Below are positions 1-28,614 of a stretch of 28,614 nucleotides of DNA, piece after piece. Source of the stretch: a virus; the IMG/VR virus record IMGVR_UViG_3300017991_001519, positions 1 through 28,614 of that record, one strand, 5' to 3'. A program made the position numbers and the translations under genes. How positions within the stretch are numbered: position 1 is the first letter of the stretch; every line of letters begins with the position of its first letter. The notes below the pieces were generated by a model. The model had not been told where the DNA came from and searched no databases. It saw only the letters and a list, made by a program, of their open reading frames with translations.

Positions 1-162
1 AATGGCATCCCTAGCGTCTGTCACATTGGTTGGAGTGGCAAAGCCAGTAGCCGTTGCCCAGGCCGCATCTCCTTGGGTGATAATGGCATCCCTAGCGTCT
101 GTCACATTGGTTGGAGTGGCAAAACCAGTAGCCGTTGCCCAAGTGCTATCCCCATGAGCCTC
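1..162. repeat. 81-bp tandem repeat, two copies visible
   Basis: The unit starting near base 2 recurs near base 83, a period of exactly 81 bp (27 codons). The first 60 or so bases of the two copies are almost identical; the last 20 have diverged. More copies may lie beyond the left edge. It encodes the repeat of the fibre protein. Confidence 0.85.
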
Positions 163-582
163 CAAGGCTGCTAGCTCTGCCGAGGTAGCTAGCAGAGCTT
201 GGTTATCAAGGAGATCCTTAACCCAACCATCGGCCAAGATCTCCCCTACCGTTGGTAGGTTCTTAGCGGCTGCGGCAGAGTCTCTAGCCCTGAACACATA
301 CAGATCATCCGCCGTCTCATTGGTAACGCTAGACGTATCCCAATCGTAGGCATACTCCCCAGGGGCATTGGTGGAGTCTACCTCAGACATTGCTACTTCC
401 CGGGTAGTCCACCCAGAGGCTTTAAACGTGTCATCGTTAAAGTCTAGGAAGTAGTCATCCGACTTACGGCGGATGCTAAGGAGAATCGTAGAGGAGCCAG
501 TAACCGGAGAGAGGCTGCCATCCAAGGCCAAGACCTCTACCGGCCAATCTCCACCCCAAAGGAGTTTTTCTGTCGCAGCCAT
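1..582 (-). CDS. Tail fibre/appendage protein with 27-residue repeats (partial)
   Basis: The frame opens with ATG at 582-580 and runs off the left edge, so only the first 194 codons are visible and the C-terminus is missing. The N-terminal part (about residues 1-115) looks like a compact attachment domain with the motif LLWGGDWPVEV near the start. The visible end enters tandem 27-residue repeats centred on WATATGFATPTNVTDARDAI, encoded by an 81-bp DNA repeat. GD-x-x-WATATGF repeats are known to me from elongated trimeric phage fibres, so I infer a fibre or appendage shaft. It is the most distal gene of the appendage cluster and follows the zinc-ribbon gene by only 3 bases. No convincing Shine-Dalgarno precedes the start; the palindrome GTTTAAAC ends two bases before the ATG (one base, G, lies between). 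Confidence 0.72.
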   Translation of the reverse strand, partial: MAATEKLLWGGDWPVEVLALDGSLSPVTGSSTILLSIRRKSDDYFLDFNDDTFKASGWTTREVAMSEVDSTNAPGEYAYDWDTSSVTNETADDLYVFRARDSAAAAKNLPTVGEILADGWVKDLLDNQALLATSAELAALEAHGDSTWATATGFATPTNVTDARDAIITQGDAAWATATGFATPTNVTDARDAI

Positions 583-585
583 CGT

Positions 586-1041
586 TTAAACCGTTGCTAG
601 GAGAGGCTTAACCTCCCCGGTTACTGGATCTGGGATCTCCTCCGTAGTGAGGAAGGTATAGAGGATCTCCTTAATGGCTGTGTAGATGGTATCCCCTGAG
701 GGTGAGAGCATAGCGATCCGGCTAAAGCCATCGTAGGGCTCTGTAGCCTCTCCGCAGCTACATTCAGTCTCTAGGCCCCACCAAAGACCACAGCTAGGAC
801 ACCTACGCAAGCTCTGCCCATGCATTAGGGGGTTATGCCCATCCTCTAGATGATACTCCTTGACTCCTGCGATAAGGCCTGTGTTTGAATCGACATATTC
901 CACCCATTGCCCATCCTCTAGGGTGCCAAAACTAACCCAGATCTTAGCCCAATGCTCTACATTATCCTCTATCTTGATCGCAACGATCTTAGCAAAGGGT
1001 AAGATTACAGGCTCTATGGGGGTGCTTACTTCTACTGGCAT
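586..1041 (-). CDS. Zinc-ribbon protein of unknown function in appendage cluster
   Basis: This is a 151-aa protein I do not recognise as a family. The visible feature is a four-cysteine cluster, C81-x2-C84 and C94-x-C96 with GLWWGLE between, which looks like a small zinc ribbon. The first 60 residues are rich in beta-prone residues and the last 40 contain an amphipathic stretch (TAIKEILYTFL). The start has GAGG about 8 bases upstream. Its first 53 bases overlap the end of the glycosyltransferase gene in another frame. The stop codon TAA lies inside a GTTTAAAC palindrome. Position between a glycosyltransferase and a fibre gene suggests a role in appendage assembly or modification, but this is inference from context only. 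Confidence 0.7.
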   Translation of the reverse strand: MPVEVSTPIEPVILPFAKIVAIKIEDNVEHWAKIWVSFGTLEDGQWVEYVDSNTGLIAGVKEYHLEDGHNPLMHGQSLRRCPSCGLWWGLETECSCGEATEPYDGFSRIAMLSPSGDTIYTAIKEILYTFLTTEEIPDPVTGEVKPLLATV

Positions 1042-2266
1042 GGTTCCTCACAGCCTCATTGTAAACCGTTAGCGTCTCATCCGCAGCCCTCTCCCAAGTG
1101 AATTCTGCGGCCCTCTCAAGTCCTAACTCTCTAAGGTCTGCCCTTAGCTCTGGCCTTTCCAAGTGCCTAAGGGCTTCCACAATCGCGCTAGCATCTCCTG
1201 GGGGAATGATTAGGGCATACTCACCGGACCCACTACAGACGATCTCCCCTAGCCCATCTACCTCTGTCGAGATGAGAGGGACCCCCATAGCCATAGCTTC
1301 TAGCGCGACAATGCCGAAAGGCTCATGGGTGGATGGCATGAGACAGACTGTAGCAGCTCTGTAGAGGTCTTTGAGGGGCTTACCGTGCTTGAACCCTACC
1401 CATCGTAGCCTCTCAGGATGGGCAGCCTCTAAAGCCCTTATGCGCCGGGTAACGTGCCATCCTTCTTTCTCCTCCTCTGAATTGGCATTGACCGTACCGG
1501 CTAGGACCACTTGCCATCCGGGATCGCAGCTCTCCAGAGCATCCAAGATGGGCACGATCCCTTTCATCTCTGCGATCCGTCCTACGTACAGAGCAATGGG
1601 ACGGGATGTTAGCCCATTGGTAACCATTGCCCTAGCTCCGTCCCCTGCCTGTGGATTCCACTCCTCCCGATTGATTCCGTTATAGATCATCCGGTAAGGT
1701 CTATCTACTAGCATATACTCTCTGGCAATCCTTACGTATGCCTCAGAGCAGAGGATAGTCTCATCAGGATCACACAAGAGGTTTCCCTCTTGTTGGCACA
1801 TATACCGATCTGCCTCACACCCTAGATCTAGGCTGCCTTCGCTAAGACTAGCCAAGTAGCTAAGGCATAGGTGCATAGTCCCAATGAGGGGGACGTTTAA
1901 AGCATGTTTGGCAATGCGTCCCAATTGGACGGAGCCCCATTCATGCATATGGATCACGTCCCATCTCCTGCCATCTGCGATCATCTTAGCCAGAGTCTTA
2001 GCCATGAGCAGATCGGTAGACAGGAGGCAGGACATATCAGGGGCAGAGGGCCTCCAACAAGTGTGGCAGTCTCTAAGCCACTTCTTAAAACCTAGGTAGG
2101 GGATGCTATCGTCTGGGGCCATGGTCCCCGGTTTAAACTCCCCATCGGTGAGTAGATCGATCGCTACTCCCTTAGAGGCCATAGTCCGGTACAGCTCCCG
2201 AACATGCATCCCCATCCCACCTAGGATGTGTTCTGGGTCCTCTCCGCAGATCGCAAGGACTCTCAT
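989..2266 (-). CDS. GT4-family glycosyltransferase (GT-B fold)
   Basis: A 425-aa enzyme predicted to transfer a sugar from a nucleotide-sugar donor. The N-terminal Rossmann domain starts MRVLAICGEDP and carries the glycine loop GGMG (about 16-19), as in glycogen-synthase-like GT4 enzymes. The C-terminal domain has YVGRIAEMKG (about 227-236) and the family's E-x7-E motif EPFGIVALE (about 315-323). Length matches complete GT4 enzymes. I chose the ATG at 2266 because it forms an ATGA overlap with the stop of the upstream appendage gene; an in-frame ATG 24 bases earlier is less likely. No signal peptide or membrane segment is seen. Placement among appendage genes suggests it decorates a virion appendage or alters host surface glycan; acceptor and donor are unknown. 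Confidence 0.9.
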   Translation of the reverse strand: MRVLAICGEDPEHILGGMGMHVRELYRTMASKGVAIDLLTDGEFKPGTMAPDDSIPYLGFKKWLRDCHTCWRPSAPDMSCLLSTDLLMAKTLAKMIADGRRWDVIHMHEWGSVQLGRIAKHALNVPLIGTMHLCLSYLASLSEGSLDLGCEADRYMCQQEGNLLCDPDETILCSEAYVRIAREYMLVDRPYRMIYNGINREEWNPQAGDGARAMVTNGLTSRPIALYVGRIAEMKGIVPILDALESCDPGWQVVLAGTVNANSEEEKEGWHVTRRIRALEAAHPERLRWVGFKHGKPLKDLYRAATVCLMPSTHEPFGIVALEAMAMGVPLISTEVDGLGEIVCSGSGEYALIIPPGDASAIVEALRHLERPELRADLRELGLERAAEFTWERAADETLTVYNEAVRNHASRSKHPHRACNLTLC

Positions 2267-2784
2267 CCCAAAACCCCTATCTCTCCCCATGCGTTCAGAG
2301 TCTTATAGCTAGCACTGTAGTTAGTCCAAACGGTACGGAGGACCCTAGTGCTAGGACCGGTAAGAGTAAGGTAGGCATTGGTTAGGGCGATGTAATTCCC
2401 CGTAGAGTCAAACACCTTATGGCTTAGGTTAAGGGCTGCCCCTGCCTTGGAGTAAACCGCATTGTAGCTAGTGCTGCCCAAGGTGCCATGGCCTCCGAGG
2501 GAAACGGTAGAGGCCTCGATACTGGATCGGTTAGCAATGCCATAGACCCCAGCCTTACCCCCAGCTGATTCCGTTGTGTGAATGGATCGGAAGGAGAACA
2601 CAACGCATTGGGCATCAAAGGGAACAGAGATATCCCATTCCCCAGGATCACCAGGAGGAGGGGAGATGCTAAGGGTAGTGTTCACTACCTCGATACTGGA
2701 CGGCCTCAGATGATGCTGAGATACCCCAATGTTGGATAGCGCAGCATGGGCAGTCGGATGCTCTAACCAATCACTTAACCGCAT
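2263..2784 (-). CDS. Small appendage/tail protein, paralog 3 of a tandem trio
   Basis: This 173-aa protein has no family I can name. It begins MRL, has a His-His pair near residue 24 and then NTTLSI. Its C-terminal half has YSKAGAALNLSHKVFDS followed by GNYIALTNAYLTL. The same order of motifs occurs in the gene at 3253-3753 (YSKQNSDLNLTHKIFDS, then RYIALKDAVLTG), so the two are clearly paralogous. The high content of beta-prone residues, Gly, Ser and Thr fits a beta-rich virion appendage. The start overlaps the upstream paralog by 14 bases, and the stop forms ATGA with the glycosyltransferase start, so all are probably translationally coupled. Confidence 0.8.
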   Translation of the reverse strand: MRLSDWLEHPTAHAALSNIGVSQHHLRPSSIEVVNTTLSISPPPGDPGEWDISVPFDAQCVVFSFRSIHTTESAGGKAGVYGIANRSSIEASTVSLGGHGTLGSTSYNAVYSKAGAALNLSHKVFDSTGNYIALTNAYLTLTGPSTRVLRTVWTNYSASYKTLNAWGEIGVLG

Positions 2785-3253
2785 AGGTACCGTAAACAGT
2801 TAGGTTCCGGGCCGTCCCGGAAAGGTTGGTAAACTCAAAGACTGCATCCGATCCGTCAATGTAGCAGTCACGTAGAGCGATCACTCCTTGCCCGAAGTCC
2901 GAAAAACTTAGGTAAGAATCCCCATAGAGTCTGGAGTAGGCCCCCATATAGCTCTGAGTCCCACTAGGGTAGGGCCGGACTCCTACCGCGGTAGACTCTC
3001 CACTGCTATCGGAGCCCACAACGAAAACCCCGGTATGGCCTTGAATGTCTACGCTAACTGTCCCTCTCAGGACAGCCCTAATAGTCTTGCACCCAGACTT
3101 ACCTAGCGCGATCCGCAGCTGGTAGTTACCCGGTCCGATGGCTTGGCTATTGATGAGGATACGATCCGTCACAACGGACGGATGATGATCGTCCGGCTCT
3201 ACCCCGGTTAGCAGATCATGATCCGTAACGGTATGCTTAGTAGGGAGCCTCAT
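2771..3253 (-). CDS. Small appendage/tail protein, paralog 2 of a tandem trio
   Basis: I set the start at ATG 3253, giving 160 aa. It makes a TAATG overlap with the upstream paralog and restores the shared N-terminus MRL; an in-frame start 30 bases earlier would add ten residues lacking in the siblings. The protein has PDDHHP, then NSQAIGPGNYQLRIALGKSG, which aligns with NTTQSIAAGADYDLDIALGDSG of the first paralog. The C-terminal part (VIALRDCYIDGSD, ending VYGTYAVK) matches the siblings' IAL-x-DA/NAYL block. It is the most diverged of the three. No enzyme motif is seen; a structural role at the tail tip is inferred. Confidence 0.78.
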   Translation of the reverse strand: MRLPTKHTVTDHDLLTGVEPDDHHPSVVTDRILINSQAIGPGNYQLRIALGKSGCKTIRAVLRGTVSVDIQGHTGVFVVGSDSSGESTAVGVRPYPSGTQSYMGAYSRLYGDSYLSFSDFGQGVIALRDCYIDGSDAVFEFTNLSGTARNLTVYGTYAVK

Positions 3254-3753
3254 TAGTATACGTGCGCCGAACCCTTGACCCAAAGGGTCCGGGAGGAGCT
3301 GTCATAGTTGTGGAAGGTTAGCCTTAGGTTACTGCCAGTGAGCACAGCATCTTTAAGGGCTATGTAGCGGTTTCCCGAACCTGTAACACTATCGAAGATC
3401 TTATGGGTCAGATTGAGATCCGAATTCTGCTTAGAATAGGTAGAGGAATAGGTCTTATAGATTGAGCCTGAGTCCCTGCCTGTGTGCCCAATGGCCTCCG
3501 CAGAGTCCCGGGTAAAGTGGACGCTAGCCCATTCATTCCAGAGGGTAGGGGTAATGTTATGGGCTCCCATGAGCATAGCCCTACCCCACTGATAGCCACT
3601 ATCCCCTAAGGCTATGTCTAGATCATAGTCTGCCCCAGCTGCGATGCTCTGGGTAGTGTTCTCAATCGCAACTTGTTTAGGCCTCGGATGATGATCGTCC
3701 GGGCCTCCGTCCGTAGGGTGTTCCCTACCGTCTATGTTCTGCTCTAGTCTCAC
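3253..3753 (-). CDS. Small appendage/tail protein, paralog 1 of a tandem trio
   Basis: A 166-aa protein that starts with GTG at 3753-3751, forming a GTGA overlap with the stop of the upstream propeller-like gene. The next residues (RLEQN) fit the MRL start of both siblings, which supports the GTG. It contains DDHHPRP, then ENTTQSI, and a C-terminal block YSKQNSDLNLTHKIFDS followed by RYIALKDAVLTG. There is no signal peptide and no membrane segment. The tandem copies directly after the appendage gene and before the glycosyltransferase suggest receptor-binding or decorating subunits. This is inference; the family is unnamed to me. Confidence 0.78.
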   Translation of the reverse strand: MRLEQNIDGREHPTDGGPDDHHPRPKQVAIENTTQSIAAGADYDLDIALGDSGYQWGRAMLMGAHNITPTLWNEWASVHFTRDSAEAIGHTGRDSGSIYKTYSSTYSKQNSDLNLTHKIFDSVTGSGNRYIALKDAVLTGSNLRLTFHNYDSSSRTLWVKGSAHVY

Positions 3754-5021
3754 GTGACAGTAGGTAGAGCGATCGTCCGATCGATCGCATTGTAGAGGGC
3801 TGTGCCTATGGCAAGGCTTAGGAAACCATGAGCTTGGTTAGGTTGATCTTCCCAGACAGCTAAGAAGGCCCCTCTAGAGCGATTGTAGATGATATGGGCA
3901 ATGCTGCCGGATGCAGTGGTAGCCGGATTGTCTTGTTGCACGTAGCGCCAAGTAGCGCCCCCATCTACAGAGTAATTGATGATTGAGTCTGTTTGCTCTG
4001 CGGCTAGATAGAGTGACCCAACGATCTCCAAGCAACGTGGAGCCCATCGCCCAAAGGATCGTTGCAAGGTCCCCCCTCCACTTTGCTGGGTGTAATTAAC
4101 CCCGTCCGTAGAGGTATAGCAGGCCTCATCAGTGAGCAAGACGAATAGATCCCGGACTGGATCGTATTCGATACTCTGGGCCTGTTCCGTTACTGGGATG
4201 TTTCCGATACCCGTAGGAGTGGACCGATTCCAGGTAACTCCGTCCGTAGTGGTCCAAACATCAAAGCTGCCGTTATCCCCTACGGCTACCGTTAGCCCTG
4301 TGTTTGGATTGGTTGCCATATCCACTACGGTAGTGGATGTGATCCTAGCAGGAACGGTTTGGGTAAAACCTGAGATGGGGGTAGCGTCTCGCCAGAATGA
4401 AGGCAAGGAGTTGTCACCTCCTCCAACCAACCACAGCTGATTAACCGAGTCCCATAGCCCTACATCCGATCCAACCACAGCTGTCCCCGGAAGGACTTGG
4501 TTAGCCCAAGCTCCGGTATACTCGCTAACGGTAGTCCCTGCGTTATTCCCTACGATCGTGTTAGCTCCGGTATGAGTAGGGGCTTGATCGGGACACTTAG
4601 ACGCAGCCCAAGTAGCTGTCCCTGCCCCATGGTTAGCGATAGCCCTAAAGGCCTGCCCATCTCTGGAGATGTTAGCTACCCCAGCCCTACCCGCAATGAG
4701 CCAGCCCGGAACACCCTCATCATACGTAAGGGCCTCCCCCGATACGGCAGCCGTAGAAGGCTCTACAGTCTCTCCAACATAGAACCAATTAAGGGCCTGC
4801 ATATCTGCGAAGTATTGCAGCCATAAGCCGATCTCATTCTTTACATGGTTCTCATGCTGAGCAGGAGGGATCTCATTCGGAAGGTGGCCATCATCTCTCT
4901 TACCATCTCCCGGATCTACCTTGGTTGGGGTAGCGTCCCAAGACTCCCCAGGGTCATTGATAAGGGCATCATTAGCCCATGATGTGACATTCTGCGGCCT
5001 AACTAGATTCTTGTCTGCCAT
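3750..5021 (-). CDS. Virion appendage protein with propeller-like repeats
   Basis: A 423-aa protein. The N-terminal about 85 residues (MADKNLVRPQNVTSWANDAL, later PPAQHENHVKN and a WLQYF segment) look like a virion-attachment domain with a short helix. The remainder contains repeated units such as SFDVWTTTDGVTWNRST, ACYTSTDGVNYTQQSG and NYSVDGGATWRYV, each with the S/T-x-DG-x-x-W/Y signature of BNR-type (sialidase-like) beta-propeller blades. Such propellers occur in phage receptor-binding and glycan-binding proteins. I see no catalytic tyrosine/arginine set that would argue for a sialidase, so binding is more likely than cleavage. It follows the DUF2612-like baseplate gene by 4 bases and is coupled to the paralog trio. 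Confidence 0.75.
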   Translation of the reverse strand: MADKNLVRPQNVTSWANDALINDPGESWDATPTKVDPGDGKRDDGHLPNEIPPAQHENHVKNEIGLWLQYFADMQALNWFYVGETVEPSTAAVSGEALTYDEGVPGWLIAGRAGVANISRDGQAFRAIANHGAGTATWAASKCPDQAPTHTGANTIVGNNAGTTVSEYTGAWANQVLPGTAVVGSDVGLWDSVNQLWLVGGGDNSLPSFWRDATPISGFTQTVPARITSTTVVDMATNPNTGLTVAVGDNGSFDVWTTTDGVTWNRSTPTGIGNIPVTEQAQSIEYDPVRDLFVLLTDEACYTSTDGVNYTQQSGGGTLQRSFGRWAPRCLEIVGSLYLAAEQTDSIINYSVDGGATWRYVQQDNPATTASGSIAHIIYNRSRGAFLAVWEDQPNQAHGFLSLAIGTALYNAIDRTIALPTVT

Positions 5022-5025
5022 GATC

Positions 5026-5646
5026 CTATCCCTCTGTGGTGCTACCCCACTTACCGCCTACTCCCCCTCCTATCGAATCTCCCCAACCCAAACCGTCTGA
5101 GGCTCCGTCTGTCTCATCTGCATAGGCTAAGGACTCTGCCATGGGAGAGGCTATGTAATCCAAGAGGACTCTAATGCTTGCCATATCCGCAGAGTCTAGC
5201 AGCCCAACGGCTGTAGTAGGATTAACGATAGTGCTAAGCGGGTCATCAATGACCAGTCTAACCTGATGAGGAGGCTCCTCCCGAATGTGGAAGGCCTCGC
5301 CAGAGGTCAAGAGGATTAGCCGTAAGACATTGATTAGATCCTCTGCCGTACCATCCGACAGATTGATCGCTATCTGTGTCCTGATGATGATCCGCAGCTC
5401 CGCATCATTCGAGGTAGTAACCGGAGCCCCCACGATCTTGGCGATGGTCTGTAGCTGCACCCCTACCGCGTTATCTAAGAGCCTCTCTAGGATTACCTCA
5501 AAGGCCGCATCCTCTAGATCCTGGATCTGCTCTGCATAGGACCGGATTAGTGCTTCTAGTTTTGGCTTACCCTTGAATTGCTCGATATACCGGCTAACGG
5601 CTAGAGCCTCATGATTGGTCCTCTGCTCTATGATCTCTCCTGCCAT
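5026..5646 (-). CDS. Baseplate protein, DUF2612 / Mu gp48-like
   Basis: This 206-aa protein resembles the DUF2612/Mu gp48 group that sits at the outer baseplate and links wedges to tail fibres. Typical features are the N-terminal helix pair (SRYIEQFKGKPKLEALIRSY), then LDNAVGVQLQTIAKIVGAP with the G-x-QL-x-x-x-A-x-x-VG signature, then the block LRLILL, EPPHQVRLVI and a late glycine-rich end LGWGDSIGGGVGGKW. In most myophages this gene directly follows baseplate J; here the lysis cassette lies between them. Its ATG is 3 bases from the stop of the coiled-coil gene, and the appendage gene follows 4 bases after its stop. Confidence 0.8.
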   Translation of the reverse strand: MAGEIIEQRTNHEALAVSRYIEQFKGKPKLEALIRSYAEQIQDLEDAAFEVILERLLDNAVGVQLQTIAKIVGAPVTTSNDAELRIIIRTQIAINLSDGTAEDLINVLRLILLTSGEAFHIREEPPHQVRLVIDDPLSTIVNPTTAVGLLDSADMASIRVLLDYIASPMAESLAYADETDGASDGLGWGDSIGGGVGGKWGSTTEG

Positions 5647-5648
5647 GG

Positions 5649-6032
5649 TTAGCCCCTAGTGCTTAGCCAATGGGTAACCAGTCCCACGATTGCAGAAGTA
5701 AGAAGGACAGCAACAAGCCCCCAGATCCGGGCCTTCCACTTGTCCTCTACGGTTACCCTACGTGCTAGCTCCCTTTCTACCCGGATTAGCTCATGCCTAC
5801 TAGACTCATCTGCTCCACACTCCAACTTGGCTAGCCTATCCTCGAAACGTTTAAACCTCTCCTCTAAGGCTTTCCTATGCTCCTCATCCCTTACGTTTAA
5901 ACGGGCATAGTCTGTAGACAGCTTCCCAAGCTCTCTAATCAGGAAGGCCTTATCCTCTGGGCGCATTGATTCCGGGATCTCCAAGGTTTGGGACTCTGGT
6001 GGTAGTTCAGGCAGGATTAGAGCTGCGGTCAC
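5649..6032 (-). CDS. Coiled-coil protein with C-terminal membrane anchor (XhlA-like)
   Basis: A 127-aa protein. Residues about 45-95 are strongly charged with heptad character (EEHRKALEERFKRFEDRL, later RVERELARRV), predicting a coiled coil. Residues about 103-121 (IWGLVAVLLTSAIVGLVTH) form one membrane segment close to the C-terminus. This layout matches XhlA-type lysis accessory proteins and some tail-anchored holin partners. It overlaps the endolysin start-to-stop (ATGA) immediately downstream of it, so a lysis role is inferred. Two GTTTAAAC palindromes lie 46 bp apart inside this gene. Confidence 0.75.
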   Translation of the reverse strand: MTAALILPELPPESQTLEIPESMRPEDKAFLIRELGKLSTDYARLNVRDEEHRKALEERFKRFEDRLAKLECGADESSRHELIRVERELARRVTVEDKWKARIWGLVAVLLTSAIVGLVTHWLSTRG

Positions 6033-7606
6033 TTTGCAATCTCCGTTGCCTCAAAGTGCATACCATCTGGACGATTGGGAAAGTCCCCACCCCAGTAGAA
6101 GCCATGATCCCAAGCGTAGGGGACAAGCTGCCTAACGCTTCCTTCCTCTCCGATGGCAGGAGGCTTAGCGCCTAACGGATTCCAAGGAGCATTGATATCA
6201 AAGGCAGTCCCGAAAGCATGGTTACTAAGGACAGACCTAGAGCCCCTGATAAACCGGGGGACCCACATTCCAGCCCAGGACTTGACTAGATGCAGGAGGC
6301 CGGATTCTTCCCAGGCTTGCCACAGCCCTAAGAAACCGGCCACGATCGATCGGTGCAATAGGACTCTGCCGTTACGTGGGGCTCCTGGGATGCCTCGGAG
6401 CTGCGGGCAGTCAACCATGGTTATCCAATCCCTTACCCAGCTATCGGTAATGCGGATGGCTTCGGGCATACCCGGGACAGGATTGGACACGTATTCAAAA
6501 CGGCCCCAGGCATCCTCTCTAGCAGCTTGCCCATACAGAGGTTTAAACGGAGGACTTACCTTCTCTGGCTCTGAGGGCTCCTCTACGGCCCCAGCCGTTG
6601 CCCAGGACTTGGGACCTACGATGCCATCCGGGATAAGCCCTCGGGCTCTCTGGTAGCGCCTAGTAGCCTCCTCCGTCAGTCTCCCAAAGTCCCCATCCGC
6701 GCCATAGGGTGAGAGGCTCTCCCCGGACGTAACCAAGACGGTCTGCCACTCCACCACAGGAGGCCCCTTGTCCCCACGTCTAAGCACAGGATGGGGCACC
6801 CTCCCGGGAGGCTCCTCAGGGGCCGCTGAGAGGGGCCGGTATTCTGGGTGGACAGTCCAAGGCAGAGGCCCCCAAAGGCTCACAGAGCCAGCCTGAGCAG
6901 GATCTCTAGCCATCTGGGCCAAGCTCACCGGTAGCCCGGACAGCTTCCCGGGTATGGCAATGTAGTAGGCCCCCATACTGTAGTCCCAAAAGTGTAGGTA
7001 AAAGTGTGCCCATTGTTCCGGTTGGACTACATAGCCGGTCCGGGAGGAGTTGACTCCTCCCCCGGGGAGCCAGCTTGCGTTTTCTCTGGCGTAGCCTTCT
7101 GAGACTGGCCACCAATACTCACAGGCATAGTCCTTGCGGTAGCGAGGGTTAAGGACATAGGTTTTACAATAGCCCAGAAGGACAGCCTCAGGATCGCATA
7201 GCTTCTCATCCTCTTGGACTGCATCATTGTGTGCCTTAGCAGCTGCCTTAGTCATTCCGGCAGCTCCGTTAGGCTGGGTATGAGGACCGATATACTCAGC
7301 CCCCGGGAGAGCTGCCAGCTTGTCTAGAAGCAAGCTGGTAGGAGTCATGACAGGACAGCCCATCTCCCCCAAGACCTCAGCGATCCGATCCATGGCAAAA
7401 GCGGACAGCCCAAAGAGATAGACGTAATCCTCCGAGGTCCCGATCGCCAAAGGCCTAGCAAAGATCTTAGCCTCTAGATTGCCAATGGTGAGCTTATGCC
7501 ACCGGATGTAAGCATGGCCATCCCGGATAGCCTTAACGATGGCCTTTAGGTAACCATCGCCCAGATCTTCCGGGACCTCCTCAGCCCACCATTGGGACCC
7601 CTTCAT
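6029..7606 (-). CDS. Endolysin: N-terminal novel module, PG-binding domain, M15 peptidase
   Basis: A 525-aa, three-part protein predicted to cut peptidoglycan peptides. Residues 1-265 form a module I do not recognise, rich in Trp, Tyr and His (LHFWDYSMGAYY at 204-215). Residues about 274-337 are a PG_binding_1 domain (LRRGDKGPPVVEWQ, then YGADGDFG, then DGIVGPKSW). The C-terminus is an M15 VanY/endolysin-type metallopeptidase: SNHAFGTAFDIN at 461-472 provides ligands H463 and D470, and DGMHFE at 514-519 supplies H517. There is no signal peptide, so export would need a holin. At 525 aa it is much longer than simple M15 endolysins. The start overlaps the 53-aa gene as ATGA. Confidence 0.88.
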   Translation of the reverse strand: MKGSQWWAEEVPEDLGDGYLKAIVKAIRDGHAYIRWHKLTIGNLEAKIFARPLAIGTSEDYVYLFGLSAFAMDRIAEVLGEMGCPVMTPTSLLLDKLAALPGAEYIGPHTQPNGAAGMTKAAAKAHNDAVQEDEKLCDPEAVLLGYCKTYVLNPRYRKDYACEYWWPVSEGYARENASWLPGGGVNSSRTGYVVQPEQWAHFYLHFWDYSMGAYYIAIPGKLSGLPVSLAQMARDPAQAGSVSLWGPLPWTVHPEYRPLSAAPEEPPGRVPHPVLRRGDKGPPVVEWQTVLVTSGESLSPYGADGDFGRLTEEATRRYQRARGLIPDGIVGPKSWATAGAVEEPSEPEKVSPPFKPLYGQAAREDAWGRFEYVSNPVPGMPEAIRITDSWVRDWITMVDCPQLRGIPGAPRNGRVLLHRSIVAGFLGLWQAWEESGLLHLVKSWAGMWVPRFIRGSRSVLSNHAFGTAFDINAPWNPLGAKPPAIGEEGSVRQLVPYAWDHGFYWGGDFPNRPDGMHFEATEIAK

Positions 7607-7764
7607 TGTGAGAGCACCCTTTCCCGGGCCTTCCGGTCGATCTCCGTTTCCTTGTCCTTAGGGGTGGTCTTGTCCAATTCCTTGGACACAGAATTACCCC
7701 CTAGCCACCCTTTGAGGATACCCCCAAGGAAGGCCGCAAAGATCGCTAGTCCTGTTCCGCTCAT
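7603..7764 (-). CDS. 53-aa single-span membrane protein in lysis cassette
   Basis: A small gene with ATGA overlaps at both ends: its ATG (7764-7762) overlaps the lipoprotein stop, and its TGA (7605-7603) overlaps the endolysin ATG. Those couplings are the main evidence that it is real. The protein starts MSGTGLAIFAAFLGGILKG, a hydrophobic glycine-rich segment at about residues 5-22, followed by a highly charged tail (KELDKTTPKDKETEIDRKARERV). It could be a small holin, antiholin or inner-membrane spanin-like partner of the neighbouring lipoprotein; sequence alone does not decide. Confidence 0.72.
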   Translation of the reverse strand: MSGTGLAIFAAFLGGILKGWLGGNSVSKELDKTTPKDKETEIDRKARERVLSQ

Positions 7765-8174
7765 GGCATGGCCTCCGCTAGTGCTTTCTGGGCTGCTACA
7801 GCTTCGCTAAGAGCCTTTCGCAACGCTCCCCAGTCTGGGTTACCTCCACTGGCTTGGGCTGCCTCAGCGGCCGTTAGGACGGCTCTAGCAGAGGACAAGA
7901 CAGCCCGGAGAGTCCGGTAAGCAACGTAAGCCGGATGATACGTAGCTTTCACTTGGTCCAGAGCTGCTAGCTTCTCCTCCTTGGAGAGCTTGCCATCCTC
8001 AACCACTGCATCCACTGAGGCCTGATGCTGCGCCTCAATCTCTGCCAAAGCCTCATAGGCCCCAGCATTAAGGACATTCCAAGCTGTCTTGGAGTCCTGT
8101 ACTAGATCGGTGCAGCCTGCCAGAATGAAGCACAGTCCGGCCAATACGATTAGCGCTAGCTGGTTATCACTCAT
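7761..8174 (-). CDS. Lipoprotein in lysis cassette (spanin-like candidate)
   Basis: A 137-aa protein with a type II signal peptide: hydrophobic residues 6-19 and a lipobox ILAGC ending at C21, so the mature protein should be lipidated. The rest is alanine-rich and helical (residues about 30-130, for example EALAEIEAQHQASVDAVVEDGK and LTAAEAAQASGG). Rz1-type outer-membrane spanins are usually shorter and proline-rich, so this is not a classic one, but the location between the holin-like gene and the endolysin suggests an envelope-disruption role. The start overlaps the holin-like gene by 8 bases. Confidence 0.78.
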   Translation of the reverse strand: MSDNQLALIVLAGLCFILAGCTDLVQDSKTAWNVLNAGAYEALAEIEAQHQASVDAVVEDGKLSKEEKLAALDQVKATYHPAYVAYRTLRAVLSSARAVLTAAEAAQASGGNPDWGALRKALSEAVAAQKALAEAMP

Positions 8175-8463
8175 TGGGCTTTGCCTTAGACGGTCGATAC
8201 GTGTTTAGGCCGTTAGCTGCAAACACGATCCCCAGAGCCGTAGAAACGATCTCCACAGCTGGGGCACCTTGCACAATGAGCCAAACGGCCGGACCAAGAG
8301 CCAGCAAAACGCTAGCAGCTTGTTTCCTTCTTGGAGTGGTAAGCAGACCCTTAACATATGGGATGTTTTTGACAGCCCACATCAGGAGGAAAAGACCGGC
8401 CGCTAGAATGAGCCGGCCCTCTCCACTGCTAAACCATGCGACGAATTGATCCAGACTAGGCAT
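8167..8463 (-). CDS. Holin-like membrane protein
   Basis: A 98-aa protein with hydrophobic segments at about residues 18-33 and 48-64 and a weaker one at 69-84, a charged loop (TTPRRKQ) and a hydrophilic C-terminal tail (YRPSKAKPNE). Size, two to three membrane spans and position at the head of a cassette containing an endolysin fit a holin that permeabilises the inner membrane. Its start has a strong AAGGAG Shine-Dalgarno about 8 bases upstream. It follows baseplate J by 10 bases. I cannot assign it to a named holin family. Confidence 0.75.
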   Translation of the reverse strand: MPSLDQFVAWFSSGEGRLILAAGLFLLMWAVKNIPYVKGLLTTPRRKQAASVLLALGPAVWLIVQGAPAVEIVSTALGIVFAANGLNTYRPSKAKPNE

Positions 8464-8473
8464 AACAGACTCC

Positions 8474-9667
8474 TTATGGTGGAGTGATTAGGTTCTCTGT
8501 GATAGCGATCCGGGAAGTGTCTAGCACGGCTAGCTCCCTAACACCGATCGAAAGATTGACGGTCCCAACCGGAGAGACAGCAAAGCCAGCCCGAATCGCG
8601 GTCACATCAATTACCCCGTCGAATTGCTGGGCAACGCTTAGGTAGTCATTAACGATCACATCCGATCCAACCAAGAGCTTAACCAAGCCCCTAGCCACAA
8701 TGGCAGACTTAACCGCATCTTCCCCAGCGTAACCGGTAAGGATATTGATATCCAAGTCTAGCTCTAGCCAGATCTGCTTTTCGATCGGTCTGCTAAAGTA
8801 GATCGTATGTTGGTTGCCCAAGGAGTCCGTAGCTGTCCCTGAGTCTGTCCCTATGGTACGGACTCCTGCCCCCTTGGTATCCCAGATCTCTTGAGCGATC
8901 TCATCATCGGTAAGGGCTGGGGGAGAGCCATCATAAACCACTACCTCAATAGACTTAGGGGGTAGCCCGTTGGAGTCTATCGAATCGGTGACATTCTCAA
9001 AGACTTGGGCTTGCTCAATATCCCCATTCTGGAGGAGGTCTGCCCGCATGGCATCCACGGTAGCAGTCCCACTAGCCCTAAGCTCCTCCTCCCTCCGCTC
9101 CTTAAGGGTAGTGTCTGAGTCCTCCTCCCTACCCACAGTAGCGTCTAAGGGATTGGTTACGCTATTCCAGCCCACTACAGGGGTAGAGATGACTGTGATC
9201 GTCCCTGCGTTAGCTGCTACCTCCCCTGCCTCCTCTGCCTCGAATAGCACCGACTGAGGACCGGCTACCGTAGCTGTGTAGTCTACATAGGGAGTCCACC
9301 GGTTATCTGGATCTCCTAGCACGTTAGCGTAATTGGTTCCGGCTACTAGGGAGGTCCCCATATCTAGATCACAATCAAGGGTTACCGTCCCCTTAGTGGC
9401 CAGTCTCCTAACGGTCCCGGTCAAAGCAGAGAGAGCCTCTAAGAGGAAGCCCTCCGCAGCATCAGGATCGTAGCCGTGATAGGCCACTTGGAGGGCTTCC
9501 CAACCTTCCCGCATCTGTGCCGCAAAGATGCCATTAACCTGTCCCATAGGCTCATCTGCGGCAGTGTTCAGATTGGGATCGATCTCTGCCTTCTGTCGGG
9601 CTGCTAGCTCTGAGAGGATCTCCTCTACCGTCTTAATCTCTAGCCCAGCTGCGGTTACTCCTGCCAT
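8474..9667 (-). CDS. Baseplate J-like protein (Mu gp47 / gpJ family)
   Basis: A 397-aa wedge component of the contractile-tail baseplate. The N-terminal helix (TVEEILSELAARQKAEIDPNL), the segment around MGQVNGIFAAQMREGWEALQ, then the conserved ATVGREEDSDTTLKERREEEL and a C-terminal VDVTAIRAG-like beta region are typical of the Baseplate_J family. Length is normal for that family. An AAGGA-type Shine-Dalgarno (CATAAGGATAG) lies upstream of the ATG at 9667. It follows the gp25-like wedge gene, the usual order, but the next gene is a holin instead of the expected gp48-like partner. Confidence 0.92.
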   Translation of the reverse strand: MAGVTAAGLEIKTVEEILSELAARQKAEIDPNLNTAADEPMGQVNGIFAAQMREGWEALQVAYHGYDPDAAEGFLLEALSALTGTVRRLATKGTVTLDCDLDMGTSLVAGTNYANVLGDPDNRWTPYVDYTATVAGPQSVLFEAEEAGEVAANAGTITVISTPVVGWNSVTNPLDATVGREEDSDTTLKERREEELRASGTATVDAMRADLLQNGDIEQAQVFENVTDSIDSNGLPPKSIEVVVYDGSPPALTDDEIAQEIWDTKGAGVRTIGTDSGTATDSLGNQHTIYFSRPIEKQIWLELDLDINILTGYAGEDAVKSAIVARGLVKLLVGSDVIVNDYLSVAQQFDGVIDVTAIRAGFAVSPVGTVNLSIGVRELAVLDTSRIAITENLITPP

Positions 9668-9677
9668 GGGTCTATCC

Positions 9678-10145
9678 TTATGGGGTAGTGATAATGAATT
9701 CTTCCGGCTGTGCCCGGAATATCCGGTTACCTGTTACCACGATCTCTAGTGGGTCAATGGTCAATTGCCTTACCCTATCCTGGTCTACTAGAGAGGCTCC
9801 GAATCTACGAATCGCCAGGACCCCAGGAGTTGTAAGAGTGGCCTTACGAAAGATAGACTGAACTAGGCTTTGGTCTGGGTTCTTAACCAGGATATCCCGG
9901 AAGTAGGGTATCCCCTGTCTAGTGTCTAGAAACCACTCTCCAAGAAAGAACTTATACCTACACCTTAGCCGTTGCGCTAACGCTTCCACTCCACGGAGGA
10001 AGGTAACAGGGATAGCGAGATCTCCGGTAGCTGGATCAAGAGCCAGCGTAACAAAGGGTAGAGAGCTTGGGTCCTCCTCCGTTAGATCCGTGGTGGTTAC
10101 TGGATCAATCGTAGGAGCTAAGGGGAATGAGAATACGGCAGCCAT
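9678..10145 (-). CDS. Baseplate wedge protein, gp25/Mu gp46-like
   Basis: A 155-aa protein with the family signature FFLGEWFLDTRQGIPYF (about residues 67-83), followed by a segment on exponent-like repeats QSLVQSIFRKATLTTPGV. This is characteristic of the gp25/W-like lysozyme-related wedge proteins that nucleate sheath polymerisation together with baseplate J. The first about 45 residues (TEEDPSSLPFVTLALDPATGDLAI) match the usual lead-in of Mu gp46-like proteins. Its ATG overlaps the stop of the upstream Ig-like gene by one base (TAATG). Confidence 0.88.
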   Translation of the reverse strand: MAAVFSFPLAPTIDPVTTTDLTEEDPSSLPFVTLALDPATGDLAIPVTFLRGVEALAQRLRCRYKFFLGEWFLDTRQGIPYFRDILVKNPDQSLVQSIFRKATLTTPGVLAIRRFGASLVDQDRVRQLTIDPLEIVVTGNRIFRAQPEEFIITTP

Positions 10146-10528
10146 TAGGAGCCCTCGTTACCGGTATCATCAATCGGATAGACCTCGATATCTACCGCAG
10201 AGGTCCAGCCCGAATCCCTACGGATAGAGAAACGATATCCGTCCGTAATGGTGGACCTAGAGGAGTGAGCTGCAAAGCCAGATCTCCAAGTCCCATCATA
10301 GGCCAAGTAGGCAACTCCCCCTAGCACAACAACTAGGAAGATGCGTCTAAACGGGCTGTCTGGATCGGTCACATCTACAATGATGGGCTGGCTAGGGGCT
10401 ACCTGATTCCCGTTAGCAGGAGAGATTAGGGTAACGATAGGCGCTACTCCTCCTGCCCCACCATAATGACTTAAGGCTACAGCTACCCAGCTAGCCGGAT
10501 CGATCTGTTGCTGTGGATGATCTGCCAT
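10145..10528 (-). CDS. Ig-like virion protein
   Basis: A 127-aa protein. After about 25 residues the pattern VTLISPANGNQVAPSQPI, VDVTDPDSPFRRIFLVV, AYDGTWRSGF, RFSIRRDSGW and VEVYPIDDTGNE resembles a single bacterial/phage immunoglobulin-like fold with the DxxGN ending. Such domains appear as add-ons on tail and baseplate proteins where they are thought to bind sugars weakly. As a stand-alone gene inside the baseplate operon it is likely a virion component. Function beyond that is unknown. No strong Shine-Dalgarno is seen, which suggests coupling to the upstream gene 5 bases away. Confidence 0.65.
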   Translation of the reverse strand: MADHPQQQIDPASWVAVALSHYGGAGGVAPIVTLISPANGNQVAPSQPIIVDVTDPDSPFRRIFLVVVLGGVAYLAYDGTWRSGFAAHSSRSTITDGYRFSIRRDSGWTSAVDIEVYPIDDTGNEGS

Positions 10529-10533
10529 GGCTG

Positions 10534-11475
10534 TTAGGAGCTAAGGGGTACGGTAGATCCGTCCCATTCAAAGTTAACGTCCCCTACAGAGATCCTAGTC
10601 AATGAGTTGAAAGTTTCCCCTGGGACCCTCGTTATCCCGTTCCAAAGCAGGAAGTCCGAAAAGCCCTTAAAGAAGGGGTCCGCTAGTGCGGACCTCCGTC
10701 CAAAAGGAACGGGTAACCCTATGTCATCTCCGTTGTCATCCGCCGCAGTAACGTTAGGAAAGTGGGTCCCTACTGCGTTTCGCAGAATCAAGGCAGAGCA
10801 AGTGTCAAAGGTGGTAGTCCCTGGTTTAAACGCTTGGCATTGTCCAGTAGTTGGGGCCGGATTGTCTTGGGTAAGGTTAGCCTCAATCCAACCGGTCCCG
10901 GTTGGATCATGAAAGAACACTACTGCGGAGGCAGCCGTATCCCCGGGCTGGATAGAGTCCGTAATAGGGATCATACCCATACTGCCCTGATGGTCTGAGA
11001 AGTTGCCCGATCGGTTAGCCCAGATCCACCAACCATAGGGGGCCGCATCATCTGCCCCCATATGAACAACATTAACCCCAGCCTGAACAATGTTGATCGT
11101 TGGGTGGATCTCTTGTTGGTCCACAGCCGTTGGAGGGTTACCCGCATCTCCACCGGTAAAGGCTGCCGTCTCGGATACCCAGAGCTGCCATTGTTGATCT
11201 GATATGTTGGTCCGATTGAATAGCAACTCTCTGGCTCCGTCCGGCTGGCGCAAAACGAACCATGACTCAGAGGAGCCTGAGACATACTGTCCAAGATCTA
11301 GATAGTCACTAATATTGTCCCCAGCCCCTCCTACTGTGCCATCACTAGACCTTGGTACAGTCCAGCCCGGTCCCCCAGGGCTAGCTGTCCGCATGAAGTC
11401 TAGCCAAGCAAACAGGTAGAGAAGCCCATAGTCCGTAGAGGAAAGGGCTAGGTTAGGGACGAATCTCATAGTCAT
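10534..11475 (-). CDS. Baseplate-region structural protein of unknown family
   Basis: A 313-aa protein I cannot place in a family. It has no signal peptide or membrane segment and is rich in aromatic, Asp and Gly residues (DYLDLGQYVSG, WQLWVSETAAF, YGWWIWANRSGNF, GWIEANLTQDNP). The mix suggests a beta-rich structural protein. The GTTTAAAC palindrome ends one base before the ATG at 11475. It sits between the Gp138-like spike and the Ig-like and wedge genes, so a baseplate or tail-fibre-socket role is likely by context. Confidence 0.7.
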   Translation of the reverse strand: MTMRFVPNLALSSTDYGLLYLFAWLDFMRTASPGGPGWTVPRSSDGTVGGAGDNISDYLDLGQYVSGSSESWFVLRQPDGARELLFNRTNISDQQWQLWVSETAAFTGGDAGNPPTAVDQQEIHPTINIVQAGVNVVHMGADDAAPYGWWIWANRSGNFSDHQGSMGMIPITDSIQPGDTAASAVVFFHDPTGTGWIEANLTQDNPAPTTGQCQAFKPGTTTFDTCSALILRNAVGTHFPNVTAADDNGDDIGLPVPFGRRSALADPFFKGFSDFLLWNGITRVPGETFNSLTRISVGDVNFEWDGSTVPLSS

Positions 11476-11486
11476 TGTTTAAACCC

Positions 11487-12107
11487 TCACTCTGCTTTGA
11501 GCTTGGTTGAGGCTACAGTAGCGGATGAGATGGGGACGGAAGGAGCGGAGGGAGGCCCTACGGCTGCCGTTGGGTGAGTATGCGAGTTGAAAGCCATAAC
11601 TAGCTTGTCTGCTAGCACTACGAATTCAGTAGCAGCTGCCCCTACCTTGACCTCTGGGGCTTTGATGACCAAGGCCGCAGAGTCTACCGGAAGGATAGTA
11701 TCCTTAGCGCCTATCCCAGGGATAGCTACAGGGTTAGCCAGAGAGTGGAGCCTCAGATCTCCTGGATCTGATATGTCCCCTGATTCTCGCCATTGGGCAA
11801 AGGCCTGTGTGCTAAAGAGCAGGGTAACATGATCCCCAGGGGACAGGGGCCAAGTGATAGCGTAGACATCTCCTGAGCCTCTAGGGTAGATAACAGGGAT
11901 GTTAGGGATTACTGGCAGCTCCTCATGGGTAATTGCTCCTTGGGTATCTAGGAGGGCTCTGCGGATGACTGGGGCCGCATCCACTACAGGAGGTCCGGGA
12001 GGTCCGGGGGTAAACTTCTCTACCCTGGCCACACAAGACACATTAACATCTAGCAGCCTAGCGTCTATGGCTGTCCTGATGATCTCTGCTAGGGTGGGCT
12101 CTGTCAT
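11487..12107 (-). CDS. Central spike, Gp138/gpV-like
   Basis: A 206-aa protein that resembles Gp138-type membrane-piercing spikes. The N-terminal OB-fold region contains VSCVARVEKF, VIYPRGSGDVYAITWPLSPGD and DHVTLLFSTQAFAQWRESG, the typical spike pattern. The C-terminal region has short repeated beta strands (LVIKAPEVKVGAAA) and SHTHPT at about 175-180; H-x-H pairs at spike tips bind a metal ion in characterised spikes such as P2 gpV. A short proline/glycine run (PGPPGPP) sits at about residue 34. Its start overlaps the hub gene stop as ATGA. Confidence 0.85.
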   Translation of the reverse strand: MTEPTLAEIIRTAIDARLLDVNVSCVARVEKFTPGPPGPPVVDAAPVIRRALLDTQGAITHEELPVIPNIPVIYPRGSGDVYAITWPLSPGDHVTLLFSTQAFAQWRESGDISDPGDLRLHSLANPVAIPGIGAKDTILPVDSAALVIKAPEVKVGAAATEFVVLADKLVMAFNSHTHPTAAVGPPSAPSVPISSATVASTKLKAE

Positions 12108-12940
12108 CCTATCGCCTTAGCCTCTAGGTCAATGTACCAATCCTGCCCCCCAGTGTTACCGGTATAGGTGCATTGCTCTACACGGTAACGGCCTGAGAGT
12201 CTTTCACTCTCTAGAGTGATTGTACGGCCTGGGAAGATCTCCGGGATGAGCAGGGTTTGGCAGGAGAGGACTCCCTCATTATCCACGGAAGGAGATCCGA
12301 TAAGACCAGTGTTAGGAGTAATGGCTACGTCCAATTGAGCTAGGGCCTTGCCTTTTTGCAACAGCTGGATAGCTCCGTTTTGGATGCTCCACTCTAACCC
12401 AAAGCTCTCTGCCAGCTGTGCCATATTCCGGGCAGCAGATCCGCTAAGGACTGTGCCAGAAGGCCAGAGCTGCCCTACGCTTTTGAAAGAGAGGCCGCTA
12501 ACGATCTCCTCTGTGTTACCTAAGCCTACTCCTAGAGCTTTGATGACTTGCTTTAGCACTGCATCATTAGAGGTCCCCGGAGCTACAGACGTATTGATCC
12601 GTTTGGTCTTGATCTCCTTCTCCCCATCTCCACTCTGTAGGGTGGTAACAATGTCCGGACCCTCCCTAGCACTGATGGCAGTCCTTAGATTGCCTAGGAA
12701 TAGCTGAGCCGTCTCTCCCTCATAGCCTGCCTCTATGCTAACCGGGACTTGCTCTGCCTCCTCCAATTGGGATCGGTGGTCTGGATTGAGATTCCAGATC
12801 TGGATCTCAGCTGTATTGGGCTCAGGCTTAAGGCTTTTGGTAACGCTAAACGCTACGTCCAGAGAGCCCCCCGGAGCATCGGTAGTTAGCTCGATAGTGG
12901 AAACAACCACTCTGGCAGAACGTTTAAACAGGACAGCCAT
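12104..12940 (-). CDS. Baseplate hub protein
   Basis: A 278-aa protein in the position of the baseplate hub, between the plug-like protein and the spike. The N-terminal FKRSARVVVSTIEL, then DVAFSVTKSLKPEPNTAEIQIWNL and IEAGYEGETAQLFLGNL follow the hub pattern seen in Mu gp44 and Pam3-like hubs, where two gp27-like domains form a ring. The segment DAVLKQVIKALGVGL and ARNMAQLAESFGLEWSIQNG match the internal hub helical domain. Both ends overlap neighbours by 1-4 bases. A GTTTAAAC palindrome encodes codons 4-7 (LFKR region). Confidence 0.82.
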   Translation of the reverse strand: MAVLFKRSARVVVSTIELTTDAPGGSLDVAFSVTKSLKPEPNTAEIQIWNLNPDHRSQLEEAEQVPVSIEAGYEGETAQLFLGNLRTAISAREGPDIVTTLQSGDGEKEIKTKRINTSVAPGTSNDAVLKQVIKALGVGLGNTEEIVSGLSFKSVGQLWPSGTVLSGSAARNMAQLAESFGLEWSIQNGAIQLLQKGKALAQLDVAITPNTGLIGSPSVDNEGVLSCQTLLIPEIFPGRTITLESERLSGRYRVEQCTYTGNTGGQDWYIDLEAKAIG

Positions 12941-13287
12941 CAGGCAGAAACCTCAAAGACCTCCTCATCAGAGGAGAAGTAGTAGAGCTGCACCCTAGTC
13001 CCAAAGTCCTCCAATGTTGGAGGGGCAGGGCTGTCCGTATTGGCTAGATCAAAAGCAAACAGCTCCCCAGGAGGTAGCCTAGCTGTCCGATGCCTCCTAA
13101 GCAATGGCCAATTAGGGACCACCTTAATCCCAACCTTGATCGGTACGTTATCCAGATCGAAGATCGAAAGGTAAAAGCGCTCCTCCCGTAAGGACCAATC
13201 CAGCTTAAACACATAGTCCTTACCCTCTAGTCTCACCCTTTGAGTATAGAGAGGCTCTCCTGTGAATATGCGGACTAATACAGGCAT
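12940..13287 (-). CDS. Baseplate plug protein, Pam3 gp18-like
   Basis: A 115-aa protein resembling the plug domain described for cyanophage Pam3 gp18, which closes the tube lumen at the baseplate. The visible pattern is RVRLEGKDYVFKLDWSLREERFYLSIFD, followed by VPIKVGIKVVPNWPLL, the usual two-part signature of a strand-rich plug. The C-terminal half is unconserved. It sits between the Dit-like protein and the hub, the same order as in Pam3-like baseplates. It overlaps both neighbours by one base. Confidence 0.8.
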   Translation of the reverse strand: MPVLVRIFTGEPLYTQRVRLEGKDYVFKLDWSLREERFYLSIFDLDNVPIKVGIKVVPNWPLLRRHRTARLPPGELFAFDLANTDSPAPPTLEDFGTRVQLYYFSSDEEVFEVSA

Positions 13288-14018
13288 TACAAGAGCCCTC
13301 CACTCTCCAAGAGCTTAACCGCTAGGCTCTTAGCTTTCTCTGTAGACTCCCCGGCTGCATCATCCGGGGACTTGGGGGTTTGGTTACCCTTCGCTTTAAG
13401 AGGGACTCCTGTGGGAATGGTTGGGACTGGGGGAGCTGCTACTACTCCAGTCTCTACGATCCTCAACTCCCTAAGGTCCACATTAAAGGACGCACCCTCA
13501 GCTTGCCCGATGATGCGAGGTAAGGAAAACCTAACGATGATGAGATCCTCATACTCCCTAACGCTAGTCAGTAACCTTAATGTTACCGCATTGTTTCGGA
13601 GGTCCAAGAGAGTCTCATATGTCTCTCTTACTGCGTCGAAAAAGTCTGGGAAGGCAAGGACCGTAGCGGACCATTCCGGCGGGAATATGGCATTACCTAT
13701 AGCCTTACCCCCGAATCGGATAGCTCCCCCAGGACTGGTTAGGAGTTGCTCTGTAGTGGGGAAGTATTCCACAGCCTCCAACTTGATAGACCGGATCTCC
13801 CCACGGCTAGTGAATGGGTTAAACTTGGTAGGGGTATTGCTAATGAATCCCGTAAAGGAGTAAGTGTCTGGTAAGGGCCTAACATGATCGGTAACATTGA
13901 CCCCGGTTTCTACCGGATGGTCTGAGATCTCCGAGACACTCTCATGGTTCTCTGCCTCTATCGCATCAAAGGTAACGATCCGATCTGAGCCGTCCTGTGG
14001 CAGTAGGAAGATAGGCAT
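13287..14018 (-). CDS. Dit-like baseplate/tail hub protein
   Basis: A 243-aa protein with the Dit-like N-terminal pattern: DAIEAENHESVSEISDHPVETGVNVTDHV, in which DHPVE-x-G and TDH are typical of this family. It continues with the SFTGFISNTPT block and the DAVRETYETLLDLRNNAVTLRLLTS helix-strand unit. The last about 55 residues are proline-rich and disordered before a short helix (STEKAKSLAVKLLESGG). It should join the tail tube to the hub beneath the tape measure. The start overlaps the tape-measure stop by one base. Confidence 0.82.
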   Translation of the reverse strand: MPIFLLPQDGSDRIVTFDAIEAENHESVSEISDHPVETGVNVTDHVRPLPDTYSFTGFISNTPTKFNPFTSRGEIRSIKLEAVEYFPTTEQLLTSPGGAIRFGGKAIGNAIFPPEWSATVLAFPDFFDAVRETYETLLDLRNNAVTLRLLTSVREYEDLIIVRFSLPRIIGQAEGASFNVDLRELRIVETGVVAAPPVPTIPTGVPLKAKGNQTPKSPDDAAGESTEKAKSLAVKLLESGGLL

Positions 14019-15790
14019 TAGCTAGACTCCACAGCTTGCTCTAGGGCTGCTAGCGTTGCTCTGCGATTATCCCGCAGCTCACTCCTAACACCCTGCCGCA
14101 ACTTCTGGATCTGGGGGTCACTGGCAGAGCCCCCGGATACGGTCAAGTTGATCTCACTCTTGAATATGGCTAGCGGTCCTCCTGAGTGGCCTCCTAAGCC
14201 CCCTCCACGTCCGGCCGCGGTAGCTACTCCCCCTCCACCCCCAAGGCCCGTAGGAACGGCCTGGGATGCAACACTAGCAAAGCGCCTAGCAGCTTGCACA
14301 GCTGCCTTGACTGGGAAAGTCCCTTGAACCAAAGGCATCCCTACCTCTGCCTCAGCAACCTTAGATGGGGACCCCGGTTTGATGACTGACTTAGCCGCAT
14401 TGATTGCGTCCTTTGCCACCCCCTTAACCGCATCCACTACAGCTTTAGCACCTTCCTTAACTCCTTCTACTAGCCCATCAATAAAGGCCTTAGCCAAGTC
14501 TCGGGCAGCTGCTAACCAATCTGCTGCCGTTCCTGCAATGGCCTTAACCCCGTCAACAATGGCCTTAACCATTGTAAAACCGAGTTGAGAAAAGGCCTCT
14601 GGGATATCCTCCACAACGAAAGCAACGATCATTGCTCCCACTTGGGAGAAAAACTCTGCTATCGGTCCGGTACTCTCACCGGAGAAAAAGGTAACAATAG
14701 ACTTACCCAAGCTGTCCAGAGCATCCGCGGACAGCTTCATTACCTTACCCCAGTCCCCCTTTTTGATGGCTGAGGTAATGTCTGTGATGGCCTTAACTAC
14801 TGCCTTAGATGAGCCTGCCCCAAAGAGCTTATCTAGGAATCGTCCAATAAGGGAATCCCCACCCTTGAACAATACGATCAAGTCCTCAACCAAGAGGATT
14901 AGCAGAGCTAGCTTAAGGGCTGGCAAGGCCGCAGCTCTCCCCAGCTTAAGGAGGGACATACCAAACTTGCCAATAGCCAGCTTAGCTAACACTCCTCCTA
15001 GGACTATCAGGATCGCTTTCATGGCTTCCCCCTTGCCTAGGAACTTGCTTATAGCTGCCCCAGCCTTGGAGAGGGAAAGCACGATAGAGTTAAGCATGGG
15101 CAGCAGAGCAACCATTACTCTACTCTTAAGGGACGTAGTGGCGATCTCCCATTCGGCAAAGCGATCCTGAGCTGCCTCCGCTAGCGGAATGAGATCCTTA
15201 GAGAGCCCTCCTCCGAATCTGTCTAAGGCCCTAAGGGTTGCGTCTAGCCCTGCCTCCCCATCCTTGAATAGGGGTAACAGCATAGCACCAGATCTGCCCA
15301 TGAGTTGCTGAGCTAGCGCTACCCTCTCTGTGGAGTTTTCCAAGCCATTAAGGGAGATCCCTACCTCCCTCATCAATTGATCGCCAGTCTTAAGGTTGCC
15401 GTTAGCATCCTCGATATCTACCCCAAGCATCTTAAAGGCATCTGCTGCCTGTTTAGATCCTTGGCTGGCTAGAAGGGTGTTCTTTTGGAGCACCATCATA
15501 GACTGGTTAAACTGAGTGCTTTCTACTCCTGCAAAACCGGCCGCAGCTTGCCAGGCTTGGAGTTGATCGGATGAGAGTCCTAGCTGGGTAGCTGTCTTTC
15601 CTAATGCGTCCCCTGCATCCACTACGTCCGTAATGAAGTTCTTAATACCTCCGATTACGGCAGTCCCGGCTACGGCAGCCCCAAAGGCTTGGAACTTACC
15701 GATCATTCCGGTTATGCCCTTGTCTGCTTTCTTGAGCCCAGAAGGATCAACTTTGAAAGCAAACCGGGCTAGGATCTCTCTTAGTGCCAT
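14018..15790 (-). CDS. Tape measure protein
   Basis: A 590-aa protein that sets tail length. The N-terminus (MALREILARFAFKVDPSGLKKADKG) is typical of lambda-H/TP901 tape measures. It continues with helical alanine-rich sequence such as GKTATQLGLSSDQLQAWQAA and an extended hydrophobic stretch at about residues 257-315. Two internal repeats of AFIDGLVEGVKEGAKAVVDA type follow (about 435-480), and the C-terminus has Gly-rich and amphipathic segments. At 590 aa it implies a short tail, roughly 85-90 nm if the usual 0.15 nm per residue holds. It comes straight after the chaperone with a 9-base gap, the standard order. Confidence 0.92.
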   Translation of the reverse strand: MALREILARFAFKVDPSGLKKADKGITGMIGKFQAFGAAVAGTAVIGGIKNFITDVVDAGDALGKTATQLGLSSDQLQAWQAAAGFAGVESTQFNQSMMVLQKNTLLASQGSKQAADAFKMLGVDIEDANGNLKTGDQLMREVGISLNGLENSTERVALAQQLMGRSGAMLLPLFKDGEAGLDATLRALDRFGGGLSKDLIPLAEAAQDRFAEWEIATTSLKSRVMVALLPMLNSIVLSLSKAGAAISKFLGKGEAMKAILIVLGGVLAKLAIGKFGMSLLKLGRAAALPALKLALLILLVEDLIVLFKGGDSLIGRFLDKLFGAGSSKAVVKAITDITSAIKKGDWGKVMKLSADALDSLGKSIVTFFSGESTGPIAEFFSQVGAMIVAFVVEDIPEAFSQLGFTMVKAIVDGVKAIAGTAADWLAAARDLAKAFIDGLVEGVKEGAKAVVDAVKGVAKDAINAAKSVIKPGSPSKVAEAEVGMPLVQGTFPVKAAVQAARRFASVASQAVPTGLGGGGGVATAAGRGGGLGGHSGGPLAIFKSEINLTVSGGSASDPQIQKLRQGVRSELRDNRRATLAALEQAVESS

Positions 15791-15799
15791 TGCTCTACC

Positions 15800-16428
15800 T
15801 CAGCCCTGGGCTTTGGCATCTAGCTCCGCTAGCGCGTCTAGCACGTCATGGGCATCATACAGATCGTCTAAGGTCCAGCGCTCCTCTATCTCCACTAGGG
15901 AGGAGCTGTAATGCTTGGAGCTAGCGATCCTGTGGATCGCCCAATCTACATGACTTGGGATTCTGACGGAGCAGAGCTTGGCTCCTTTCCGTCCGAATCC
16001 TGGGGAGGTCTGCCCGCTAGTGCTCTGGCTTCCTCTCCTATCACGGCTAAAAAACTGCCGTAGTTTGCCTCCAAACAGAAGGTAAGCCACTCTCCAAGCT
16101 CAAGGTATCTACCAGCAAAGTGGGTATCAAAAAAGTCCACTAGCTTGGGCTCATTCGATCCATACTCCCCACCGGTAACTCTAGTCTTAGCAGCGAAAGA
16201 ATCGCAGAGGTAATCGTAATCCTCCTCTGAGATATGCTCTGTTAGGCTAGCAATGGTCCGGCCAATGATGGCTGTGTTAAGACCACTGCTAGCCTCTACG
16301 GTTTCTCCTACGGCCGCGCCTAGCATCTTCGCTAGACGAACAAGCATCCGGCCTCCTGCTTTGGCTCCGAATTGCTCCACCTTATAGGTGTGCTTTCCGA
16401 TAACCTTACTCTTAACCTCAATTCCCAT
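15800..16428 (-). CDS. Tail assembly chaperone, -1 frameshift product (GT-like)
   Basis: The downstream reading frame (stop at 15800) lies in the -1 frame relative to the chaperone and is entered at the TTTTTTA heptamer at 16054-16048. The product would share 127 residues with the short form and then continue SRDRRGSQSTSGQ... for 82 residues, 209 aa in total. The C-terminal block IHRIASSKHYSSSLVEIEERWTLDDLYDAHDVLDALAELD is conserved-looking and helical, unlike the in-frame ending of the short form. In lambda and most long-tailed phages a -1 shift joins G and T in the same gene position, with T recruiting tube protein. The existence of a -1 heptamer exactly in frame is strong evidence; efficiency is unknown. 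Confidence 0.85.
15946..16428 (-). CDS. Tail assembly chaperone, short (zero-frame) product
   Basis: A 160-aa protein between the tail tube and tape-measure genes, the position of tail assembly chaperones such as lambda gpG and Mu gp41. Its sequence (VIGKHTYKVEQFGAKAGGRMLVRLAKMLG, then RTIASLTEHISEEDYDYLCDSFA, then RYLELGEWLTFCLEANYGSF) fits the Phage_TAC type of helical chaperone. The in-frame ending after the slip site (AVIGEEARALAGRPP-QDSDG) is low complexity, as expected of a zero-frame tail. The start is 39 bases after the tube gene stop, with a GTTTAAAC in that gap. See the frameshift feature for the long form. Confidence 0.85.
   Translation of the reverse strand: MGIEVKSKVIGKHTYKVEQFGAKAGGRMLVRLAKMLGAAVGETVEASSGLNTAIIGRTIASLTEHISEEDYDYLCDSFAAKTRVTGGEYGSNEPKLVDFFDTHFAGRYLELGEWLTFCLEANYGSFLAVIGEEARALAGRPPQDSDGKEPSSAPSESQVM
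16048..16054 (-). other. Programmed -1 frameshift slippery site TTTTTTA
   Basis: On the minus strand the chaperone frame reads AGT TTT TTA GCC, so the heptamer is T TTT TTA, the same slip sequence used by HIV-1. Slippage by -1 leads to the 82-residue extension. I looked for a downstream stem-loop and found none I would defend. Confidence 0.85.
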
Positions 16429-16467
16429 TGATGTTTCCCCTATCAGAGTTGTCCGTTTAAACGGAGG

Positions 16468-16899
16468 CTAGTTACCCCCGTCGAATCTCTCAGGGCTGGC
16501 AGCCCTGAGAGTCCACTCTCTAGCCGTAGGCTCTCTATCGTAAGACACGTCCGGGGGCTTAGCGATCCAAGCCTCCGCAGCTGCAAAGAGGGAGGTCCCT
16601 TGACGGTCCCGGACTAGGATAGGTGCAACCCCTGCCCCATTGCCTGCCAACCGATCTAGATTGTTCAGGGCTGAGAGCTTGGCGTTACCGTCCGATGACT
16701 GCATAAGAAGGATCGTAATCGTGGTCCTACGATCATTGGTCTTAGCCCGGGTAACCTCCCCATCCGTGCCTACCACATCTACGAAGTCCTCCGTTTCCTG
16801 CTCGATACGGCAAAACTCCCCATCTGCATAGCCGGAATCAATGTCCAGCCCTGCAAAGTTGATCGTTACCTCGTTAGCGTCATATACCTTGAAAGCCAT
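16468..16899 (-). CDS. Tail tube protein, DUF3277-like
   Basis: A 143-aa protein in the tube position right after the sheath gene. The pattern YDANEVTINFAGLDIDSGYADGEFCRIEQ, then VDVVGTDGEVTRAKTNDRRTTITILL and ARDRQGTSLFAAAEAWIAKPP resembles the DUF3277 tail tube family (Mu gp40-type). Length is normal for the family. A Shine-Dalgarno (AAAGGA) lies before the ATG at 16899. It forms the inner tube that passes DNA and is contacted by the chaperone encoded next. Confidence 0.88.
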   Translation of the reverse strand: MAFKVYDANEVTINFAGLDIDSGYADGEFCRIEQETEDFVDVVGTDGEVTRAKTNDRRTTITILLMQSSDGNAKLSALNNLDRLAGNGAGVAPILVRDRQGTSLFAAAEAWIAKPPDVSYDREPTAREWTLRAASPERFDGGN

Positions 16900-16915
16900 T
16901 GTCCTAGGTCCTTTC

Positions 16916-18229
16916 TTAGACGCTAAGCGTCCCTGTGATAACTAGCTTGTGGATTGCCCCCGCTAGCGTTGCCTGGAATTCGATATCTGGCAGATTACGG
17001 CTAGCCTTATCCGCTACGTCAATGTCTGCCACAAGTGGGGCCGTTACCGTTGGGGCCGGATCTGCTGCTAGCCCTCCTGCGTCGATACCCTGCCGCAGCT
17101 GTGCCAAGATAGCCCCTCGCATGAGGTCCACTCCTGCATCTGTGTAAGGGATCTTTTCGTTGTTAACCAGGATGCCAAAGATCCGCTCCTTGATCCTGGC
17201 ATCTAGCCAATCAATGAATCGGGTAACGTCTATGAATTCCCCGGCCGCAGTAGTGCCATAGCGGGTAACAGAAACGTTAGCCACGGAAGTGTAGTGGTTA
17301 GCGTTTTTGCCCTCGATAGATGCAAGGTGAGCCCCAGTCAACTTGGTATCTACTGTGACTCCTGCCAGGGTCTTGTAAGCCCAAGTGGAGCTGCCAGGAT
17401 CGCTAGGCAAGCGCTGGCCAGCCCATCCGGCCGCTGAGAAGTTCAGCAGACTAGCCATGCTATAGATAAGGGCAGTCCTAGCGTAGCTGTTGTTTTTCAG
17501 ATCGGAGGCCACATCATCCGTAACGGATACGTCAATGATGCCATGATCCATACTGTTGCAGACGAAGATCTTTTTTCGTGCTTCGATCCAAGCTGCGGCA
17601 GCTGCGATCTCTGCCTCTCCTTGCGAGTCCAGGAGGAGACAATACCACCCATCTGCGTCCACTCCCTCGATAGCTGCTAGGTCCGTAGCAATGCCCGGAT
17701 CTGCGGTCACATCTTGGAAAGTGAAGTTGTCCGGCTCATCAAAGCCGGAATAGTCTACCAGAGTCCCGGCTGTGTCTGTGTCTACCGTTACGTGGGTAGT
17801 GTCATCCGTAGCGCTAACTCCTGAGATGGCATCAATGAGAGCTGTGAGGGCCGTAACGATCGTAGCCACGGTTTCCGCTGCCCCATTGGTGTAAGAGACT
17901 TCGGTCCCTGCCACATCAAAGACATACTCGTAATCCTCCGTGGTATTGATCGGAGTGATCTTTACGGACTGAGTATAGCTAAGGACTCTCTTACCAATCT
18001 TCCAGGATGCAGGCTTGGGATTCTGGCTAGCTACCTTGGTTGCGATGATGACTGCTAGGTCCGTTGCCACGAAGCCATCATCAGTCATAGTAGCTAGCTT
18101 AGTGTATGCCCGGACCAGATCCGGGAATACGTTGTGGACTGTGGCGATTAGCGGGGTCCCGAACCCAAGCCTACTAGGTGTAGTGGTCTGGGCCGTAATG
18201 GTGACGTTAACGATATCCTCTAGTGACAT
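16916..18229 (-). CDS. Contractile tail sheath, DUF3383-like
   Basis: A 437-aa protein. The N-terminus (SLEDIVNVTITAQTTTPSRLGFGTPLIAT) matches the opening of DUF3383 sheath proteins, and later blocks (WYCLLLDSQGEAEIAAAAAWIEARKKIFVC, then RFIDWLDARIKERIFGILVNN, then IEFQATLAGAIHKLVITGTLSV) fit the same family. The C-terminal handshake-type strands are the part that links sheath subunits. Its presence makes the phage a myovirus. It is 10 bases from the tail terminator gene and 16 bases before the tube gene. Confidence 0.92.
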   Translation of the reverse strand: MSLEDIVNVTITAQTTTPSRLGFGTPLIATVHNVFPDLVRAYTKLATMTDDGFVATDLAVIIATKVASQNPKPASWKIGKRVLSYTQSVKITPINTTEDYEYVFDVAGTEVSYTNGAAETVATIVTALTALIDAISGVSATDDTTHVTVDTDTAGTLVDYSGFDEPDNFTFQDVTADPGIATDLAAIEGVDADGWYCLLLDSQGEAEIAAAAAWIEARKKIFVCNSMDHGIIDVSVTDDVASDLKNNSYARTALIYSMASLLNFSAAGWAGQRLPSDPGSSTWAYKTLAGVTVDTKLTGAHLASIEGKNANHYTSVANVSVTRYGTTAAGEFIDVTRFIDWLDARIKERIFGILVNNEKIPYTDAGVDLMRGAILAQLRQGIDAGGLAADPAPTVTAPLVADIDVADKASRNLPDIEFQATLAGAIHKLVITGTLSV

Positions 18230-18239
18230 TCTCTGGCTC

Positions 18240-18803
18240 CTATGGGTCCGGGAGAATAGTCCCCGCAGGGTCCTCCACGGTTTCGATCCAAGTGGTCTTT
18301 ACAGGGTCCTCTACGCATGAGATAGCGTTTAGCTCTAGATCTAGCTGGGCTACGGAGGTAACCCGATCATCAAAGTCTAAGCGCTCCGTTAAGCTAGACA
18401 CAGGAAAGTCTATCGCATCCCCAGCCCACTTGACGGATAGATCTACGGCCCTCAGCGCTGCCTTAGCACTAGGAAAGCTGAGGCCGCTACGGATTGCACA
18501 GATACCATTGTAGGCGAAACGATCGTCATCTTGACGATAGCTCTCCACCCTAACATCTAGGATGACTTTCCTTAGCCCTGCTACTGTGAATGTGATCCCT
18601 GTCCCGGTAGGGTCCCCGGCCGGATCGTAGCTGCTACGGATATCGTCTATCCCATGACTTTGGGTCTGCCTTACATGCAGCAAACAGATAGCTTGTTGCT
18701 TGGGATCTACTAACGGCCTGGGCTTGTCTCGCCAATAGGTCTTGAGTCCTGATAGGGAACAGAATAGATCCTCTAATGCTGGCCTTATCGTTGCCCAATC
18801 CAC
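18240..18803 (-). CDS. Tail terminator / neck protein, gp12-like
   Basis: A 187-aa protein resembling the phage neck terminator (LIC_12616/gp12-like) group: an N-terminal helix (DWATIRPALEDLFCSLSGL), a TYWRDKPRP loop with a proline-rich step, then ICLLHVRQTQ and a central ILDVRVESYRQDDDRF strand, then LDLELNAISCVEDPVKTTWIETVE. These proteins cap the growing tail and join it to the head. It sits 2 bases after the completion protein and before the sheath, the order seen in related myophages. Confidence 0.75.
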   Translation of the reverse strand: MDWATIRPALEDLFCSLSGLKTYWRDKPRPLVDPKQQAICLLHVRQTQSHGIDDIRSSYDPAGDPTGTGITFTVAGLRKVILDVRVESYRQDDDRFAYNGICAIRSGLSFPSAKAALRAVDLSVKWAGDAIDFPVSSLTERLDFDDRVTSVAQLDLELNAISCVEDPVKTTWIETVEDPAGTILPDP

Positions 18804-18805
18804 AG

Positions 18806-19267
18806 CTATTCTACCTTATGCTTGATTGAGGACTTAAGGTGCCCAGTATCTACCAGAGGAGTGGAGGAGCCCTTACGCTCAATTGTGGCAGGGTCAAGGG
18901 CTGGGGGAATCCCTCCAACGATCTTAGCCTGGACCTCCGCAGCAAAGCGGAGGCCCAAGCGCTCTAAGGCTTGCTCCTGAGTAACCATTCCCTTATATAC
19001 TGCTACTTCACTTTTAGTCATCTGGTCTTGGAGCTTAGCCTTTTTCTCATCAAACCAAGCTCTAAGGAATGACCTCTCTGGATTGTTACCCATTCCGAAT
19101 TCATGAAAGCTGGCAATGGCAGCAACAGACAGACCCATAGGGTGAGCCCCTGCATCATCATGAATACCCACAGTCAGGACAGCTGTCCTACGGGACATAC
19201 GGCCTACCCTTCTCATGAGGGCCTTATAGCCTCTATCCCTATCCTTGACTGTGGATCTGACTGCCAC
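18806..19267 (-). CDS. Tail completion/neck protein (HK97 gp10-like)
   Basis: A 153-aa basic protein beginning with GTG at 19267-19265 (GTGGCAGTC), chosen because no ATG lies in a better position and an AGGGTGG stretch and GTTTAAAC lie immediately upstream. The signature HEFGMGNNPERSFLRAWFDEKK is typical of the HK97 gp10-like/virion morphogenesis group. The C-terminus IERKGSSTPLVDTGHLKSSIKHKV is the usual family ending. These proteins complete the head-tail joint. The start is 2 bases from the stop of the DUF4054 gene. Confidence 0.83.
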   Translation of the reverse strand: MAVRSTVKDRDRGYKALMRRVGRMSRRTAVLTVGIHDDAGAHPMGLSVAAIASFHEFGMGNNPERSFLRAWFDEKKAKLQDQMTKSEVAVYKGMVTQEQALERLGLRFAAEVQAKIVGGIPPALDPATIERKGSSTPLVDTGHLKSSIKHKVE

Positions 19268-19269
19268 GT

Positions 19270-19551
19270 TTAAACCACCCTGTATCCGGCCGCTACCTCG
19301 TTAACAAGCTCCTTAAAACGTCTGAGGTAAACCGTATCCCCCTCCTTGGACATTAGCCTAGCTTGCTTCCCGAATTGGTTAGAGGCCAGTAGATGGGCAG
19401 CTAGCCACTCTATCCCGGAATCCGTCTTGTCCCTCCAAACCGCAGAGTCCACCCTAGAGGTAGCCTGGGCAATCGCCCTACGGATCATCTCCGGTGTGGC
19501 AGGCTCGAATTCTGGGAAGGCCTCCCGGAAGGTGTCCACATCTACAGCCAT
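19270..19551 (-). CDS. Head-tail connector, DUF4054-like
   Basis: A 93-aa protein with the family pattern DTFREAFPEFEPATPEMIRRAIAQA, then WLAAHLLASNQFG. DUF4054 proteins are helical adaptors that sit below the portal. Length is slightly under the family norm of 110-130, with a short C-terminus after the LRRFKELVNEV helix. The stop codon TAA falls inside a GTTTAAAC palindrome (19268-19275). The ATG is 3 bases from the stop of the upstream gene. Confidence 0.83.
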   Translation of the reverse strand: MAVDVDTFREAFPEFEPATPEMIRRAIAQATSRVDSAVWRDKTDSGIEWLAAHLLASNQFGKQARLMSKEGDTVYLRRFKELVNEVAAGYRVV

Positions 19552-19554
19552 CTC

Positions 19555-20178
19555 CTAGCCCTCTGAGAGCCCCTCTGAGGCCGTTTCTTCCTCTGCCTCT
19601 ACCTCAGGCTCCTCCTGCCCTTCTAGCTCCCCCATCCGCTTGTCAATGGCATCCTTGACCGTCTTACGATCCTCTTGGTCATACCAAGCTGTGAGGATGG
19701 CAGGGCTAGACTCCTTCATTACCTTGGGCACAGCCAAGCGGACCGGAAGGCCGGTAAGTCCCTTGTCCTCCTTTAGGCGAGTCTCTAGCCTCCGCTGGTC
19801 TGCCTCCGCTTTTTCTTGAGCCCTCTTGGCTTTGACCTGTCCAAGAGCAACCCTAAGCACATCATACCAAGTGCTAGGAGTAGACTTATCGTCTAACATC
19901 TCCTGGATCTCAAAGTCCTCTGCATGGGCTACCAAGTCCTCCAAGGCTGGGGGATTGAGTGGATCGGGCATCTCTGCCTCTAGATCTACCTCAATCATCG
20001 GACGGCCCTTTACCTTGAACTTAAGCCACTTCTTAACCATGAAGTTGTCTTTGGCCTCAGCCCAATAGTCTGGATCAAGTGGGTTCTTTCCGGGCAACCA
20101 AACCTGAGGTGGCATCCCACATTCAGGAGCATTAGGGCCGTGGATAAGGGTTTCCGTATTGTTAACCAGGATTGCCAT
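19555..20178 (-). CDS. Post-capsid protein of unknown function
   Basis: A 207-aa protein, start set at the ATG at 20178 (MAILVNN) because a strong GGAGG Shine-Dalgarno lies 8 bases before it. An in-frame start at 20316 would add 46 low-complexity residues across the hairpin region. The N-terminal half (HGPNAPECGMPPQVWLPGKNPL, then VKKWLKFKVKGRPMIEVDLE) looks structured. The C-terminal part is a highly charged coiled-coil-like region ending in a Glu-rich tail (EGQEEPEVEAEEE). It lies between the major capsid and connector genes. A head-completion or assembly role is inferred from position only. Confidence 0.75.
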   Translation of the reverse strand: MAILVNNTETLIHGPNAPECGMPPQVWLPGKNPLDPDYWAEAKDNFMVKKWLKFKVKGRPMIEVDLEAEMPDPLNPPALEDLVAHAEDFEIQEMLDDKSTPSTWYDVLRVALGQVKAKRAQEKAEADQRRLETRLKEDKGLTGLPVRLAVPKVMKESSPAILTAWYDQEDRKTVKDAIDKRMGELEGQEEPEVEAEEETASEGLSEG

Positions 20179-20186
20179 TGTGTTTT

Positions 20187-20191
20187 CCTCC
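20187..20191 (-). promoter_or_regulatory. Ribosome binding site (GGAGG) that decides the start at 20178
   Basis: The minus strand reads GGAGGAAAACACAATG. This clear Shine-Dalgarno, just after the hairpin, is why the 46-residue upstream extension is rejected. Confidence 0.8.
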
Positions 20192-20197
20192 GTACTA

Positions 20198-20239
20198 CCC
20201 CCTAAGCCCCAGGCCCGGGGAGGGCTCTGGGGCTGGGGG
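20198..20239 (-). promoter_or_regulatory. GC-rich hairpin between capsid gene and next gene
   Basis: Perfect arms AGCCCCAG (20205-20212) and CTGGGGCT (20227-20234) enclose an inner GCCC/GGGC pair and are flanked by CCCCC (20198-20202) and GGGGG (20235-20239), a stem of about 17 bp with small bulges. No U-tract follows on the minus strand, so it is not a standard intrinsic terminator. It ends 6 bases before the Shine-Dalgarno of the next gene and may tune expression or mRNA stability after the capsid gene. Confidence 0.7.
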
Positions 20240-20244
20240 CCGCC

Positions 20245-20277
20245 GGTCCTAGTAGACCTTTCGGACCTTTGGGGTCC
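20245..20277 (-). promoter_or_regulatory. Pair of mutually exclusive short stems after capsid gene
   Basis: GGTCC at 20245-20249 and GGTCC at 20273-20277 can each pair with the single GGACC at 20263-20267, so only one 5-bp stem can form at a time. The layout resembles a simple attenuator-like switch; this is inference from complementarity alone. Confidence 0.4.
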
Positions 20278-20285
20278 CTGGGGGG

Positions 20286-21266
20286 TTACGCTCCGGTCCC
20301 ATCCATGAAAGCACAAGCCAAGGGGTAATGGATCTTAACCCCGCCCTTACGGCTGTGACATGGGATCACGAATTCGAGGTTACGTGCCTGGGGAGGCAGT
20401 TGCTCGAATTCCTGAGGAATGACCATCTGCAAAACCTCAGGGCTGCGACGATACGCAACGATCCGGGTAGTGCTAGCTGCCCCTGCCTCCTCCAACTTGG
20501 TCCAAGAGTCAATGCTCTGGATATAGGGGTTGTTATCCAGGAAGAAACGAAGGATGGTCTTATCCGCATCTCCGGTAGAGGACATAGGCGTGGTATTGAT
20601 GATCTGGAAAGAATCCAGATCCAGGATCATCGTATCGGGTTTCTCCACATCCTTAGTAACCGTAATGATGCTGTTAACCAGCTTGTTCATATCGGCAATG
20701 ATCTCCAGAGCCGTAGCGCTGGACCAAGGAGCATTGTCCGGGGAAACCGTGGGGATGTTCGTATTGTTGAGGAAGCCTGGCAGCCCTGCCGCAGCATTGC
20801 CGAAAGCTCCGATCTCATCAATGGCTTGCTCATGCGCCCTACGTGCCATAGAGGCCCGACGAGTTTCCAAGCTGGCTCCACTCATGGCAGCCCGGCGAAC
20901 ATCCTGAATAGAGAAGCCATAGGCATTACCCAGGCTCTTAATGGGAGCGGTAAACTCCTTAGCCTGAACATCCACCCTAGGAAGATCATCGCCATAGTTA
21001 GCAATGATCTTAGCCTCTCCAAACATATCCCATTGCTGATAGGTGTAGCTATCCGCGCCAGTCGGTACGGAGCTGTCTACCGGGATAAACTCGCGCGCCC
21101 TAAGGGCTGCATGTTTGATATCGTAGGTCTGTGCATAGACGTATTCCAGCTGACGTAGGAACGTAGCGGTTTCCCCTGCGTCCCTACGCTGGCCGTTTTC
21201 GTCTGTGTCCAAGTTGATCCCAAGCTGGGCTGCAACGTGACGAACCAAAGCAATATTGAGTCCCAT
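20286..21266 (-). CDS. Major capsid protein, DUF2184 family
   Basis: A 326-aa protein that resembles the DUF2184 capsid family. The first about 35 residues form a helical segment, followed by the classic block ATFLRQLEYVYAQTYDIKHAALRAREFIPVDSSVPTGADSYTY, then the SIQDVRRAAMSGASLETRRASMARRAHEQAIDEI stretch and the EIIADMNKLVNSIITVTKD helix-strand. The C-terminus has VIPQEFEQLPPQARNLEFVIPCHSRKGGVKIHYPLA. This follows the cement and protease genes in the usual order. A strong AAGGAG precedes the ATG, in line with high expression. A hairpin region follows its stop. Confidence 0.92.
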   Translation of the reverse strand: MGLNIALVRHVAAQLGINLDTDENGQRRDAGETATFLRQLEYVYAQTYDIKHAALRAREFIPVDSSVPTGADSYTYQQWDMFGEAKIIANYGDDLPRVDVQAKEFTAPIKSLGNAYGFSIQDVRRAAMSGASLETRRASMARRAHEQAIDEIGAFGNAAAGLPGFLNNTNIPTVSPDNAPWSSATALEIIADMNKLVNSIITVTKDVEKPDTMILDLDSFQIINTTPMSSTGDADKTILRFFLDNNPYIQSIDSWTKLEEAGAASTTRIVAYRRSPEVLQMVIPQEFEQLPPQARNLEFVIPCHSRKGGVKIHYPLACAFMDGTGA

Positions 21267-21278
21267 CTCAGAATCTCC

Positions 21279-21815
21279 TTATGCGTTAGGGTGGTTGATC
21301 TCAACCATGGCAATGGTCATATCCACCCCGTTAATGCTTACCTCATAGGCAGCCGTAACGAAACGGCAGTTAGAGATCGCAGCTGCCGTAGCCGTATCCG
21401 CATCCATGCGGAAAGCCCCTAGCTGCGTCCCGGTCCCGGTCCCGTAACGGACGTAGCATTGTGCGCCAGCCGCTACCGTTACATCATCCTCAGCAATGAC
21501 CCAAGCACGGCCCCTGCGAAGGACAGGAACGGCCTCCTCATCATCATATTCATTGTCCCCAGCATTGGTGCCAGGCTCCTTGGAGGCATCGTAAAGAGTG
21601 ATCCCCAGGAGATGATCGTCCGTAAGGTCTGCCGCAGCCGTAGGCAACAGACATTGAGTTTCCTCATCCGTTGCCCCGTCCCGGGTAACCATTACACCAG
21701 CCGGGATACCGGCTGCCAATTCTACCAGCTTGGAAACAACTAGCTTGTCCAAGCCTGAGTCTGCCAGCATACCCCTACGGGCCTTAGCGGCATTGATTGC
21801 GTAGCTGAGTTGCAT
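21279..21815 (-). CDS. Head decoration/cement-like protein
   Basis: A 178-aa protein placed between the protease/scaffold and the major capsid genes, where capsid cement proteins lie in DUF2184-type phages. The N-terminus MQLSYAINAAKARRGMLADSG is helical; the rest is beta-prone with Ala-Gly-rich strands (GIPAGVMVTRDGATDEETQCLLPTAAADL, then VLRRGRAWVIAEDDVTVAAGAQCYVRYGTG). The pattern resembles the cement protein Gp24-like group. A GGAAGGG Shine-Dalgarno lies about 9 bases before the ATG. Identity as cement is by position and pattern, not a catalytic motif. Confidence 0.75.
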   Translation of the reverse strand: MQLSYAINAAKARRGMLADSGLDKLVVSKLVELAAGIPAGVMVTRDGATDEETQCLLPTAAADLTDDHLLGITLYDASKEPGTNAGDNEYDDEEAVPVLRRGRAWVIAEDDVTVAAGAQCYVRYGTGTGTQLGAFRMDADTATAAAISNCRFVTAAYEVSINGVDMTIAMVEINHPNA

Positions 21816-21830
21816 TGGGTAATCCCTTCC

Positions 21831-22439
21831 TTACTGCTGAGCTGTGGTCCGCTTGTTGAAAGCCAGAGGCCGTTTCCAAGCGTCTTTATTGTTCTCCTGC
21901 ATCCGCTTACGGGCTGCATCGGAATCATACCGATCCTGCTCACTGTCGGATGGGTCCTTCTTGTCTTTCCGGCTACCGCCTACGGCTGCGTCTCGGGCAG
22001 CACTAAGACCGTTGCCTCCCTCACTAGCACGGCTGTAGTTCTTAACCGTGGCAGCAAAGTAAGCAGACAGGTAGTCATCTGTCCGGCCCTCAGGATCAAA
22101 GTCCTTAGAGTCCTTCTTGATAGCTTCTACCATGATCTCCCGGGGAGCCTTGCCAGAGGGATCAAAGTCCGAACCAAGGACTTTCTTAGCGTCTGTGTGC
22201 AACTGAACACGATCCCGGATAAGCTCCTCCACCTTGGTAGGATCGGTAGCTTCCTTAAGGTCTTTCTCTGCCTTATCGGCACGGGCCTCCGCAGCATCGG
22301 CCCTAGCTTTCTCTGTGTCCCGTTCCTTGGATAGAGTAGAGATCTCTTTGTCCTTGGCTGCGTCCCTTTTCTCCACTGCTTGGAGATGGGCTGGACTGCC
22401 GATCTCATATTCGATCCCATCAATGCGAATCATTCCCAT
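21831..22439 (-). CDS. Possible nested scaffold protein (in-frame within protease gene)
   Basis: An internal ATG at 22439 (residue 198) starts MGMIRIDGIEYEIG. The minus strand upstream has AAGAAGGAAACTAGATCCATG, an AAGGA about 11 bases before the start. The product would be 202 aa: just the scaffold-like coiled coil and tail without the protease domain, as with lambda Nu3 inside gene C. This is an inference from the ribosome-binding site and domain boundary. Confidence 0.45.
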   Translation of the reverse strand: MGMIRIDGIEYEIGSPAHLQAVEKRDAAKDKEISTLSKERDTEKARADAAEARADKAEKDLKEATDPTKVEELIRDRVQLHTDAKKVLGSDFDPSGKAPREIMVEAIKKDSKDFDPEGRTDDYLSAYFAATVKNYSRASEGGNGLSAARDAAVGGSRKDKKDPSDSEQDRYDSDAARKRMQENNKDAWKRPLAFNKRTTAQQ

Positions 22440-23030
22440 GGATCTAGTTTCCTTCTTAGGTGGAGGATGCTCCTCCGGTTTTGGCTCCACTTGGATAGCG
22501 TCCCCACTATCCAACCGGAGGGCTACCTTATTCCCTGCTCTACCCCAATCCTTAGGCCCGATCGCTACATGGTTGTAAACGATCCTCCGTTGGATTGCAT
22601 CGTATCGCTGCCCCTCATAGATGCCAGGGGTAGGCTCTAGGCTGCAACGATACCCGCAGGAAAGCTCTCTACGATCCCCCTTCTCAATTGCCTTAATAGC
22701 TTGGCTATCTAGAATGTCCAGCCGTCCGGCTACGTATTGGCCATCCTGCTTAGCCTCTCCTACGTGCCCTACGCTAACCTCTCTCCAGTTATCGGGACTA
22801 ACCATATCCCTAGGGTGGAGGTCTGTAACCGGAGCCCCAAGAAGTGTCTTAAGGCTATCCTGTTTAAACACTTCCTCTGGTGGTCGCAGCTCTCTCCTAA
22901 CGGTCCCATCCGGCTGGCGATAGATGAGGACCCCGGTCCTAGTCAGATTGGCAGGGACCCTCATTCCACCGGATGGGGTACGCTCTACCTTAGAGAATCT
23001 CTGAAAGTCTAAACGCAGGACTTCCGACAT
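21831..23030 (-). CDS. Capsid maturation protease with C-terminal scaffold, DUF2213
   Basis: A 399-aa protein. Residues 1-175 fit the DUF2213 prohead protease fold: GAPVTDLHP (with H72), SVGHVGEA, GRLDILDSQAIKAIEKGDRRELSCGYRC (with S124), and the YNHVAIGPKDWGRAG end. H72 and S124 are the likely His/Ser catalytic pair of the assemblin-like fold. Residues about 215-265 form a charged coiled coil and the rest is a disordered, charged tail that should act as scaffold (KRTTAQQ at the C-terminus). The upstream gap is 65 bases. An internal in-frame start at 22439 with its own Shine-Dalgarno may yield a separate scaffold protein. Confidence 0.85.
   Translation of the reverse strand: MSEVLRLDFQRFSKVERTPSGGMRVPANLTRTGVLIYRQPDGTVRRELRPPEEVFKQDSLKTLLGAPVTDLHPRDMVSPDNWREVSVGHVGEAKQDGQYVAGRLDILDSQAIKAIEKGDRRELSCGYRCSLEPTPGIYEGQRYDAIQRRIVYNHVAIGPKDWGRAGNKVALRLDSGDAIQVEPKPEEHPPPKKETRSMGMIRIDGIEYEIGSPAHLQAVEKRDAAKDKEISTLSKERDTEKARADAAEARADKAEKDLKEATDPTKVEELIRDRVQLHTDAKKVLGSDFDPSGKAPREIMVEAIKKDSKDFDPEGRTDDYLSAYFAATVKNYSRASEGGNGLSAARDAAVGGSRKDKKDPSDSEQDRYDSDAARKRMQENNKDAWKRPLAFNKRTTAQQ
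22450..22457 (-). promoter_or_regulatory. Candidate internal ribosome-binding site for nested scaffold
   Basis: The minus strand AAGAAGGA lies just before the ATG at 22439-22437. Spacing to the ATG is about 10 bases, slightly long but workable. Confidence 0.45.
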
Positions 23031-23095
23031 ATCCCTATACCTACCTCATTCCGGGGAGCGTTTAAAGGGGTATGTTACAGGGCTGTCCTAAGTGC

Positions 23096-23968
23096 CTATG
23101 GGGTAAAGCGCTCCTCACCTAGCTCTGGCAGGACTGGGAAAGCGGTACACCTACATTGATAGTCCTCCCCCGGATGATTGCGTCTACCATCCTCAGAGGA
23201 TACTGGGGGATCGTCCCAACGGTTTACCGTACCGTCTAGCTCTGCATGAGCATCCCTTACCCTCTCATCTCCTGAGGTAGTCCAAACATACTCAGTGATC
23301 CCCACGTTCTGCTGCCTAGTCCGGGTAATCTGAGCATTAAGGGTAAGGGTCTGGTCCCTGGCCAGTAATGCGGCCTTGGACTTGGTTACATCCACGGTAG
23401 CCATAATCTGTTTCTTAAGCTCACTTACGTGGATGGTTCCCAAGGTGCGAGGCTGGCTTAGCAAGTCTCGGAGGTCTAGCAGCTCCTCCCCAACCAATGA
23501 CTTAATCCGGCTGGTATTGATCGCTATAAAGTTGTCTATCTGAGCTGCCACCCCTACATCAGCATCATAGATAGAGATCCCTACCAGCTTCCTTAGTTGG
23601 TTCTTACTGAACTTGGAAACGTCACCGGCCGCAGCCTCTAGATCTTCCTCTATGGCAGAGTCTCTAAAGACAGTCCTTAGCCTCAGACCCAAGGCATCTA
23701 GCTTGCCTTGAATGAAACCAGGCAAAGCATCTAGTCTCTCTGCCGAATCGGTTACGGCCCCAGACGCTAGGAGCTTGTCTAGCTCTGGGAATAACAGCTC
23801 CTCCACAGCCGATCGGAATTGCTCCAACCTATCCCCTAGGGACTTGGTTAGCCGTAAGGCTGCCATCCTCGGAGGCTTGGGTCCAAGTGCTCGCCTAGCA
23901 GCCCTGTTTAAACGGCCTCTCTTTCGGGCAGCTCTTAGCAGCTGAGGGCTAACTCTGGCTACCGCCAT
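23096..23968 (-). CDS. Head morphogenesis protein, Mu F/SPP1 gp7-like
   Basis: A 290-aa protein with the C-terminal Phage_Mu_F motif: VWTTSGDERVRDAHAELDG at about 228-246 and NHPGEDYQCRC at about 264-274. This motif is the classical zinc-binding-like end of portal-associated proteins. The N-terminus (RAARKRGRLNRAARRALG) is basic and likely touches DNA or portal. The middle 60-200 is helical. Its ATG overlaps the portal stop by one base (TAATG). A 65-base gap follows, where I see only a GTTTAAAG variant of the palindrome. Confidence 0.9.
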   Translation of the reverse strand: MAVARVSPQLLRAARKRGRLNRAARRALGPKPPRMAALRLTKSLGDRLEQFRSAVEELLFPELDKLLASGAVTDSAERLDALPGFIQGKLDALGLRLRTVFRDSAIEEDLEAAAGDVSKFSKNQLRKLVGISIYDADVGVAAQIDNFIAINTSRIKSLVGEELLDLRDLLSQPRTLGTIHVSELKKQIMATVDVTKSKAALLARDQTLTLNAQITRTRQQNVGITEYVWTTSGDERVRDAHAELDGTVNRWDDPPVSSEDGRRNHPGEDYQCRCTAFPVLPELGEERFTP

Positions 23969-25785
23969 TAGTCCTCATCCTCCTTTAGAGACTCCTCCGT
24001 TTCTGCCCCCTCTTGTGGAGGAGTTGTCTCATCCTCCTCTAGAGGCTCTCCTCCTGGGCTCTGGGCTGGCTCTGTGGCCATGGGTGGAGGGGGCTGGGGC
24101 TGTGAGCCGTCCGGGGGCTCCGGGCCTTCTGAGAGGCTCTCAGACTCCCCAGAGATCTCCTTAGCCTCCGCTGCCCCCTCCGCTGCCCCTACCTTCTCCC
24201 CTTGCGTCTCTTTGAAGGCCCGGAATTGGGCAACGGTCAAAGCCCCCTCCTCTGCATCTGGCCAGGGAGGCAGACCCACAGAGGCTAGGGCTTGGTTGAC
24301 GTTAACGAAACTGGCTAGATCTGTAGGTGCGAATTCGACCTTAGGCCCGGACGTAGCAGACTCCTCTGAGGGCTCCGTAGGCTCTGCCCCTTCCTCAGGC
24401 TCCGTAGGTTCTGCTAGCTCTGCTGCTAGCATCCTCTCTCTAACGTCCCGGTCTATGTTCGTCTCTGGGCTCCACCCATCCGGCCGGAATCTGCTTAGCG
24501 CGATCTCCTCTGGCAGGATTACCCCAGTCTCTAGGTATACCTTATCCTTATCTGCCGTAGCCTTTTCTAGCTCTGCTCTCTCCTTCGGGGTCATCTGCCA
24601 GAGAGACTCAAAGTCTAGCGTCCACTCTGCTGGCTCCTTGCCATTAGTGGGACCGTCTTGGGCTAGCATGATGAGACGAATTGCGCGTTCTAGCTCTGGC
24701 CTTAGATCATTCTCTTGGGCAGTCTTGACGTTATCGTAGAAGTGTTGGAAGTCTGAGTCCCCGGTAGCGTTCATTCCAGCTGGGCTACGTCCCATGAGGA
24801 TGGTAACGGGAATGTCTACCACTGAGGCAAGCCTAAGCATAAACTTATCTAGCATACCGGCCGCATCAGTGAACGATGAGGGCTTTCGGTCAAAGTCCTC
24901 ATTCTCTGCGTCAAGCATTACGGCCCTAGCAACGGACCGGGACATATCTACGATCTCTAGCCTCTGCTGTAGAATGTCCTTTTGGCCTCCTGCGATCATG
25001 GCCATTAGCCCCTGTAGTTTAAACACAGCCTGAGAGGCATCCGACATAAGATGCTCTGCGGACTTCCACACAGACCAGAAAGCCCTAAGCTCCTCATATA
25101 CTGTGTCAATGATTGAGAGGTCCCATCCGCCTAGCCGGTCCTTCTCCTCATCCGAGGTATGGGCTCCACCAAAGAGGATTAGTCTACTCCTGTGGATACG
25201 GACAGAGTTACCCCCTCGCCTAGGTACTAGCTGGTAAACCTCTGGCTCCCCGAAAAACTCATCCTCTATTGGATCATCGTAGAAGTCCTGAGGCATGAGG
25301 TAGCGCCTATCCACTACATGCATGAAACGGAAGGACCGGATGCGGTCCTCTCTTAGGGGACTGTCCGCAGCTCCCCCATCATCCACCCCAAGCACGATCG
25401 CAGCCCCACCATAGAGCCGGCCCCAGATCATAGCGTTAAGGAAGTGCCTAGTAAGTCTCAGGTTACGGATAGCTTTGGATAGCTCTGCCGTAGCTTCCTC
25501 ATCCTTTGGGATGTTTACCTTAAACCCCTGCCTTAGCATCTCCCTAGGTTTAAACGCTACCACCTTCCGAGCATCGGCAGACTGATGGTAGAGGGACGTT
25601 AGCTCTTGATCGTCTATCCGTTGCAGAGTGACGAATCGGCCATAGACCGTCTTATCCCGGGACGTGCCCAGGCCCGTAAGCAAGTTCTGCCAATTGTCGA
25701 TCCGCAGAGCCCCTTGGATGGCCTCCCCTACTCTGAACAGAGAATCTAGGTAATTGGGCTTAGCCTTAGTGAGATTCTTACCCAT
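23968..25785 (-). CDS. Portal protein, DUF1073 family
   Basis: A 605-aa protein forming the dodecameric portal through which DNA is packaged. The N-terminal block YGRFVTLQRIDDQELTSLYH, the segment RLTRHFLNAMIWGRLYGGAAIVLGVDDGG (about 110-138) and FRFMHVVDRRYLMPQDFYDDP are typical of DUF1073 portals. The conserved helical block ITILMGRSPAGMNATGDSD and QENDLRPELERAIRLIMLA follow. The last about 150 residues are Glu/Pro-rich and disordered, longer than usual in this family. The start overlaps the terminase stop by 8 bases. Two GTTTAAAC palindromes lie inside. Confidence 0.93.
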   Translation of the reverse strand: MGKNLTKAKPNYLDSLFRVGEAIQGALRIDNWQNLLTGLGTSRDKTVYGRFVTLQRIDDQELTSLYHQSADARKVVAFKPREMLRQGFKVNIPKDEEATAELSKAIRNLRLTRHFLNAMIWGRLYGGAAIVLGVDDGGAADSPLREDRIRSFRFMHVVDRRYLMPQDFYDDPIEDEFFGEPEVYQLVPRRGGNSVRIHRSRLILFGGAHTSDEEKDRLGGWDLSIIDTVYEELRAFWSVWKSAEHLMSDASQAVFKLQGLMAMIAGGQKDILQQRLEIVDMSRSVARAVMLDAENEDFDRKPSSFTDAAGMLDKFMLRLASVVDIPVTILMGRSPAGMNATGDSDFQHFYDNVKTAQENDLRPELERAIRLIMLAQDGPTNGKEPAEWTLDFESLWQMTPKERAELEKATADKDKVYLETGVILPEEIALSRFRPDGWSPETNIDRDVRERMLAAELAEPTEPEEGAEPTEPSEESATSGPKVEFAPTDLASFVNVNQALASVGLPPWPDAEEGALTVAQFRAFKETQGEKVGAAEGAAEAKEISGESESLSEGPEPPDGSQPQPPPPMATEPAQSPGGEPLEEDETTPPQEGAETEESLKEDED

Positions 25786-27313
25786 TGCTACTTGCCTTGA
25801 TTGCTCGCATGGCCTCAGCTAGCGGAGAGCTACGGACGTGTAAACGGATTAGGGCTTGAGTGGTTTGGTCTACCATATCATCGTTTACACCCCTAGGAAA
25901 CGTGACTAGCTGAGTCCGGTAGTCTTGCACCCAAGGGGCTAAGTCTGGGTGCGGTATAAACACGTTGCCTGCCTCGAATAGACCGGTAACCGCATTAGCC
26001 CTAGCTTCCTTACCTCCCTCAGGATTGACTAACACGATCCCGGAGATCTCCCTCTTGAGGGTATCCTCTACGGCCGGTCCGTTAGCTTTATCCTCTATCA
26101 ACTTGGTTAGGGCTCTAGGCTCTGCCTCAGTCATGGCCTTTACCTCCCTAACGGTTTCGGTAAAGCTCATCCTACGACATACCTGCTTAACCAAGAAGTG
26201 GTCTACCCCTACCTTTAGCCATAGCCCCCCAGCTACATAGTCTGTCCCATCCCCACCTTTAAACGTCATATCCCAAGACTGTAGCCAAGTTCCGTTCCTG
26301 GGGAGCACCTTACAGAAGTCTTGGACGCAGGGAAACTCATCCTCTTGGGGTGGCCTTACTCCTGCCTTATGATGCCAATACCGAAACCATGCCTTTTGGA
26401 ACATTCCACCGGATGCAGGAGTAGGCCTCTGCTGCAATTGGGCAGCCGCTACGGCCGGTCCCATCTCTGTGGTTTCTAGCTCCCTAACCACTTCCTCAGG
26501 GAATCTCTCTGGCCAAAGTAGCTCCCCCTCCTCTGTCCTTTGGTCCTCTGGAGTACAATCCCGATGACAGACACAGACCTTATGGGTCTTTCGCATGGGC
26601 AGACAGAGATGATCCCAACCACCCTCTCTTAGCATCTCCCCGGCTAGATCATCCTCATGCAATCGCTGCATGACAATCACCCTACGGAAGTTGGCCGGAT
26701 CTGCTCGCCTACTAGCAGCCGTGGCATGATACCAACGGGACACAGCATTAATAGCCTTCTTAGTTACTGCATGAGTACCCCCTACCTCCTGAGGCTTGTT
26801 GGGATCGTCCACTACTTGGATATCAACGTGTCTACCCGTTCCCTTACCTCCTGGGCTAGTGGCAAAACGGAATCCCCCGGCCGCGGTTTGGAACATGCTA
26901 GCGGCTGGGGCCTTATCTACTAACAGCTCCCCCCATCGGTCAATGAACCACTTGGACTGGAGTAGGTCTATCACCCTACCCCCTTGGACAGTCCCCACTA
27001 GCGAGGCATCGTAGCTAGCAAACATCCACTTAGTAGAGGGCCTAGAGATCCATTCCCAGGCTGGCCAGGCAACGCTAACGGTTAGGCTCTTGGTTGTCCC
27101 CGGGGGCACGTTGATAACGAGCCTCTTAACCTCTCCACTGGATACCGCTTGGAGCCTCTCACAGACAATAGGAAGGTGCCAATTATCAACGAAGGGGCTA
27201 GGGTCTATCTCAGCCCAAGCCATCGTTAGAAAGCGATACAGGCTGTCTGGGGACCTCCTTACAATCTCCCTCTCTGTGTCTGCCAAGTTGCCCAAGTAGA
27301 GTGAGGTAGCCAT
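25778..27313 (-). CDS. terL: Terminase large subunit
   Basis: A 511-aa ATPase/nuclease that packages DNA. Walker A is PPGTTKS (70-76) and Walker B is QVVDDP (166-171); a coupling-type VIVMQRLHEDDL follows at 212-223. The nuclease domain has D348 in WDMTF, an IEDKANG block at 406-412 and NDDMVDQ at 477-483, the three acidic sites of terminase nucleases. It resembles the psiM2 ORF9-like large terminases. I kept ATG 27313; M31 is a possible later start. No Shine-Dalgarno is visible, since the region before the ATG is taken up by a GC-rich hairpin. No recognisable small terminase is nearby. Confidence 0.95.
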   Translation of the reverse strand: MATSLYLGNLADTEREIVRRSPDSLYRFLTMAWAEIDPSPFVDNWHLPIVCERLQAVSSGEVKRLVINVPPGTTKSLTVSVAWPAWEWISRPSTKWMFASYDASLVGTVQGGRVIDLLQSKWFIDRWGELLVDKAPAASMFQTAAGGFRFATSPGGKGTGRHVDIQVVDDPNKPQEVGGTHAVTKKAINAVSRWYHATAASRRADPANFRRVIVMQRLHEDDLAGEMLREGGWDHLCLPMRKTHKVCVCHRDCTPEDQRTEEGELLWPERFPEEVVRELETTEMGPAVAAAQLQQRPTPASGGMFQKAWFRYWHHKAGVRPPQEDEFPCVQDFCKVLPRNGTWLQSWDMTFKGGDGTDYVAGGLWLKVGVDHFLVKQVCRRMSFTETVREVKAMTEAEPRALTKLIEDKANGPAVEDTLKREISGIVLVNPEGGKEARANAVTGLFEAGNVFIPHPDLAPWVQDYRTQLVTFPRGVNDDMVDQTTQALIRLHVRSSPLAEAMRAIKASSNG

Positions 27314-27323
27314 AACGCAAAGA

Positions 27324-27348
27324 GCCGGCCCCCATCACAGGGGCCGGC
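27324..27348 (-). terminator. GC-rich hairpin, probable terminator before terL
   Basis: Perfect 9-bp arms GCCGGCCCC and GGGGCCGGC enclose a 7-base loop. On the minus strand it is followed by TCTTTGCGTT, a moderately U-rich tract, then the terL ATG. It lies in the 61-base gap after the methyltransferase gene and looks like a Rho-independent terminator that also covers the terL ribosome-binding region. Confidence 0.7.
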
Positions 27349-27374
27349 CGTTTAAACAGGTTCAAGGGTTTGGG

Positions 27375-28109
27375 TTAGATGCGACACTTTCCCAGAGGGG
27401 AGAAGATGCGGCGGAATTGGGCTGTCATTGTGGTTGAATCTCCCTTGCCCAGCTTCCAAGGCTTGGGTGGAAGGTAGACAATCACATTAGCATGGGTGGG
27501 GCTATCACTAGCGATCCTCTTACCTCCTTCCTCCGTATCAAACCGGATACGTTGCTTTGGCACACATAGGGGAAAGTCCAAGGGCTGTGGCACGTCTAGA
27601 GCTTGGGCAGCCCTCAAAACCTCCAAGGTAAAGCCTACGAAGATCGCAGCCTCTACCTCCCCCTCCTGCCAATACCCGGCTAATGCAGACCACCAAAGGG
27701 CTGCATTGCTCCGAGTCCCCAGCCCTGCGTATTGTTCCGGGACTTTGCCCCCAGGAGGATTGAGAAAGACCTTACCCATCCAAGGCTCTGCTAGCCCATC
27801 CTCTGCTAGCTCACTTCCCGGACCGTACCAAGCAATGGCCTTAACCACTTCTTGGCCCAAGGTACAGGACGCAGGGTCTAGCTCAATCACTCCAAGCACA
27901 GACCTAGCAGCCTCTACGATTGGCTCCGGGGTATAGTGCTCATTGCTTGCGCTGCTATGCTGAGGGTTCTCCTTAGGAGTCTTGGTCATACCCAGCCCTC
28001 CACAGGCTGCACACTTTGGATCTACCCCGGGACCAGGACGGCTCTTATGCCCAGTCCCTCCACAGGCTAGACACTCCTCATAATCGTAGCCTCTAGGTTT
28101 GATTGCCAC
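27375..28109 (-). CDS. Phage Dam-family adenine methyltransferase with DnaJ-like zinc knuckles
   Basis: A 244-aa enzyme predicted to methylate adenine N6 in DNA. The C-terminal domain (about residues 56-220) matches the phage Dam family: EHYTPEPIVEAARSVLG, then IELDPASC (76-82), then VFLNPPGGK (114-122), in which NPPG is the amino-MTase catalytic motif (usually NPPY/F). Before it stand two CxxCGGxG motifs (C13/C16 and C33/C36), the DnaJ-type zinc pattern, which I have not seen as a usual part of this family. It overlaps the 51-aa gene by 17 bases. It could protect phage DNA from host restriction or set packaging marks. The target site is unknown. Confidence 0.88.
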   Translation of the reverse strand: MAIKPRGYDYEECLACGGTGHKSRPGPGVDPKCAACGGLGMTKTPKENPQHSSASNEHYTPEPIVEAARSVLGVIELDPASCTLGQEVVKAIAWYGPGSELAEDGLAEPWMGKVFLNPPGGKVPEQYAGLGTRSNAALWWSALAGYWQEGEVEAAIFVGFTLEVLRAAQALDVPQPLDFPLCVPKQRIRFDTEEGGKRIASDSPTHANVIVYLPPKPWKLGKGDSTTMTAQFRRIFSPLGKCRI

Positions 28110-28248
28110 GGTCCTTTTCCCTTCTCTGCCGCAGCTCCTCTAACCAGAGGATGAGGTCTTTCCTGTGCTTGTAGATGGTAGGGCCGTCCCCCTCCCGTAG
28201 AGCCCTTAGCACTGTGTCTAAGGGCTCATGGGTCCAGTCCCTAGCCAT
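28093..28248 (-). CDS. 51-aa protein, unknown
   Basis: A small gene with ATG 28248 and stop 28093 that overlaps the methyltransferase start by 17 bases. An AGGGAGGG stretch lies about 9 bases before the start. The protein is charged and helical (TIYKHRKDLILWLEELRQRREKDR) with no cysteine motif and no membrane segment. It may help the methyltransferase or HTH protein by context, but no function is supported. Confidence 0.55.
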   Translation of the reverse strand: MARDWTHEPLDTVLRALREGDGPTIYKHRKDLILWLEELRQRREKDRGNQT

Positions 28249-28252
28249 TCCC

Positions 28253-28614
28253 TTAGCCCTCCCTCTTGACCATGCGGATCTCCAAGTCCACCCCCAGGGC
28301 TCCGAAACAACGCGAGGCCAAGCCCTCTGTAATGTTCTCCGAGCGGAGGATCTCAGGGATGCGAGGCCCGGAGATCTCCAAGCGTCGGGCTAGCTCTGCA
28401 TGAGAGGTCCCGGTAGCTGCACAAGCCTCCCGGACCAGATCCGCTAGAAAGACCTCGGAGAACATCCGAGCGGACTTGTCGAAAGGCTGCGGATTGGGGT
28501 GGACTCCCTTGGGATTGGGGGGAGTCTTGGGGCCGGCCTTCTTGGGCTTGGTCTTGGCTGCCTTCTTGGGCTTTGCTGTGGCCTTGGGCTTGGCTGTGGC
28601 CTTCTTGGGCTTGG
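28253..28614 (-). CDS. Histone H1-like tail fused to a HTH domain (N-terminus off window)
   Basis: The frame runs open into the right edge, so the start is outside. The visible part is 119-120 residues. The first about 35 visible residues are KPKK-, TAKP- and AAKT-type repeats typical of bacterial/eukaryotic histone H1 and AlgP-like DNA-compacting tails. After a proline-rich linker comes an HTH_XRE-like domain: MFSEVFLADLVREACAATG, then SHAELARRLEISGPRIPEIL, then the recognition-like end. The protein ends at TAA 28253-28255. An ATG at 28465 would give just the HTH, but the tail continues without a stop, so one fused gene is more likely. It may be a nucleoid-type or early regulator of the phage; function is inferred. 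Confidence 0.7.
   Translation of the reverse strand, partial: KPKKATAKPKATAKPKKAAKTKPKKAGPKTPPNPKGVHPNPQPFDKSARMFSEVFLADLVREACAATGTSHAELARRLEISGPRIPEILRSENITEGLASRCFGALGVDLEIRMVKREG
28566..28601. repeat. 18-bp tandem repeat coding the H1-like tail
   Basis: TTGGGCTTTGCTGTGGCC (28566-28583) is followed directly by TTGGGCTTGGCTGTGGCC (28584-28601), one mismatch. More such units are expected beyond the edge. Confidence 0.7.

What the first reader, a model, noticed from the sequence alone, without database searches (positions are those of the whole stretch)
584..27357. Extreme over-representation of the 8-bp palindrome GTTTAAAC
Fifteen exact copies occur in 28.6 kb (584, 2131, 5849, 5895, 6541, 10824, 11477, 12922, 16455, 19268, 22862, 23906, 25017, 25548, 27350). 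At about 53% G+C a random 28.6 kb would hold about 0.3-0.45, so the excess is about 35-50 fold. Nearly every TTTAAA in the window is in this context. Copies lie both in genes and at junctions, so codon bias alone does not explain it. It could be a host-wide iterated palindrome (as HIP1 is in cyanobacteria), a binding or methylation site (the window encodes an adenine methyltransferase), or a phage-specific signal.
Basis: partly seen in the sequence, partly recalled or inferred. Interest (0 to 1): 0.7.

Follow-up and report, generated by a model that had tools for sequence, protein, structure and literature searches.

The report
Phage-wide site paired with SprT-like protein
The repeated word GTTTAAAC in this phage is real, is kept by selection, and occurs across unrelated phages wherever they encode one small protein with a zinc-binding tail, so it is most likely that protein's docking site, a phage gene-control system that appears not to have been described.

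Summary
Confirmed: 15 exact GTTTAAAC copies where about 0.1-0.3 are expected. The excess is not host-wide and not tied to the window's methyltransferase. It tracks one phage gene: a ~200-aa SprT-like protein (PHROG 6361) with a C-terminal zinc ribbon (KKQxTR motif). In viral contigs collected by that protein alone, 146 of 158 are strongly enriched (1300 sites seen, 26 expected). Contigs collected by terminase are not (3 seen, 5 expected). In 20 isolated phages, all 15 with the ribbon motif carry 2-43 sites (GTTTAAAC, or GTTTACAC mainly in actinobacteriophages); the 5 whose SprT-like protein lacks it carry 0-1. Some site-rich phages keep only a 55-60-aa ribbon. Sites are conserved in position in close relatives. 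In 13 of 15 isolates a site lies within 100 bp upstream of the sprT-like gene, in several overlapping its promoter. Best reading: a phage-encoded, self-regulating DNA-binding protein, probably a transcriptional silencer with operators plus dispersed 'stoperator'-like sites. Binding and repression are inferred, not shown. The window stops short of the gene; its two nearest relatives (79-88% identical portal) carry it. In cluster AZ/EH phages, whose immunity repressor is unidentified, this protein is a concrete candidate.

The parts
584..591 (.). GTTTAAAC, stop-codon/start-codon junction (GTTTAAACGATG on the minus strand)
   Evidence: conserved in G001
2131..2138 (.). GTTTAAAC inside glycosyltransferase gene
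   Evidence: conserved in G001
5849..5856 (.). GTTTAAAC inside gene 5649-6032
   Evidence: conserved in G001
5895..5902 (.). GTTTAAAC inside gene 5649-6032
   Evidence: not conserved in G001
6541..6548 (.). GTTTAAAC inside endolysin-like gene (no aligned partner in G001)
10824..10831 (.). GTTTAAAC inside gene 10534-11475 (no aligned partner in G001)
11477..11484 (.). GTTTAAAC at gene junction, directly before a start codon (GTTTAAACAATG)
   Evidence: not conserved in G001
12922..12929 (.). GTTTAAAC near the start of gene 12104-12940
   Evidence: conserved in G001
16455..16462 (.). GTTTAAAC in intergenic gap before gene 15946-16428
   Evidence: conserved in G001
19268..19275 (.). GTTTAAAC at stop/start junction (GTTTAAACGTG)
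   Evidence: conserved in G001
22862..22869 (.). GTTTAAAC inside head maturation protease gene
   Evidence: conserved in L201, not in G001
23906..23913 (.). GTTTAAAC inside gene 23096-23968
   Evidence: conserved in L201, GTTTAGAC in G001
25017..25024 (.). GTTTAAAC inside portal gene
   Evidence: conserved in G001 and L201
25548..25555 (.). GTTTAAAC inside portal gene
   Evidence: conserved in G001 and L201
27350..27357 (.). GTTTAAAC between methyltransferase and terminase genes, 37 bp before the terminase start
   Evidence: conserved in G001 and L201
25838..25845 (.). GTGTAAAC, variant site in terminase gene
   Evidence: pair with the same 45-bp spacing at G001 27581/27626
25883..25890 (.). 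GTTTACAC, variant site in terminase gene, 45 bp from the previous one
25778..27313 (-). terminase large subunit; in relative L202 the sprT-like gene (4943-5557) lies about 2.9 kb upstream of it, which would fall beyond the right end of this window
27375..28109 (-). DNA methyltransferase-like gene (PHROG 111): considered as partner of the site and rejected

Best explanation
GTTTAAAC is the genome-dispersed recognition site of a phage-encoded SprT-like protein whose C-terminal zinc ribbon carries the motif KKQxTR. SHOWN by computation: site and ribbon occur together across unrelated phages and are lost together; the 8 bp are conserved in place while flanks drift; other phages use the variants GTTTACAC or GTGTACAC; in most isolated phages a site lies at the sprT-like gene's own promoter. 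INFERRED: the ribbon reads the site, probably as a dimer with GTTT (or GTGT) half-sites; the protein represses its own gene and other promoters where the site overlaps the -10/start region, and at the many sites within genes it acts as a roadblock or silencer, like the stoperators of mycobacteriophage L5. SPECULATIVE: the Spartan/Wss1-like protease domain, where its HExxH is intact, removes the protein or its partners on DNA damage and so relieves silencing. The window is a fragment of such a phage; its own sprT-like gene lies outside it.
For: Protein-first test without reference to the site: A4 set 80/80 loci enriched (859 sites vs 13.7 expected), A3 set 66/78 (441 vs 12.2); terminase-first viral controls 3 vs 5.1; terminase-first genome controls 10 vs 5.2. 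Fisher p about 6e-75, relatedness ignored. SprT-like loci without GTTTAAAC carry GTTTACAC/GTGTAAAC: the retrieved 48 kb of Microdon 39 (0.05 expected), VroomVroom 18 (0.16), Percival 14 (0.02), L431 15 (0.09), L461 9 (0.05); L401 has GTGTACAC six times and a divergent ribbon, KKQNNR. Isolates: ribbon motif present 15/15 with 2 or more sites, absent 0/5 (AvGardian, Armstrong, Epa5, MW2, CN1). Ribbon-only proteins of 55-60 aa in site-rich L117, L121, L304, L313, L360; HExxH lost in site-rich L086, L089, L318, L355. SprT-like is the only gene family found in all 11 site-bearing phages compared. Nearest terminase relatives L001 and L004 (65-66% identical) have no sprT-like gene at E<10 and no sites. 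Positional conservation: 9/13 aligned sites vs 0.20 for AT-rich 8-mers with G001 (p=2e-4), 5/5 vs 0.32 with L201. A site within 100 bp upstream of sprT in 13/15 isolates (0.5 expected) and 8/10 lineages (p=1e-11). Promoter overlap seen directly: TAGACTGTTTACAC after a TTGCGC box in VroomVroom, TATAATctaaacacGTTTAAAC in ep3. Window sites touch non-coding junctions 5/17 vs 2.5%. Model of the L202 protein: pLDDT 94, nearest Spartan 6mdw Z 8.2, abylysin Z 8.2, Wss1 Z 7.9.
Against: No binding, transcription or lysogeny experiment exists. In metagenomic SprT-like loci only 41/200 have a site at -120..+10 of the gene, against about 28 expected, so the autoregulation signal is clear only in isolates. 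Most window sites (10/15) lie inside coding sequence, unlike L5 stoperators. Five QxTR loci (L389, L411, L415, L455, L463) have 0-1 sites. Sites are few in the Jilinvirus-like phages (4-8) and in F_TK1718 (2). The ribbon model resembles many zinc ribbons weakly (best Z 4.1), which does not show DNA recognition. Some carriers may be strictly lytic, which fits an immunity repressor less well. The window itself does not contain the sprT-like gene.
Confidence: 0.64

Rival explanations
1. The site marks the phage genome for a non-transcriptional process (packaging, segregation, nucleoid-like compaction, or protection/self-recognition), with the ribbon protein as the DNA-binding part.
For: Sites are spread through whole genomes including structural genes, most inside coding sequence; density reaches about one per 330 bp in L086; recognition is strict, with most one-mismatch neighbours near expectation.
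Against: Sites are over-represented at gene junctions and gene starts and sit in -10, start-site or spacer positions of promoter-like sequences in actinobacteriophages and Jilinvirus-like phages. A site at the sprT promoter in 13 of 15 isolates points to regulation.
Confidence: 0.2
2. Another protein (a host factor or a second phage protein) binds GTTTAAAC, and the SprT-like protease is recruited to it or cleaves it.
For: SprT/Spartan-type domains are proteases that act on DNA-bound proteins (family knowledge), and the fold match supports this class.
Against: No other family is shared by all 11 site-bearing phages compared; hosts differ at phylum level; ribbon-only proteins without a protease domain still go with dense sites; protease-intact proteins without the ribbon motif have none.
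Confidence: 0.12
3. A host-wide iterated palindrome made by mutation bias or orphan methylation, as proposed for HIP1 in cyanobacteria (PMC4390886).
For: Same form: an 8-bp palindrome at high density inside and outside genes.
Against: Carriers infect unrelated hosts; same-host phages differ with their sprT-like gene; the window's methyltransferase does not track the site.
Confidence: 0.02
4. Chance, codon usage or Phe-Lys dipeptides.
For: Seven of the ten in-gene copies fall on TTT AAA codon pairs.
Against: Synonymous shuffles give at most 2 copies; copies also fall in the CGT TTA AAC frame, on stop codons and between genes.
Confidence: 0.005

Closest known systems
Operator/stoperator network of mycobacteriophage L5 and cluster A phages (PMC9283540)
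   Same: One short sequence repeated 20-30 times across the phage genome, in promoters and between genes, with a phage-encoded DNA-binding protein as partner. In two AZ phages and one EH phage the asymmetric form GTTTACAC is mostly co-oriented with transcription (15:3, 20:7, 24:4).
   Different: The L5 site is a 13-bp asymmetric sequence read by a two-domain helix-turn-helix monomer. Here the site is 8 bp, usually palindromic, strict, mostly inside genes in the window, and the partner is a zinc-ribbon SprT-like protein.
SprT-like phage proteins (PHROG 6361, PF10263) and Spartan/Wss1 DNA-protein-crosslink proteases
   Same: Fold of the protease domain and HExxH active site in most members; zinc ribbon at the C-terminus.
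   Different: No sequence-specific DNA site is known to me for Spartan, Wss1 or SprT. Here presence of the ribbon motif predicts a genome-wide site, and some members are ribbon only.
PprI(IrrE)-DdrO metalloprotease/repressor pair (PMC10904395)
   Same: A zinc metalloprotease coupled to a DNA-bound repressor in response to ssDNA; the model has a weak fold match to IrrE (Z 3.8).
   Different: There protease and repressor are two proteins; here both parts would sit in one chain. That is conjecture.
HIP1 of cyanobacteria (PMC4390886)
   Same: Highly iterated 8-bp palindrome.
   Different: HIP1 is host-wide and tied to orphan methyltransferases; this site is phage-borne and tied to a SprT-like gene.

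Membership tests
SprT-like family (PF10263 / PHROG 6361), for the gene in the window's relatives L202 and L201 | Match to the family profile | tested here: met
   L202 protein: PF10263 E=2.4e-6 above the curated cut-off, phrog_6361 E=7.6e-49
SprT-like family (PF10263 / PHROG 6361), for the gene in the window's relatives L202 and L201 | HExxH metalloprotease motif and SprT/Spartan fold | tested here: met
   HELCH in L202; model pLDDT 94, nearest 6mdw Z 8.2, rmsd 4.1, 105 aligned; HExxH lost in some site-rich members
SprT-like family (PF10263 / PHROG 6361), for the gene in the window's relatives L202 and L201 | Gene present in the window's own phage | not testable with these tools
   The window ends before the syntenic position; present in both nearest relatives
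L5-type operator/stoperator system | Many copies of one site dispersed over the phage genome | tested here: met
L5-type operator/stoperator system | Sites in promoters and short intergenic gaps | tested here: inconclusive
   Enriched at junctions (window 5/17 vs 2.5%, VroomVroom 11/18 vs 9.5%), but most window sites are in coding sequence
L5-type operator/stoperator system | Asymmetric site oriented with transcription | tested here: inconclusive
   Palindromic in the window; oriented in three AZ/EH phages, not in Streptomyces phages
L5-type operator/stoperator system | Partner is a helix-turn-helix repressor of the L5 type | not tested
   No profile of the L5 repressor was searched; the gene that tracks the site is SprT-like
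HIP1-type host-wide palindrome | Set by the host | tested here: not met
   M. foliorum phages differ with their own sprT-like gene
HIP1-type host-wide palindrome | Iterated throughout the host chromosome | not tested
   No host genome was counted; terminase-homologue loci in bacterial genome assemblies hold 10 sites vs 5.2 expected
Recognition site of the window's methyltransferase | Site abundance tracks the enzyme | tested here: not met
   Homologues in L001-L004, L008, L010, L011, L025 with 0 sites; absent from 158 SprT-first loci

The most novel reading that the evidence does not exclude
A new class of phage regulator: one polypeptide joining a DNA-damage-type metalloprotease (Spartan/Wss1 fold) to a zinc ribbon that reads a strict 8-bp site scattered over the whole phage genome, acting as an immunity repressor and genome silencer that switches itself off by proteolysis. 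It would be the missing repressor of cluster AZ and EH phages.
Probability: 0.25. Interest if true: 0.92.

Novelty: new variant of a known kind. Interest (0 to 1): 0.8.

Why it matters
It gives PHROG 6361 and PHROG 34373, both listed without a known function (the first annotated in records only as 'SprT-like protease' or 'transcription elongation protein'), a specific DNA target, and it gives a simple sequence test (GTTTAMAC count plus the KQxTR ribbon) applicable to any phage genome. It also makes an open question testable: Arthrobacter phage Powerpuff forms immune lysogens although no repressor could be found in clusters AZ and EH, and those clusters share the SprT-like gene (PMC8758107).

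Tried and rejected
1) Host-wide HIP and methyltransferase readings: rejected. 2) 'SprT-like gene autoregulation in every phage': my first impression from a few AT-rich contigs; over about 200 metagenomic loci the excess is small (33/198 vs 26; 41/200 vs 27.7), so it is claimed only for isolates. 3) 'Minimum spacing of 14 bp means steric exclusion': dropped, because the DNA patterns used to collect those loci impose that minimum. In protein-first loci the shortest gap is 17 bp, while about 6 gaps of 8-13 bp and about 6 of 14-19 bp would be expected; not relied on. 4) An alignment of 24 diverse SprT-like proteins was too diverse for a collection scan; two narrower alignments were used. 5) No paper in the held library contains GTTTACAC with 'phage' and 'motif', and the three papers holding GTTTAAAC with 'methyltransferase' and 'motif' are unrelated by title. 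The repeated motifs reported for Microbacterium clusters EC, EF, EG and EI (PMC7302621) that are quoted there are other sequences. 6) Solved-structure searches by sequence found only weak Spartan matches for the whole protein and nothing for the ribbon; defence-system and NCBIfam libraries gave nothing useful. 7) Regular spacing: coefficient of variation 0.73 in the window, not clearly different from random.

Full report
OBSERVATION. The 15 copies are exact and at the stated places. Expectation is 0.12-0.31 under Markov models of order 0 to 3, and neither 400 order-3 simulations nor 500 synonymous-codon shuffles exceeded 2 copies. The window is a 28.6-kb IMG/VR record of a myovirus-like phage (terminase, portal, sheath, baseplate J); no longer sequence of it is held.

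CLOSE RELATIVES. Two contigs encode a portal 88% (L201) and 79% (L202, contig G001) identical to the window's and are equally enriched: 6 in 7.9 kb and 29 in 47 kb. More distant terminase relatives, including L001-L004 at 64-66%, have none. Aligned to G001, 9 of 13 window sites are conserved, against 0.19-0.20 for other 8-mers; aligned to L201, 5 of 5 against 0.32. Flanking bases drift at several conserved sites. Selection therefore acts on the 8 bp themselves.

THE PARTNER GENE. A pattern scan for neighbouring copies returned many unrelated viral contigs with extreme density, for example 37 in 12.4 kb in L086. Many of them encode one protein: a ~200-aa SprT-like protein with an N-terminal NREEWL motif, usually HExxH, and a C-terminal zinc ribbon with KKQxTR; it is the commonest family among the site-rich contigs. 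Because those contigs were chosen by the site, the test was repeated starting from the protein alone. Of 158 SprT-first loci, 146 are strongly enriched (859 vs 13.7 and 441 vs 12.2 expected); 160 terminase-first loci are not (3 vs 5.1 and 10 vs 5.2) and contain no SprT-like gene. Relatedness among the loci makes the p-value optimistic. The comparison in isolates, covering about ten lineages, does not have that weakness to the same degree.

ISOLATED PHAGES. Carriers infect actinobacteria, proteobacteria and a cyanobacterium. Whole-record counts of GTTTAMAC: Dinoroseobacter R5C 17, Pseudanabaena Pan1 16, Acinetobacter Alexa 9, Escherichia ECO1230-10 5 and ep3 4, Klebsiella KA2-1 8, Burkholderia Mica 7, Pseudomonas F_TK1718 2, phage 4A 14, Arthrobacter VroomVroom 18 and Powerpuff 27, Microbacterium Percival 16 and Cen1621 28, Streptomyces Microdon 43 and Henoccus 42. 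Microdon, Henoccus, the Arthrobacter and Microbacterium phages and phage 4A use mainly or only the form GTTTACAC. Five phages whose SprT-like protein lacks the KQxTR ribbon (AvGardian, Armstrong, Epa5, MW2, CN1) have 0-1. Conversely, some site-rich contigs keep only a 55-60-aa ribbon (L117, L121, L304, L313, L360; PHROG 34373) or have lost HExxH. L401 has a changed ribbon (KKQNNR) and a changed site (GTGTACAC, six copies, one at -46 of its own gene). The ribbon, not the protease, is therefore what goes with the site.

POSITION. In 13 of 15 isolates a site lies within 100 bp upstream of the sprT-like gene (0.5 expected; 8 of 10 lineages, p=1e-11). Examples read directly: TATAATctaaacacGTTTAAAC (ep3), TAGACTGTTTACAC after TTGCGC (VroomVroom, Powerpuff), TTGCGCGTTTACACgctgccgtgcTACCTT (Microdon). 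These overlap the start region, the -10 or the spacer, as operators do. In L202 a site lies 74 bp upstream of the gene. In the wider metagenomic set this signal is weak (41 of 200 vs about 28), so it is not claimed for all lineages. In the window, sites are over-represented at gene junctions (5 of 17 vs 2.5%), several directly before start codons, but most lie inside genes.

SPECIFICITY. In 179 SprT-like loci the exact word is 52-fold over expectation. One-mismatch words are near or below expectation (0.4-2.6-fold), apart from GTTTACAC and its complement GTGTAAAC (5.5- and 3.3-fold). This fits half-sites GTTT and GTGT read by two subunits (inference).

STRUCTURE. The L202 protein is modelled with mean pLDDT 94. 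The nearest solved folds are abylysin (Z 8.2), the human Spartan SprT domain (Z 8.2) and yeast Wss1 (Z 7.9). The ribbon alone (pLDDT 90) resembles many zinc ribbons weakly (best Z 4.1).

ALTERNATIVES. The window's methyltransferase is excluded as partner: it is shared by site-less L001-L004, L008, L010, L011 and L025 and absent from all 158 SprT-first loci. A host-wide palindrome is excluded as the general cause by the range of hosts and by same-host phages with and without sites. No other gene family is common to the 11 site-bearing phages compared. A non-transcriptional genome mark remains possible.

INTERPRETATION. The best-supported reading is a phage regulator that binds its own promoter and many dispersed sites. 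The nearest working analogue is the stoperator system of L5 (PMC9283540), but site, protein and placement differ, so it is not filed as a member. The protease domain suggests a switch by proteolysis, by analogy with PprI/DdrO (PMC10904395) and with DNA-triggered Spartan autocleavage (my knowledge). This step is speculation. Cluster AZ phage Powerpuff is temperate and immune without a known repressor, and clusters AZ and EH share the SprT-like gene (PMC8758107); the candidate is testable.

Noticed in passing
L380 (Arthrobacter phage VroomVroom) 4449, 4970, 17374, 19117, 25327, 42668: Six copies of TTCACGTGAA in a GTTTCACGTGAAAC context; most read TGTTTCACGTGAAACA, which matches the bacterial parS consensus as I know it; the phage may use host or phage ParB.
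   Followed up: no
L387 (Streptomyces phage Microdon) 4526, 24024, 24676, 43453, 44417, 47407: Six AAGATCTT copies just upstream of promoter-like sequences, possibly a second repeated regulatory element.
   Followed up: no
L401 (IMGVR_UViG_3300021560_000014) 4038, 4907, 5588, 7068, 9851, 15194: GTGTACAC six times in 16 kb in a phage whose ribbon reads KKQNNR instead of KKQxTR: a possible specificity switch.
   Followed up: partly
window 1-28614: GTAC is strongly depleted (24 seen, 86 expected), perhaps restriction avoidance.
   Followed up: no
L001 (18.2 kb): CGAGCTCG 29 and GCTCGAGC 22 copies in a phage with a related terminase but no sprT-like gene; it may have a different iterated palindrome.
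   Followed up: no
window 25838-25890 and G001 27581-27633: A pair GTGTAAAC/GTTTACAC 45 bp apart is found in the terminase region of both phages.
   Followed up: partly

Follow-up and report, generated by a model that had tools for sequence, protein, structure and literature searches.

A probable programmed -1 ribosomal frameshift at TTTTTTA in the tail assembly chaperone gene of a divergent environmental contractile-tail phage

Introduction

In phage lambda, a -1 frameshift towards the 3' end of the chaperone gene yields the tail assembly chaperones gpG and gpGT at a ratio of 30:1, and both products act on the tape-measure protein, as outlined in a review (PMC5009743). According to the same source, A_AAA_AAG is far more shift-prone in E. 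coli than U_UUU_UUA. Comparable arrangements have been described in phages with contractile tails. In work on Pseudomonas phage Adele, 56 unique alleles from 159 Vandenendeviridae genomes were reported to share a conserved -1 frameshift and an invariant GTTTTT, and the GTTTTT motif is described likewise for 231 aligned Andersonviridae phages (PMC12846349). A chaperone frameshift is also mentioned for the Felix O1-like phages Moogle and Mijalis, in passages that give no slip sequence (PMC4319497, PMC5543628). Frameshifting of this kind is thus widespread among tailed phages and already described for neighbouring groups; here we report on it in an undescribed phage lineage.

The DNA analysed, hereafter the window, comprises the 28,614 bases of a virus record. 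Comparison with its relatives leads us to propose, with a probability of about 0.93, that the chaperone gene of this phage carries a programmed -1 ribosomal frameshift that would give rise to two tail assembly chaperones.

Results

The minus strand of the window encodes a contractile-tail module with genes for terminase, portal, capsid, sheath, a tube-type protein, chaperone, tape measure and baseplate. The gene order in the tail part is sheath, tube, chaperone, tape measure (Table 1). The chaperone gene lies directly upstream of the tape-measure gene, the ATG of which is found 10 bases past the stop codon of the -1 extension. Elsewhere on the minus strand, a family 4 glycosyltransferase gene (989-2290; Pfam PF00534, 1.9e-27) adjoins the tail-end genes, its likely start overlapping the stop of the preceding gene as ATGA at 2266. 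Three neighbouring ORFs of 166-173 aa at 2263-3753 (minus strand) look similar by eye and are perhaps duplicated fibre or decoration proteins, and a putative endolysin of 525 aa, with an M15 peptidase and a peptidoglycan-binding domain, is encoded at 6029-7606 (minus strand).

Table 1. Features of the chaperone locus and neighbouring tail genes in the window.
Feature	Coordinates	Strand	Basis or remark
Contractile tail sheath	16916..18229	-	PHROG 205 tail sheath, E 2.2e-90
Tail tube-type protein, upstream of chaperone	16468..16899	-	KPP10_Orf10 / DUF3277, Pfam E 1.6e-12
0-frame ORF, short tail assembly chaperone (TAC-N, gpG-like), 160 aa, ATG start	15946..16428	-	TAC_15, PHROG 1613
GGAGG, Shine-Dalgarno-like	16068..16072	-	13 nt ahead of heptamer
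Putative slip heptamer T_TTT_TTA, phase X_XXY_YYZ	16048..16054	-	sole in-phase XXXYYYZ of chaperone ORF
Predicted hairpin 1	16002..16038	-	starts at 10th base after heptamer
Predicted hairpin 2, GGAUUC.GACGGA / UCCGUC.GAAUCC	15958..16000	-	folding
-1 extension, 82 codons + stop; putative C-terminal domain of long chaperone (TAC-NC, gpGT-like)	15800..16048	-	conservation, pN/pS
Tape-measure gene, 590 aa	14018..15790	-	PHROG 8125 tail length tape measure, E 9.1e-33

The chaperone ORF matches Pfam family TAC_15 (PF21822) with an E-value of 3.4e-14, scoring 53.9 bits against a curated cut-off of 22, as well as the tail assembly chaperones of PHROG 1613 (E 3.6e-16). An earlier note on this DNA had placed TTTTTTA at 16054-16048 within the chaperone gene. 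Indeed, the heptamer is present there and, relative to the ORF that begins at 16428, stands in the tandem-slip phase. An open stretch of the -1 frame spans 16099 to 15803, followed by a stop codon at 15802-15800, and the slippery sequence falls in phase into the overlap of the two frames, near the 3' end. The note's count of 82 added residues ending at 15800 is likewise correct when codons are counted from base 7 of the heptamer, and the predicted fusion protein comprises 127 + 82 = 209 aa.

By itself, the heptamer is no rarity: the single TTTTTTA of the window compares with 1.30 copies expected from dinucleotide shuffles. Across the 35 gene calls (9082 codons), 20 in-phase XXXYYYZ heptamers are present. 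Two of these 20 run at least 10 codons beyond the stop of their gene, namely the chaperone site and TTTGGGA at 2272. The latter was rejected as a second shift site, as it corresponds to the ATGA stop/start overlap with the downstream glycosyltransferase gene. Resampling of codons from the usage of the window, with the protein kept, produced TTTTTT at the slip position in 3.0% of trials, and TTTTTT combined with a -1 frame open to the 0-frame stop in 0.34%. The decisive evidence comes from the comparison with relatives.

Relatives were gathered through a protein-alignment search with the chaperone, which yielded 39 loci, three of them cut by a contig end. Together with the window they provide 40 rows and 32 distinct slip contexts. 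The seed alignment (A4) for this search took in L072 and L087, and its peptide patterns do not cover the slip. A scan with TTTTTTA-containing patterns returned 79 stretches, mostly lacking a chaperone match, which were excluded from all counts; L018 and L072 from this heptamer-fetched set serve as examples only, and the L072 contig re-entered by protein as L112. No chaperone relative was found among the genome contigs, and the phage collection contained only three, at ~26% identity.

In all 36 loci not cut by a contig end, the -1 frame remains open for 28-76 codons beyond the chaperone stop. Alignment of the heptamer in relatives, which the earlier note had proposed as a check, revealed TTTTTTN at the same codon in 26 of the 32 distinct contexts (12 TTTTTTC, 7 TTTTTTA, 4 TTTTTTT and 3 TTTTTTG). 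Four contexts have CCCTTTG or CCCTTTC one codon earlier, still in tandem-slip phase; the loci in which such a sequence replaces the T6 site are L119 (with CCCTTTG), L120, L121, L122, L126 and L129. Two contexts, L099 (GAT TTT ATG) and L123 (GAT TTA TTC), retain the extension and have no canonical in-phase heptamer. The close relatives L002, L003 and L004, whose chaperones are 72-76% identical to that of the window (L003 and L004 being nearly identical), carry TTTTTTA letter for letter.

Codon choice at the slip site was compared with usage elsewhere. In the 28 distinct ORFs selected for having TTTTTT, the slip Phe is encoded by TTT, versus 44 of the 186 Phe codons elsewhere in these ORFs. Other long ORFs of these loci, which have a GC share of 0.51-0.68, use TTT for 275 of 1142 Phe codons. 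Moreover, the codon preceding the slip Phe ends in T in these 28 ORFs, the shares of T-ending codons elsewhere ranging from 0.04 to 0.53. Such third-base choices would be left unexplained if the -1 frame constituted a small gene in its own right, with translation beginning at GTG 16090 or re-initiating behind the chaperone stop. Database records do list separate ORFs, that is a 64-aa ORF in PAK_P1 and a second chaperone ORF in VpaE1 and a Hafnia phage, and the GTG at 16090 in the window is in frame. However, among the four close relatives this candidate start is confined to the window, and a scan detected no Shine-Dalgarno-like sequence for it. In L002-L004, a -1-frame stop is located 3 codons ahead of the heptamer, with no ATG, GTG or TTG between this stop and the conserved block. 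Altogether, no such -1-frame start precedes the domain in at least 8 of the 32 loci (L002, L003, L004, L095, L103, L107, L108 and L113), L106, L111, L115, L116, L120 and L121, on which the domain finder misfired, not being among the eight. Scanning of the loci detected no Shine-Dalgarno-like motif at any -1-frame start found. Translation of the second frame from its own start in homologs, which the earlier note had named as evidence to the contrary, is not what these eight loci indicate, as they have no usable start, and we regard a separate gene as very improbable.

The extension itself is under selection as a protein. It is 83-91% identical across 55 aa in L002-L004, and pN/pS in the -1 frame after the 0-frame stop amounts to 0.08 for window-L002, 0.18 for window-L003 and 0.10 for L002-L003, versus 0.63-4.4 in the other two frames of the same three independent pairs. 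Low pN/pS is thus confined to the -1 frame, as predicted for a protein-coding -1 extension. This purifying selection on the shifted frame also argues against gene decay and against errors in sequencing or assembly, concerns that a 28.6 kb virus record given with no completeness estimate could raise. As the same layout recurs in independent contigs and in separately sequenced isolates, error or decay is hardly conceivable. A 24-row alignment (A6) reveals a common extension core, roughly IP.h.DW.IwRva.S.ry..sL.eI...WtldDl.dAh.vLD, and the structure model of the extension consists of three helices with a mean pLDDT of 80.2. PHROG 4625 (function unknown) matches 14 of the 24 extension members, at best with 5.3e-06. 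The Pfam scan returned no family that fits the extension of the window, the Pfam and PHROGs scans gave no match to a lambda T family, tblastn of the extension against phages produced no match, and a PDB fold search retrieved nothing useful.

Ten chaperone regions of named phages were examined, and PAK_P1 was read separately as the 11th. In all ten, the -1 frame extends 47-86 codons beyond the stop, and seven possess a canonical heptamer in the frame overlap. TTTTTTC is present in Hafnia phage SarahDanielle, Felixounavirus VpaE1, MiCath and PVN04, TTTTTTG in Klebsiella phage ST405-OXA48phi1.2 and TTTTTTT, beside CCCTTTT, in Enterobacter phage vB_Ecl_MII_003. Barbavirus has GGGAAAG, which is the sole feature tested there. 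The overlap lacks a canonical heptamer in PAK_P4, LSL4 and Ab3-TPeters. In PAK_P1, the annotated 64-aa ORF sits in the -1 phase, and no canonical in-phase heptamer is present. The deposited annotation joins the extension to the chaperone in none of the 11 regions. In the Barbavirus relative L138, a putative DNA-binding gene on the opposite strand (4919-5596, minus strand) is inserted between chaperone extension and tape measure.

The heptamers also bear on the question of whether RNA polymerase, and not the ribosome, might slip on the T6 run and thereby join the frames. A run of at least six T is available for this in 26 of the 32 contexts. However, six T are short for polymerase slippage, and CCCTTTN (4 of 32 contexts) as well as GGGAAAG of Barbavirus keep the tandem-slip pattern without a long homopolymer. 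Slippage of the polymerase is accordingly a most improbable source of the fusion.

Contrary to the earlier note, which had seen no obvious stem-loop, the 105 nt from the heptamer onward are predicted to fold into two hairpins in the window, L002, L003 and L004 (Table 1), with z-scores relative to dinucleotide shuffles of -4.20, -4.51, -1.92 and -1.62, respectively. Hairpin 1 starts at the 10th base after the heptamer in all four, and its outer stem (GG.GAGG / CCUC.CC) is invariant among them. In the stem that follows, GCC/GGC is exchanged for GCG/UGC, the apical stem is made up of different letters, and the inner stems re-pair. With three sequence types and a region that is coding in two frames, this re-pairing is suggestive only. 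Downstream structure as family-wide proof was rejected: when 70 nt downstream were tested, the window had a z-score of +0.41, no better than the rest of its locus, and the mean over 32 loci, some of them near-identical, was -0.65, with 11 below -1. Several distant relatives have strong yet unrelated hairpins, e.g. L125 with a z-score of -3.63. On the upstream side, GGAGG might possibly act as a frameshift stimulator; at dnaX, frameshifting is stimulated by a Shine-Dalgarno site upstream of it. GAG is found at the GGAGG position in 39 of the 40 rows, versus 269 of the 378 Glu codons elsewhere in the ORFs concerned; Hafnia phage L088 has GAA there, and GGAGG is thus not general.

Discussion

The phase of the heptamer, the open frame, its conservation, the selection acting on it and the lack of separate starts in relatives can all be read from the sequences. 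In the mechanism that we propose on this basis, most ribosomes would stay in the 0 frame and synthesize the 160-aa protein. At U_UUU_UUA, where tRNA-Phe occupies the P site and tRNA-Leu occupies or enters the A site, a minority would slip one base back, perhaps helped by the hairpins and the upstream GGAGG. They would continue in the -1 frame to give the 209-aa protein, in which the first 127 residues are shared and the 82-residue extension ends in the three-helix domain. The junction would read ...NYGSFL/SRDRR..., or ...NYGSFF/SRDRR... should Phe be taken up following a slip in the P site, and the junction peptide of the fusion would be YLELGEWLTFCLEANYGSFLSR or its SFFSR variant. The efficiency of slipping, presumably low, would set the ratio of the two chaperone forms. 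By analogy with gpG and gpGT of lambda, the tape-measure protein would be coated by the part common to both forms, and recruitment of the tail tube subunit would fall to the extension, which suggests a division of labour between a short form binding the tape measure and an extension binding the tube.

As in lambda, the shift would take place near the end of the chaperone gene, and strong support for the earlier note's proposal of a lambda G/GT-like -1 frameshift comes from the gene order, the phase and conservation of the heptamer, and the selection acting on the extension. The tail of lambda is non-contractile, unlike that of the window. Counting against a frameshift is the weak shift-proneness of U_UUU_UUA in E. 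coli; yet, a low rate would suit the 30:1 ratio of lambda. Closer to the window, Vandenendeviridae and Andersonviridae share with it a contractile tail, a 0-frame chaperone, a -1 extension before the tape measure and a slip site with a T run, as far as the passages on these phages go (PMC12846349). However, in Pakpunavirus GTTTTT occurs in another phase with no canonical heptamer, and protein identity to the window is low, the sheath reaching at most 37%. Another fold search with the extension placed a PaP1 protein at rank 1 and a 64-aa PAK_P1 protein at rank 3, with weak E-values, the latter being equated with the -1-phase 64-aa ORF by length only. The PAK_P4 extension aligns to that of the window over 44 columns (P 0.0015, probability 16.6). 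VpaE1, a relative of the Felix O1-like phages, has AGT TTT TTC in the same phase as the window, that is TTTTTTC versus TTTTTTA. The idea that the slip sequence may be new for the group has to be dropped: T6 sites are the rule in the family, and the papers cited above have already published the frameshift for Felix O1-like phages and Pakpunavirus/Vandenendeviridae. Titles and the beginnings of abstracts yielded no TTTTTTA for a phage tail gene; full texts and the main survey by Xu et al. 2004 were outside this scope, and we do not claim that the sequence is unreported.

Also counted against the proposed frameshift are relatives that keep the extension without a canonical heptamer. The earlier note had considered that loss of the heptamer with retention of the frame would contradict it. 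Such loss does occur in distant relatives, namely L099, L123, PAK_P1, PAK_P4, LSL4 and Ab3-TPeters, whereas the heptamer is invariant in the clade of the window. Since shifting in the distant relatives may rely on different sequences, their lack of a canonical heptamer does not overturn the case for the clade to which the window belongs. How L099 and L123 shift, if at all, is the least explained part. Their sites are located at ~2482-2510 in L099 (identical to L087) and ~3380-3400 in L123, where another shift mode, another site or a sequence error may be involved. It is conceivable, though rather doubtful, that the family keeps the shift while swapping its signal, from T6N to CCCTTTN or none. 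Some members would then shift by single-tRNA slippage (e.g. at GAT TTT ATG) or through another signal, and the window with the aid of GGAGG and two tandem hairpins. If true, this would represent a natural series of frameshift-signal turnover without loss of the product.

The window adds a divergent environmental lineage of contractile-tail phages to those with frameshifted chaperones. Phase, codon choice, selection and the lack of separate starts constitute strong comparative evidence for a signal that is split up or overlooked by annotation pipelines. The exchange of heptamers among the relatives could help to test what -1 sites require in bacteria.

Follow-up and report, generated by a model that had tools for sequence, protein, structure and literature searches.

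The right end of one viral record raises the question of whether a phage has joined a histone H1-like tail to a helix-turn-helix (HTH) domain and, if so, what the resulting protein does. The stretch of DNA that we analysed (the window) is the entire IMG/VR virus record of 28,614 nt, and its right edge is therefore the end of the contig, beyond which the 5' end of the gene concerned, here called the focal gene, is lost. The focal frame does not contain a single stop codon up to the contig end, and its product consists of a tail (KPKKATAKPKATAKPKKAAKTKPKKAGPKT), a linker (PPNPKGVHPNPQPFDKSAR) and an HTH domain (MFSEVFLADLVREACAATGTSHAELARRLEISGPRIPEILRSENITEGLASRCFGALGVDLEIRMVKREG) that is followed by the stop codon. 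The visible part of the tail is composed of 13 K, 7 A, 5 P, 4 T and 1 G. An earlier note, made from the window alone, had described an upstream frame that stays open, a KPKKA-type tail, a Pro/Asn linker and an HTH, and this description is borne out by the translation and by complete homologues. The features are collected in Table 1.

Table 1. Features at the right end of the window (window coordinates, unless a locus is named)
Feature	Position	Strand	Basis
Focal gene, 3' part (119 codons + stop)	28253..28612	-	open frame; complete homologues L003:5752-6255, L002:1637-2161
Visible Lys/Pro/Ala (H1/AlgP-like) tail, 30 residues, net charge +13	28523..28612	-	translation, composition
Pro/Asn linker PPNPKGVHPNPQPFDKSAR	28466..28522	-	alignment
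Cro/C1 (XRE, antitoxin-like) HTH domain, 70 residues	28256..28465	-	PHROG/Pfam matches, structure matches, selection
In-frame ATG, internal Met codon rather than start	28463..28465	-	unconserved, no ribosome site
Inverted repeat GAGCCCTTAG-N8-CTAAGGGCTC, perfect 10-bp arms	28200..28227	-	arms identical in three phages
51-aa ORF, between focal gene and methyltransferase	28093..28248	-	conserved in L002, L003, more distantly L004
DNA methyltransferase-like gene (PHROG 111), constant neighbour of the HTH	27375..28109	-	
Terminase large subunit	25778..27313	-	

A scan of viral contigs (IMG/VR) yielded two loci with a complete homologue, L003 and L002, both of which come from dataset 3300018080; the L003 contig has at least 100 bases of its 3' end repeated near its 5' end, as for a complete genome. 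The two complete fused genes encode proteins of 167 aa (L003) and 174 aa (L002), their ATG start codons are both preceded by GGAG, and the proteins share the N-terminus MxGITDxIRxAAK. The 78 (L003) or 85 (L002) residues in front of the linker have a net charge of +23 or +26 and include 27 K, 16 A and 16 P in L003, and 28 K, 20 A and 15 P in L002. The tail is followed in both proteins by the linker and the HTH as in the window, and the linker segment PPNPKGVHP is identical in the three phages. We conclude that the focal frame encodes a real protein and is not a chance reading frame. The union of an H1/AlgP-like tail with an XRE-type HTH next to a methyltransferase gene in a phage, which the earlier note had pointed out as unusual, is therefore real, being present as complete genes in two relatives. 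The complete domain pair was found in two viral contigs, and no match was confirmed in bacterial and archaeal genomes with the full protein as query. Exclusive use of ATG 28465, which the earlier note had named as a threat to the fusion and which would yield a 70-aa HTH protein with the tail never made, is exceedingly improbable: the ATG is there and its product would be roughly as long as the homologues without a tail, but no ribosome site was found ahead of it, the Met is replaced by Asp or Thr in L002 and L003, an ATG with GGAG lies further upstream in both of these relatives, and conservation of the linker is seen at the protein level. We therefore rule out a start at this codon and consider the fused form to be the real one.

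The HTH part of the protein has been kept with little change. Between pairs of the three phages, its codons show 17-23 synonymous versus 4-9 nonsynonymous differences, mostly at third positions (5, 4 and 20 differences at first, second and third codon positions for L003 versus L002), a pattern which indicates that the domain is under strong purifying selection. The window protein itself falls below the Pfam cut-offs; its homologues in five more distant phages (L004-L007 and L087), which are 36-57% identical to it, exceed the cut-offs for HTH_3, HTH_31 or HTH_37. A profile search of solved structures placed HigA at the top (E 2e-4), followed by other antitoxins, and Aca7 was among the matches too; the score of the HigA model lies below the curated cut-off. 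Up to about residue 100, the AlphaFold2 model of the L003 protein is of low confidence and lacks secondary structure; it then has four helices at residues 104-154, a block with pLDDT 76-84. These helices form a predicted lambda-repressor-like fold, with matches at Z 6-9 in VIA-align, including HicB3 (Z 8.7), HipB (Z 7.8), HigA (Z 7.4) and C.Esp1396I (Z 7.1). It should be noted that the best of these scores (Z 7-9) lie in a range that VIA-align terms common, and that such moderate scores support the fold, not any function. Judged by sequence matches and model together, the focal HTH is a Cro/C1 (XRE, HigA/HipB-like) domain. A separate observation is a 35-nt run within its coding region (28332-28366, minus strand), containing a CTCCG-N2-CGGAG palindrome, which is identical in the three phages and is the longest identical stretch in the about 3 kb compared.

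The gene also has a stable genetic surrounding. The same methyltransferase gene lies a short way downstream of the HTH in eight of the eight records that have the HTH, and four further loci contain relatives of the methyltransferase and no HTH. In L003, the genes on one strand start with the small terminase, continue with an SprT-like gene and further genes up to the focal one, and then run through the 51-aa ORF, the methyltransferase, the large terminase and the portal to the structural genes; the opposite strand carries an XRE gene of repressor type and, named by eye, a helicase-like gene. The SprT-like metalloprotease gene (L003:3652-4269) was recognised by its Pfam match (SprT-like, E 2e-6). 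The small terminase is a separate gene upstream on the same strand (PHROG 6299, E 7e-13 in L003 and 3e-12 in L087), which rules out the focal protein as the terminase small subunit. A role as early or master repressor is less likely, given the repressor-like XRE gene beside the helicase on the opposite strand. For the same reason, and with the focal gene of L003 placed on the strand that leads from the small terminase to the structural genes, the suggestion in the earlier note that the protein might regulate early genes found no support.

Just past the focal gene, 25 bases beyond its stop codon and inside the 51-aa ORF, lies the inverted repeat listed in Table 1. Synonymous changes in this ORF number only 1-2 per pair in the first 22 codons compared and 6-9 in the next 22. 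With three sequences at hand, the repeat is a lead: it may be an operator or, equally, an RNA hairpin.

How far does the tail extend beyond these three phages? Among 80 loci that were picked by their terminase and examined for relatives of the HTH, a close relative was present in L004-L007 only, and an alignment search added L087 as a fifth more distant phage. In all five, the same HTH stands at the same position, upstream of the methyltransferase and the terminase, with a short N-terminus instead of the long tail; these short N-termini are basic in L004 (MAKRTRKPKPKS), L006 (MPKNPKRPKRRQ) and L007 (MPKNQRRRKRRE), and less basic in L005 and L087. Terminase identity is 89-92% inside the tailed group and 62-67% between tailed and tail-less phages. 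Since the five distant phages keep the HTH and its position without the long tail, the latter is, in this sample, a feature of one lineage, and the fusion is real in the window and its two relatives and absent from the others. By the same comparison of loci, the wider unit is the HTH with the methyltransferase, the tail being restricted to one clade. Any function common to the family would then rest on the HTH, because the tail-less homologues keep the same position. This provides a natural comparison: one HTH gene occupies one operon position, in some phages with an H1-like tail and in others lacking it.

With regard to function, our preferred reading, which we hold tentatively and at slightly below an even chance, is that the focal protein is a DNA-binding regulator of the late operon whose basic tail adds non-specific DNA affinity. 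Most likely, the HTH would dimerise on a palindromic site and regulate the late operon comprising the methyltransferase, packaging and head genes, and the disordered basic tail would act electrostatically, raising the general affinity for DNA and slowing dissociation; it may also bridge DNA close to the HTH site. Dimerisation, an operator in this operon and the role of the tail are the elements that we infer. The reading is weakened by the fact that XRE domains also act as antitoxins or structural modules, by the commonness of the fold scores and by the alternative of an RNA hairpin for the inverted repeat. It is supported by the complete fused genes, the purifying selection on the HTH, the kinship with HigA, HipB and HTH_37 in both sequence and fold, the methyltransferase downstream in every record with the HTH, and the inverted repeat near the stop codon. 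HupB also offers a precedent: firm binding to DNA can require an H1-like tail (PMC5676037). HupB (PMC5676037), HupS and AlgP (PMC9239181) resemble the focal protein in that a DNA-binding protein carries disordered, basic repeats rich in Lys, Ala and Pro; HupB, however, combines an HU core with a C-terminal tail, whereas the focal protein combines an XRE core with an N-terminal one.

The main rival to this regulator is a DNA-condensing protein, in which the tail would be the working part, coating or compacting either the host nucleoid or the DNA of the phage (the latter ahead of packaging or in its course), and the HTH would target or oligomerise the protein. We regard this as possible, though on balance unlikely. 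The idea in the earlier note that the protein might compact or mark phage DNA is likewise possible. The charge of the N-terminus and tail, +23 to +26 over 78-85 residues, and the adjoining packaging genes are consistent with it, and so is SIRV2_Gp1 of an archaeal rudivirus, a protein with a Lys-rich N-terminus and an HTH, which condenses DNA through its Lys-rich part, a short homologue being unable to do so (PMC5537682). The HTH behind that Lys-rich tail bound no DNA (PMC5537682), which counts against the regulator reading. SIRV2_Gp1 belongs to a different virus world, its extension has 28 residues versus about 80 here and is not described as K/P/A repeats, and it is an analogue, not a relative, of the focal protein. 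Five homologues at the same position have no long tail, so that condensation cannot be the common job of the family, and tails of this kind are found on many viral proteins that are unrelated. A more specific version, which we consider improbable, is that of a site-guided condenser: the XRE domain would seed the protein at a site near the packaging genes and the tail would bridge DNA, so that late in infection the genome of the phage or the nucleoid of its host becomes compacted. Such a protein, equally improbable in our estimate, would be the bacterial-virus counterpart of SIRV2_Gp1, derived from a regulator by addition of a repeat-built tail. If the tail does turn a local regulator into a DNA compactor, this would illustrate how chromatin-like viral proteins can evolve through the expansion of repeats, an archaeal virus providing a parallel; otherwise, the focal protein is a regulator of the usual kind that has a basic tail.

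How the tail arose bears on a further alternative. The tail DNA of L002 is an imperfect tandem repeat, and in the tail of L003 CCC is used for 13 of the 16 Pro codons, compared with about a quarter of the Pro codons in the long genes of the window. The tandem repeat and the CCC bias suggest that the tail originated by repeat expansion: probably, a short basic arm grew in one clade through expansion of AAG-CCC/AAG-GCC-type repeats, and the tail would have been gained rather than lost. Among the three phages, it has been rearranged via in-frame indels with its composition retained. These same properties, the tandem repeat, the codon bias and the changes of length through in-frame indels, would fit a near-neutral expansion with little function, leaving the protein simply an XRE regulator like its tail-less relatives. 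We think this quite improbable, as composition and charge are retained in three phages whose DNA clearly differs, and conservation extends to the linker and to the N-terminal MxGITDxIRxAAK. Lys/Pro/Ala-rich tails are frequent on many unrelated viral proteins among the matches listed in a scan for KPKAKPKAK, which reduces the surprise of the fusion; none of the listed viral ORFs with this motif, of which at least 90 were examined, carries the focal HTH, the only HTH type covered by this search. XRE HTH domains and H1-like tails are both already known, and it is their combination here that is moderately interesting.

A last alternative is that the protein is an antitoxin or an Aca-like autorepressor of a small neighbouring gene, such as the 51-aa ORF, and not a regulator of the late operon. 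HigA antitoxins are the closest solved relatives by sequence, Aca7 is listed too, and Aca proteins, which are HTH repressors made by phages, act on small operons (PMC9410881, PMC9410906). Nevertheless, we give this alternative only a small probability, as neither a toxin nor an anti-CRISPR is recognisable beside the focal gene: its neighbours are the 51-aa ORF, the methyltransferase and, upstream in L003, a 277-aa ORF without a family match. In addition, no homologue of the 51-aa ORF was detectable in L005-L007 and L087, and the constant neighbour is the methyltransferase. HigA, HipB, HTH_37 and the HicB3 HTH share the domain by sequence and fold, but the focal gene differs from HigA and HipB in having no recognised toxin partner and in the basic tail of about 80 residues added in its clade. 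Controller (C) proteins such as C.Esp1396I are likewise small XRE-fold proteins encoded beside a methyltransferase gene; many XRE proteins score alike, however, and no restriction enzyme gene was recognised between TerS and TerL in L003, where several ORFs match no family.

Searches in other collections were largely negative. The window fragment had no match among annotated phage genomes, in which the L003 HTH gave matches at chance level, and plasmids gave no match. The HTH profile gave one match in bacterial and archaeal genomes (L089), which appears to reflect superfamily kinship only, because the next gene reads as Fic-like (by eye). Rfam and tRNA searches returned no matches.

With respect to short sequence words, GATC is enriched relative to a first-order model and, in the window, only slightly so relative to a maximal-order model (255 versus 232). 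Against a first-order model, both the window and the L003 phage (L098-L100) show about a threefold excess of GCTAGC and lack GCATGC altogether; GCTAGC is not enriched in the part of G003 examined. Elsewhere in the window, all on the minus strand, positions 6029-7606 encode a likely endolysin that combines a peptidoglycan-binding domain with an M15 peptidase domain, and three adjoining genes at 2263-3753 (166-173 aa) are apparent tandem duplicates, by eye, of one tail-region protein; their openings resemble one another, showing P-DDHH or Q-HHxRPSS motifs together with I-x-N-T-x-S-I. A family-4-type glycosyltransferase gene (989-2290; Pfam Glycos_transf_1, E 2e-27) lies downstream of the tail genes and is also present in the complete relative (L098:2251-3522).
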